Source: Leuctra nigra (taxonomy: Eukaryota; Arthropoda; Insecta; Plecoptera; Leuctridae). Taken from it: a stretch of DNA of 64,000 nucleotides. Positions within the stretch are counted from its first letter, which is position 1. The number at the start of each line of letters is the position of its first letter. The DNA lies in assembly GCA_934045905.1 (NCBI GenBank), contig OW203769.1, positions 434,001 through 498,000 of the forward strand. Reading direction: 5' to 3'. Below are positions 1 through 64,000 of the stretch, piece after piece. The notes below the pieces were generated by a model. It searched no databases and was not told where the DNA came from. It worked only from the letters and a program-made list of their open reading frames with translations. The translations under genes were made by a program, and so were the position numbers.

Positions 1-3000
1 CAAAATGAACACTTTCTTTGTTTTTTACACAAGTGTAGATTGATTAGTATGAATGCATTTTTTTTATTTGCGTTGATAGAATTTAATAAATGCACTCTTT
101 TGCACTTGTGTTGGTATTATCAAAAAATTAATGAGATAACTCAGTGGTTATACATATGGCAATAAACTTTTAACTAACAGAGTAGCAATACTCACAAATG
201 ATAAAGACCAGTTATGGCAAGTGTTAATACTAGAGTTGGCAATAGCAATACTGTGCTAACATCTAACACAGAGAGAGCATCACAGAATTGACACTCCATT
301 CCAAAATGCTTGTACAAATAACCTTTGACTACTTTACCAACAATTATTGCATTGGAAAATCACAGTTTCTTGAAATACTTTTTCATGCCTTGAATGAGTC
401 TAAAGGACTGTTAATGTTGAGAAATGAAATGTGTCTGAGGCACCACTTTAAATGGTAAACATCAAAGTTGTCTTCATGCCATCATCATTGTTGGAGACTT
501 GGAAGTTATATGATAATCTTGTCATATAGACCACAGTTTTTCATCCCAATATGGTAAATGATATTTACATTTGATTTTTTTAATGCATCATCTTTTTTTT
601 AACAAAATTGATTGATTTGCATGGATGCATTTTTATTTTTTTAATTGTTCTTTTGCTGGTGTTAATTGTCATTTATGGGTGCGTTTTTGTTTTTTGCTTA
701 TACTGATTGATTTTAATAAGTGCACCATATTTTTATCTTTTGCTTAAACATTGATTTGTATGAATATATTAATTTTTATATTTACAAAATGTACAATAAA
801 CAAGTTAATAAGATTTCTCCATTACTTAAAATAATCACTGCAATCAGTGAAATAACAGAGTATTTTGGTTTATATAAGGCCAGTCATGGCAAAGTTGTAC
901 ATAATAAATTGAGGTAATACTTCAATAAGCATAGTGCATATAAAATCACTGAGTAAGTATCATAACGGATAGGACAAGACGAAAGACTTGTACAAATCTC
1001 CTTTACAGACTTTCAGGCAATAATTGTACTTGAAAACTCAATATAATCAGTGATAACAGAGTATTTGGTATAAAGCCAATATAGGCAATTATTGACAGTA
1101 AAATCATCACAGATAAAATTTTATTTTTTTTAGATTTGATTTGTATGAATGCATTTTATTGCTCATTTTTTACTTTTATTGAATGACTTTTAATGAATGA
1201 ATTTTTTTAAATTATGTTGATATTTTTAATCGGACAATAAAAAATTAAAGATACTTCTCAATTGATTATAAAATCACTGTAAACATTGAAAGAACCGAGT
1301 ATTTTGCATATAATAATAGGCCAATTATTGCAAATGTTATAACAACGATAGCAATAGCAAGACAAATAATACTATTAAGAAATTCAAAGAATGGACACGA
1401 CCAAACCAAAAGCTTCTGCAAATCATCAATTGCAATTGTAAAATCTCTGTACTCAATGATCACAGTTTAATAGATCAGTCATGGCTTGAATAAGTCAAAG
1501 GCTTGATGTTGAGACTTGATGTGTGTTTGAGACACACATCAAAATTCAAAAAGTTACATTAATTCTATTATTACGCAAGTAAATGCGTTGCTAAATGTTG
1601 ATACTTTGTTGGTCCATTCAATTGAATTCCGTTTTATTTGAAGTGTTTCTTGAAATCTGAACAAGTACCTACGTACATTTTAAATGTAATATAAATACTG
1701 GGTGGTCCCAAAATATACATTCAATAGGCGAGACTAGGGCTGATTTGTTTTATGTCAATAATATTGATATTTTTCAATATTTCTAAGTGGTAACGTAACA
1801 CAGGTAATAGCGTCTTCATTGACATCATCATTGTTGGAGACTTGGAAAATACATGATTATCACACACTGTTTCATTGCTAACATGTCACATGACATTTAC
1901 CTTCGACTTTTATGAATTAAATTTTTTTGTGGTATTTTGCTTTAAATTGATTGATTATTTTGAATCCATCATCATTTTTACATTAATTTATTTATTTTTA
2001 TGGTTGCATTTTTTTATTTTTGCTTGTTTGACTTTTAAGAATGCACCATCTTTTTGATTTTTTAACTTGTTTTGGTTGATTTTTATGAATGTACAATAAA
2101 CATTTTATAGGATTTCTGACTGGCTTATAAATGTCACTGTAACAGTGAAATAACAGTTTTTAGTATACATAAGGCCAGACATCGCAAATGTTATAATACA
2201 ATAAGCAATAGCATTTAAGGTATATCACAGCATTGTGTATATTAACTGAGAAAGTATCCCAAAATTGACAGGACAATATCAAATTTTTGTACTAATCAGT
2301 AATCACATTAGATTACTTTGCATTGGCAACAATTGCACGTAAAAATACTGTACGTACACTCTGAAGTAACAGATATCAGGTATCACAAATTAATAAAGCC
2401 AGTCGTGGCAAATATTATAATAGAAAGAATTAACAAGATAGTTATTACTGCGATATTATTAAATAATCACAGAGATAGCATCACAGAATGTACACAACCA
2501 TAACACAGGCGTTTACAAATCACATTGTATTATTTGGCAACAATTGCACTTGCATTTTAACTTGAAAAATCACTATAAGCAGTGAATCAGTTGAAATATC
2601 AGTTACACATTGAATAAGTTAAAAGGCCATAGTTGATATGGAGAATTAATAAGTGTTGAATGCACCATTTTAATTCTTCAATTTACATTAATATTAATTA
2701 TATGTGGGAGAATGAGTTGCTTATTGTTTAAACATAGTGAATGTATCATATTTTTATTTTTTTCTTCAATTGATTTATTTTTATGGATGCATTTTAAGAA
2801 CGCATCATCTTTTTGTCTTTTTATTTCATTGATTTTTTTATGGATACGTTTTTATTTTTTCATGTATTGATTGATTTTTAAGAATGCATCATCTTTTTGT
2901 CTTTTTCTGCAATTGATTTTTCTATGGATGCATTTTTATTTTTTCCATGTATTAATTGATTTTTAAGAATGCATCATCTTTTTGGTTTTTTACATCAATT

Positions 3001-3800
3001 GATTTATTTTTATGGGTGCACGTTTTTATACTTGTGTTGATGTTAAAAAATGTAGAACATCAAACATTTAAATAATATTTCTCCATCGCTTATAAAAGTC
3101 ATTGCATAAACAGGGATATAACAGTACAGAAGACCAGTCCCGGCAAATGTTATAATAACATTAACAATACATTGGTATATAGAACTTCAAATCAAAGTGT
3201 ATACTAACTGAGAAAGTATCACAATAGTAACAGGACAATGTCAAATTCTTGTACTAATCAGTAATGACATTAGATTACATAGCATTAGCAACAAATTAAC
3301 TTAAAAAATACTGTACACTCTGAAGTAACAGAGTATTTGGCATCACAAATTAATAAAGCCAGTCATGGCAAATATTATTATAGAAATAAATAGCAAGGTA
3401 GATAATTCTGTGACATTATAATAAATCACAGAGATATCATCACAATATGGACACAACCATAACACAGGCGTTTACAAATCACCTTAGACTATTATTGCAT
3501 ATTTGCAATTTACTTGCATATTTACTTGAAAAATCACTATAAGCAGTGAATCATTTTGAAAGATCAGTCATGCCTTTAATTATTAGTCTAAAGACCAGTT
3601 GGTATGAGAATTAAGAGGTGTCTGAGGCACTATTGTATTTAAATATATTACATTAATATTTTTATTCTGCAAGTGAATTTGTTGGTGTGAAATGTGGTTG
3701 AATTCAGTTTTTATAAACAGTTTTATTTGAGGCAGGTTTGCTTGACAGCTAAACCTGTACATACATTCGGTGGCAACCTTGACATGCAATTAAATAACAC
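1..3800. repeat. AT-rich diverged direct-repeat block
   Basis: No gene is visible. The block consists of diverged direct repeats. A segment around 2185-2500 recurs about 960 bp later at 3144-3460, for example GTCRTGGCAAATATTATWATAG at 2402 and 3362 shortened here to its core GGCAAATATTAT. Related pieces occur near 216 and 1333. The phrase CATCATTGTTGGAGACTTGG occurs near 484 and 1827. Interspersed T-rich phrases (ATTGATTTTTAAGAATGCATC) repeat near 2050, 2800, 2870 and 2960. The copies are too diverged to define a unit boundary by eye. It may be an old satellite or a stacked transposon remnant. Confidence 0.55.
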
Positions 3801-5564
3801 CTACTGGGTTTTCCCAGTAACACATTTCATGGGCTCAATCCACAAGTGAAATGAGATCAAATTCGAGAAAACAAAAAATCAATGTCACTATATTTCTGGG
3901 CAGACACGATGTTTAGATTCAAATATTGCACGAGGAGCTCAGAATATCACGTGATATTATAGAAGATGTTATAATTGAGTAGTTTCTTAAGCGTATGAAA
4001 CACGTTCCTCTCGTAGGAAAGATGTAGTATTATGACTTTTTTAATTGAAACGTTGATGTTATCAGCTTGACAATGGCTGATTTTAAATGTGAACACAACA
4101 ATGAATAAACTGCATATTTAAATCTGCAAGTAGCACGCGAAGACTCTGTGTGAAAACCATTGAAATTGCGTTTAATGGAAAATTGGAATGTACAATTGGA
4201 ATGTAAAATGACCGCTATAATATTATTCAGAAACTATCCTGAATCTTTCTGCAAATATGTCCACGCAGTAACGGCCAGCACTATATCCGCTAGAGTTCAC
4301 ATTTGACAGTTCGTATCCAAGAAGTGGGGCAAAAAGTGGAACAATTCAGCAGTCTGACATTGTTATTAGAGTGAGAAACTCGTTGAAAAACATGATACAA
4401 AACATTCATAAAGCTTTAAAACTTGAGCCCGTTTAAAACCGTTGCCCTTAGAAATGCGTAGGCGGCCCAGGAGCTCATTTGGAAACAATATTTGAGCCAC
4501 AATAATTAATGTATCGCATTGAAAATTTCACATCACATCAATAAAAGGTGGTTAAATATGCCTTATACTTTCTCCTTTTTATATTAAATATTAAACATAT
4601 TTTTCATGGTGTCCAATTAGGCCATTTTTGTGTAGTTTTAAGCATAGAGTACCTTACTTAGAATTCACAAATCAAACAAAATAAAAATATAGGCATAATA
4701 ATTATAAATCCTTCATCAACAATACGTCCAAACTGCAAATTGATTGAAACAATAGTGTGGGCTACAGATGCCTTCTTGTTTTTAGTTCTAGCGCTGGTCC
4801 CAGCAATAAATATTTCTGTCCTATCTTCGGTGCTGAAATTGTTTTCAATGATTATATTAATTGTTTATGAACCTTTTTTGCCTGAGAAAAAGTGGAGTGA
4901 GCAGACAGTCGCCCCACTCTTCTGTTTTCACATTTTCAGGGTAGCCGCATATTTTGATCATTGCAATTTAAAAACAATAATGAAAACCTAGAAATCTCAC
5001 AAGAAGTAGGTGCATGAGACATCGGATGCGCTTTGAAAGTGCAGGTCAAGAGCTTTATTGCCTGACTGAGTAGACTTGTTTTGTGATCCAATGCAATTAT
5101 TGGAAACATTGCATTAGTAAAGTCAGTCAAAGTAACTTTAATAGAATAATTATGAACATTAATCCCAAAATATCAAATGTACCTAATCTTTTTGGGGGTA
5201 ATCGAAAAGTAAATATCTAGAAGGACTGATTCATAAGACACAGAGACGGTATCTATATGTTTTAGTTTTTTTCCATGTTTTTAATTAATCAATATTAATG
5301 AGATAAAATAATTTTAAAATCTTATCAAAATATTTCGTGTGACATATCAATTTAAATTATTTTGTGGATGCAATGTAAGATAATTAAAATATTTAAATTC
5401 AAATTGATATAGGGGTGGAGGGGGGCACATAGGACACTTTTCATATTTTTCAGTAAGTCATGACATCAACTTTTCCCTCCCTCACTCATCTGAAGGAGCT
5501 CGAACTGGCGATGTTCAGTTGTTTGTAAAAAAAAAATGCATTTATCAAGACAGCAAAAACAAAC
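3801..5564. other. Downstream/intergenic sequence, no gene recognised
   Basis: Mostly unique AT-rich sequence with no convincing exon or repeat. If the terminal exon at 5565-5683 is real, the part nearest to it is its 3' untranslated region on the minus strand. A minus-strand AATAAA lies at 5054-5059 and a GATAAA lies near 5541-5548. Confidence 0.4.
5054..5059 (-). terminator. Candidate polyadenylation signal AATAAA
   Basis: A minus-strand AATAAA lies about 0.5 kb downstream of the stop codon at 5565-5567. A nearer variant, GATAAA, sits near 5541-5548. This hexamer is expected often by chance in AT-rich DNA, so the assignment rests only on its position. Confidence 0.25.
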
Positions 5565-5683
5565 CTAACTCCCAACTTTGCCCCTGATAATACTCCACGC
5601 TGCATCGACTGAGTTCGCCAATCCAGGGGCCACACTCTTAAGGATCCCGTTGTCAACTCGCATTATTTTGTGCCCAAATTGCG
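5565..5683 (-). CDS. Terminal exon of the minus-strand low-complexity-protein gene (phase 1 to stop)
   Basis: The minus strand has a good acceptor (AAATTTTACAG) just before 5683, and the frame then stays open to TAG at 5565-5567. The exon starts with two bases (CG) that complete a codon, so it enters in phase 1. That is exactly the exit phase of the exons at 34.1, 30.2 and 25.5 kb, and the other two frames contain stops. Its 39 or so residues (QFGHKIMRVDNGILKS near the start, SIIRGKVGS at the end) look like ordinary coding sequence with a likely amphipathic helix, unlike the Pro/Gln-rich upstream exons. I do not recognise the family. The join across 20-25 kb is inferred from phase and strand. 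The exon could instead belong to a different gene. Confidence 0.5.
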
Positions 5684-6344
5684 CTGTAAAATTTAAAATT
5701 GGATTGTAAAATATCCTTAAAAATATTTGAATATTTCTAAGCTTGTCAACAAATGACAATTCAAACGAGATATTTTTTCAGCGAAATTGCGAAATTAACA
5801 TTATCTTTCCGGAAACATTTCCGGTTCTCAATTATGATTGTGGTTCTGGTTTATACTGAAGTATTGTTTCCATTCGAAGGTGTTGCTCGTCTCTTGTTAT
5901 ATTTGGCCACGTTTAACTTCATGCGTTCTACGTGGGGAGTTGAATGGATCGCAACAGGTCTCTGGTATGACATGGCCTGTTTCAAGATCTTAGAAAACCG
6001 TGAAATAGGAAGTTATTAATTCGCCATGGGCTATGCTAATATGTAAGTAGTTAGTGCAGCAAGTAGATACATAGGTGTACTTCCATTTTAAATGAAGATA
6101 TATTTAAGTGCTCATTTCTTAATTTGGTGGCTGTGGCCGGGTAATATTTTAGCTACTTCCATCACTTTATTTCTCGATTTATTTTAATACAATTTTATTT
6201 ATGTGGTTATTTTTTAAAGTTAGGTTTGAAAAGGAAAATGATTCGTTTTCGGAGAAAATCTGACACCTAGGTCACGTCAAGATATTTTTGAATTGTAAGT
6301 TGCCATCTAAAGATTATCACAGATGAATTCCCCTGCCTACATCG
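5684..6344. other. Intron-like unique sequence
   Basis: A plus-strand frame of 88 codons at 5753-6019 overlaps this stretch but has no recognisable domain or splice context, so I do not call it a gene. Nothing else is supported here. Confidence 0.35.
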
Positions 6345-6436
6345 TAAAGTAGAACAGAAGGGTATTGCATCTCGGGAGAACTGAACTTATACGGACAATA
6401 TGACTGCTGACTAGGCAATGAAATACAAAGCCATCT

Positions 6437-6597
6437 GGGACCCCATTCCTGAAAAATATAAGAGTGTGAAAAAAAATAGTGACAGAATTGTTATCAACCA
6501 AATGGAATCCAGCAGGCTTATAGATTCTATTGGCTGGTAACGATTTTCTCACTATTTTTTCTCATACTCACTCCCACTTTTTTCAGGAATAGGGCCC
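6437..6597. mobile_element. MITE-like insertion in the left arm
   Basis: About 160 bp with long terminal inverted repeats. The left end reads GGGACCCCATTCCTGAAAAA, and the right end in reverse complement reads GGGCCCTATTCCTGAAAAAA. The pairing continues inwards through a GTGTGAAAAAAAATAGT-like stretch. The segment has no counterpart in the right arm of the surrounding inverted repeat, which supports it being an insertion. No clear target duplication was found. Confidence 0.55.
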
Positions 6598-7097
6598 TTG
6601 CTTCGATATCACCTGTACAATGAGAAGCGTCTCCTCTCCTTGCAACCAGCAATAACCACTTCCAGTATTTCCGAAGACGTCAATTGCCCGCGTAGAAGTG
6701 CGAGCTGCTAGATGCAAATCACATCGCTTGCCATGAACATTGCCAAGGTCAAAGTGCAGCGTTGGTGCGGATCCCAAAACCAGCCCTGCACAGTTCCAAT
6801 AGGCCGAACTACTGTCAATGCTTCCTCAAGTGCAATTCCAATCCTTCCCGGTGATAGGCCATCGCAGTGAAGTGATTAATGACCTTCAAAACTGACGTGA
6901 TGTGTTAAAGACCCGTGAAACAAGGAGTGTGAATAGCCTCTAGATTAAAATAGAATAGCAAACTAGAATAAACTAGAATACTAGACTAGAATAAAACTAG
7001 AATAGCCACGTGTAGCCACTACACGTATTCCATTACACCACTTTCACTTGAGAAGAAGTAACACATCTAAAAGAAGAAGATGAAAGAAGACGAAGAA

Positions 7098-7160
7098 GGA
7101 GGAGGAGGAGGAGGAGGAGGAGGAGGAGGAGGAGGAGGAGAAGAAGAAGAAGAAGAGACG
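7098..7160. repeat. (GGA)n/(GAA)n microsatellite
   Basis: An uninterrupted purine run of GGA repeats passes into GAA repeats on the plus strand at the edge of the 37-bp minisatellite. Confidence 0.95.
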
Positions 7161-7195
7161 GCCCAGCAACACAAGCTGAAATAAAATGAAACGAC

Positions 7196-7890
7196 GAAGA
7201 GGCCCAAGCGACAGGAGCTGAGAGATGAACGGAGAAGAGGCCCAGCGACAAGAGCTGAAGAAGAACGGAGAAGAGGCCCAGCGACAGGAGCTGAGAGATG
7301 AACGGAGAAGAGGCCCAGCGACAGGGGCTGAAAGAAGAACGGAGAAGAGGCCCAGCGACAAGAGCTGAGAGATGAACGGAGACGAGGCCCAGCGACAAGA
7401 GCTGAGAGATGAACGGAGAAAAGGCCCAGCGACAAGAGCTGAGAGATGAACGGAGAAAAGGCCCAGCGACAAGAGCTGAGAGATGAACGGAGAAGAGGCC
7501 CAGCGACAAGAGCTGAGAGATGAACGGAGAAGAGGCCCAGCGACAAGAGCTAAAAGAAGCACGGAGAAGAGGCCCAGCGACAGGGGCTGAAAGATGAACG
7601 GAGAAGAGGCCCAGCGACAGGGGCTGAAAGAAGAACGGAGAAGAGGCCCAGCGACAAGAGCTGAGAGATGAACGGAGAAGAGGCCCAGCGACAAGAGCTA
7701 AAAGAAGCACGGAGAAGAGGCCCAGCGACAGGGGCTGAAAGAAGAACGGAGAAGAGGCCCAGCGACAGGTGCTAAAAGAAGAATAGAGAAGACGCCCAGC
7801 GACAAGAGCTGAAAGAAGAACGGAGAAGAGGCCCAGCGACAAGAGCTGAAAAAGAAGAAATAAAAAGGGGCCCAGCAACAGGAGCTTTTG
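7196..7890. repeat. 37-bp minisatellite, about 18 copies
   Basis: The unit is GCCCAGCGACAAGAGCTGAG followed by AGATGAACGGAGAAGAG, 37 bp in all. Copies vary mainly at RAG/GGG before GCTGA and at AGATGAAC/AGAAGAAC. Because 37 is not a multiple of three and the minus-strand unit has no stop in any frame, long minus-strand frames (up to 281 codons) are open in all three frames. I interpret these frames as a by-product of the repeat, not as genes. Confidence 0.95.
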
Positions 7891-8339
7891 ACGAAGAAGG
7901 AAGAGTGTTTTTCATCTTCATCGTCTGCTCTTCATCCCTTCGTCTCCACCGTCTTCCAAGATGTAGTGAAAGAGGAATTACGATTGCGACTGTCAGTTCG
8001 ATTATCAGATGGAACTCACACTGTAATTGAGAAGCTTGGGGACCAAACAAAACTAACCCAACACACATTTGAGATCTAGATGAATTTGCCTGCTTCAAAT
8101 CAAGTTTAATTGTTCAAAAAATCTGATATTGGAACTAAACATACATTAGTATAATCTCAGAGTAGTAGCTGGCCACACTGACTACTCTGAGGTATATCAA
8201 TTGTGTATAATATACTATTTCAAAGTGACTGATTATTCTTAAAATTTTTTTTTTGAGATAATGGTTAAAGTGGATTAGCTTTGCATTTTGTTCCCAAGCT
8301 CTTCAATTGATACTCAAATGCATACTCAACTAGATACTC

Positions 8340-8450
8340 TACTAGATACTCTACCCAACACCACTCTCCTCTCATACATACTCTACTCTCTTACATTCTC
8401 TACTCTCTTGCAAACACTAGAAATGATACTCGAACTGACACAATCGCAAT
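8340..8450. repeat. TACTCTAC-type simple repeat
   Basis: Degenerate repeats of ATACTCTAC and ACTCTCTTAC words form a short pyrimidine-rich tract. There is no gene here. Confidence 0.6.
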
Positions 8451-8455
8451 CGTAA

Positions 8456-8760
8456 TCAACCCCGCTTCTTCACTACCTCTGCGAAGACGATGAAGAAGAA
8501 GATGATGAAGAAGAATACGATGAAGATGAAGAAGACACCTTCCGACATCTTCACTTCACAATAAAACGAACGACGAAGGGTCCCAGCAGCAGTAGCTGAA
8601 ATAAAAGAACAAATAAGAAGTGCCCACCGACAGGAACTGAAATAAAAGAACAAAGAAGGACCCAGCAACTGCAGCTGAAATAAAAAGAACGAAGAAGGGC
8701 CCCAGCGACAGGAACTAAAATAAAAACAAACAAGCACCTACAGACAAACCACCTAGTACC
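8456..8760. repeat. Diverged second block of the CCCAGCRACAG minisatellite
   Basis: Four or so longer units (about 45 bp, core CCCAGCGACAGGAACTGAAATAAAAG) relate to the 37-bp repeat and lie in the same orientation. This is odd because the sequences flanking them are inverted relative to the left arm. It is preceded by a GAAGATGATGAAGAAG purine tract at about 8480-8530. Confidence 0.7.
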
Positions 8761-9101
8761 TACAGACTAACCACCAAACCACCAGTACCTACGGACGAAC
8801 AAGTGGCGACGTAATGGAATATGGTAATATCAAACGTGGTGCCTTCCAACTCGATGTTTCACAAGCCAGCAAACACATCAACGTCCGTTTTCAAGGCCAG
8901 TAAATCACTTCACTGCGATGTAATCACAGGAAAGTGTGGAACTTGCACGAGAGGAAGTAATGACAGCAGTTAGACCTGTCGGAACCAATGCAGTGCTGCA
9001 TGGGATCCACACACTTGCCACACAATGCCCCGGCAGTTCAGCAAGACGATGCGAATTGCAAGTAGAAACTCAAACTAAAGACGGCTGGGCAGTGAGCGTG
9101 G

Positions 9102-9190
9102 CCTTGAAGAGTTTTTTAATCGATTTCTATCAATATATTATACCAATTGGTAAAAGATATTGATAAAAATCGATCAAAGACTCTTCAAGG
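9102..9190. mobile_element. Small foldback insertion (hairpin)
   Basis: CCTTGAAGAG near 9102 pairs with CTCTTCAAGG at 9181-9190. The pairing continues inwards through ATCGATTT and TATCAATAT, with a loop of about 20 bp. The hairpin interrupts the right arm of the 6.3-9.4 kb inverted repeat. The left arm has no counterpart. Confidence 0.6.
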
Positions 9191-9671
9191 TCAAACTCAC
9201 TACACAGCTGTCTTAACGCCAGCAATTCACATCTGCAGAAACACTGCAAGTGGGAATCTGCAGACTACACGGAGAGAAAGTCACTCCTCATCGTAAAGAT
9301 GACATCGAACATGATGACATGATATCTCATTGCCTAGTCGAGCAGTCGATCATCTAATAAACTCAGTCCCCTGAGACACAATACTTACAATACGGCCCTT
9401 ATTCTATAATGAAAACAAACCATCTCGGATCAATGATATTCTCATGGCCGTGAAATGATTTCGCGTTCGATCTAGAACAAGGGTGCAGGAGAATAATCTT
9501 TCCACCTTCGAATGCAACGCTATTCTTCATGACTAGACCCATCCATATGCAAATAGAGAATAGAATAAGCAAATGCATGATTGAAATATTTAATCAAGAG
9601 AAGTGGAAAAACAGTATTTTACATTCTGTTTTTGCTGCCTTGATTTCAAAAATGTTAATTTTGCACATTCG

Positions 9672-10280
9672 ACAGTCTTGGGTAGTGACGTAGGAAAGTA
9701 ACGCGTCACTGTGACGATATTACTCTATTGGGTAACGAGCCAGTAATTTCATTACAAACATTTGATGGTAACGTCCAAGTAATTTAACTACTTTTGTCAA
9801 GGTAATTTGAGGTAGTAACGCGCGCTACAAATTGCCTCGCACCCACTGTTGTTTCGTACATATTTTTATAAATTATTGGACTACATTTAATATGATATGA
9901 ATAAGGTGAATTTGTACCATGAATTGATTTTTCTTCTTTCCGTTGGACGTTATTATTGAATTAGAATCACATTGAAATATAGGATTAAAGTAGATATTTT
10001 CACTAAATTGGCAAGAGAATTGGCATGCTGGTTGTATAGGCTGCGCCATTTTTGACTTTGGGTAGTGTTCCTTGTTCCTATAGATTTGAAAACGCGGAAG
10101 CATGATAAATAATTAATCTGCCTTTCATTGTAACGTCGAAGTAATTTCGTTACTTTTTTCATGAAAATGAAGTATAATGTCATTACTTTTTAGTGACGGA
10201 AACAATCAAGTAATTTTACTATATTTTAATCCATGTAATTTGTAACGTAGGTAATTCTATTACCTTCTTTTTAAAAGTAA
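9672..10280. mobile_element. hAT-like non-autonomous element remnant (GTAAC/TAATTACTTT type)
   Basis: The left side begins TTGGGTAGTGACG and is rich in GTAACG/TAATTTCATTAC words. The right side has the same words inverted (GTAATTTGTAACGTAGGTAAT to AAAAGTAATATACC). Elements opening TTGGGTAGTAACG followed by ATTAC words are typical of some hAT MITEs. Both termini are eroded and no 8-bp duplication could be fixed. Confidence 0.45.
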
Positions 10281-10786
10281 TATACCTAAGTCTGATATTT
10301 GGGCATATGTGATATTATTTAATTTAGATTGATTTGTATTCTCACAAATTATCTCATCCTGGGACTGACCGAAGAGAAATTCTTCTTGACGTCGTACAAG
10401 AAGATCGTGGAAAACAAATTGACTGTCAAATGCTGCTCGTCGGGAATAAGTTTTGGTTAAAAATACTAAACACATTACTTGACATGTGTTTCTACGTAAA
10501 TGTAACGAATTGATTCAATTGTACACACAGAGCCTTGTTGTGTTCACAACCATTCTGTTATTTCACGATCACTGAACTCGCTTGGTTTCCGTGCCATGAA
10601 TATTCTCGACCACAAGAACAAGCTACATTTGACATTTACCGTCGAATTGTGCCAATCGCATAGAAAACGAAAGTATTTCGACTTGGTCCTAACTGGAGTT
10701 TTATCCATGACTATGACTTGTCATAACGACTAGTAAAGACTAGTGATGGTTGCATGTCAAAGGTTCCACCGAATGTATGCACTCAC
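10281..10786. other. Unassigned intron sequence
   Basis: The stretch 10315-10480 has open frames on both strands (for example GTDRREILLDVVQEDRG on plus) that look like an eroded coding fragment. There are no convincing splice sites, so I leave it unassigned. Confidence 0.3.
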
Positions 10787-11050
10787 CTCGCCGGCCAGGC
10801 CCGGTCTACCATCTGAAGAAGCTGGTGATCTTTTCCTTGAGCTTCTTCAGGACGCGGCGCACTGGCCGGCAGATGACCCCCTCACGTACATGGCGTTGGG
10901 CGTGCTCGTGCGTGAGGGGCTGGCTGACAACGTGGAGCCCCGCGATGTGGGCCCGCCTAACATATTCGACTATATGGGTTGAGGCCCGTGGTGCGGAATG
11001 CGGCGGGGCCCGTGGTGCGGCATGTGGCGGGGCCGGGGCTCGTGGCGCAG
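10787..11050 (-). CDS. Exon copy of the minus-strand gene with an in-frame stop (probably dead or truncating)
   Basis: It is bounded by the acceptor TTGTCTTTTGCAG at 11051 and the donor CGAG/GTGAGTGC below 10787. The 264-bp length and the phase 1-1 borders match the exons at 25.5 and 30.2 kb. The acceptor-side intron is also homologous: the stretch GACAACACAACCTTGAACCT and the following 150 bp occur at 11056, 25719 and 30439. In the expected frame the product begins APRAPAPPHAAPRAP and then reaches TAG at 10806-10808, near the 3' border. Inclusion would therefore truncate the protein. A complementary plus-strand frame (10743-10982, containing DAAHWPADDPLTYMALGV) looks surprisingly protein-like, so the strand assignment is less secure than for its relatives. 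Confidence 0.45.
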
Positions 11051-11719
11051 CTGCAAAAGACAACACAACCTTGAACCTACTTTATAGCTTGATGCCCTTT
11101 CTAAATTAAACTTTACTCATACTCTGAAAGCAACATGCGATCTGAGGATTGGACGTTTCTTGTAACGCAGTGTTTTGTTAGCTACCTAGGTGAACCTAAA
11201 GCCCCATTTTTCAAAAGTTCTGCACATGTGCAGAATCACTTTTTCATCTCAAAAGTGACACTGCGCACGAGCAGAACGACTGTGGCACAGAAGTTGTTCA
11301 AGAAATTGCACCGTGTAAATGGGGCTTAAGAGACGTAACATTGGGGTATTGTGCGCACGCAGGTAAAGTGAGTGACGCAAAACAAAATAACCCGTTTCCA
11401 ATCCACAGATCGCATGTTCAATAACTTAGCTATAGCATTGGCAAGTTCGATCCACAATGTCAAGTTTCGAGTTTTTGAATGTCACTGGTCCCTTAAAATG
11501 TAATATTTATTTTTAAACAATTTGTATGTTCCTTTTCACTGAAAGTCACACATGTACATTACAAAGCTGGGGGCTTATTCTCGAGTTCAACCTTGTACCG
11601 AATTAGTCGACATAGCAAAATCAATATTTTCTTCAATGTTAATTTAGCTGGATCCATTGTGCAGTTGCTCAATTCCACAGGTCAACGTTTTCAACAAACT
11701 CAAGATAGGCCCGCAGACT
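11051..11719. other. Duplicated intron block
   Basis: This is minus-strand intron sequence shared with 25714-25870 and 30434-30700 on the acceptor side (AACATGCGATCTGAGGATTGG, GTTTCCAATCCACA). It is also shared with 29876-30060 on its right side (CCGAATTAGTCGAC, CAGTTGCTCAATTCCACAGG). This shows that exon duplication included flanking intron. Confidence 0.75.
11200..11326. mobile_element. MITE, 127 bp, TAA target duplication (PIF/Harbinger-like)
   Basis: The termini AGCCCCATTT and AAATGGGGCT are inverted and flanked by TAA at 11197-11199 and 11327-11329. The homologous intron at about 30580 lacks the segment. A three-base TWA duplication is the PIF/Harbinger signature. Confidence 0.6.
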
Positions 11720-12037
11720 CAGTGTTCGAGTTGGGAAATGTGTTATGGGGGGATGGTGTATCGTGGGTAAAACGATACAGTCAGTTAAGGGGGGGGGGGG
11801 GGGGGTGGGGGGGGGGGGGGGGCTGGACCCCAAGTTTTCACCGCTGGGCGTTTTTTGGATTTTTGGATTTTGGAGGCTGCAAGATAATGTAATTGCAAGG
11901 CGGAAATGGTAAAAGTAAATAATTACCAATTGTACCATGCCAATTGTTACAAGTTCAATGTTCAATAAATAATTAAAAGTAACCTGTCAATACTCTAACT
12001 GAATCTATTTACAGAAGGCTGTGCCTAGTAATATGAA

Positions 12038-12441
12038 CCCCATAAAAAACACTTCGTGTAAAAATACCAGCCAAGTTTCTTCAACTAAAAAAAAATATGA
12101 AATCTAAAAATTCTGCACTGAAAAGTAGTGATATCAAAAAATTAGCCAAGTCAAAACTTTATTTGAAAATCAAAAAATACTTGGCGCATCGTGTACTTAA
12201 ATAGCTTGGAAGTATAAGCCAATTATAAATTATACATGAAATATACATATACATAGTATACCTATAATGCCCTAAAAAAAAACGATGCGCCAAGTATTTT
12301 TTGATTTTCAAATAAAGTTTTGACTTGGCTAATTTTTTGATATCACTACTTTTCAGTGCAGAATTTTTAGATTTCATATTTTTTTTTAGTTGAAGAGACT
12401 TGGCTGGTATTTTTACATGAAGTGTTTTTTATGGGGATATC
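12038..12441. repeat. 5' foldback block, short-loop type
   Basis: The inverted repeat has arms of about 165 bp (CGTGTAAAAATACCAGCC, AGTGATATCAAAAAATTAGC, AATACTTGGCGCATCG and their complements) and a loop of about 85 bp. The same short-loop block recurs at 44805-45203 and 47351-47749. A long-loop version of about 1.1 kb occurs at 16838-17914, 28257-29383, 43692-44795 and 57127-58252. Confidence 0.85.
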
Positions 12442-13359
12442 ACTCCTTTTTTTAGTTTATTCTAACAACTTGTGACACATATGAAATGAACAATTACTAA
12501 ATTCTTTTAAAAAATCATCACCCTTTACAATTTCGTTACCACTGATGAATAGCAGCGTATGGTCCTAAATAATTGCTTTAAATGATCTTTCACGAAGAAT
12601 AGCAAGGTTTCATTCCAATCAGTCAACCCAGTTCCGAGATATGGAAACACTTAGGTTTTCAAAATGGCTGCTGAACTTTCTGCAATGCCACATAGAATTT
12701 ATTTCTATAAATGATGTGTATCATTTTAAGCTTTCTGAATATGTATTTATTGTATAGGAGGGAATTATAATAATTTATACATTTGAATGACGTCATTTCC
12801 GGTCTCATAAATAGGAAAATTCTATTTGTACTGTTCATATTCCATAGAGATGGCCATCCGAATCGTTTGGCGCTAGTTTCATACCGATTTGTCTACCAGT
12901 TTTTGAGATATGACGTTACTTCCGGTTTAAAAATGGCGGCTGAAATCTCTGACCCCTTGAAGTATATTTGAAACATGATTATAATTTTATAAGCTGTCTC
13001 AAATAGTATATTTATTGCATCAAAATAAAAATTTGTGAGATTATTAAAATGTGTGACGTCATTTCCGGTTTAGGTATGAGAAACTGCAAATATTATTGAT
13101 GATAATACATAAAGTTGACCGTCTAAATTGTTTTGCGCTGGTTTCGTTGAAATCTATTTAGCCGTTATTGAGATATGATGTCACTTCCGGTTTCAAAATG
13201 GCGGCTTCCGGTTGGTTTTATAACAAGTCACATGAGACGTCAAAAGTACATACGTTACATAAATATCAAAATAATCGGATCAATCTTTGTTGCCAAAAAG
13301 CCAATCGATGTATTTCAAATTTCATAACGTCATTTCCGGTTTCTTTAACATAATGTTTA

Positions 13360-13626
13360 GTTTGATAATGATGGAAAATTTAGTGAATCTCTCACTTAGG
13401 GATGGTGTTTTGGAGGTAACCTGCGAAATAAAAACGCGCACCCCGACTGGGAATCGAACCCAGATCCTTCGGGTTACCGGCCCTATGCTTTAATAAAGCA
13501 TAGGGCCGGTAACCCGAAGGATCTGGGTTCGATTCCCAGTCGGGGTGCGCGTTTTTATTTCGCAGGTTACCTCCAAAACACCATCCCTAAGTGAGAGATT
13601 CACTAAATTTTCCATCATTATCAAAC
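13360..13626. repeat. Perfect 267-bp palindrome containing two tRNA 3' halves
   Basis: The arms are 133 bp and meet at base 13493 with a single central base. The sequence reads GTTTGATAATGATGG inwards from 13360 and its exact complement ends at 13626. Each arm carries a tRNA-like 3' half and its trailer. I saw no mismatch in the stretches I compared. Confidence 0.9.
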
Positions 13627-13780
13627 AATCCACTCGTAGCTCAGAAGTTTGAGCATAGCCATTCGAGAGAGATGTATTCACGTTGTCAAATGAAGTCGAA
13701 GTGCTTCAGTCTTCGTGTATAGGTCAGATACTCGGACTCGCAAGAGTTGTATGGCAATCCAACCTGCTGATTAAGAATGC

Positions 13781-13852
13781 GTCCCGATAGCTTAATGGTA
13801 AAGCATAGGGCCGGTAACCCGAAGGATCTGGGTTCGATTCCCAGTCGGGGTG
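13781..13852 (+). tRNA. tRNA-like sequence, anticodon position GGT (Thr-like), probably a tRNA pseudogene/SINE head
   Basis: It folds as a full cloverleaf. The acceptor is GTCCCGA with TCGGGGT (two G-T pairs). The D-arm is GCTT/AAGC with GG in the loop. The anticodon stem is TAGGG/CCCGA (one mismatch) with loop CCGGTAA. The T-arm is CTGGG/CCCAG with loop TTCGATT. The A-box (TAGCTTAATGG) and B-box (GGTTCGATTCC) look intact, so polymerase III could read it. Oddities are C instead of T at position 33, no encoded CCA, and a GGT anticodon where nuclear eukaryotic tRNA-Thr normally uses AGT. Tandem copies show that it is part of a repeat. Confidence 0.6.
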
Positions 13853-14097
13853 CGCGTTTTTATTTCGCAGGTTACCTCCAAAACACCATCCCTAAGTGAG
13901 AGATTCACTAAATTTTCCATCATTATCAAACAATCCACTCGTAGCTCAGAAGTTTGAGCATAGCCATTCGAGAGAGATGTATTCACGTTGTCAAATGAAG
14001 TCGAAGTGCTTCAGTCTTCGTGTATAGGTCAGATACTCGGACTCGCAAGAGTATGGCAATCCAACCTGCTGATTAAGAATGCGTCCCGATAGCTTAA

Positions 14098-16216
14098 AGG
14101 AGAACAAAATACGTTAAATACGAGAAGTATGCAATGTAATATTTATTTCTATGAATTTTAGTGAAAACCGCATATTTTTAAAAAAATTCCTGATTTTTTT
14201 ATGATTTATTTCATGTAGCGCGCAACGAATATTCATCTCATGCGTGACGTACGTGGTGCGCGGCCATGTGTTCTGAGTCATGAGTCGCAGCGCGGCCGAG
14301 CACATGGCTATAAACAAAATCAAGTGTGACACGACACTCATCTGTTCTTTACACAACACACATGCAGTTCGTGTCCAACTCCAACACGAGACGTAGAAAC
14401 ACTTCTGTGTCTCATATTGTGCATTTATTTTGTGAACTAATTTCTAATACGCTAACTGCATTATTCTTGCTGTGAACCGTTCACTATACAATAGGATAAT
14501 GAGTAGAGACAACTATATTACCGCATCAGTTTGAACCAGAATATGCATAGGCCATAGACTGATCTAGACAGTGTTGTTTTAGTGGACGAGAACGATATCA
14601 CTGTTCAGATTATATTCGGGACGAAAAGATATAATAATTGATGGTGTAAACGTGGAATGTGCAAACTAATGCCGAGTGATTTTGAATGTTTGTGTTCTCA
14701 GGAAAGTGAAACATTGGTACGGTTAGACGGCAATTTGATTGTGTCACTAAAAACCCCTTTTTATTATTTTAATTATTTTGCGAGTAGGTACTGTACTTAC
14801 TGTTTCTGTTCCATCCACACATTTTCAAGTACGTTTTGAAAATACATTTTAATTTGTTGATCAAAAGTAGTGCGTGAAAAACAAATGCCTTTGGGTTGAT
14901 TGCCCTTCATAGTCTGAGATTGCCAGTGTAATTTATGACCTGCTTCACACGTGGTCGTCACCCCTAGCATAGCCCCTCGACTCCACCTCTTAGTTTTTAC
15001 AACGAGTGCCCCACATTCACGGCACAATCTAAACAGGGTGGACAAACAGCACCAAAATACAAAATAAAATAAATGTGGAGTAGTATTATCACTGTCACTT
15101 TCATTTTCACTGTCGGTTTGGAGTCCTCACTATCTGATGCTTCTTCTTCCGGGTCCAGTCTAAACGAAACATCCAAATCTTGCGTGTCACTTTCCGATAG
15201 TTGAGGTGATCTATTTTATACGAGTAGCGGTATGATACCCGAGGCACTTACTTTTCTGTATTATTAAAACCCTAAAACGAACACTGAGTCATTATTAAAT
15301 CGGATTATACTAATATTATATATTTGAATTACACTTTCTTCACATCCTGACTCAGTGACTGCAGGAACTCGACTGATTTTCATGTGACGAAAAAACCTAC
15401 GCCTACAACTCATAAACATATCAGGGCCTCTTGGGTGCATTGCTTGGGTGAGGCGTCAAATTCCTGAGAGCTACGCATGCAAGTTTCTCAAGTGTATAAT
15501 GATCTCATCTAAATTTATTACCTACGAGCATTTTTATAGTTTAACTCGTAAAACATTCTGAAGATGGAATAATGAAACTAAAATAACGCAACCAATGTCT
15601 AGTGATTTTGAGTGTTTGTTGAGTGAATGTTTGTGTCATCGGGAAAGTGAGACAATTGATGAGGTAAGACGGTAATAGAATGCGTATCTATAAACCCATC
15701 TATGTGAACGTGATAATTTAATCATTTATATCATAAGATCAATCAGTTTGTATAACACTAATACTTTGAGACGAAGGAAGCTTTGAATGAGCTTTGGATT
15801 TAGCTTTCAAAACAGTGAATCGTTTCGGCGCTTTCATTCTATTAGGGAATCGGTGTTCGCGGCGATGGCATGCATGCCTTTTCCTTACTATTACAGCTGT
15901 AAACAAACACTTTGGCATTATGAAATAGTATGATACTATTATTTGATCTTTAAATTGCATTGTACATCATAAGTTAGTGCATGAATGAATATAGACTGAC
16001 TTGCATGCATGCATACGAACTCACGCGGCACCCATATAACCAATGCATAGCCACCCGTGCGACGCCCCAGTGACGTCATCGTTCTCGTAGCGTTGCGCAA
16101 GAACGTCTGCCAAGGTGTGTTCCGATTTTTTTTCATAACCAACAAGCATGTCTATGTTATATGAACACATACAACATTCTGACACTGAAATATCACTAAA
16201 CTTATTTTGTTCTCCT
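14098..16216. mobile_element. Kolobok-like DNA transposon, TTAA target duplication
   Basis: The terminal inverted repeats AGGAGAACAAAATA are flanked by TTAA at 14094-14097 and 16217-16220. The element sits inside a tRNA-like copy (GATAGC-TTAA-TGGT), and the neighbouring uninterrupted copy reads GATAGCTTAATGGT, so insertion and duplication are proven internally. A TTAA duplication is used by Kolobok and piggyBac. A minus-strand fragment with a CxxCG...C..GHKLHWQSQ motif favours Kolobok. Two plus-strand segments (near 14668 and 15595) share MxSDFECL and ESET peptide words, an internal duplication. Confidence 0.7.
14797..15210 (-). pseudogene. Fragment of a Kolobok-associated zinc-ribbon-like protein, frameshifted
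   Basis: The minus-strand frame 15045-14797 encodes LFRLCRECGALVV followed by GAMLGVTTTCEAGHKLHWQS. This C-x2-C ... C-x-x-GH-x3-W-x-SQ pattern occurs in proteins carried by Kolobok-type elements. Immediately upstream, in another frame (15210-15110), lies an acidic stretch (SESDTQDLDVSF, DPEEEASDSEDS), which is the usual neighbour of that motif. At least one frameshift is therefore needed, and the catalytic domain is not recognisable. I treat it as a decayed transposon protein exon. Confidence 0.5.
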
Positions 16217-16837
16217 TTAATGGTTAAAGCATAGGGCCGGTAACCCGAAGGATCTGGGTTCGATTCCCAGTCGGGGTGCGCGTTTTTATTTCGCAGGTTA
16301 CCTCCATAATGTTTAGTCTTTTGCTACTTATCATGCATATAGATGACCGTCTGGATCGTTTGGCGCAATTTTCGTTCCAATCGGTCCAGCCGTTGACGAG
16401 ATATGACGTCACTTCCGGTTTCAAAATGGCGGCATAAAACCAGTTATAGCAAAAGGCACCTCAGACGCCAAAAGTGCATATGTGGTAAAAATTTTAAATC
16501 AATCGGTTCAGCCGTTTATGCTGTAGCCTGTTTACCATATTTTAGCTCCACCCTACTACTACTACTGAGATTATTATGAAAACCGCCCTAAAACACTGTT
16601 TTCACGGCCCTCTAGCGCGCAAAGGGCGTAACCTATTGTTCCCAAATTTGGTATATGTTGTAGGGTGGGCCATAGCTCGAAATTAAGATATATCGCAACA
16701 ATGTGAGATTTTCCAATTTTAAGATCCAGTAGGCCGAAAATGCCACTTTGATGCTTACAGTAAAAGATCCCCATAAAGTGCCGTAAAGTGCGCGCGCCGT
16801 ACGACTTGGCTGGAGTGGAGCGACCGCTCCACTAGAT

Positions 16838-18525
16838 CCCCATAAAAAACACTCCGTGTAAAAATACCAGCCAAGTCTCTTTACTTTAAAAAAATTCAAC
16901 ACCGAAAAGGAGTGATATCAAAAAAGGAGCCAAGTCAATGACATTTCCAAATATTTAATCGTATCTTTGAAATAAAAGTATAAACACCGAGAAATACTTT
17001 ACAAAAGGACTTGGCGCATCGTTTTTTTAAAGACATTTTTCTATTCATAAGCGTAATATGCCATTTATATACAACCGTCATTAAGAACTTTTATCATAAT
17101 AGGGACACATCTTTCAATTACATATTATATATACCTACTGTAAATAATTTTCTATTTGAATATGTACACATGAAACTTGTTGCCTATGTTTGTAATAAAT
17201 ACACAATAAATATCTTCGTAATATTGTTTCGTGAAGTCTCATGCGTTATACCTTCCATCTTGAAATAAATTTCTATTAATCCGCAATTTATAATAGTACA
17301 TTTCACGAAGTACACAGTGACGGCACATTAAATTTCTTTAAAATTTTTAACTTTATACACTTTACACTTGAAAAATATATAATAGTGTTCCATCGATAGT
17401 TAGTAATTTATTTGACAACGTTTCATGATTTCCCTCAGAGTCAAGATCATATTATGAAAAGATACCCTTCTAATATCACCATATTAACAGTGTTATAAGA
17501 ATATATATGAGCGCACTTCCTTGTTATTTAAATCTTTTACCATATCACTTATCTATTACAACATGAAATCTTTCTTCTATCGCCATTGACAAAACTATAA
17601 AATAGCAATTATTAAAAGTAGCTTGATTCATAGCTTGAGTAGCTTGATGGCTCTAATAGAAAGAGGAAAAGTACTTAAACTTGTACATTTCTTTCCACTT
17701 TTAGGATAGAAAGATGTCTTTAAAAACACGATGCGCCAAGTCCTTTTGTAAAGTATTTCTCGGTGTTTATACTTTTATTTCAAAGATACGATTAAATATT
17801 TGGAAATGTCATTGACTTGGCTCCTTTTTTGATATCACTCCTTTTCGGTGTTGAATTTTTTTAAAGTAAAGAGACTTGGCTGGTATTTTTACACGGAGTG
17901 TTTTTTATGGGGATATTACTACTTTTTTCAGTTTATTCTTATAACTTGTAACATTGTTTCACCAATGACTATAATTCCTTTAAAAAAATACGCCTTTGTG
18001 GTTTGGTTGCTAAGAAGAATTGTGTTTGGTGCTAAATGTAAGCTTAAAATTATATTCCATGATGAATTGCGAAAGCATCGTTCCAATCGGTCCAACTGTT
18101 CTCGAGTTATCGCATCACTTCCAGTTTTCAAAATGGCGGCTGACATCACTGCCACCTAATATCTGTATCTTAAATGTTATGTAACATTATAAGCCTTCTG
18201 AATATGTATTTATTGTTATAAGAGATGGTTTTAGTCAGATTAGGCATTGTTATGGAGTCATTTCCGGTTTTAGTAATAGTGCATTTCTATTTCGACTATT
18301 GATGTTTCATATAGATGACCGTCTGAATCGATTGGCGAAAATTTCGTTTCGATCGGTTCAGCCGTTTTCGAGATATGACGTCACTTCCGGTTTCAAAATG
18401 CGGCATAAAACCGGTTATAGCAAAAGGCACCTAAGACGCCAAAAGTGCACACGTGGTAAAAATTTCAGATCGATCGGTTAACCCGTTTAGGCTGTGGCCC
18501 TGTCAACAGTGTTTCCTGATATCTG

Positions 18526-18560
<35 letters not shown>

Positions 18561-18858
18561 GATAGCTTTTAAAAGGGGTGTAATTTCACTGTTTTCACGG
18601 CCATCTTGCTCGCAAATGACATAACCTGTTGTTCCCAAATTTGGTATAGGGGGTGGGGTGGGCCATAGCTCGAAATTAAGATATTTCGCAACAATGTGAG
18701 GTTTTCCAATGTTGAGATCCAGTAGACCGAAAATGCCATGTTGTTGCTTACAGTAAAAGTGTTTGGTCTGCTCCTCAGTTTATTAGGCATTTACAGTATG
18801 TTGAGTGAGTGTGAGTGTACCGTACGACTTGGCTGGGTGGAGCGACCGCTCCACTAGA
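16838..18858 (+). mobile_element. Helentron/HINE-like element 2 (forward), full length, about 2.0 kb
   Basis: It begins CCCCATAAAAAACACTCCGTG directly after the TAGAT terminus of element 1, so the two stand head-to-tail with no spacer. The long-loop foldback block is 16838-17914. Then come modules with TGACGTCACTTCCGG near 18377, an ATC microsatellite near 18530-18560, and the 3' end with hairpin GTGGAGCGACCGCTCCAC and CTAGAT ending about 18858. Confidence 0.75.
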
Positions 18859-19011
18859 TTCTGGCGCCAACACACGTAGAAGTCAATTATGTTTAATGGG
18901 GGGATGGTTTTGTCCCTAAATTCATTATGGGGGGATGGTCATGCCCATAAATTCGTTATGGGGGGATGCCATCCCCCCGCATCCCCCCCCCCCCCCCCAA
19001 TTCGAACACTG

Positions 19012-20144
19012 GGCCCGCTGCAAAATCTTACGCGTGTGTCTTGAAAGTACTGCAACTGTGCAACATCAGTAACGCGATTCGAGCGATACCACGTGACTAA
19101 AAATATAATCACGTTATTGTCCAAACTACTGCACTCAAAAAGTCAGGTGGGCATTTTTCTCATTAAGTAAGTGATTCTACAACTCAGTATCTTTTTTATC
19201 ACATTATTGTTGTACCGTAAAATTTTGACTTTTTTTATTTTTGAAAATAATCATATTTATTTTTGTCACGATTTAAGCCCACCTTTCACACTACAGACTT
19301 CCATAAGGGCTCATTTTGTTCACAAAAAAGGGGCGGGTGTCATGACTAAGCCCAAATTTCGATAAATTTATTCCTACTTCGACTATAGCTTTTACTAAAT
19401 CAGTAATATTTGACTGTGAAATCCGGTACGTTATATTTCTTTTTGTAAATATTTAAACAAATAATTAGAAAAAAGGCCACGTCAGCCCATAACAAGATAT
19501 CTAATGAATATTCTCTACAAGTTTCGTGTCATTCAAACAAACAGTTTTGTCTATTCTTTGTCAAAGGTAATGTCAAATGTGCATTTTACACATTTGAAAA
19601 CGTCCCGCACTTTTTTGTGGCGCCCAAAAACGATCAATGTCACTTGATATCATGTTACCAGCTCCCTCTTACGAAATATGAAGAAAATTAATATTGATTT
19701 TTTTCGGTCGAATTGCCTTAATGTATCTCCTTAGACTAAATAACTTCTAAGGTATCTCTAATCACAATTATTTCAGTGTTTTGTGCAGTTTCGACTTCCC
19801 ACTAAGAGAATTTTAAAACATCAAGTTCACACTACTTAACAATACCGGAGTAATGACGACCTGTTGACAATGTTGAATCCAGGCACACGTGGGGTGAGTG
19901 CCTCCCCTCCTTCTCCCCGGGAAAATTATCTATTTCAATAGACAACTTATTGTGTAATTCTCTCAATTATTCACAAATAAGTTAAGTGTCTTTTTAATAT
20001 ACTAAGAAACATCTTAAAAGAGTTTTCATTTATTAAAATATTGCTTATATTTGTGGTTGATTTCTATATTATCTGATGCAAATACCCAAACGGCATTTCA
20101 TATTCTGCCAAAAAAAATCCAATCCTACTTTTCCCCTACTCTCA
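19012..20144. other. Intron block, partly duplicated
   Basis: CTGCAAAATCTTACGCGTGTG (19018) and AGTTTCGACTTCCCA... to AACAATACCGGAGTA (19785-19853) recur at 30054-30203 in the same order, just before the 30.2-kb exon. The matching exon is absent here. The rest is AT-rich with no feature. Confidence 0.65.
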
Positions 20145-23100
20145 CGCCTCTTGCACTGTCAATCTTGTCATTCTAGACCTCCTTTAGATTGCAGATCTGT
20201 CCGTTACTCTCACGCCTCTTGCACTGTCAATCTTTCCTTCTAGACCTCCATTAGATTGCAGATCTGTCCGTTACTCTCACGCCTCTCGCACTGTCAATCT
20301 TGTCCTTCTAGACCTCCTTAAGATTGCAGATCTGTCCGTTACTCTCACGCCTCTTGCACTGTCAATCTTGTCCTTCTAGACCTCCTTTAGATTGCAGATC
20401 TGTCCGTTACTCTCACGCCTCTTGCACTGTCAATCTTGTCCTTCTAGACCTCCTTTAGATTGCAGATCTGTCCGTTACTCTCACGCTTCTTGCACTGTCA
20501 ATCTTGTCCTTCTAGACCTCCTTTAGATTGCAGATCTGTCCGTTACTCTCACGCCTCTTGCACTGTCAATCTTGTCCTTCTAGACCTCCTTTAGATTGCA
20601 GATCTGTCCGTTACTCTCACGCCTCTTGCACTGTCAATCTTGTCCTTCTAGACCTCCTTTAGATTGCAGATCTGTCCGTTACTCTCACGCCTCTTGCACT
20701 GTCAATCTTGTCCTTCTAGACCTCCTTTAGATTGCAGATCTGTCCGTTACTCTCACGCCTCTTGCACTGTCAATCTTGTCCTTCTAGACCTCCTTTAGAT
20801 TGCAGATCTGTCCGTTACTCTCACGCTTCTTGCACTGTCAATCTTGTCCTTCTAGACCTCCTTTAGATTGCAGATCTGTCCGTTACTCTCACGCCTCTTG
20901 CACTGTCAATCTTGTCCTTCTAGACCTCCTTTAGATTGCAGATCTGTCCGTTACTCTCACGCCTCTTGCACTGTCAATCTTGTCCTTCTAGACCTCCTTT
21001 AGATTGCAGATCTGTCCGTTACTCTCACGCCTCTTGCACTGTCAATCTTGTCCTTCTAGACCTCCTTTAGATTGCAGATCTGTCCGTTACTCTCACGCCT
21101 CTTGCACTGTCAATCTTGTCCTTCTAGACCTCCTTTAGATTGCAGATCTGTCCGTTACTCTCACGCCTCTTGCACTGTCAATCTTGTCCTTCTAGACCTC
21201 CTTTAGATTGCAGATCTGTGCGTTACTCTCACGCCTCTTGCACTGTCAATCTTTCCTTCTAGACCTCCATTAGATTGCAAATCTGTCCGTTTCTCTCACG
21301 GCTCTTGCACTGTCAATCTTGTCCTTCTAGACCTCCTTTAGATTGCAGATCTGTCCGTTACTCTCACGCCTCTTGCACTGTCAATCTTGTCCTTCTAGAC
21401 CTCCTTTAGATTGCAGATCTGTCCGTTACTCTCACGCCTCTTGCACTGTCAATCTTGTCCTTCTAGACCTCCTTTAGATTGCAGATCTGTCCGTTACTCT
21501 CACGCCTCTTGCACTGTCAATCTTGTCCTTTTAGACCTCCTTTTGATTGCAGATCTGTCCGTTACTCTCACGCCTCTTGCACTGTCAATCTTGTCCTTCT
21601 AGACCTCCTTTAGATTGCAGATCTGTCCGTTACTCTCACGCCTCTTGCACTGTCAATCTTTCCTTCTAGACCTCCTTTAGATTGCAGATCTGTCCGTTAC
21701 TCTCACGCCTCTTGCACTGTCAATCTTGTCATTCTAGACCTCCTTTAGATTGCAGATCTGTCCGTTACTCTCACGCCTCTTGCACTGTCAATCTTGTCCT
21801 TCTAGACCTCCTTTAGATTGCAGATCTGTCCGTTACTCTCACGCCTCTTGCACTGTCAATCTTTCCTTCTAGACCTCCTTTAGATTGCAGATCTGTCCGT
21901 TACTCTCACGCCTCTTGCACTGTCAATCTTGTCATTCTAGACCTCCTTTAGATTGCAGATCTGTCCGTTACTCTCACGCCTCTTGCACTGTCAATCTTTC
22001 CTTCTAGACCTCCATTAGATTGCAGATCTGTCCGTTACTCTCACGCCTCTTGCACTGTCAATCTTGTCCTTCTAGACCTCCTTAAGATTGCAGATCTGTC
22101 CGTTACTCTCACGCCTCTTGCACTGTCAATCTTGTCTTTCTAGACCTCCTTTAGATTGCAGATCTGTCCGTTACTCTCACGCCTCTTGCACTGTCAATCT
22201 TGTCCTTCTAGACCTCTTTTAGATTGCAGATCTGTCCGTTACTCTCACGCCTCTTGCACTGTCAATCTTGTCCTTCTAGACCTCCTTTAGATTGCAGATC
22301 TGTCCGTTACTCTCACGCCTCTTGCACTGTCAATCTTGTCCTTCTAGACCTCCTTTAGATTGCAGATCTGTCCGTTACTCTCACGCCTCTTGCACTGTCA
22401 ATCTTGTCCTTCTAGACCTCCTTTAGATTGCAGATCTGTGCGTTACTCTCACGCCTCTTGCACTGTCAATCTTGTCCTTCTAGACCTCCTTTAGATTGCA
22501 GATCTGTCCGTTACTCTCACGCCTCTTGCACTGTCAATCTTGTCCTTCTAGACCTCCTTTAGATTGCAAATCTGTCCGTTACTCTCACGCCTCTTGCACT
22601 GTCAATCTTGTCCTTTTAGACCTCCTTTTGATTGCAGATCTGTCCGTTACTCTCACGCCTCTTGCACTGTCAATCTTTCCTTCTAGACCTCCATTAGATT
22701 GCAGATCTGTCCGTTACTCTCACGCCTCTTGCACTGTCTATCTTTCCTTCTAGACCTCCTTTAGATTGCAGATCTGTCCGTTACTCTCACGCCTCTTGCA
22801 CTGTCAATCTTGTCATTCTAGACCTCCTTTAGATTGCAGATCTGTCCGTTACACTCACGCCTCTTGCACTGTCAATCTTTCATTCTAGACCTCCTTTAGA
22901 TTGCAGATCTGTCCGTTACTCTCACGCCTCTTGCACTGTCAATCTTTCCTTCTAGACCTCCATTAGATTGCAGATCTGTCCGTTACTCTCACGCCTCTTG
23001 CACTGTCAATCTTTCCTTCTAGACCTCCTTTAGATTGCAAATCTGTCCGTTACTCTCACGCCTCTTGCACTGTCAATCTTGTCCTTCTAGACCTCCTTTA

Positions 23101-25148
23101 GATTGCAGATCTGTCCGTTACTCTCACGCCTCTTGCACTGTCAATCTTGTCCTTCTAGACCTCCTTTAGATTGCAGATCTGTCCGTTACTCTCACGCCTC
23201 TTGCACTGTCAATCTTGTCCTTCTAGACCTCCTTTAGATTGCAGATCTGTGCGTTACTCTCACGCCTCTTGCACTGTCAATCTTGTCCTTCTAGACCTCC
23301 TTTAGATTGCAGATCTGTCCGTTACTCTCACGCCTCTTGCACTGTCAATCTTTCCTTCTAGACCTCCATTAGATTGCAAATCTGTCCGTTTCTCTCACGC
23401 CTCTTGCACTGTCAATCTTGTCCTTCTAGACCTCCTTTAGATTGCAGATCTGTCCGTTACTCTCACGCCTCTTGCACTGTCAATCTTGTCCTTTTAGACC
23501 TCCTTTTGATTGCAGATCTGTCCGTTACTCTCACGCCTCTTGCACTGTCAATCTTGTCCTTCTAGACCTCCTTTAGATTGCAAATCTGTCCGTTACTCTC
23601 ACGCCTCTTGCACTGTCAATCTTGTCCTTTTAGACCTCCTTTTGATTGCAGATCTGTCCGTTACTCTCACGCCTCTTGCACTGTCAATCTTGTCATTCTA
23701 GACCTCCTTTAGATTGCAGATCTGTCCGTTACTCTCACGCCTCTTGCACTGTCAATCTTTCCTTCTAGACCTCCATTAGATTGCAGATCTGTCCGTTACT
23801 CTCACGCCTCTTGCACTGTCTATCTTTCCTTCTAGACCTCCTTTAGATTGCAGATCTGTCCGTTACTCTCACGCCTCTTGCACTGTCAATCTTGTCATTC
23901 TAGACCTCCTTTAGATTGCAGATCTGTCCGTTACACTCACGCCTCTTGCACTGTCAATCTTTCATTCTAGACCTCCTTTAGATTGCAGATCTGTCCGTTA
24001 CTCTCACGCCTCTTGCACTGTCAATCTTTCCTTCTAGACCTCCATTAGATTGCAGATCTGTCCGTTACTCTCACGCCTCTTGCACTGTCAATCTTTCCTT
24101 CTAGACCTCCTTTAGATTGCAAATCTGTCCGTTACTCTCACGCCTCTTGCACTGTCAATCTTGTCCTTCTAGACCTCCTTTAGATTGCAGATCTGTCCGT
24201 TACTCTCACGCCTCTTGCACTGTCAATCTTGTCATTCTAGACCTCCTTAAGATTGCAGATCTGTCCGTTACTCTCACGCCTCTTGCACTGTCAATCTTGT
24301 CCTTCTAGACCTCCTTTAGATTGCAGATCTGTCCGTTACTCTCACGCCTCTTGCACTGTCAATCTTGTCATTCTAGACCTCCTTTAGATTGCAGATCTGT
24401 CCGTTACTCTCACGCCTCTTGCACTGTCAATCTTGTCCTTCTAGACCTCCTTTAGATTGCAGATCTGTCCGTTACTCTCACGCCTCTTGCACTGTCAATC
24501 TTGTCCTTCTAGACCTCCTTAAGATTGCAGATCTGTCCGTTACTCTCACGCCTCTTGCACTGTCAATCTTGTCTTTCTAGACCTCCTTTAGATTGCAGAT
24601 CTGTCCGTTACTCTCACGCCTCTTGCACTGTCAATCTTGTCCTTCTTTACCTCCTTTAGATTGCAGATCTGTCCGTTACTCTCACGCCTCTTGCACTGTC
24701 AATCTTGTCCTTCTTTACCTCCTTTAGATTGCAGATCTGTCCGTTACTCTCACGCCTCTTGCACTGTCAATCTTTCCTTCTAGACCTCCATTAGATTGCA
24801 GATCTGTCCGTTACTCTCACGCCTCTTGCACTGTCAATCTTGTCCTTCTAGACCTCCTTAAGATTGCAGATCTGTCCGTTACTCTCACGCCTCTTGCACT
24901 GTCAATCTTGTCCTTCTAGACCTCCTTTAGATTGCAGATCTGTCCGTTACTCTCACGCCTCTTGCACTGTCAATCTTGTCTTTCTTTACCTCCTTTAGAT
25001 TGCAGATCTGTCCGTTACTCTCTCGCCTCTTGCACTGTCAATCTTGTCCTTCTTTACCTCCTTTAGATTGCAGATCTGTCCGTTACTCTCACGCCTCTTG
25101 CACTGTCAATCTTTCCTTCTAGACCTCCTTTAGATTGCAGATCTGACA
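20145..25148. repeat. 68-bp satellite array, about 73 copies
   Basis: The monomer contains CCTCCTTTAGATTGCAGATC, TGTCCGTTACTCTCACGCCT and CTTGCACTGTCAATCTTGTC. Most copies are 68 bp. A 67-bp variant reads CAATCTTTCC. Every monomer carries a BglII site (AGATCT) and most an XbaI site (TCTAGA). Rare variants recur in order: TTACACTCAC at 22849 and 23931, and TCTATCTTTCC near 22738 and 23820. This reveals a higher-order duplication of 1,082 bp (16 monomers). Short frames of about 63 codons inside it are repeat artefacts. Confidence 0.97.
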
Positions 25149-25521
25149 GACCCAAAATGCTCTAAAATAATGTTTAGCTAATCGAAGATAGACAGTTTTC
25201 AACATATTCGCTGCGCGGCAGTATTTTGGTTGGCAAGCCCCCCAGACCCCCTCTTTCATCTTTCTATCACTCTTTTTAATTCAACACTGTCTTTTGAAGT
25301 CGTGCCAGACGTTGTAATGTGGGATTAATTTGCAGAGTGGGACTGAAAATGTGGTCGATATTGTGAAGCCAATACATGAAGAAACGCCTTGAAGAAAGGT
25401 CACCTCGTTCAGTGGACTTATTTTATATCTATTTCGACAGAATTCATTTCGCCGTAATGTAACAGAAGTGACATTAATTTTAACTCTTTTTTTTATTAAA
25501 TTACATGTTTTATGTACTCAC
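25149..25521. other. Intron between satellite and exon
   Basis: Unique sequence with a TE-like phrase AAGCCCCCCAGACCCCC near 25235. No gene is seen. Confidence 0.4.
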
Positions 25522-25713
25522 TGTTTCGCCTGTGGGCCTGTGCGAGGGCCTCGTGCGCGGCCTGGTACTCGGCCAGGCCCTTGGCTTGCAGCAGGGCCTG
25601 CCGCAGCGCCTGGACATTTGGTAGGGCCTGGGCTGTGGTGGTTTTTTGCATGTTCTGCGGTGGGGCCTGTGGTGGTCCCCGAGGCGGGGCCTGGGCTATG
25701 TTACGAGGTGGAT
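25522..25713 (-). CDS. Cassette exon, 64 codons, phase 1-1 (minus-strand gene)
   Basis: The acceptor TTGTCTTTTGCAG borders 25713 and the donor ACA/GTGAGTAC borders 25522. The 192-bp frame is open. It encodes PPRNIAQAPPRGPPQAPPQN, then a more helical part (QALRQALLQAKGLAEYQAAH). It is paralogous to the exon at 30236-30433, with the same borders, the same PPR start and shared introns, and to the damaged exon at 10787. Phase 1-1 means that it can be skipped or duplicated without changing frame, which may explain why this exon type multiplied. The plus-strand frames across it are shadows of the GC-rich composition. Confidence 0.65.
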
Positions 25714-25959
25714 CTGCAAAAGACAACACAACCTTGAACCTACTGTATAGCTTGAGGCCATTTCTAAATTAAACTTTACTCATACTCTGTAACCAACATG
25801 CGATCTGATCTGGGGATTGGAAGTTTCTTGTAACGCAGTGTTTTGTTAGCTCTCTAGTAGTCCAGTAATTTTGTGATTATACCCACCACTAATTGCAACA
25901 GAAGGTTTCAATACATGAATCGATTCAGAAGAATGCCCTCCTCAACATATCCAAAATCC
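25714..25959. other. Intron, homologous to 11051-11200 and 30434-30580
   Basis: It shares GACAACACAACCTTGAACCT and AACTTTACTCATACTCTG with the introns beside the other copies of this exon. The homology ends where a Helentron-like fragment begins. Confidence 0.7.
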
Positions 25960-28900
25960 TCCCTATTACTACAACCTTTAAAAAAAATACCCTTTACAAT
26001 TTGGTTATTCTCATGAAAAAAACAAAGGTTTCATTCCAATCGGTCAACCCAGTTCCGAGATATGGCAACACTTCGGTTTTCAAAATGGCCGCTGAACTTT
26101 CTGCACTGCCACATAGAATTTATAACTATGAATTATGTGCATTATTTTTAGCTTTCTGAATATGTATTTATTGTATAGGAGAGGATTATAATGATTTATA
26201 AATTTTAATGACGTCATTTCCGGCCTCATAAATAGGAAAATTCTAGTTTGACTGTTCATATTCCATAGAGATGGCCTTCCGAATCGTTTGGCACTAGTTT
26301 CATACCGATCTGTCAACCAGTTTTCGAGATATTACGTTTCTTCCGGTTTCAAAATGGCGGCTGAAATCACTGACCTCTTGAATTATAATTTAAACATGAT
26401 TACATTTTATTAAAAGCAGTCTCAAAAAGAATATTTATTGCATCAAAATGTAAATTTGTTAGATTTTTAAAATGTGTGACGTCATTTCCGTTTTCAGTAT
26501 GGGAAACTGCAAATATTATTGATGATAATACATAAAGTTTACCATCTTAATTGTTAAGCGCTGGTTTTTTTTACAAATCTATTAAGACGTTATTAAGATA
26601 TGATGTCATTTCTGGTTTCAAAATGGCGGCTTCCGGTTGGTTTTATATCAAGTCAAATGAGATATCAAAAGAACATAAGTTACATAAATATCAAAATAAT
26701 TGGATCAAATTTGTTGCCGAAATGCCAATCGATGAATTAAATTTCATGACGTCATTTCCGGTTTCGTTAACATAAATTTAAGTCTGTTGCTATTGATAAT
26801 CCATATAGATGACCGTCCAAATCGTTTGGCGCTATTTTCGTTCCAATCGGTATAGCTGTTGTTGAGATATGACGTCACTTCCGGTTTCAAAATGGCGGCA
26901 CAAAAAATTCATGGTGTGAAGGTTAAATCAGACGCCAAAAGTGCACACGTGGTAAAAATGTGAGATCAATCGGTTCAGCCGTTTAGGCTGTGGCCTGTTT
27001 ACCGGATTTGAATTCCAGGAGACTACTACTACTACTACTAAGATCTAGTGGAGCGGTCGCTCCACCCAGCCAAGTCGTACCGTACACTCACACTCACTCA
27101 ACATACCGTAAATGACTAATAAACTGAGGAGCAGACCAACCACTTTTACTGTAAGCAACAACATGGCATTTTCGGCCTACTGGATCTTAAAATTGGAAAA
27201 TCTCACATTGTTGCGATATATCTTAATTTCGAGCTATGGCCCACCCCACTACATATACCAAATTAGGGAACAATATGTTATGCCGTTTGCGAGCTAGAGG
27301 GCCGAGAAAACAGTGAAATTACACCACTTTCTGATTCTGAAGATGATATCAGGAAACGTTGCTATCACCGCCACAGCCTAAACGGCTAAACCGATCGACC
27401 TGAAACTTTTACCACATATGCACTTTTGGCGTCTGATGATACCTTGCCTCTTGTGATTTTTTGTGCCGCCATTTTTAAACCGGAAGTGACGTCATAACTC
27501 AAAAACGTCTGGACCGATTAGAACGAAATTAGCGCCATTCGATTAAGATGGTCATCTTTATGAAGTATCAATAAAAAAAATATTATTTTCTTATTTTCTA
27601 AACCGGAAGTGACGTCATAAATACGCAATATTTAACTTATTTCAACAAATTATACTTAAAATACGTACATAATTAACTTACATTGTAACATAGACAATAC
27701 AATTTATATATTCAAGGTAGCAGTGTTCTCGGCCGCCATTCCTGAAACCGGAAGTGACGTCATATATCTAAAACGCCTGTACCGATTGCAACTGAACTAG
27801 CTCCTGCGTATTCATTCTGCTATTTATTTGAAAAATCAATTGTGAAAAATGAATAAATAAATTAATGGTACCGGAAATGGCGGCAGGAACCACTAAATGA
27901 AACCGGAAGTGACGTCATATATTACAAACGGCATGACCGATTTTACGGAAATATAGGGATTAGGAATTCAGATGGTCGTTCATGAAGGTATCAACTAGAT
28001 AAAACTAGATTGTTTTCTTATTACCTATACCGGAATTCGGCCGCTATTTCAAAACCGGAAGTGACGTCATGTATCGAAAACGGCTGGATCGATTATAACG
28101 AAACTTAAGCTATTCTTCTTGGATAATCATTGTCATCTTACCAAACGCAACTTTTCATAGTAACCAAATCGGTTGAGGCGTATTTTTTTAAAGAAATTAG
28201 TCCCTGCTCGGACATGTGCTACAAGCTGTATGTATAAACTAACAAAAGAAGTGATATCCCAGAAAAAACACTCCGTGTAAAAATACCAGCCAAGTATCTT
28301 TAACAATTAAAAAAAATAGAAGAAATCTAAAAATTCAGCACTGAAAAGGAGTGATATCAAAAAAGGAGCCAAGTCAACGAATTTTCCAAATTTTAATCGT
28401 ACCATTGAAATAAAAATATCAACCCCCGAGAAATACTTAAAAAAAGGACTTGGCGCATCGTTTTTTTAAAGTCATTTTTCTATTCTTAAGCTTAAGCCAC
28501 TCACATACTACGTAGTTCAGAAATGCCTAGAAAAATTGGGACAAAACTTTCAAATTAAATATTGAACATTCTGTAAAATATTTTAAATTTAAATATAAGT
28601 ACGCAAAGAAACATAGCATTGTCTTACAAGCAATAAATACAGAACAGTTGTGTTTGTGATTGGTAGGTACCTATAGTTTTGTGGGTACATCAACATACCT
28701 ACTACAGCATTATACTTGGAACCTTCTCGCCGTGTAATTAATTGCTATTAATTAACATTTTATACCAAAAAAATTCATAAATTACATAACGTATTACTTT
28801 AGATAAAAATCTAGTCAGTAATTGTTTGAGCAGCATGGCTCAGTGCACTAGTCACTTATACAAATCTCATTGACGGCCTTCTTGTAATGAGCGCTTTCGC

Positions 28901-29545
28901 TATTTCCCTCAGTCACGATATTGAGAAGTATGATTGATTAATATGACCCTAGAAATAGTGGCAATAACGAATAGACTAGGCCGCTTCCGTTTATTCGTTA
29001 TTCGTTTATCCGTTTATTTCCTCTGAATATTGACAAAATACCAAAACTGCCAGTAGGTAAGAGTACTAGTTATATTAAAACGTAGTATGATTCGTCGATA
29101 ATGAATGTGATATACTCAGGAAAATATACTTGTAGAGTTCTTCCTATACTTTTAGGATAGAAAAGTGTCTTTAAAAAAACGATGCGCCAAGTCCTTTTTT
29201 TAAGTATTTCTCGGGGGTTGATATTTTTATTTCAATGGTACGATTAAAATTTGGAAAATTCGTTGACTTGGCTCCTTTTTTGATATCACTCCTTTTCAGT
29301 GCTGAATTTTTAGATTTCTTCTATTTTTTTTTATAGTTAAAGAGACTTGGCTGGTATTTTTACACGGAGTGTTTTTTCTGGGATTATTATTATTATTATG
29401 AAAACCGCCCTAAAACACTGTTTTCACGGCCCTCTAGCGTGCAAAGGGCGTAACCTAATGTTCCTAAATTTGGTATATGTTGTAGGGTGGGCCATAGCTC
29501 GAAATTAAGATATATCGCAACAATGTGAGATTTCCCAATTTGAAA
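25960..29545 (+). mobile_element. Helentron/HINE-like element 3 (forward, both ends truncated) hosting element 4
   Basis: The left piece, about 25960-27043, starts inside the family (CTTTAAAAAAAATACCCTTT) and carries ETS/CRE modules near 26212, 26478, 26748 and 26870, then a CTA microsatellite. The right piece, from 29384, resumes with the ATT run and GAAAACCGCCCTAAAACACTG and stops near 29545. The intact relative at about 48899 reads CTACTAAGATTATTATT across this point, proving that the pieces were once joined. Confidence 0.75.
27044..29383 (-). mobile_element. Helentron/HINE-like element 4 (reverse), full length, 2,340 bp
   Basis: The 3' terminus TCTAGTGGAGCGGTCGCTCC lies at 27044 and the 5' terminus TTTTTTCTGGGA ends at 29383. 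Insertion was between A and T of the host element without target duplication, as shown by the uninterrupted relative near 48899. One T could belong to either side. Internal modules have CCGGAAGTGACGTCAT near 27479, 27602, 27748, 27901 and 28054. The 5' foldback block (28257-29383) is the long-loop type. The last 1.9 kb is nearly identical to element 9 at 56345-58252. Confidence 0.8.
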
Positions 29546-30235
29546 TATCGCATGCCGTGAAGAAGGTCAGTTTCACCAATGATGTCGTCATTTATTTGTT
29601 CAGATAAAGATAGGTTTAAAAAGTGTGAAATCACGTAGAAACGTACTAAATTCATTCCTGAGATTCTAAATTTTCCTGGGGCTGTGCGCCCCAGACCCGC
29701 ATGGTCCTGGGGGGGCTCTTCCCACCAGCCCCCCATTGTTTCTCTTGGCAGTCGTGTTTCCCACGCACATTGTCATTTACTGTGTTATTTTCTCCCTTTC
29801 TACCTAGATCCTAAGCAAAATGTGCCCCCCCCCCCCCCCCTGAGAAAATAGATTTCGGCGTCCCTGTCACTGAAAGCCCAACTGTACATTACAAACCAGG
29901 GTCTTATTCTTGAGTTCAACCTTGTGCCGAATTAGTCGACTTTGCAAAATCAATCTTTAGTTTCTTCAATGTTAATTTTTGCAGGATCCATTATTGTGCA
30001 GTTGCTCAATTCCACAGGTCAACATTATCAACAAGCTCAAGAATAGGCCCACTGCAAAATCTTACGCGTGTGAACAACTTAATTAAATTCATAGTTTACT
30101 GTTATCTCTATTCACAATTATTTCAGTGTTTTGTACAGTTTCGACTTCCCAGTAAGGGAATTTTAAAACATCAAGTTCACACTACTCAACAATACCGGAG
30201 TATTGTCACTTGAATTACATGTTTTATGTACTCAC
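29546..30235. other. Intron with duplicated block and C-tract
   Basis: A transposon-like phrase CTGGGGCTGTGCGCCCCAGA lies near 29679 and a run of about 18 C at 29824. Positions 29876-30070 match 11566-11720, and 30110-30203 match 19755-19853, both same-orientation copies of the intron. Confidence 0.6.
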
Positions 30236-30433
30236 TGTGAGGCTCGTGGGCCGGGCGCAGGGCCGGGTGGTCGGCCAGGGCCTCTGCCAGGGCCTTGGCG
30301 AGGAGTAGGGCCTGCCCTTCTGTCATCGGCGGGGCCTCGTGCTTCCGCGACGAGGGCCCCGCTTTTAGGGCCTTGTTTGGGGAAGGCTTGGCCGGTTGTA
30401 GGGCCTGTGGCTCGGCCTGGGCACGAGGCGGAT
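30236..30433 (-). CDS. Cassette exon, 66 codons, phase 1-1 (minus-strand gene)
   Basis: The acceptor TTGTCTTGTGCAG borders 30433 and the donor CACA/GTGAGTAC borders 30236. The frame is open and encodes PPRAQAEPQALQPAKPSPNK, then SSRKHEAPP, then an alanine/leucine-rich helix (EGQALLLAKALAEALADHPA). Joined to the 34-kb exon, which leaves one base, and to the next phase-1 exon, it keeps the frame. Its GC content contrasts sharply with the introns. No known domain is recognised. Two other frames across the exon are also open because of its composition, so the choice rests on splice-site phase. Confidence 0.65.
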
Positions 30434-30890
30434 CTGCACAAGACAACACAACCTTGAACCTACGGTATAGCTGGAGGCCATTTCTACATTAAACTTTACT
30501 CATACTCTGTAACCAACATGCGATCTGAGGATTGGACGTTTCTTGTAACCAAGTATTATGTTAGCTCTCTAGTGAGGTGAAGATGAGAGACGTATCAATG
30601 GGGCATTGTGCGCGCGCAGGTCAAGTAAGTAACCCAAAACAAAGTAACCCGTTTCCAATCCACACATCGCATGTTCAATAACTTAGCTACTACTTTGGCA
30701 ATCAAGAAGTTTTAAAGTTTTAAGTTTTGAATATCGTAGAGATTTTTACATTGATGACGAAACACAAATTAATTTGTTTGTTTAAAATCGAAGTTTCCGC
30801 AATATACCTAAGTGCACATTCTTAACTCACTCTAGTAAATAAATGCATACACTGGAGTAGGTACAATAATTATGACCTTGTGTATTAAAA
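30434..30890. other. Intron, homologous to 11051-11450
   Basis: It contains the shared phrases AACATGCGATCTGAGGATTGG (shortened copy), GTTTCCAATCCACA and CGCATGTTCAATAACTTAGC. No other feature is seen. Confidence 0.6.
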
Positions 30891-31743
30891 GGGACCGGGT
30901 CGTGAGCATTTAGCATGCAAATTTCGCATATTTTATGTACCTGTCACTCAGCCTGTATGATAGCTACCATCCCAAATTTTATTTTGCAAACAGCTACATG
31001 CATTATGATCCTAATGAAACTAGGATCTTTTTCGTAATACAAGTACTTTTATTTTTAATGACTTTTTCCTAATTGACGATTTTCACATCAAAATAACGCT
31101 GTTTTTTTCACCCAAATTATTTTTTAAACTTTTTATTTGGAGACCGATTTCTTAAATCCTAGTTCCATAGTTAGGGTATACTAAAACGAATACATGTTTA
31201 AAAAATGAAGGGTCTAGCTCTAATAGTTTTTGAGTTATAGGTACATGGAGCATCAAAAATGTGTTGCAGAGATAACGGAGATTAAAGTCAGGGTGAAAAA
31301 TTGACTAGATATGATTAAGGTGGCTGGATCGATCGATTTTCTGAAGTATTGGAGAGCTTTCACTAACTTATTAAGTGTAAAAAAATCACGTGTATAAATT
31401 CTTTTAGCACATAATTTACTTGTAAGTAAACTGGGTAGTTGAAATAGACAACATTTAAATGGTATTTATACGTTATCTTATTATTTAGAGCAGTATTACT
31501 GCCCCAAAGAAGTTAGTTTTGATTTGGATATTGAAGAATTATCTAAAATTTTAACAATACGGTACAATATGGCAACATCGTACTTTGAAAATTTGTATTT
31601 GTGTGGAGTCATGATGGCTGAGCTTGCTGAGCTTACACCTAGAGTTTACTTTCATGAAAAGTCAAGGTATCTTTAGTAGGCATTTAGTGCCTTCTAACTA
31701 CCTTGAGCACTCCCATGTTGCCAAAAGTATTTTGACTTGATTC

Positions 31744-31949
31744 GCAATTTGAATAGACCATTTTAAATATTATCTCGGTGGCTCTGCTTTCTAAGAAAAA
31801 TCATATGCAGTTTGATTTCCAGACCCCTTAGTCCCTGTTTCAACAATAGGTAAAACAGGGACTAAGGTGTCTGGAAATAATACTGCATATGATTTTTCTT
31901 AGAAAGCAGAGCCTCCGAGATAATATTTAAAATGGTCTATTGAATCGCC
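31744..31949. repeat. Long palindrome, arms about 95 bp
   Basis: AATAGACCATTTTAAATATT and TATCTCGG...TCATATGCAG are mirrored by complements that begin after a loop of about 11 bp (31841-31851). A few mismatches occur. It would form a strong hairpin in single-stranded form. Confidence 0.9.
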
Positions 31950-32133
31950 TATAACTTTTTATTTAGCACACGATGATATTGGTTTATATTTTTTTAATGA
32001 AAGTAAATAGAACAAAGATTCTTTCTTATATAGGTTTTTTGAAAATCCAACGAGCCAATTAATTAGAATCTTCATTTGTAGCAAATTTTTGAAACCTGCC
32101 ATAAGATAACATGGGGAAAATACTGCTTTCTTA

Positions 32134-32249
32134 GGCTGCATTTCACCAAGATTCTAAACCCGGGTTAGAGGCGGTAAACCTGGTTTAAAGGCCCCTAAAC
32201 CAGGTTTACCGCCTCTAACCCGAGTTTAGAATCTTGGTGAAACCGGCCC
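32134..32249. mobile_element. Hairpin MITE, 116 bp, TTA target duplication (PIF/Harbinger-like)
   Basis: The arms at 32141-32187 and 32196-32242 (TTTCACCAAGATTCTAAACC...) pair with one mismatch around an 8-base loop. TTA flanks the element at 32131-32133 and 32250-32252. It lies inside the middle element. Confidence 0.7.
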
Positions 32250-32654
32250 TTATTCGCCTATCTCGAAAACTAGACACGGGAAGTATTTTATTTTTTGAAG
32301 TGTTGTTTAGGGGATACCGATGAGTGAGTACAGCAAAATTGAACACTATCTGAAAAAATGGTCGATCGACCCAGCCACCTTAATGAGGAATCATTCCAGT
32401 CACCCGACAAAAAATGAGTTTTAGCAATACTAATTAATACTAAATGGTATAACATGTTGATATCATTCTGTTCATAAAACTCCGCAGAAAATTAATAAAA
32501 TTTAAAAAATTTAATAAAAAAATTTTGGTCTTCATGACCCGGTCCCCTTCAATATGATTATTAAACAATAATTACCAAGGGCATGCGGGAGGTCGTAATG
32601 TACGTACTCCAGTGATGATATGTGCTGATTTCCTTTAATTCTTTTTTTGTGAAG

Positions 32655-32732
32655 ACAAAACTAGAGATTTTGAGGAACTGAACATTGACCAATTGCAAAT
32701 TGCCCCTGAATTCAAGTTGGCTGAACTAGAAG
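32655..32732 (+). CDS. Candidate exon of a plus-strand gene, phase 1-1
   Basis: A pyrimidine-rich acceptor (TTTAATTCTTTTTTTGTGAAG) precedes 32655 and a donor AAG/GTAAAC follows 32732. Only one frame is open, encoding KTRDFEELNIDQLQIAPEFK and then LAELE. This is a normally complex peptide, unlike the low-complexity minus-strand exons. It leaves one base (G) that joins with GA at the start of the exon at 46710 to make a glycine codon. The family is unknown. At 78 bp the call could be chance. The support comes from the composition of the peptide and the phase match. Confidence 0.45.
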
Positions 32733-32870
32733 GTAAACATTGGAGATGATATTTCATACATCGCTAAATCTTTTCAACGATTCAAATTATGAAAGATGTG
32801 AAAAATACAACTTGTGTCAAAGCTGAAACAATAGAGAAATATAGGATTTTCCATGATGGCATATGTTACA

Positions 32871-33925
32871 TACATTCTCACTAGTGGAGCCTGGCTCTGT
32901 TAAGAATATAGACTTAATAATACATTCTCACTAGTGGAGCCTGGCTCTGTTAAGAATATAGACTTAATAATACATTCTCACTAGTGGAGCCTGTCTCTGT
33001 TAAGAATATAGACTTAATAATACATTCTCACTAGTGAAGCCTGGCTCTGTTAAGAATATAGACTTAATAATACATTCTCACTAGTGGAGCCTGGCTCTGT
33101 TTAGAATATAGACTTAATAATACATTCTCACTAGTGGAGCCTGGCTCTGTTAAGAATATAGACTTAATAATACATTCTCACTAGTGGAGCCTGGCTCTGT
33201 TAAGAATAGGTATAGACTTAATAATACATTCTCACTAGTGGAGCCTGGCTCTGTTAAGAATATAGACTTAATAATACATTCTCACTAGTGGAGCCTGGCT
33301 CTGTTAAGAATATAGACTTAATAATACATTCTCACTAGTGGAGCCTGGCTCTGTTAAGAATATAGACTTAATAATACATTCTCACTAGTGGCGCCTGGCT
33401 CTGTTAAGAATATAGACTTAATAATACATTCTCACTAGTGGAGCCTGGCTCTGTTAAGAATATAGACTTAATAATACATTCTCACTAGTGGAGCCTGGCT
33501 CTGTTAAGAATATAGACTTAATAATACATTCTCACTAGTGGAGCCTGGCTCTGTTAAGAATATAGACTTAATAATACATTCTCACTAGTGGAGCCTGGCT
33601 CTGTTAAGAATATAGACTAAATAATACATTCTCACTAGTGGAGCCTGGCTCTGTTAAGAATATAGACTTAATAATACATTCTCACTAGTGGAGCCTGGCT
33701 CTGTTAAGAATATAGACTTAATAATACATTCTCACTAGTGGAGCCTGGCTCTGTTAAGAATATAGACTAAATAATACATTCTCACTAGTGGAGCCTGGCT
33801 CTGTTAAGAATATAGACTTAATAATACATTCTCACTAGTGAAGCCTGGCTCTGTTAAGAATATAGACTTAATAATACATTCTCACTAGTGGAGCCTGGCT
33901 CTGTTAAGAATATAGACATAATAAT
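32871..33925. repeat. 50-bp tandem array, about 21 copies
   Basis: The unit contains TACATTCTCACTAGTGGAGC and CTGGCTCTGTTAAGAATATA. The copies are nearly identical. One copy carries a 4-base insertion near 33207, and single-base variants lie near 32994 and 33392. The low divergence implies recent expansion. It starts about 140 bp after the plus-strand exon, inside its intron. Confidence 0.97.
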
Positions 33926-33990
33926 ATTTGCTAAAATTAATTAATTAATTAATTAATTAAAATTAATTGATTTTAGCTAAAATTAGCTAT
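33926..33990. repeat. AT-rich palindrome (TTAA)n
   Basis: GCTAAAATTAATTAATTAAT is mirrored by AATTAATTGATTTTAGC. It closes the 50-bp array. Confidence 0.8.
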
Positions 33991-34125
33991 GCTGTAATTA
34001 TGTTTCACATTTTCGTTAATTCAATGGTCCAAAAGTAATGATATAATTATTAAATATTATCTCCGATGTCTACTTGAGTACAGCCGTATCAATGAACTCG
34101 GAATGAGATATTTGAATAAACTCAC

Positions 34126-34639
34126 GGCGTCGTAGCCAGCGGTCAATGTCGGCTGCGGTAAGTGGGCCCTGCGTGGAGGCCTGCGGGGGGCCTTGCAGGG
34201 GGGCCTGCTGGGTGGCCTGCGTGGAGGCCTGCGGGGGGCCTTGCAGGGTGGCCTGCGTGGAGGCCTGCGTGGAGGTCTGCGTGGAGGCCTGCAGGGTGGC
34301 CTGCGTGGAGGCCTGCTGGGTGACCTGCGTGGAGGCCTGCAGGGTGGCCTGCGTGGAGGCCTGAGTGGAGGCCTGCAGGGTGGCCTGCGTGGAGGCCTGC
34401 TGGGTGACCTGCGTGGAGGCCTGCGTGGAGGCCTGCTGGGTGGCCTGCGTGGAGGCCTGCGGGGGGCCTTGCAGGGTGGCCTGCGTGGAGGCCTGCGTGG
34501 AGGCCTGCAGGGTGGCCTGCGTGGAGGCCTGCGTGGAGGTCTGCGTGGAGGCCTGCGTGGAGGTCTGCGTGGTGGCCTGCGGGGTGGCCTGCGTGGAGGC
34601 CTGCTGGGGGCCTTGCAGGGTGGCCTGCTGCGACTGGCG
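34126..34639 (-). CDS. Minisatellite-coding exon, 171 codons, phase 0 to 1 (minus-strand gene)
   Basis: The acceptor TTTTTTTACACAG borders 34639 and the donor CGCC/GTGAGTTT borders 34126. The coding strand is a 12-bp repeat encoding Gln-Ala-Ser-Thr with variants (QATLQGPPQASTQ), ending in a non-repetitive LTAADIDRWLRR. It enters in phase 0 and leaves one base, so it is the only exon able to connect the 0-0 exons at 49-55 kb with the 1-1 exons at 30 and 25 kb. The Q/T/S/A-rich product is predicted disordered. The GC-rich repeat also leaves long frames open on both strands, which I regard as shadows. Confidence 0.65.
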
Positions 34640-35475
34640 CTGTGTAAAAAAATATGCATTTAGTTGTATTTCTTCATAAAACATAATGTTTTCAGAAACA
34701 ATTGTACATTTTGGGGGTGTGAATATTCGACATTTTCGATTATTCACAAATATTTTCTTATTATTTTATCAAAAAAAAATTTCAAGAATGTTTAGTTCCT
34801 TCTAGCTATATCTTGATCATCCTGCTTAAGGTCTCTGTGTATCACGTGACTTTATTTCGCTACATCCGATCAAAAGAAATAGTTACCTATGAGTACATAC
34901 CTTACATCGTTCATGTTGAATAATCCAAGGTGATTTATGACGGAAATTCACTGCATACTGGAGCTTATCAATATTTGCAGTCAATAATATTAATATTTGC
35001 AGTGATTTCAAAATTAAAAAAGTGAAAAAGTTGTGTATCCGTACGCGTTTGAAAGCTGTCAAAACTCAGTGCTGTTCGTTTAATCATTACATTCATAATA
35101 GTGGATATAATTAATATCTCAACATTTCGTTGGAAAGAGGAAGAAAGAGTGCATGTTATATATTCTGACATTGCGTCAGGTTTGTGATGCATATGTGCCT
35201 TTTTATTAGAGTAATGTTTGCTGTTCTTAGCAACTCGTAGAATTTCCTTCAACTTCAGGTCTTGATTTGAGAATATTTAGGTGCAAGGAAGTAAAATCCT
35301 CTAATATGTTATTTTCGCAGTTCTTTTCTGCGTAGATTAGTTCCAACAGATGTGTCCTAACTTATCTCATGAGGGAGAAGTCTTTGCTAAACTGAACCCT
35401 TCCAATAGAAAATGTGTAGCTTTTTGGTTAAAAAGTCACGTGATATTCAGGGACCTCTACTGAATCTCAATGTCA
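34640..35475. other. Intron, nothing recognised
   Basis: AT-rich unique sequence without a supported exon or repeat. Confidence 0.4.
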
Positions 35476-35972
35476 TCTAGTGGAGCGGTCGCTCCACTCA
35501 GCCAAGTCGTACCGTACACTCACAGTCACTCAACATACCGTAAATGCCTATATAAACTGAGGAGCAGACCAAACACTTTTACTGTAAGCAACAGCATAGC
35601 ATTTTCGGCCTACTGGATATCAACAATGGAACATCTCTCATTGTCTTTCTTCTTTCTTCTTCTTCTTCTTCTTCTTTTTCTTCTTCTTCTTCTTCTTCTG
35701 CTTCTTCTTCTTCTTCTTCTTCTTCTTCTTCTTCTTCTTCTTCTTCTTCTTCTTCTTCTTCTTCTTCTTCTTTTCTTCTTCTTCGTCTTCTTCTTCTTCT
35801 TCTTTCTTCTTCTTCTTCTTCTTCTTCTTCTTCTTCTTCTTCTTCTTCTTCTTCTTCTTCTTCTTCTTCTTCTTCTTCTTCTTCTTCTTCTTCTTCTTCT
35901 TCTTCTTCTTCTTCTTCTTCTTCTTCTTCTTCTTCTTCTTCTTCTTCTTCTTCTTCTCTTCTTCTTCTTCTT

Positions 35973-36003
<31 letters not shown>

Positions 36004-36815
36004 TGATTCCCGAAAAAGTTGCTATCACCGCCACAGCCTTAACGGCTGAACCGATCAACCTGACATTTTTACAACATATGCACTTTTGGCGCCTGACGAT
36101 ACCTTGCCTCTTGTGATATTTTGTGCCGCCATTTTTAAACCGGAAGTGACGTCATATCTCAAAAACGTCTGGACCGATTAGAACGAAATTAGCGCCATTC
36201 GATTTAGATGGTCATCTTTATAAAGTATCAATAAAAAAATTATTATTTTCTTATTTTCTAAACCGGAAGTGACGTCATAAATACTCAATATTTAACTTAT
36301 TTCAACAAATTATACTTAAAATACATACATAATAAACTTACATTGTAACATAGACAATACAATTTATAAATTCAAGGTTGCAGTGTTTTCGGTCGCCATT
36401 CCTAAAACCGGAAGTGATGTCATATATCTAAAACGCCTGTACCGATTGCAACTGAACTAGCTCCTGCGTATTCATTCTGCAATTTATTTGAAAAATCAAT
36501 TGTGAAAAATGAATAAAGAAATTAACGGTACGGAAATGGCGGCAGGAACTACTAAATGAAACCGGAAGTGACGTCATATATTACAAACGACATGACCGAT
36601 TTTACGGAAATATAGGGATTATGAATTTAGATGGTCGTTCATGAAGTATCAACTAGATTGTTTTCCTATTACCTATACCGGAAATCACGTCATATATATG
36701 CTAAATGACGTCATAAATATGGTAATTGACACTAAATTCACCACTTTATACTTTTAAATAGATATTTAGTAAACGTTCTTTGTAAATAATTATAAATTCA
36801 AAGTTGCAGTGTTCT
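35476..36815 (-). mobile_element. Helentron/HINE-like element 5 (reverse), 5'-truncated
   Basis: It starts TCTAGTGGAGCGGTCGCTCC (35477), continues through the 3' end and modules (CCGGAAGTGACGTCAT near 36140, 36263 and 36561), and breaks off in a module near 36815. A large TTC expansion occupies the position where relatives have GAT/ATC microsatellites. Confidence 0.75.
35636..36003. repeat. (TTC)n microsatellite, about 365 bp
   Basis: An almost pure pyrimidine strand of TTC with few interruptions (CTG, CGT, TTTC). The long Leu, Glu and Arg frames across it are artefacts. Confidence 0.98.
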
Positions 36816-37207
36816 CTGCAGAGATGCTAGTTTTGGTCTCAGTCGTGCTTGGGACCCTTTGTTCCTCAAGACTGTTGGAAAGACAGATATAATTACAGAA
36901 GTAGAAGAAGAAGAAGAAGAAGAAGAAGAAGAAGAAGAAGAAGAAGAAGAAGAAGAAGAAGAAGAAGAAGAAGAAGAAGAAGAAGAAGAAGAAGAAGAAG
37001 AGGAGGAAGAAAAGACAGCAAAGCAAGGTTCTTTGTGGGAGGGTCGTCTTAGAGTTAGAAAAAAGATTTATAGACCGTGATTTTTATAGCCTCTAGAAAA
37101 TTGTTTTAGTACTTTGTTTGAAATGTTTAATTGTTTTATATTATTTGAAGTTTTGTCCTGAAAAAGGTCCAAACATATGGACCGAAACTGTTGACTTTAC
37201 CTACAAA
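36816..37207. mobile_element. Retroelement 3'-end-like fragment with (GAA)n
   Basis: It holds (GAA)n at about 36902-37001. A 3' segment near 37153 contains a CCTGAAAAAGGTCC...GGACCGAAAC hairpin phrase of the kind seen at the ends of Penelope-like and some LINE elements. A short frame (GSLWEGRLRVRKKIYRP) ends at 37080. The assignment is tentative. Confidence 0.3.
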
Positions 37208-38793
37208 TCTAGTGGAGCGGTCGCTCCACCCAGCCAAGTCGTACTGTACACTCACACTCACTCAACATACCGTAAATGCCTAATAAACTGAGGAGCAGAC
37301 CAAACACTTTTACTGTTAGCAACAACATGGCATTTTCGGCCTACTGGATCTTAAAATTGGAAAATCTCACATTGTTGTGAAATGTCTTAATTTCGAGCTA
37401 TGGCCCACCCCACCCCATATACCAAATTTGGGAACAACAGGTTTTGCCATTTGCGAGCTAGAGGGCCATGAAAACAGTGAAATTATACCCCTTCTTAAAG
37501 CTATCTGATGATGATGATGATGTTGATGATGATGATTCAGATATCAGGAAACATTGTTGACAGGGCCACAGCCTAAACGGCTAAACCGATCGATCTGAAA
37601 TTTTTACCACATGTGCACTTTTGGCGTCTGATGATACCTTGCCTCTTGTGATTTTTTGTGCCGCCATTTTTAAAACGGAAGTGACGTCATATATGAAAAA
37701 CGGCTAGACCGATTTGAACGAAATTAGCGCCATTCGATTTAGATGGTCATCTATATGAAGTATGTTACTTTTAAATATAATTTTCTTATATTCTAAACCG
37801 GAAGTGGCGTCATACATTTGCAATATTTAGCTTATTTCATCAAATTATACTTTAAATACACATATCATTATCTTACATTGTAACAAAGACAATACAAAAT
37901 TATAATTTCAATACACAGTGTTCTCGGCCGCCATTCCTGAAACCGGAAGTGACGTCATACATCGAAAACGCCTGTACCGATTGCCACTGAACTAGCTCCT
38001 GTATATTCATTTTGCAATCTATTTGAAAAATCAATTGGGATAAATGAATATACAAATTAACGGTACCGGAAATGGCGGCAGGAACCACTAAATGAAACCG
38101 GAAGTGACGTCATATATTGAAAACGGCATGAGCGATTTGACGGAAATTAGCGCTATTGAATTCAGAAAGTCATTCATGAAGTATCAACTAGATAAAACTT
38201 AATTGTTTTCTTATTACCTATACCGGAAATGACGTCATAAAAATGCTTAATGACGTCATTAATATTCTAAAGGACACTAAATTCACCACTTTATACTTTT
38301 AAATAGATATTTAGTAAACATACATTGTAAATAATTATAAATTCAAGGTTGCAGTGCTCTCGGCCGCCATTTTCTAAAACCGGAAGTGACGTCATATAAC
38401 GAAAACGGCTGTTCCGATTGCAACTAAATTTTGGAATTGTGTAGGACTTATAATTATGAATTCAATACGACATTAATTTCGGCCGCCATTGTTAAAACCG
38501 GAAGTGACGTCATATATCGAAAACGGATGTACCGATTGCAACCAAATTTTAGAATTATGTCGGACTAATATAATTATGAAATAAAGACGACATTATTTTC
38601 GGCCGCCATTGTCAAAACCGGAAGTGACGTCATATATCGAAAACGGCTGTACCAATTGCAACCAAATTTTGGAAATGTGTAGGACTAATAATTATGAATT
38701 AAAGACGACATTATTTTCGGCCGCCATTGTTAAAACCGAAGTGACGTCATTATCGAAAGCGGCTGTACCGATTGCAACCAAATTTTGGAAATA

Positions 38794-41700
38794 CCCTACA
38801 AACACTGGGAGGTCCCTGGACGCGTCCTAGGCCGTCCCAGATGGGCGTACGGGCCTGCCCAGGGACCTCCCGTCTTATGGGTGATTAGCATGGAGTGAGA
38901 CTCCCGGGGCCTGCCACTGGGAATAAGCCCGGGCGGCGGCCTGGGCCGTCCCATGACGCCCGCGCGGGAGGTATGGGCCGTCCCTGGACCCTCCCGGGCG
39001 GCCCGCGCGGGAGGCATAGGCCGGCCCTGGCCCCCGCCCGGGCGGCCCGCGCGGGAGCAGCTGCTCGCTCTGTAGCCCCCTCCCCCTACGCACATTCCAT
39101 AACGGTCACGTGCTAGCTTGCTAGGTACACTCTCATTCAAAATGCAGTACCTACAAAACGTGCCTCTGATCCAGACACGTGCATATAGGCACTAATTTTG
39201 AATGCGAATGTACCTGGAAAAAATACGTTTCATTAAGACATAATTAATTGCAAACGTGAGTGACACGAGAAACGGGATTTTTTCACAATTTCGGAGAGTG
39301 GGCGTTGTCATACGAAAAAAATAATCCAGGTATTTTCTTCCAGGGTCAATGTATTAGTTCACAGTTCACGGAATATTTCACAACAGTTGTAATTTGTTAT
39401 GTCAACTAGAAGAACAGTAGGTACCTACTCAAACACATTAGAAATGCATTTAAATGGTCAAATATTAATAAAAAAAAATAGCCGGTATATTATAAAGTTA
39501 ATCAGTGGTTATTGGAAGTTATTTTATCTCGCCATGTTTCCCTATTGTTTGAAAGCTGTTCCACTGACCTGACACATTACCTAAGGTACCTCCTACTGTT
39601 TTTATTTTTAACGCATTTTTATTTGGAGGAAATATTTTGGGATCATTTGAAATCCTCAACTTGACTGTCACATAATGGGGAAGTCTCGTGAAATTCAGAT
39701 TTCAGAATAATAGACCATTATTTTATGAAAGTTGATTATGTTGCTGAACACAGATGTGATTTTATTTTTGCTGTGGGATGAATAGTTTTCAAGGAATGAA
39801 TTTACAAAGTTTGATTACTTTTAACAGGAAAATTTACAGAAAATTTACAGATGATCCACCAGGGTAACACATTAGTGTAAGTGGATTCTTGTAATACGTC
39901 GTTTTTCCCGCCAAAAGTCCCATTATAATTGAATTTCATTTGCATGAATTAATTTTTAACATTTCGCGGGTGACAAATGTCAGTAATTATTTGCGTTGAT
40001 ATTTAAAAACTTACTGGAACAAAATTTCTAGAGACTTAAGTATTACCTACCTTATTCATAAAAAAATGAAGAAGGATAAAAAGATCCATAATTTTTGTTT
40101 ATGAATCGGTTGTTGGATTTTGAAATTAGCAATTATTTTTTGATAATCTCTTACAGGACGATTGAATCGTTTCAATAATAATTTTTTCACGTACTATTCC
40201 CTACTTACTTAGGTACTATATTGTTTTGATAAATTACAAAAAATAAAATGCTACACATAGGAGATTCACTGCAATTGAATTTTAGGAATAATAAAGAGCA
40301 GGAAAACACACGAAAATTAAAAAAAAAAACAGTTTCATATAATATAAACGTATATTATTGTAAAAGATTATACTTCCACATCACTTAAAATTTTTAAATG
40401 TCCTTCAACCTTCACACGTCACATAGTATCAAACATTCTGAGGTAGGTACTACCTGGCAGTGAGTCTGGCACGCTGTCTCTTTATCGACAAGACACAATT
40501 CGGATTTTACTTCACTCACGGATATGTTGGCACAATTTTTCATCTTCAGTTTTTCAAGAAAATGAATGCTATTGAATACGTATTTCTTTCATCTGAAAAA
40601 ATAAAATTGCAAAGTATTTAGGTAATGTACCTTGTACTAATAATGTTTGCAAGATATTTGCAATTATTTATTATTGTAGGTACAGATTCTAACCTAAACA
40701 AGATTTATACAAGATCTTGAAAAGCTTAGCAAGATCATGCAGCGTATTGTTAGAAGTGTTTTTTATTTTTTGTGTAAATTTTTATTCGGTCAGACCAATG
40801 AAAGTCCAACATTTACAAGATCTTGTTATCAGTAAGATCTTGTTAATTTTGTCAATATTTAACACTATTATTATGCTATGCTCAAAAGAATTTTCCGATT
40901 TAATGGCCAGATACTGGATTCCATCCATAAATTATTAGCACACGGTCTTGTGGTGTCGAGGACTGACATCCGCAATCTACGTGGATGCAACTTCTTTTGA
41001 GCATGAGGCTGCCTAGCAAATAGTTTCTACCTACTACACAAGAACTATTTATGTAAATAACTGCAATAGCAGATAGCTGCAAATAACAGTCTTTACAAAA
41101 ATTTTAAAAATTGAATTTTTGGCACAGAGTGATCCCTAAAAAAAAGAAAGATAGATTCAATGAAGAATTTGTAAATTGATAGGATAAACTTCTTGGCAAT
41201 GAATAATACAAAAATCACTTTTGTGTTGTGTGACCTGCCACAATAATCACTTGAGGTAAAATTATTACCATTAGGTACACTATTTATTTAAAACCCCAAT
41301 AAAAATTTGAAACATTCTATATTGCATAAATGTGATTTATAGGTAAGGTTAGAGGAAATACTACACATATAAAATACTAAAATGTGGCTTACCATCAGAG
41401 AGTTCTGAATCATTACATCTGTAGGCTAGGTAACATTTAATCCATTAACTCGATGAAGTCCCAAGTCCTGTGCATCTTCAGAATTCTCGCTAATTTGCCA
41501 AGAAGTAAATTTACTTTTTAATTGAAGTAGGTAGGCAATTAAATCGACTCTAGAATAAGAGTAGGGCAAGTTCACGGTGAATCTGTAGAACCTACAAAAA
41601 GTAAGGTGAAAGTTAGCAACTCAAATTAATTTCCTCTCAGCCATTCCGTGTTACGGGTGTACGGGTGTAAGATGCTATGTTCAGCATCTTATTCATCAAA

Positions 41701-43478
41701 ATAAAAATAGTTAGGATCATTGTGCAGCCTTCTAAATTTTTTATGTAATTTACATGGTTCGACACGAAATTTAAATTTAAATGCGGTCCCACAATTTTAC
41801 TGATAACAAAATAACTATTCAAACTTAAAAAAAAAACTGATTACATATTTGGAATCAGCAAGAAAATACTATGAATTTAATATAAAAACATGCTGATTTA
41901 TTTACATTTAATAATTCAGCAGTCATATGTATTATGTGGGATATGTCTGCATTCGCATGGAATGGCTGCTCTCTTACCACCGGCGCGTTAGAGGAAATTC
42001 AAAAGGTGCGGTTTATTTTTTTGGATGACAACATTCAATCTCAAAAATTTTACTACGTATTTGAATGAAGCGGGACCACCATTCAATGTATGTATCTACT
42101 ACCTCCGACAAGAATGTAATTTCCATGCAACATAATTTATACTTTCGGATCACAGCAAAAATGTTTGTTATTGGCCTTGTACCTAAGGTACCTACATAAA
42201 CAAAAATAATTGATGTATATCTAAAATCCTTGATAAAGTTAAATAATTAAAAATAATTAAAACATTTACCACTCTGCTCGGTTCGGTTCTTAATGTTTCG
42301 GCTCGGTTTGACGATACAGCTTGGTTCGCTCGCAGGACGAATACGCGCTTTGTTTCTGGAGTTCAATATCTTAATAGCCTATTTTCTTCCAGAGTAGATT
42401 CACCTTTAACAAGTAACATTATTAAAACTGCAGTAGGTACCTTGGTAGGTATGTGGGATGGTTATTGGTTAATGTAGAGGTGAAAATATTCCCAAAATAG
42501 GCGGAGGTATGTACTAGGTACCTACAGGTAGGGTTCCTACTGACTACTACCACTGATATGTATAGACTACCACGCCAAGCAAACTGTTTACCTACTTTAT
42601 TTATTTTATAAATACCTAAACTACCTACCTAGTTGGAAATTTTACTTTGCATAAATTGCTACATTTCAAAAATGTACATGTGAGGTTAATGTTTACTGAA
42701 CATTGGTCACACTACCTATTGGTTTATTAGTATCCCCAGCATACAAAACTAAAGTAACAACGATTAATGCCTGGATACTTATGTAGTTGTGATGAAGACT
42801 CACCTTCAATGGGTTGTATGGCTCTGTGATGAAAATCCAAACAAAAGAGGCACAACAAAACTGTAATTATTTCACGATTTGTGTCACATTAAATGGTTTG
42901 AACTGAGACAAACTATTCAGCAGTGAACACTGCATTCACGGACACAGATAATAATTGAAATCACATTCAAAATCACTCAAAAGGACGTAAACTACACACT
43001 CATGACACTCTGTAAAATATCAACAAACGTCAAACGCCGCGTTTGAAATGAAGAAGGGAGAACGGAAACAAGTTGATTCACGAAGATGGCCGACTGCCGA
43101 GTTCATAAAAGAAACTTTACTAATAACGTTTAAAATGGTATGGATACTTTGCTTTGGAATTGTAAACATATTTATTCTTAAATCAATATATCCATGTGAA
43201 ATGTAGATGTAATTATTATAGAAATGAAGTTATAAATATGAAAAAAATAAGTCATTAGAGCAGCTCAAATTCAAACAGTCGTAGCGCCCGCGCGGGCCGT
43301 CCCTAGCCATTCCCGGGCGGGACCAAGACGGGACATTCCTAGAAATTTTACAGCCAGATAAAACGGATCGGTTGGGCTCCGTTGGGCAGGCCCAGGGCAT
43401 GCCCTAGTAGTTCCCGCCCGGGACGTCCCACTTGGGCGCTAGATGGGCAGAAGCCCGGGCCGCCCAGTGTTTGTAGGG
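38794..43478. mobile_element. 4.7-kb non-autonomous TIR element, TA target duplication, GC-rich termini
   Basis: The termini CCCTACAAACACTGGG (38794) and CCCAGTGTTTGTAGGG (ending 43478) are inverted and flanked by TA. The host module aligns with neighbouring uninterrupted modules across the gap (GGAAAT...GACTAATAATTATG), proving insertion. The ends (38794-39080 and 43280-43478) are made of GGCCGTCCC/CCCGGGCGG words. The 4.2-kb core is AT-rich, has many TAGGTACCTA words and no transposase. The core may include captured host DNA (see 42808-43080). TA duplication points to Tc1/mariner-type or similar integration. Confidence 0.75.
42808..43080 (-). other. 5'-exon-like segment inside the TIR element (possible gene capture)
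   Basis: Read on the minus strand, a segment with little simple repeat ends at a strong donor, TTGAAG/GTGAGTCTTC (just below 42808). It has no long frame, as expected for a 5' untranslated exon. A second segment at about 42268-42358 is open in two frames and lies between CTCCAG and GTAAAT. Just outside, on the plus strand, AAGATGGCCG near 43084 resembles a YY1-type initiator site. This pattern would fit a captured promoter and first exon, but no peptide supports it. Confidence 0.25.
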
Positions 43479-44804
43479 TAGTATGACTAATAATTATGAA
43501 TTCAAGACGACATTAATTTCGGCCGCCATTTCAAAACCGGAAGGGACGTTATAATATATCGAAAACGGCTGGACCGATTGTAATTTCTTAGTACCTATCC
43601 TAATCGATTGAATCGTATTTTTTTAAAGAAATTAGTCCTTGCTCGGACATGTGCTACAAGCTGTATGAATAAACTAACAAAAGAAGTGATATCCCAGAAA
43701 AAAACACTCCGTGTAAAAAAGGCAGCCAAGTCTCTTTACTTAAAAAAAAATCAACACCGAAAAGGAGTGATATCAAAAAAGGAGCCAAGTCAATGACATT
43801 TCCAAATATTTAATCGTATCTTTGAAATAGAAGTATAAACACCGAGAAATACTTTACAAAAGGACTTGACGCATCGTTTTTTTAAAGACATTTTTCTATT
43901 CATAAGCATATGCCATTTATATACAACCGTAATTTAGAATTTTTAGAATAATAGGGACACAACTTTCAATTACATATTATACCTACATACCTACTGTAAA
44001 ATATTTTCTATTTGAATATGTACGCGGTGAAACTTGTTGCCTTTATTTGTAATAAATATACAATAGTTATCTTCATATTATTGTTTCGTGGTCAACATAA
44101 TTAAGTCTCATGCGTTACACCTTCTCACAATGAAATACATTTCTATTAATCCACATTTTATAACAATACATTTCACAAAGTACACAGTGAAGTCACATTG
44201 AACAACTATTAAAACCATAATAATATATACCATATAATGGTATAATATATACCATAATAATATACTTCCATAATATAATAGTGTTCTATAAATAGTTAGT
44301 AATTATTTGACAACTTTTCATGATTTCCCTCAGTCATGATCAAATTATGAAAAGATATCCTTCTAATATCACCATATTTACAGTGCTATAAGAATATATA
44401 TGAGCCCACTTCCTTGTTATTTAATTCTACCTCCCTTAATATTACTTCTCTAAAGCATGACATCTTTCTTCTATCGCCATTACAAAATTATAAAATAGCC
44501 ATTACCAAAAGTAGCTTGATTCATAGATCCTGGCTCAAATAAAAAGAGGAATATGTACCTACTTGTTAATAATCTTTCCACTTTTAGGATAGAATGATGT
44601 CTTTAAAAAAACGATGCGCCAAGTCCTTTTGTAAAGTATTTCTCGGTGTTTATACTTCTATTTCAAAGATACGATTAAATATTTGGAAATGTCATTGACT
44701 TGGCTCCTTTTTTGATATCACTCCTTTTCGGTGTTGATTTTTTTTTAAGTAAAGAGACTTGGCTGCCTTTTTTACACGGAGTGTTTTTTTCTGGGTAAAC
44801 TAAA

Positions 44805-46612
44805 CCCATAAAAAACACTCCGTGTAAAAATACCAGCCAAGTCTCTTCAACTTAAAAAAAATAATGAAATCTAAAAATTCTGCACTGAAAAGTAGTGATA
44901 TCAAAAAATTAGCCAAGTCAAAACTTTATTTGAAAATCAAAAAATACTTGGCGCATCGTGTACATAAATAGCTTGGAAGTATAAGCCAATTATAAATTAT
45001 ACATGAAATATACATATACATAGTATACCTATAATGCCCTAAAAAAACGATGCGCCAAGTATTTTTTGATTTTCAAATAAAGTTTTGACTTGGCTAATTT
45101 TTTGATATCACTACTTTTCAGTGCAGAATTTTTAGATTTCATTATTTTTTTTAAGTTGAAGAGACTTGGCTGGTATTTTTACACGGAGTGTTTTTTATGG
45201 GGATATCACTACTTTTTTTAGTTTATTCTTACAACTTACGTGTGACACATATCACATGAACAATTACTAAATCCTTTAAAAAAAATTACCCTTTACAATT
45301 TGGTTATTCTCATGAAAAAAACAAAGGTTTCATTCCAATCGGTCAACCCAGTTCCGAGATATGGCAACACGTCGGTTTTCAAAATGGCCGCTGAACTTTC
45401 TGCACTGCCACATAGAATTTATAACTATAAATGATGTGTATCATTTTTAGCTTTCTGAATATGTATTTATTGTATAGGAGGGGATTATAATGATTTATAA
45501 ATTTGAATGACGTCATTTCCGGCCTCATAAATAGGAAAATTCTAGTTTGACTGTTCCTATTCCATAGAGATGTCCTTCCGAATCGTTTGGCACTAGTTTC
45601 ATACCGATCTGTCAACCAGTTTTCGAGATATTACGTCGTTTCTTCCGATTTCAAAATGGCTGCTGAAATCACTGACCTCTTGAATTATAATTTAAACATG
45701 ATTTCATTTTATTATAAGCAGTCTCAAATAGTATATTTATTGCATCAAAATGTAAATTTGTGCGATTTTTAAAATGTGTGACGTCATTTCCGGTTTCAGT
45801 ATGGGAAACTGCAAATATTATTGATGATAATACATAAAGTTGACCGTCTAAATTGTTTAGCGTTGGTTTCGTTTAAATCTATTAAGACGTTATTAAGATA
45901 TGATGTCATTTCTGGTTTCAAAATGGCGGCTTCCGGTTGGTTTTATATCAAGTCAAATAATATCACAAAAGAACATACGTTACATAAATATCAAAATAAT
46001 TGGATCAAATTTGTTGCCGAAATGCCAATCGATGAATTAAATTTCATGACGTCATTTCCGGTTTCGTTAACATAAATTTTAGTCTGTTGCTATTGATTAT
46101 CCATATAGATGACCGTCCGAATCGTTTGGCGCTATTTTCGTTCCAATCGGTCTAGCCGTTGTTGAGATATGACGTCACTTCCGGTTTCAAAATGGCGGCA
46201 CAAAAAATTCATGGGGTGAAGGTTAAATCAGACGCCAAAAGTGCACACGTGGTAAAAATGTGAGATCAATCGGTTCAGCCGTTTTGGCTGTGGCCATGTT
46301 ACCGGATTTGAATTCCAGGAGACTACTACTACTGAGATTATTATTATGAAAACCGCCCTAAAACACTGTTTTCACGGCCCTCTAGCGTGCAAAGGGCGTA
46401 ACCTATTGTTCCCAAATTTGGTATATGTTGTAGGGTGGGCCATAGCTCGAAATTAAGATATATCGCAACAATGTGAGATTTCCCAATTTTAAGATCCAGT
46501 AGGCCGAAAATGCCACTTTGATGCTTACAGTAAAAGTGGGTTTGCTCCAGCCTTTATTTGAGAGTGTACGCGCCGTACGACTTGGCTGGCGTGGAGCGAC
46601 CGCTCCACTAGA
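44805..46612 (+). mobile_element. Helentron/HINE-like element 7 (forward), full length, about 1.8 kb
   Basis: It starts CCCATAAAAAACACTCCGTG (44805), with a short-loop foldback block to 45203. Modules with TGACGTCATTTCCGG/TGACGTCACTTCCGG lie near 45508, 45779, 46048 and 46170, followed by AAAATGGCGGC. Then come a CTA/ATT microsatellite near 46324 and the 3' hairpin and CTAGAT ending at 46613. Confidence 0.8.
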
Positions 46613-46709
46613 TACAGGATGATACAAGAAGTTTCCATTGTTGTCATAATTTGCCATAAAAGGTGTCTCCATTTAGTATAAAGTATCTTATTGATAATTG
46701 TGGTTTCAG

Positions 46710-46771
46710 GAATAGAAATTGAGAGGGAAGAAAATAATGGTGTATGTGTTTTCAGCGAAGATTTAGACAAT
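46710..46771 (+). CDS. Candidate exon of a plus-strand gene, phase 1 to 0
   Basis: The acceptor TTGTGGTTTCAG precedes 46710 and the donor GACAAT/GTAGGT follows 46771. Entering in phase 1, the exon reads IEIEREENNGVCVFSEDLDN with no stop. Joined to the exon at 32655-32732 the codon at the junction is GGA. Another acceptor-like CAG occurs inside (GTGTTTTCAG near 46754). It lies between two Helentron-like elements and inside the 34-49 kb intron of the minus-strand gene. The family is unknown. Confidence 0.45.
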
Positions 46772-47350
46772 GTAGGTATTTAAACTCCCGTTAATGTCAG
46801 TGGATGAAAGTTAAATACATTCTCACACATAACTCAATAAACCAAGGATAAATTCACATAAATGTATTAAAAGTTATTTCATATTAATTTATGAATTCAT
46901 AAGTAAACATAAAATCACCTACTTCCTACAAAGTAACTGCAAACAAATCCTTCAAACACGTAATTTTGTATGGTTTATTCTGTTTTTTCAAAAACAACTT
47001 CGGTTCATTTTTACATTTTTCCCATTCAATAAATATGTTTGAAACTTACATATATTATATGCCAGTATGTTTTCTAAAATATGTTCAAGTTTCAAACCCC
47101 TATCTTTAATAGTGTTGATGTAGTGACCTCTCAAACAAGGGGATGTTTTGCGCCACCCGGTATAAGAATAGCACACAGCGCGTGAAATCTCCACCTGCTT
47201 ATCCGCACCCGGTCCGCCATTCGCAGGCGATCTCAGCGCTACTAGCGGAGGTGGTAACCGCGAGAGGTAAATAGACGAGGTTTCCACCAAAAAAGGTTTA
47301 AAATGTTGCTGCAAATGTCGTGCCCGGGAAAGGGTTAAGATAAAAACAAT
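46772..47350. other. Intron with an eroded repeat
   Basis: A minus-strand frame at 46988-47365 contains RGHYINTIKDRGLKLEHILENIL-like text (quoted here only in part) beside the phrase ACCGGGTGGCGCAAAACATC, which resembles transposon ends. I cannot assign a family. Confidence 0.3.
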
Positions 47351-49193
47351 CCCATTAAAAAACACTTCGTGTAAAAATAACAGCCAAGTCTCTTCAACTA
47401 AAAAAAAATATGAAATCTAAAAATTCTGCACTGAAAAGTAGTGATATCAAAAAATGAGCCAAGTCAAAACTTTATTTGAAAATCAAAAAATACTTGGCGC
47501 ATCGTGTATATAAAATGCTTGGAAGTATAGGCCAATTATAAAATATACATAAAATATCCATATACATAGTACACCTATAATGCCCTAAAAAAACGATGCG
47601 CCAGGTATTTTTTGATTTTCAAATAAAGTTTTGACTTGGCTCATATTTTGATATCACTACTTTTCAGTGCAGAATTTTAGATTTCATATTTTTTTTTAGT
47701 TGAAGAGACTTGGCTGTTATTTTTACACGAAGTGTTTTTTAATGGGATATCACTACTTTTTTTAGTTTATTCTTACAACTTGTGACAATCGAATGAACAA
47801 TTACTATATCCTTTAAAAAAATCACCCTTTACAATTTGGTTATTTTCATGAAGAATAGCAAAGGTTTCATTCCAATCGGTCAACCAAGTTCCGAGATATG
47901 GCAACATATCCGTTGTCAAAATGGCTGCTGAACTTTCTGCACTGCCACATAGAATTTATAACTATAAATGATGTGTATCATTTTAAGCTTTCTGAATATG
48001 TATTTATTGTATAGGAGAGGATTATAATAATTTATAAATTTGAATGACGTCATTTCCGGTCTCATAAATAGGAACATTCTAGTTTGACTGTTCCTATTCC
48101 ATAGAGATGGCCTTCCGAATCGTTTTGCGCTAGTTTCATACCGATCTGTCAACCAGTTTTCGAGATATGGCGTTTCTTCCGGTTTCAAAATGGCTGCTGA
48201 AATCACTGACTCCTTGAATTATAATTTAAACATGATTACATTTTATTATAAGCTGTCTGAAATAGTATATTTATTGCATCAACGCCAATTTGTTGAGACG
48301 CTTGTATCAACATGTAAATTTGTGAGATTCTTAAAAAGTGTGACGTCATTTCCAGTTTTGGTATGGAAAACTGCAAATATTATTGATGATAATACATAAA
48401 GTTGACCGTCTAAATTGTTTAGCGCTGGTTTCGTTCAAATCTATTTAGCCGTTATTGATATATGATGTCACTTCCGGTTTCAAAATGGCGGCTTCCGGTT
48501 GGTTTTATAACAAGTCAAATGAGATATCAAAAGTACATACGTTACATAAATATCAAAATAATCGGATCAAATTTGTTGCCGAAATGCCAATCGATGTATT
48601 TCAAATTTCATGACGTCATTTCCGGTTTCGTTAACATAAATTTTAGTCTGTTGTATTTATAATCCATATAGTTGACCGTCCGAATCGTTTGGCGCTATTT
48701 TCGTACCAATCAGCTCAGCCGTTGTCGAGATATGATGTCACTTCCGGTTTCAAAATGGCGGCACAAAAAAAGTCAAAGGGGGGAGGGCAAATCAGACGCC
48801 AAAAGTGCACACGTGGTAAAAATGTGAGATCAATCGGGTCAGCCGTTTAGGCTGTGGCCTGTTTACCGGATTTGAATTCCAGGATACTACTACTTCTACT
48901 ACTAAGATTATTATTATTATTATTATGAAAACCGCCCTAAAACACGGTTTTCACGGCCCTCTAGCTCGCAAAGGGCGTAACCTATTGTTCCCAAATTTGG
49001 TATATGTTGTAGGGTGGGCCATTGCTCGAAATTGAGATATTTCCCAACAATGTGAGATTCCCCAATTTTAAGATCCAGTAGGCCGAAAATGCCACTTTGA
49101 TGCCTACAGTAAAAGTGGGTTTGCTCCAGCCTTTATATGAGAGTGTGCGCGCGCCGTACGACTTGGCTGGCGTGGAGCGACCGCTCCACTAGA
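47351..49193 (+). mobile_element. Helentron/HINE-like element 8 (forward), full length, about 1.84 kb
   Basis: It starts CCCATTAAAAAACACTTCGTG (preceded by AAT) with a short-loop foldback block to 47749. Modules lie near 48046, 48341, 48611 and 48734. The CTA/ATT microsatellite at 48889-48925 is uninterrupted and serves as the empty site for element 4. The 3' hairpin and CTAGA end at 49193, followed by T. Confidence 0.8.
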
Positions 49194-49287
49194 TATTTTA
49201 TGAAAACAAAAAAATTGTTTATGAAAAACAATATTGCCTATTGGTATTGGAATCTGTTATTGATAACGTGAAGTGGTGTGAGCTTAC

Positions 49288-49431
49288 CTCTGAGGGCGAG
49301 GGCGAGGGGCCTGGAGAAGATGGGGGGGAGGCCGCCATCTTCTTGGGGGGTGTCGCATCCTCATCACTCTCACTTCCCTGGCCCTGCAATAGCGCAGGCG
49401 CAGGAAGCTTGCTTGGCCGCCTTGGCGCAGC
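49288..49431 (-). CDS. Exon A1, 48 codons, phase 0-0 (minus-strand gene)
   Basis: The acceptor TTGTTTCTTGCAG borders 49431 and the donor AGAG/GTAAGC borders 49288. It encodes APRRPSKLPAPALLQGQGSE, an acidic SESDED patch, then ATPPKKMAASPPSSPG and a Pro-Ser tail. It is a paralogue of the exon at 51452-51580: DEDATPPKKMA versus DDEATPPKKMA, with matching intron sequence on both sides. The acidic patch before PPKK resembles a casein-kinase-2 site beside a basic nuclear signal, an inference only. Confidence 0.7.
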
Positions 49432-50489
49432 CTGCAAGAAACAACACTTTTAGCACAACTTCTAGTGGTCTACATTCTCATTTCATTGTTTGCTTGAAAT
49501 TAAAAAAAAAACATGTTAAAGAACATCATGTAGGATTTGTACTAATAAAATAAACGGTATTCGAAAGAAAAGGATTAATAAAAGTTTAATGGCTTCATCC
49601 CATGAAATCTGTGCTAACTCATCAACTAATTCTAGTAGTTGATCTCTGATTTAATTGACAATAACAAGGATTGATTGTCAAGGAACCTGACAAGCCCATC
49701 CGTTTCTTTCATATTCTGTTTTTACTATGTCAAGTGTAGCTAGGTATGCAAGTTTTTGTGATAAATAAAATGATGTTTTGTGGCACTTTTACATGAAACA
49801 TGGTCTTCGATCCACACCACTTCTTGTTCAGCGGATTGTTTTATTAACGAAAAGCAACCACATAATTTCTCAGAGTCAACATTGCTGCAACTTAAGATCG
49901 TTTTAATACTATAGGAAAATACTCAGAGCAACGCGTTGATGAGCGAGCACAGAAATGTGCAACATTCCCAGCCTAACACGATACACGATACGACACAATA
50001 CGATTTCCTTTGCAACTTTATTTAACTTTTAAAATTACAATAATTACTTCAATCAGAAGATATTAGTTGGCTGAAACTTTGTAGGATTTGAGATATTGTT
50101 GGTAGCAGGACTTAACAAAATTTCATATTGATCGGACACACTAATCGGAAGATATTTTTTATAAATTTTGAACCAATCAGCGGATATCAAAAAATAGAGT
50201 CTGCAACGTCCAGAGATGGTCTAAACAGTGTGCAAAATTTAAGCTCTATCGAAGCTTATAAAGTTGAATTTACCGAATTTACAAATTTTGAATTTACATG
50301 ACCTGAATGCTAGGCAATATTTCAATGCGAGATTTCACAAAATGAAAATGTAAGATTGAACAATGAGTTGAGATCATTTTTCCTTGAGTTTTTAATTTAA
50401 ATACAAAAAAATAATGAGTCTTCGCCCTTCAGAACAACCGACCCTTTTCCAAGTGACAGAATCATGAAGTAGATTGAACGTGATCTTAC
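49432..50489. other. Intron with remnant of the AACGCGTTGATGAGCGAGC repeat family
   Basis: Positions 49920-50290 are a diverged copy of the family seen at 58.4-59.8 and 61.4-62.3 kb (AACGCGTTGATGAGCGAGCA, then ATTGATCGGA...AATCGGAAGAT). The rest is unique. Positions 50431-50480 are homologous to 51927-51980. Confidence 0.6.
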
Positions 50490-50672
50490 CGAGGCAGGCG
50501 GTGGCGACGCTCCTGGGGCCATGATGGGGGAGAACGGCCAATCTGACTCGTCACGAGCCAGCCTGGCCGGCGGGGTGGACGGCGCCGACGAGGATGATGT
50601 GGTGGACGGCGCGTTCTTGGCCCGGCGCTTGGCCCGGCGCTTGGCTTGGCGCTTGGACTTCGGGTTGTGAAT
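50490..50672 (-). CDS. Exon B1, 61 codons, phase 0-0 (minus-strand gene)
   Basis: The acceptor TCGTTTCACAG borders 50672 and the donor CCTCG/GTAAGATC borders 50490. It encodes a strongly basic start (NPKSKRQAKRRAKRRAKN), a Ser/Pro linker, DESDWPFSP and GASPPPAS. It is a paralogue of the exon at 51987-52127. The basic run could be a nuclear localisation signal. Exons A and B occur as an alternating pair duplicated in tandem (B2-A2-B1-A1 in transcription order). Confidence 0.7.
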
Positions 50673-50909
50673 CTGTGAAACGACAACACATCTCAAGCGT
50701 CTCCAACTTGCTGTCAACACGCGACACGAGCAAGCCTGGCAGGCGCGTGCCCACTGTGTCATAAAACAAAAGTCAATATGACGTAATGAAGAAATTAAAA
50801 TCAATCTCCAAATTTTTTATTTGGTCTTTCATTCATAAAGAATGAAAATCTAGAAGGCTAAAATTGTTAATTTGACAATTTTACTAAAAAGTATTACTTC
50901 ATTAATTAA

Positions 50910-51064
50910 GGCCCGGAATAACCAAAGTTAAATTGTGCTGGATAACTAACTTTTGGATTAAATTCAATTGTTTCACTCATTTTGAGGTATCTGATTGGCT
51001 GTGCCGCCAATTTAGTCCAATATTTAGTTAATCCGGCTCAGATTAACTTTGGTTATTCCGGGCC
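50910..51064. mobile_element. MITE, 155 bp, TAA target duplication (PIF/Harbinger-like)
   Basis: The termini GGCCCGGAATAACCAAAGTT are perfectly inverted at the right end and flanked by TAA at 50907-50909 and 51065-51067. It lies in the intron between exons B1 and A2. The homologous A1-side intron lacks it. Confidence 0.8.
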
Positions 51065-51451
51065 TAATTACTCCAAAAGCTGCAGGAATTCAGCTTGGGC
51101 CAATTAATTTTTGGATTTCTCATGGTCGAATTAGTAAGTAGGAGCACAATTGACCCCTACAGTGGGATTTGGTAAATTTACATTTCACTTTTATCAACCA
51201 ACAATGACGTTGCCATGGTTACAATAAAATATTGCATCACTTGACAGGAATACCAACTTTTTCCCGCCAGAATGTCAACTGAATTTAAATTTATATTTAT
51301 CAATTAAAATTTACGTGTAAAAATAGTGTGTTTTATCCAGAAAAATGTTGTATTTTGAAAAACAATATTTTTATTCACATTGAACAAGTGCTGCATATTG
51401 CCTATTGGTATTGTTATCTGTTATTGATAACGTGAAGGGGTGTGAGCTTAC

Positions 51452-51580
51452 CACTGATGGCGAGGGCGAGGGGCTGGGGGAAGATGGCGGGGACGGCGCC
51501 ATCTTCTTTGGTGGCGTCGCTTCGTCGTCGCTCGAGCCCATTGTTGGAGGTGCCGTTCGCTTCAACCCCCGTGGCAAAGC
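51452..51580 (-). CDS. Exon A2, 43 codons, phase 0-0 (minus-strand gene)
   Basis: The acceptor TTGTTTCTTGCAG borders 51580 and the donor AGTG/GTAAGC borders 51452. It encodes ALPRGLKRTAPPTMGSSDDE, then ATPPKKMAPSPPSSPS and a Ser-Pro tail ending in V. It is shorter than A1 by five codons, yet the frame is retained, which argues for selection on reading frame. Its upstream and downstream intron sequences match those of A1 (CCTATTGGTATTG near 49233 and 51400). Confidence 0.7.
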
Positions 51581-51986
51581 CTGCAAGAAACAACACTTTT
51601 AGCACGACTTCAAGTGGTATATATTCTCATTCCATTGTTTGCACAATATAAAAACATTTAATTTTTGTTTAAAAATCTGTATTTACATTTGAAAATGCAG
51701 AACGACCCAAGGGACAACTGTCTTCAAAACCGTGTACTTATAAATGACATAAACCCAATGTGATGTTTTCGATAACATTGCTACGTCATCGCTCATGTTC
51801 TCTGCCTGAATGCTAGGCGAGATTTCAATGCGAGATTTCACAAGGAATTGGAAGAGTGAAACAATGAGAATTGAGATAATTTGCCTCTAGTTTTTAAAAA
51901 TACAAAAAATAAGAGACTTTGCCCTACAGAACAACCGACCCTTTTCCAATTGACAGAATCATGAAGTAGATTGAACGTGATCTTAC

Positions 51987-52127
51987 CGAGGCAGGCGAGG
52001 CCGGTGGGGCGGACGACGGAGTCGAGGGCAGCCGTGCCGTGTTCTCGGCCCGCTTCTCCGCCTGCTTCTTGGCCTGCTTCTTGGCCAGCCGCTTGGCCTC
52101 GAACACCTTCTTGGTCTTCTGGTTGGA
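51987..52127 (-). CDS. Exon B2, 47 codons, phase 0-0 (minus-strand gene)
   Basis: The acceptor TTGTTTCACAG borders 52127 and the donor CCTCG/GTAAGATC borders 51987. It encodes NQKTKKVFEAKRLAKKQAKK, then QAEKRAEN and a Ser/Pro tail ending APPASPAS. The Lys/Ala periodicity suggests a charged single alpha-helix. It is 14 codons shorter than B1 but in frame, and it shares the donor and following intron (ATCACGTTCAATCTACTTCA on the minus strand). Confidence 0.7.
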
Positions 52128-52418
52128 CTGTGAAACAACAACAACACATCAGCTTTCTCTCCAACTTGCTCGGCCTGTACTTGATGTCAACACTAAAACA
52201 CGCGACACTAGCAAGTGTTGGCACATCAACATATTCATTTCATCTACATTTTCAAAGCCCTAGTTGACAATTTTCATGATGTATTTTCAATTAGCTGGAA
52301 ATATATATTACTATTTGATTCTGTAAAATGTTATTTTATTTTCGGTTGAACTTTATATTTGAGGTGTAACCTGTTGTGACCCATGGTACTTGTATTTGCA
52401 ATTTTGTCCGTTTTGTCC

Positions 52419-53251
52419 GTATGGCACGTATGGCCGCCTCAGTGGGAGTGATATTCTGTTTCAAGTGAACTCACCATCGCCTCCTCGTCTGTGTCTGGGC
52501 GGAGTCCGAGACTACGTATGGCACGTATGGCCGTCTCAGTGGGAGTGATATTCTGTTTCAAGTGAACTCACCATCGCCTCCTCGTCTGTGTCTGGGCGGA
52601 GTCCGAGACTACGTATGGCACGTATGGCCGTCTCAGTGAGAGTGATATTCTGTTTCAAGTGAACTCACCATCGCCTTCTCGTCTGTGTCTGGGCGGAGTC
52701 CGAGACTACGTATGGCACGTATGGCCGTCTCAGTGAGAGTGATATTCTGTTTCAAGTGAACTCACCATCGCCTCCTCGTCTGTGTCTGGGCGGAGTCCGA
52801 GACTACGTATGGCACGTATGGCCGTCTCAGTGGGAGTGATATTCTGTTTCAAGTGAACTCACCATCGCCTCCTCGTCTGTGTCTGGGCGGAGTCCGAGAC
52901 TACGTATGGCACGTATGGCCGTCTCAGTGAGAGTGATATTCTGTTTCAAGTGAACTCACCATCGCCTCCTCGTCTGTGTCTGGGCGGAGTCCGAGACTAC
53001 GTATGGCACGTATGGCCGTCTCAGTGGGAGTGATATTCTGTTTCAAGTGAACTCACCATCGCCTCCTCGTCTGTGTCTGGGCGGAGTCCGAGACTACGTA
53101 TGGCACGTATGGCCGTCTCAGTGAGAGTGATATTCTGTTTCAAGTGAACTCACCATCGCCTCCTCGTCGGTGTCGGGCGCGGAGTCTGAGACTACGTATG
53201 GCACGTATGGCCGTCTCAGTGGGAGTGATATTCTGTTTCAAGTGAACTCAC
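52419..53251. repeat. 97-bp tandem array of an exon 3' part plus its splice donor, 8 copies
   Basis: Each unit contains GTATGGCACGTATGGCCGTC, GTGATATTCTGTTTCAAGTG and AACTCACCATCGCCTCCTCG. On the minus strand this is the last 50 or so bases of the exon at 53252-53416, its donor (GATG/GTGAGTTC) and the start of its intron. The copies lack the acceptor and carry a small deletion (CGCCCAGACACAG for CGCGCCCGACACCG) that changes frame. They are therefore not exons but a row of eight extra strong donors downstream of the true one. Confidence 0.85.
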
Positions 53252-53416
53252 CATCGCCTCCTCGTCGGTGTCGGGCGCGGAGTCTGAGACGACGTATGGC
53301 ACGAACTCGGCCATCTCCATCTCCTCTCCCTCGGCCTTGGGCAATGTCCACCACATTGAGACGGGTTGTGGGTTCGGCCGCAGTCCGTACCGATCAGTCG
53401 GTCTCCTGCGCGGCGT
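53252..53416 (-). CDS. Exon, 55 codons, phase 0-0 (minus-strand gene)
   Basis: The acceptor TTTGTTTGCTCAG borders 53416 and the donor GATG/GTGAGTTC borders 53252. It encodes TPRRRPTDRYGLRPNPQPVS, MWWTLPKAEGEEMEMAEF and an acidic end (SDSAPDTDEEAM). This is the least repetitive exon of the group and therefore the best query for homologue searches. Its 3' end was the source of the 97-bp tandem array just downstream. Confidence 0.7.
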
Positions 53417-53603
53417 CTGAGCAAACAAACATCTCGTTATAGCATCACACTGGTTGCTAGGTTGGTAAGTTTACATTTCATTGAAACATGAATCAGAGCT
53501 TTAGTGTGAGAGATGTTAAACCCGAGTGAAAATGTCTGGGTTTTTCCAGCGGGTTGAACCCTGGGAAATGTGACATGGAGTTGATTTCCACAATGTTATG
53601 TAC

Positions 53604-54377
53604 CTTGTGCTTGGGCCACAGGGCCTGCCTGATGGCGTCCACCAGCTGCATGCCCTTGCCCTGGGTCGCGGGGGCGTTGTTTGGCCCACCGGGGGCATTA
53701 CTGGGGCCGGGGGCATTACTGGGGCCGGGGGCATTGCTTGGGCCTGGGGCCATCTGAGCAATGCCAGCGCGCTTCTTCTCCACCTTCTCCTGGGTCGCGG
53801 GGGCGTTGTTTGGCCCACCGGGGGCATTACTGGGGCCGGGGGCATTGCTTGGGCCTGGGGCCATCTGAGCAATGCCAGCGCGCTTCTTCTCCACCTTCTC
53901 CTGGGTCGCGGGGGCGTTGTTTGGCCCACCGGGGGCATTACTGGGGCCGGGGGCATTGCTTGGGCCTGGGGCCATCTGAGCAATGCCAGCGCGCTTCTTC
54001 TCCACCTTCTCCTGGGTCGCGGGGGCGTTGTTTGGCCCACCGGGGGCATTACTGGGGCCGGGGGCATTGCTTGGGCCTGGGGCCATCTGAGCAATGCCAG
54101 CGCGCTTCTTCTCCACCTTCTCCTGGGTCTCGGGGGCGTTGTTTGGCCCACCGGGGGCATTACTGGGGCCGGGGGCATTGCTTGGGCCTGGGGCCATCTG
54201 AGCAATGCCAGCGCGCTTCTTCTCCACCTTCTCCCGGGTCACGGGGGCGTTGTTTGGCCCACCGGGGGCATGACTGGGGCCGGGGGCATTGCTTGGGCCT
54301 AGGGCCATCTGAGCAATGCCGGTCTTCTTTACCATCTTCCTCAAGGCTTCCCGGATCATCCCCTTGCCTTTTGGTTT
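53604..54377 (-). CDS. Large repeat-bearing exon, 258 codons, phase 0-0 (minus-strand gene)
   Basis: The acceptor ATTATCTGTTACAG borders 54377 and the donor CAAG/GTACAT borders 53604. The frame opens KPKGKGMIREALRKMVKKTG, then has five full and one partial 37-residue repeats. Each holds APGPSNAPG motifs, GGPNNAP, then TQEKVEKKRAGIAQM, alternating Pro/Asn-rich linkers with basic helices. It ends KGMQLVDAIRQALWPKHK, which resembles the opening helix. The repeats differ at few positions (ETQ/ATQ/VTR), so expansion is recent. Other open frames on both strands across the repeat are shadows of a 111-bp unit lacking stops. Confidence 0.75.
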
Positions 54378-54401
54378 CTGTAACAGATAATATCAGGTTA
54401 A

Positions 54402-55112
54402 GGGAGGACAATGGTGAAAATCCTAAAATCTACAGTAAGAATGCAATGGCTGTGAAATTTTAAGGGTTTACTAACACAAGAAAAAGGATTTAATTTTAAT
54501 TTTTTTCATTAAAAAAAAATCAAAATTTTGGCTTCTAGACAATTTTTTATTTAAAAAAAGGTGAGTTTCGTTGGTACAGTTTTATTTCCACATTTTTTGT
54601 GATAACAAAATTAAAAAATTATTTGATGGAATATAAAAACATAATTAACAATCTGGTAAGAGGAATTTTTGAAATAATATTTTTTACCTGCACAAAAAAA
54701 TTATCAAAAAAAATAATAAATTATATTAAAGCAACACTATTGGTTACAAATTTATTGTAGAAGAATGAAGTACAATATGGCAAAAAGGCTCTTTCAGTAC
54801 CTTTATAACCCATTCATGGACATACAAAAAAAAAATGAAGACAATCGCACAAGAACTTTTTGAGATAAATTCGCATCATCAGTAAATTTTATATAAATAA
54901 ATATATATATATAATAGCATATATGAAATATTGTACTCCATTAGAAAGCATTGCATTATCACAGTAAAACAATTATATACAGTATCTTACAAGGGAAAAT
55001 ACTACTTAAAAGAGTTAATTTCTATTTTATAAAAGTTATATAGACAAAATTTTGAAATAATTTTTTTTTTGAAAATATAAAATTTTGGTAGAAATTTCAC
55101 CATTGTCCTCCC
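54402..55112. mobile_element. 711-bp TIR element at an exon breakpoint
   Basis: GGGAGGACAATGGTGAAAAT at 54402 and its inverted copy (ATTTCACCATTGTCCTCCC ending 55112) bound an AT-rich, TA-repeat-containing core. TTAA precedes the left end (54398-54401). The homologous intron at 55523-55555 has CAGGTCGTTAACC at that place. The right end has no TTAA and instead abuts coding repeat of the next exon copy. Confidence 0.65.
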
Positions 55113-55523
55113 TGGGGCCATCTGAGCAATACCAGCGCGCTTCTTCTCCACCTTCTCCTGGGTCGCGGGGGCGTTGTTTGGCCCACCGGGGGCATTACTG
55201 GGGCCGGGGGCATTGCTTGGGCCTGGGGCCATCTGAGCAATGCCAGCGCGCTTCTTCTCCACCTTCTCCTGGGTCGCGGGGGCGTTGTTTGGCCCACCGG
55301 GGGCATTACTGGGGCCGGGGGCATTGCTTGGGCCTGGGGCCATCTGAGCAATGCCAGCGCGCTTCTTCTCCACCTTCTCCCGGGTCTCGGGGGCGTTGTT
55401 TGGCCCACCGGGGGCATTACTGGGGCCGGGGGCATTGCTTGGGCCTGGGGCCATCTGAGCAATGCCGGTCTTCTTTACCATCTTCCTCAAGGCTTCCCGG
55501 ATCATCCCCTTGCCTTTTGGTTT
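55101..55523 (-). CDS. Duplicate of the large repeat exon, 3'-truncated by a transposon end
   Basis: The acceptor (CTGTTACAG) and first codons (KPKGKGMIREALRKMVKKTG) are the same as the exon at 53604-54377. Three full 37-residue repeats and the start of a fourth follow, then the sequence passes into the TIR element at 55112. The original 3' border (KGMQLVDAIRQALWPKHK and donor) is missing. The transposon end offers a possible donor, ACAATG/GTGAAAT at 55101, which would keep phase 0. Without it the frame runs to a stop within the element. The first exons of the gene must lie further right, outside what I can identify. Confidence 0.55.
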
Positions 55524-55894
55524 CTGTAACAGATAATATCAGGTCGTTAACCCTTTGCCCGTGTCTCATAATAGTTAAGACTCTGAAGATATATTCCAGT
55601 TCATTTGCACATTCTTGGAAACACAATTTTCTGCGTATACCTTTGTCTTGGGTAAACTCAAGGCAAGGGCGAGTACTTTATTAAAGTTCTTTTACCTTTA
55701 GTATTCAAAAAGCAAGCAATGTGTTACGCGATTACTTTTAAGAAAATATGGAAATTGACAATTGGTAAAATACGGGATAAAATTCACCAAGTATTTTTTT
55801 CCGTTCAGAAATTTGAAATAGAATCCCGAAAACATATGTGGCTGGTGAAGTTTTGTGTTGCACTGAATAATAGATAGTTCAGTTTCTACCTGTA
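55524..55894. other. Intron block duplicated at 62.47-63.2 kb
   Basis: AAGCAAGCAATGTGTTACGC (55710) and GTGTTGCACTGAATAAT (55853) recur at 62478 and 63184. The block is cut by Helentron-like element 9. The 63-kb copy is the empty version. Confidence 0.65.
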
Positions 55895-58252
55895 TCTAGT
55901 GGAGCGGTCGCTCCACCCAGCCAAGTCGTACTATACACTCACAGTCACTCAACATACCGTAAATGCCTAATAAACTGAGGAGCAGACCAAACACTTTTAC
56001 TGTAAGCAACAACATGGCATTTTCGGCCTACTGGATCTCAAAATTGGTAAATCTCACATTGTTGCGAAATATCTTAATTTCGAGCTATGGCCCACCCCAC
56101 TACATATACCAAATTTGGGAACAATAGGTTATGCCATTTGCGCGCTAGAGGACCGAGAAAACAGTGAAATTACACCACTTTCTGATTCTGAAGATGATGA
56201 TGATTCTGATGATATCACGAAACGTCGCTATCACCGCCACAGCCTAAACGGCTGAACCGATCGACCTGAAATTTTTACCACATGTGCACTTTTGGCGTCT
56301 GAGGTGCCTTTTTATAAAACCAACCGGAAGCCGCCATTTTGAAACCGGAAGTGACGTCATAACTCAAAAACGTCTGGACCGATTAGAACGAAATTAGCGC
56401 CATTCGATTTAGATGGTCATCTATATGAAGTATCAATAAAAAAAATATTATTTTCTTATTTTCTAAACCGGAAGTGACGTCATAAATACGCAATATTTAA
56501 CTTATTTCAACAAATTATACTTAAAATACGTACATAATTAACTTACATTGTAACATAGACAATACAATTTATATATTCAAGGTAGCAGTGTTCTCGGCCG
56601 CCATTCCTGAAACCGGAAGTGACGTCATATATCTAAAACGCCTGTACCGATTGCAACTGAACTAGCTCCTGCGTATTCATTCTGCTATTTATTTGAAAAA
56701 TCAATTGTGAAAAATGAATAAATAAATTAATGGTACCGGAAATGGCGGCAGGAACCACTAAATGAAACCGGAAGTGACGTCATATATTACAAACGGCATG
56801 ACCGATTTTACGGAAATATAGGGATTAGGAATTCAGATGGTCGTTCATGAAGGTATCAACTAGATAAAACTAGATTGTTTTCTTATTACCTATACCGGAA
56901 TTCGGCCGCTATTTCAAAACCGGAAGTGACGTCATGTATCGAAAACGGCTGGATCGATTATAACGAAACTTAAGCTATTCTTCTTGGATAATCATTTTCA
57001 TCTTATACCAAACGCAACTTTTCATAGTAACCAAATCGGTTGAGGCGTATTTTTTTAAAGAAATTAGTCCCTGCTCGGACATGTGCTACAAGCTGTATGA
57101 ATAAACTAACAAAAGAAGTGATATCCCAGAAAAAACACTCCGTGTAAAAATACCAGCCAAGTCTCTTTAACTATAAAAAAAAATAGAAGAAATCTAAAAA
57201 TTCAGCACTGAAAAGGAGTGATATCAAAAAAGGAGCCAAGTCAACGAATTTTCCAAATTTTAATCGTACCATTGAAGTAAAAATATCAACCCCCGAGAAA
57301 TACTTAAAAAAAGGACTTGGCGCATCGTTTTTTTAAAGACATTTTTCTATTCTTAAGCTTATGCCACTCACATACTACGTAGTTCAGAAATGCCTAGAAA
57401 AATTGGGACAAAACTTTCAAATTAAATATTGAACATTCTGTAAAATATTTTAAATTTAAATATAAGTACGCAAAGAAACATAGCATTGTCTTACAAGCAA
57501 TAAATACAGAACAGTTGTGTTTGTGATTGGTAGGTACCTATAGTTTTGTGGGTACATCAACATACCTACTACAGCATTATACTTTGAACCTTCTCGCCGT
57601 GTAATTAATTGCTATTAATTAACATTTTATACCAAAAAAATTCATAAATTACATAACGTATTACTTTAGATAAAAATCTAGTCAGTAATTATTTGAGCAG
57701 CATGGCTCAGTGCACTAGTCACTTATACAAATCTCATTGACGGCCTTCTTGTATAATGAGCGCTTTCGCTATTTCCCTCAGTCACGATATTGAGAAGTAT
57801 GATTGATTAATATGACCCTAGAAATAGTGGCAATAACGAATAGACTAGGCCGCTTCCGTTTATTCGTTATTCGTTTATCCGTTTATTTCCTCTGAATATT
57901 GACAAAATACCAAAACTGCCAGTAGGTAAGAGTACTAGTTATATTAAAACGTAGTATGATTCGTCGATAATGAATGTGATATACTCAGGAAAATATACTT
58001 GTAGAGTTCTTCCTATACTTTTAGGATAGAAAAGTGTCTTTAAAAAAACGATGCGCCAAGTCCTTTTTTTAAGTATTTCTCGGGGGTTGATATTTTTATT
58101 TCAATGGTACGATTAAAATTTGGAAAATTCGTTGACTTGGCTCCTTTTTTGATATCACTCCTTTTCAGTGCTGAATTTTTAGATTTCTTCAATTTTTTTT
58201 TATAGTTAAAGAGACTTGGCTGGTATTTTTACACGGAGTGTTTTTTCTGGGA
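55895..58252 (-). mobile_element. Helentron/HINE-like element 9 (reverse), full length, 2,358 bp
   Basis: The 3' end TCTAGTGGAGCGGTCGCTCC starts at 55895 and the 5' end TTTTTTCTGGGA ends 58252. It is preceded by A and followed by T. Modules with CCGGAAGTGACGTCAT lie near 56345, 56466, 56612, 56765 and 56919. The long-loop foldback block is 57127-58252. The related sequence at 63195-63215 shows the site without insertion. GTTTCTACYTG occurs on both sides of this copy, so a short local duplication cannot be excluded. Confidence 0.8.
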
Positions 58253-58345
58253 TTTGTTTCTACTTGATGATCTACAAGACCCAGGACAAACACTATCGAG
58301 ATCGTTCGAGTGCTCGTATAGGTAATCGAGCGTGACATCATACTC
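58253..58345. repeat. Single copy of the 63-kb tandem repeat unit
   Basis: CTTGATGATCTACAAGACCC, ATCGAGATCG and CGAGCGTGACATCATAC match the 67-bp unit of the array at 63205-64000, with a 16-base difference in the middle. Confidence 0.75.
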
Positions 58346-58445
58346 AGTGAAATATCATTCAAGCTGGCAAATAAGTTGATTGTTTTGTTTGTCTGACGTC
58401 GTAAGCCTTGAATCCGTATGGAAAAACAAATCGAACAATCTCGAA

Positions 58446-59840
58446 GAACTTCCTCCAGTGTAACGCGTTGATAAGCGAGCACGGATACACGCAACACCTC
58501 GAACCAGTGTTCGAATTGGGAAATGTGTTATGGGGGGATGGTGTATCGTGGATAAAACGATACAGTCAGTTAAGGGGGGGGGGGGGGGGGGGGGGCTGGA
58601 CCCCAAGTTTTCACCGCTGGGCGTCTTTTGGATTTTTGGATTTTGGAGGCTGCAAGATAATGTAATTGCAAGGCGGAAATGGTAAAATTAAATAATTTCC
58701 AATTGTACCATGCCAATTTGTTACAAGTTCAAAGTTCAATATAGTTAATAATTATTTATTGTATTGTAGTTTTAACAATGAATTATAAATTGTCATATTT
58801 GTTAATTGTAAGCTGCCATTTGATCCTTGACGCCTTTAGCAGTGCAAGTTATTTATTGTTCAGATCCTAAAAATTATGTTTAATGGGGGGATGGTTTTGT
58901 CCCTAAATTCATTATGGGGGGATGGTCATGCCCATAAATTCGTTATGGGGGGATGCCATCCCCCCGCATCCCCCCCCCCCAATTCGAACACTGCCTCGAA
59001 CCGAAATTATGTCTATCGAATGTCATTAAAAGCCAACAATTCTTTAGTTTCGTCACAGGCTTGTATAAAAATCTCCAAAATCTCCAAAAATATTGGTGCC
59101 AATCCTTGCTAAGTTTTAAGTTGATCGATTAAACCTTAATGATTGAACGGTTCCTTGTTAATTTTCAAAAATCACAGGATCTCCTTCAAACAATATACCT
59201 GGGACCACCCATATGATATGATATGTAGTGTGTGTACACAATATCAGATCAATCTGTTGAACGGTCATTATTAGTTTCATTTCGTTTGAAACTTTCTGCT
59301 CTAACTACCTTGCCTTGAACTGTAGATTCGAAGTCACCGTGAATTTGACAGCCAACACGCAAAATGTCCCTAAAATGACAAAAACTTTTGAAAATAACGA
59401 CAGATTAGAGTGAAAATTGGCAAAAATATCTTAAATGTTGGTACCAATGACCATGCGAAGTTTTTAGTTGGTCGGTCAATCGGTTCCAGTTTAAATTTCA
59501 AAAATCACAGGAAAAATGGTTTCAAATTTGAACCAATTGGAGGATTTGGCTGAAATTTTTTTTGATTGGGTACAATGTTGGTTGCAATGACTTTGCTAAA
59601 TTTCAAATTGATCGAACCAACCAATCGAAAGATAATTTTTATAAAATTTGAACCAATCACAGGATCTCGTTCAGAAAAGATCCCAGGGATCGCATAGATT
59701 ACGTTAGTATGTGTACAAAATTTCAGATTGATTGGTTGTGCGGTTTGACCTGGGCAGTGCAGGCAAAAAAAAAAAAAAAAAAAAAACACACACAGAGAAA
59801 GTGCCATAAGAGTACCGTGGTGACGCTCGCTACGCTCGCT
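58446..59840 (+). mobile_element. Repeat family with AACGCGTTGATGAGCGAGC start (copy 1), split by hAT MITE
   Basis: It begins near GTGTAACGCGTTGATAAGCG and ends at GACGCTCGCTACGCTCGCTC. Internal modules of about 150 bp carry AATTGATCG and ACCAATCRNAGGAT words. It is homologous to 61378-62343 and, remotely, 49920-50290. There is no coding region and no obvious terminal inverted repeat. The class is unknown. Confidence 0.55.
58505..58993. mobile_element. hAT-type MITE, 489 bp, perfect 8-bp target duplication
   Basis: The termini CAGTGTTCGAATTGGG are inverted at both ends and flanked by CCTCGAAC at 58497-58504 and 58994-59001. The homologous repeat at 61430 reads CACCTCGAACCGAAATT without the element. 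An 8-bp duplication and CAGTG ends fit the hAT superfamily. The interior has a G-tract (58574-58594), a C-tract near 58971, and three ATGGGGGGATG words. Confidence 0.92.
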
Positions 59841-60804
59841 CAATAATCAATTCAATATGGATGTATATTATGTTTTCTGTGCGTTGTGTACGCATTTCCG
59901 GTTCGAGAATTTGCACGTACCCGTGCTCGCTCATCAACGCGTTACACTGAGCGTTTTCCTAGTACTATGTACTCATCACACCATCATCACATCTCATTCA
60001 TCACTATTCTACATACTAGACATCTAATCTTGAGTTATCATGATTAATAATTAATGTCATTACTCAACTAAGATTGATTATCTTGAGAAGGTGCAGCATG
60101 AATCCATATTATTATTGTTTGTACACATCACTCATCTCATTCTCATTCATTCTCATTCTTCACTAGATTTTTAATGTCGAGATGCATGTATTATAATTAT
60201 TGTTATCATGTTATTATGTGAGATAATATTATCACATTATTATATGTTCTGCCACCGTGCATTGAATCACATAGCGGATCAATAAAACATACAATACAAA
60301 AATTTAAATTGTTCAGATCAACTAATCATAAGATTTTTTTTAAATTTGAATCAATCAAAGAATTTCGAAAAAAGTTCGGCTTGCAAGCCGCTGATTTTGT
60401 TATTAAATGTGAGCAAAATTCAGCTCGATCGGAGAAACAGTGACGTGAATACTGGCACAGATAAAATCAAGCTGGTCCGTGCCAAAAGAGTGAAAAGGAA
60501 ACACTCGTACAGTGACAAACACTTTGAAATTCAGATCTAAATCGACGATGAAACAAATAACTATGATCATGAACGCCTTGATTTATTTAAATGTGTTTAC
60601 AGCAAAGATTGCACAAGTTACATTGGCTGAAGAAAGATTTCTGTTCATAAGCTTGTCTTTCTTTATACCTATGTAATTTCACAAAATGTGCATAATAAAT
60701 GTAGCATAGACCCTCCAACAGGGTTGTATGGAAAGTCCATTGACTATAAGGTTTAAGATAGCACAAGTAAGAAAGTGAGAAATAATCATCTTGAGCTAGA
60801 ACCA
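59841..60804. other. Intron/intergenic, no gene
   Basis: A reversed fragment of the GCGTTGATGAGCGAGC family lies at 59920-59975. An AT hairpin (TTATGTGAGATAAT...ATTATCACATTATTA, incomplete quotation) lies near 60213-60245. The remainder is unassigned. Confidence 0.4.
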
Positions 60805-60960
60805 CCAGTGTTGGGTAAGTTCCTCATAAAAGGAACTAGTTCCAGTTCCATTTCCTTTGATCAAAAAGGAACAAGTTCCAGTTTCTAGTTCCTTTCAAAT
60901 AAAGGAACTGGAAAGTGGAAAGTTACCAGTAAGGAACTAAGTTCCTTTTAAGTTACAATG
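60805..60960. mobile_element. hAT-end-like remnant rich in GGAAC
   Basis: CAGTGTTGGGTAAGTTCCTC near 60808 is followed by repeated AAGGAACTAGTTCC-type palindromes. CAGTGTTGGG openings are typical of hAT elements. The other end is not identified. Confidence 0.4.
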
Positions 60961-60994
60961 CCCTCCAAAAGAAACACGGACTCTAAATTAGGTC

Positions 60995-62394
60995 CGTGAA
61001 GTTAGCACCGCCCATTAACGCACTAATTATCTCATGTGTGGGATGAATTAGTGCACAATTAGTGCGTTCGATCGGCACTAATTTTATAATTAGTGCGTCA
61101 TCCGTTTTTGAGAAAAACGCACTTTACTATGGGCAGTGCCAACTTCACGCAGCACCGCCCATTGACGCACTAATAAAAAAAAACTCACAGGCAATTAGTG
61201 CACAATTAGTGCGTTTGATCCCCCCCATTCCCATAATTAGTGCGCACTTACTTTTCGAGTTAGTCGTGAATAACCGTGGGCGGTGCAGCACCGCCCATTG
61301 AAAATTTCAAAGTTTTCAGCACGCCATGTTTTAGTGCACAATTAGTGCGTTCGATCCCCTCCATTCCCATAACTAGGAAAACGCTCTGTGTAACGCGTTG
61401 ATGAGCGAGCACGGATACGCGCAACACCTCGAACCGAAATTTTGTCTATGGAAAATGTTATTAAATTTAAAAGCCAATATTTATTCTTGAATTTCTTCAC
61501 AGACTTGTATAAAAGTCTCAAAAATTTCTAAAATGTTGGTCCCAATAACCTTGAGAAGTTTTAAGTTGATCAATTGAACCTTTCTAATTAAACGGTTCCT
61601 TGATAATTTTCAAAAATCACAGGATCTCATTAAAAAAAATATACCTGGGACTACTCATATAATATTAGTGTGTGTACCCAATATTAGATAACTGTTGAAC
61701 GGTCATCAGTTTCATCAAAGATAATTAATGCTTTAATTATCTTTGGTTTCATGCGTTTGAAAGTTTCTACTCTAACTACCTTGAATTAGAACTGAAGATT
61801 CGAAGATGCCGTGAAATATGAAATACGAGAAATTTGACAGCCAACACACAAAATATCCGTAAAATGTCAATAACTTTTGAATTTAAACTCAGATTAGTCT
61901 GAAAATTGTCAAAAATGCAGATAATGTTGGTCTTAACGACCATGCAAAGTTTTAAGTTGATAGGACAAACGGTTCTTCTTTAAATTTCAAAAAACATATA
62001 AAATATTTTTTTAAATTTTAATCAATGGGAGGATTTGGCAAAACATTTTTAAGATTGGGTACAATGTTGGTCGTAATAAATTGTCAAAATTTCAAATTGA
62101 TCGAAACAACCAATCGAAAGATAATTTTTTTTAAATTTTAACCAATCACGGGATCCCGTTCAAAAACGATCCCAGGGACCGCATAGAGTCCGTTAGTATG
62201 TGTACAAAATTTCAGATCGATTGCTTGAGCGGTTTGACCTGGGCAGTGAACACAAACAAACAAACAAAAAAAAAACAAAAAAAAACAAACACACAGAGAA
62301 AGTGTCATAAGAGTACCGTGGTGACGCTCGCTACGCTCGGTCAATTAGTGCGCACTTACTTTTCGAGTTATTCGTTAATAACCGTGGGCGGTGC
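60995..62394. mobile_element. Three tandem GCACCGCCCAT MITEs, the third split by a repeat
   Basis: Copies at 60995-61149, 61151-61286 and 61287-62394 open with AGCACCGCCCATT and end with the inverse (GGGCGGTGC). They share ATTAGTGCACAATTAGTGCG cores. The third copy is interrupted between CCCATAACT (61374) and AATTAGTGCGCAC (62342) by copy 2 of the AACGCGTTGATGAGCGAGC family. Confidence 0.65.
61378..62343 (+). mobile_element. Repeat family with AACGCGTTGATGAGCGAGC start (copy 2)
   Basis: GGAAAACGCTCTGTGTAACG opens the copy and GACGCTCGCTACGCTCGGTC closes it, inside a MITE whose sister copies define the insertion point. It includes the uninterrupted CACCTCGAACCG that serves as the empty site for the hAT MITE at 58505. 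Confidence 0.65.
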
Positions 62395-63204
62395 ACTTAC
62401 AGTTCTTCTACCTTTAGTCTATGTTCAATGCGTCAAATGTTCCTGAAGTTACCTCAAACAAAAAATTGTAAATTCAAAAGCAAGCAATGTGTTACGCGAT
62501 TACTTTAATGTAAATATGGAAATTGGTAAAATTCGGGAGATAATTTATGAGTCTACGATACTTGATGAAATCCATGTTTTATGAAGCACAAAAAGGCGAC
62601 CCCTACTTTTTTATAAACGGCTTTACCGATTGTCTTCAAATTTTCACAGGTTATAGATAAAGAGTAGATCTGTGTCTCTCGTACCCAAAATTTTATTTTT
62701 TGTTTCTTTTATTTCAGGGCAGAGGTACCAAATAGACCCATATTGCCCAATTAGCACCTTATCAATGAAAAAAAATAATATTTTATAATATTTTTGAATC
62801 ACTATAGGGACTCAGATTTACCCTTTATCGCTATGCTTTTAAATTTTGAAAAAAATTAGTCAAGCCGTTAAGAATAAGTAGGGACCGCCTTTTTATGGTT
62901 TTTTGTGGTTTCCATATTTGAATTAAAATAACTTACTTCCCAGCAATATTATGCAATATGCAACATACGATGAAATAAGTGACGATAAATATTGTGACGA
63001 TTAAATGTCACAAATGTCACGCACAATCCAGAGCTAATGCAGAGCTAGAGCTAATTTTCATGCATTTCTAGGATTTTTTTTACTTCGGAATCGAAATTTT
63101 CTGCGAGTCCTGTCGACTCTTTAAGTTTTTTTTCCGTTCAGGAATTTTAAATAGGATCGCGAAAACATGTGGCTGGTGATGTGTTGTGTTGCACTGAATA
63201 ATGG
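62395..63204. other. Intron block, duplicate of 55.70-55.89 kb
   Basis: The match covers 62478-62545 and 63130-63204. About 580 bp in the middle (62546-63125) is not present at 55.8 kb, and no gene is seen in it. Confidence 0.6.
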
Positions 63205-64000
63205 AGAGTTCTGTTTCTACTTGATGATCTACAAGACCTTGGACTATCGAGATCGTGCGAGTGCTCGTATCGAGCGTGACGTCATACTTGATGATCTACA
63301 AGACCCAGGACTATCGAGATCGTGCGAGTGCTCGTATCGAGCGTGACGTCATACTTGATGATCTACAAGACCCAGGACTATCGAGATCGTGCGAGTGCTC
63401 GTATGATCGAGCGTGACGTCATACTTGATGATCTACAAGACCCAGGACTGTCGAGATCGTGCGAGTGCTCGTATCGAGCGTGACGTCATACTTGATGATC
63501 TACAAGACCCAGGACTGTCGAGATCGTGCGAGTGCTCGTATCGAGCGTGACGTCATACTTGATGATCTACAAGACCCAGGACTGTCGAGATCGTGCGAGT
63601 GCTCGTATGATCGAGCGTGACGTCATACTTGATGATCTACAAGACCCAGGACTGTCGAGATCGTGCGAGTGCTCGTATCGAGCGTGACGTCATACTTGAT
63701 GATCTACAAGACCCAGGACTGTCGAGATCGTGCGAGTGCTCGTATCGAGCGTGACGTCATACTTGATGATCTACAAGACCCAGGACTGTCGAGATCGTGC
63801 GAGTGCTCGTATCGAGCGTGACGTCATACTTGATGATCTACAAGACCCTGGACTGTCGAGATCGTGCGAGTGCTCGTATCGAGCGTGACGTCATACTTGA
63901 TGATCTACAAGACCCAGGACTATCGAGATCGTGCGAGTGCTCGTATGATCGAGCGTGACGTCATACTTGATGATCTACAAGACCCTGGACTATCGAGATC
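63205..64000. repeat. 67-bp tandem array, about 12 copies, continuing past the window
   Basis: The unit contains CTTGATGATCTACAAGACCC, AGGACTGTCGAGATCG, TGCGAGTGCTCGTATCGAGC and GTGACGTCATA. Some copies carry TATGATCGAG, a short extra. Each copy has a palindromic TGACGTCA (full CRE/ATF core) and GATCGTGCGAGTGCTCG. The copies are almost identical. Confidence 0.97.

What the first reader, a model, noticed from the sequence alone, without database searches (positions are those of the whole stretch)
5565..55523. A hidden minus-strand gene: twelve splice-bounded low-complexity exons whose phases chain
GC-rich islands scattered over 50 kb each lie between an AG acceptor and a GT donor on the same strand. 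Their phases fit one transcript: six or seven 0-0 exons (49-55 kb), one 0-1 exon (34 kb), 1-1 exons (30, 25 and damaged 10.8 kb), then a phase-1 terminal exon with a stop. The only 0-1 exon sits exactly where the phase changes. Seen directly: borders, phases and open frames. Inferred: one gene, with a disordered, possibly nuclear product. ORF-based annotation would miss it because no exon starts with its own ATG and simple-repeat masking would hide it.
Basis: partly seen in the sequence, partly recalled or inferred. Interest (0 to 1): 0.9.

Follow-up and report, generated by a model that had tools for sequence, protein, structure and literature searches.

The report
Orphan gene of fast-changing duplicated exons
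Scattered GC-rich patches in this animal-like DNA look like the exons of one gene for a floppy, repeat-built protein, and its duplicated exons have changed faster than the intron edges beside them.

Summary
Ten GC-rich islands on the minus strand (10.8-54.4 kb) lie between acceptor- and donor-like sites, with open phases that chain 0-0 (49-54 kb), 0-1 (34 kb), 1-1 (30, 25 kb) and 1-stop (10.8 kb). A scan for GC-rich open AG...GT islands gives 11 on the minus strand, 2 on the plus strand, and 2 and 3 in two controls. One exon pair shows coding constraint: 12 of 15 differences at third codon positions.

Two of the twelve exons fall away. The 55.5 kb exon is a copy cut off by an inserted element; the 5.6 kb exon is not distinguishable from chance.

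New here: the exons arose by tandem duplication of exon-intron units, and most intron edges at the splice sites are far more alike than the exons, even at fourfold sites in two pairs. Further into the introns this fades in several flanks. Venom toxin gene families show a similar pattern. Three protein searches found no homologue.

Best reading: a rapidly evolving gene with symmetric, skippable exons and a mostly disordered product. No transcript data were available and the species is unknown.

The parts
55101..55523 (-). Truncated copy of exon A; its 3' end and donor are lost at an inserted element
   Evidence: 55111-55544 is 98.8% identical to 53965-54398; ends at inverted repeat GGGAGGACAATGGTGAAA
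54402..55112 (.). Inserted element of about 0.7 kb with 18-bp terminal inverted repeats (borders approximate)
   Evidence: both ends carry GGGAGGACAATGGTGAAA in inverted orientation
53604..54377 (-). Exon A, 0-0, 258 codons, 37-aa repeats between two predicted helices
53252..53416 (-). Exon B, 0-0, 55 codons
52418..53303 (-). 97-bp minisatellite over the 3' end and donor of exon B; 9 copies of GATG|GTGAGT
51987..52127 (-). Exon C1, 0-0, basic Lys/Ala-rich
51452..51580 (-). Exon D1, 0-0, acidic serine cluster plus Pro/Ser-rich tail
50490..50672 (-). Exon C2, 0-0, duplicate of C1
   Evidence: donor-side intron 90% identical to C1
49288..49431 (-). Exon D2, 0-0, duplicate of D1
   Evidence: 12 of 15 differences at third positions in the ungapped tail
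34126..34639 (-). Exon E, 0-1, 24-bp (8-codon) Gln/Thr/Ser/Ala repeats; phase switch
30236..30433 (-). Exon F1, 1-1
25522..25713 (-). Exon F2, 1-1, duplicate of F1; two helices predicted at low confidence
19753..19855 (-). Relic of the F intron (94% to 30103-30205) with no exon found next to it: presumed lost copy F3
10806..11050 (-). Exon F4, phase-1 entry, chimeric (only its 5' part is F-like), in-frame TAG at 10806-10808; likely end of the reading frame
5565..5683 (-).

Best explanation
This is the 3' part of one minus-strand, spliceosomal protein-coding gene in a metazoan-like genome; its 5' end was not found and may lie beyond 55.5 kb or outside the window. It grew by tandem duplication of exon-intron units (C-D twice, F four times with one exon lost, A twice with one truncated) and by coding minisatellites inside exons. 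Repeats and satellites then spread the exons over about 44 kb. Exons within a block share one phase, so any of them could be skipped or added without breaking the frame, and the protein is a string of exchangeable, mostly disordered modules with short helices. Shown from sequence: borders, phases, duplication, third-position constraint in D, exon divergence above that of the intron edges. Inferred: transcription, joining of all ten exons in one mRNA, alternative inclusion, disorder in the cell, and that the exon divergence is adaptive.
For: Minus-strand excess 11 against 2, 2 and 3. Splice sites in the top few percent. Phases chain; 226 of 200,000 random assignments do. D1/D2 tail: 12 of 15 differences at third positions, p=0.0003; dN/dS 0.36 for D and 0.62-0.86 for the other four pairs. 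Acceptor-side 150 bp of the F copies 88-94% identical, donor side of C 90%. Fourfold sites: D 7 of 17 differ against 8 of 112 intron sites; F1/F2 4 of 10 against 4 of 111. Unit duplication is also seen as intron relics at 19.8 and 11.5-11.7 kb. Disorder: A mean pLDDT 51.8; 68-85% disorder-promoting residues in the A, C, D, E, F1 and F2 peptides, 56-60% in B and F4.
Against: No transcript; no homologue; none of 10 exon peptides reaches a Pfam cut-off; no first exon or promoter was found. Only the D pair shows clear coding constraint; differences in C and F are spread over the three codon positions. F2/F4 align no better than codon shuffles (16 of 200 score as high). No island passes the scan in the 14.6 kb between D2 and E, so two genes are possible. 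The intron edges are conserved over limited lengths: beyond the first 30 bp the D donor side, C acceptor side and F donor side fall to exon level or lower. Intron stretches were walked until they diverged, which favours conserved stretches.
Confidence: 0.72

Rival explanations
1. Two or more separate genes: a 0-0 block at 49-54 kb and another gene at 10.8-34 kb, with the phase fit a coincidence.
For: 14.6 kb without an island that passes the scan between them; different residue make-up of the two blocks.
Against: Exon E enters in phase 0 and leaves in phase 1 and so fits both blocks, though it is open in a second frame as well. No start or end signal between them was searched for.
Confidence: 0.15
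2. A decaying pseudogene or relic: the exons were once coding and now drift, which explains the high divergence, the truncated 55.5 kb copy, the lost F3 exon and the stop in F4.
For: Truncation and lost exon; F exons near the shuffle level in matches.
Against: Nine of the ten exons are open throughout in the chaining frame and the tenth, F4, up to its TAG; D keeps a third-position bias; drift alone should not leave intron edges better conserved than exons.
Confidence: 0.08
3. GC-rich repeat islands that are not exons; AG and GT borders are chance and the conserved flanks are ends of mobile elements.
For: Much of the window is repeats; several islands are minisatellites.
Against: Strand asymmetry 11 to 2; within the window the flanks match only at exon copies or unit relics, apart from matches of 22-33 bp.
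Confidence: 0.05

Closest known systems
Viperid three-finger toxin genes, accelerated segment switch in exons (ASSET; PMC2474615, passages read)
   Same: Intron segments of duplicated copies stay >85% alike while some exon segments become unlike.
   Different: There whole genes are duplicated and the cysteine positions are kept; here exons are duplicated within one locus, the product looks disordered and has almost no cysteine. No venom role is implied.
Aphid bicycle genes (PMC9168663, passages read)
   Same: Rapidly evolving, many internal exons of one phase, found by gene structure rather than similarity.
   Different: Bicycle exons are unusually small and almost all of phase 2; here 0-0 and 1-1 blocks with exons of 129-774 bp.
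Titin PEVK region, elastin, treacle (recalled, not tested)
   Same: Many symmetric exons encoding short low-complexity modules, in part of alternating types, often alternatively spliced.
   Different: No relation was shown: no Pfam family above cut-off and no homologue.
Internal tandem repeats at exon-intron boundaries of human genes (PMC2812944, abstract and other passages read)
   Same: A minisatellite across an exon-intron border, as in the 97-bp array of exon B.
   Different: There transcription evidence was examined for the altered introns; here there is none.

Membership tests
Spliceosomal protein-coding gene | GT-AG borders with open, chaining phases on one strand | tested here: met
   for ten of the twelve exons claimed
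Spliceosomal protein-coding gene | Spliced transcript | not testable with these tools
   no RNA data
Spliceosomal protein-coding gene | Purifying selection on the reading frame | tested here: inconclusive
   clear for D (12 of 15 differences at third positions); weak for C and F
ASSET-type accelerated exon evolution | Introns of copies more alike than exons | tested here: met
   for most intron edges; not for the C acceptor side (22 of 30 in the nearest bin), and fading within 30-60 bp in several flanks
ASSET-type accelerated exon evolution | Cysteine frame of the three-finger fold | tested here: not met
   one cysteine in the eleven peptides analysed
ASSET-type accelerated exon evolution | Signal peptide | not tested
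   the N-terminus was not found
Aphid bicycle genes | Almost all internal exons of phase 2 and very small | tested here: not met
   phases 0 and 1, lengths 129-774 bp
Known protein families (Pfam) | Match above curated cut-off | tested here: not met
   10 peptides (A, B, C1, D1, C2, D2, E, F1, F2 and the 5.6 kb one): three sub-threshold matches, best E 0.048; the 10.8 and 55.5 kb exons were not scanned

The most novel reading that the evidence does not exclude
A single gene that works as a diversification cassette: exon copies with strongly conserved intron edges but rapidly replaced coding content, joined in varied combinations because all copies in a block share one phase, so that one locus makes many disordered protein variants. 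The intron edges would be kept because they guide splicing or template exchange between copies.
Probability: 0.12. Interest if true: 0.8.

Novelty: new variant of a known kind. Interest (0 to 1): 0.45.

Why it matters
If it is expressed, it is an orphan gene of a sort that annotation with repeat masking may lose. It would also be a clear case, inside one gene, of exons diverging faster than their own intron edges, synonymous sites included. That asks whether the edges are constrained or homogenised, or the exons hypermutable, which resequencing of individuals could answer.

Tried and rejected
Homologues: three protein searches (813-aa A-to-F2 chain scored over residues 200-560; 254-aa B-to-D2 chain; 249-aa chain from the tail of E to the stop of F4): none at E<=1, <=10 and <=10. 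Searches scored only the 8000 candidates sharing most words, all 4385. The search reaches only relatives sharing exact 5-residue words, and how many eukaryotes the database holds is unknown. PDB sequence search with the 254-aa chain: seven beta-lactamase sequences at E 0.94-0.99, taken as chance. Rfam: one tRNA only. I tried to name the organism from a repeat element in viral and prokaryote contigs: no match. The organism stays unknown.

Considered 60-bp micro-exons in the 97-bp array of exon B (seven of the eight units read are open with length 60): rejected because the candidate acceptor scores about -3 in the three units scored and the introns would be 37 bp.

Poly(A) signals do not choose between the 10.8 and 5.6 kb ends: AATAAA 505 bp after the 5.6 kb stop; no AATAAA but ATTAAA from 482 bp within 3 kb after the 10.8 kb stop.

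Papers: the listings gave nothing used. PMC2474615 (listed), PMC2812944 and PMC9168663 were read as passages only; PMC2711939 was seen only in a listing. Splice matrices are recalled textbook frequencies.

Full report
Setting. The window is 37% GC outside the proposed exons and is full of satellites, minisatellites and dispersed repeats. With its long introns it looks like an invertebrate or similar genome (my inference); no tool named the organism.

The observation. Each exon was re-derived from the sequence. A 53604-54377, B 53252-53416, C1 51987-52127, D1 51452-51580, C2 50490-50672 and D2 49288-49431 are open in frame 0 with lengths divisible by three; E 34126-34639 is 0-1; F1 30236-30433 and F2 25522-25713 are 1-1; the 10.8 kb exon F4 enters in phase 1 and meets TAG at 10806-10808. 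Several exons are also open in a second frame. A scan for GC-rich open AG...GT islands found 11 on the minus strand (these ten plus the 55.5 kb copy), 2 on the plus strand, and 2 and 3 in the reversed and complemented controls. With paralogues collapsed, 226 of 200,000 random phase assignments chain. So it is more than chance, with the reservation that the matrices were recalled, the thresholds were set after the exons had been scored, and 4 of the 11 best-scoring boundaries differ from those.

What does not hold. The 55.5 kb exon copies the first 413 bp of exon A and 21 bp of its intron (98.8% over 434 bp), then stops at the end of an element with 18-bp inverted repeats; its donor GTGAAATT is part of that repeat. 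The element's other end abuts TTAA, and TTAA also stands at the matching place upstream of the 55.5 kb copy. I infer tandem duplication of exon A, insertion at TTAA, then a deletion up to the element. The 5.6 kb exon has nothing to mark it out from other acceptor-plus-ORF combinations.

How it was built. D1/D2, C1/C2 and F1/F2/F4 share intron flanks. The F unit also left intron relics at 19753-19855 (94%) and 11530-11712 (85%), so I infer that a fourth F copy lost its exon. F4 is F-like only on its acceptor side and in its early exon; its later part does not align well and its donor-side intron has no match to F in the window. Exons A and E hold coding minisatellites (111 and 24 bp), and B's donor lies in a 97-bp array with nine identical donors.

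Exons against introns. In the 30 bp next to the splice sites, copies match at 29, 22, 29, 29 and 30 of 30 on the acceptor side and 29, 30, 27, 25 and 26 of 30 on the donor side (pairs D, C, F1/F2, F1/F4, F2/F4); full exon bins range from 11 to 26 of 30. C1/C2 is weak on its acceptor side. Further out the F acceptor side and the C donor side stay high (20-30 of 30), but the D donor side, the C acceptor side and the F donor side fall to 8-24 of 30. By alignment score, exon pairs beat all 200 codon shuffles in 4 of 5 comparisons; F2/F4 does not. Synonymous divergence is 0.66-1.02 (inflated by alignment of low-complexity sequence). In ungapped blocks, fourfold sites differ at 7 of 17 (D) and 4 of 10 (F1/F2), against 8 of 112 and 4 of 111 in the introns, p=0.0007 and 0.0015. 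Only these two pairs were tested in this way; the blocks were chosen by me and intron stretches were walked until they diverged, so the ratio is an upper view. Plain positive selection would raise nonsynonymous change only. Extra synonymous change points to exchange or slippage of exon segments, or to constraint or homogenisation of intron edges. The passages of PMC2474615 describe the like for venom toxin genes.

The product. Peptides are rich in Pro, Ala, Ser, Gln and Lys; the eleven peptides hold one cysteine in all. Single-sequence models give exon A mean pLDDT 51.8 with its better-scored helices at residues 5-19 and 241-253, and F2 64.4 with helices at 31-42 and 46-61; without an alignment these are weak. 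C exons are basic; D exons hold SSDDE or SESDED before PPKK. Nuclear location is possible but untested. Exons have lower CpG o/e (0.68) than the rest (0.89), which would fit germline gene-body methylation but also composition.

Verdict. A spliced protein-coding gene is the best account (0.72). It is an orphan by the three searches made; whether it is annotated anywhere was not testable here. Its interest lies less in being hidden than in the reversed conservation of exons and intron edges inside one gene.

Noticed in passing
20137-25145: 68-bp satellite, about 74 copies, 97% matches, sitting between F2 and the relic F3 intron.
   Followed up: no
13494-14097: 305-bp tandem duplication with a tRNA-Thr (GGT) gene or tRNA-derived repeat at 13781-13853; shorter copies at 16.2-16.3 kb.
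   Followed up: no
27043-29385 and 55894-58254: 2.36-kb repeat, 97% identical, in an intron and upstream of the exons; one of many dispersed repeats in the window.
   Followed up: no
52418-53303: 97-bp array carrying nine identical splice-donor-like sites.
   Followed up: partly
7196-7851: 37-bp minisatellite, 17.7 copies, open in several minus-strand frames.
   Followed up: no
63218-64000: 67-bp satellite running to the window end.
   Followed up: no
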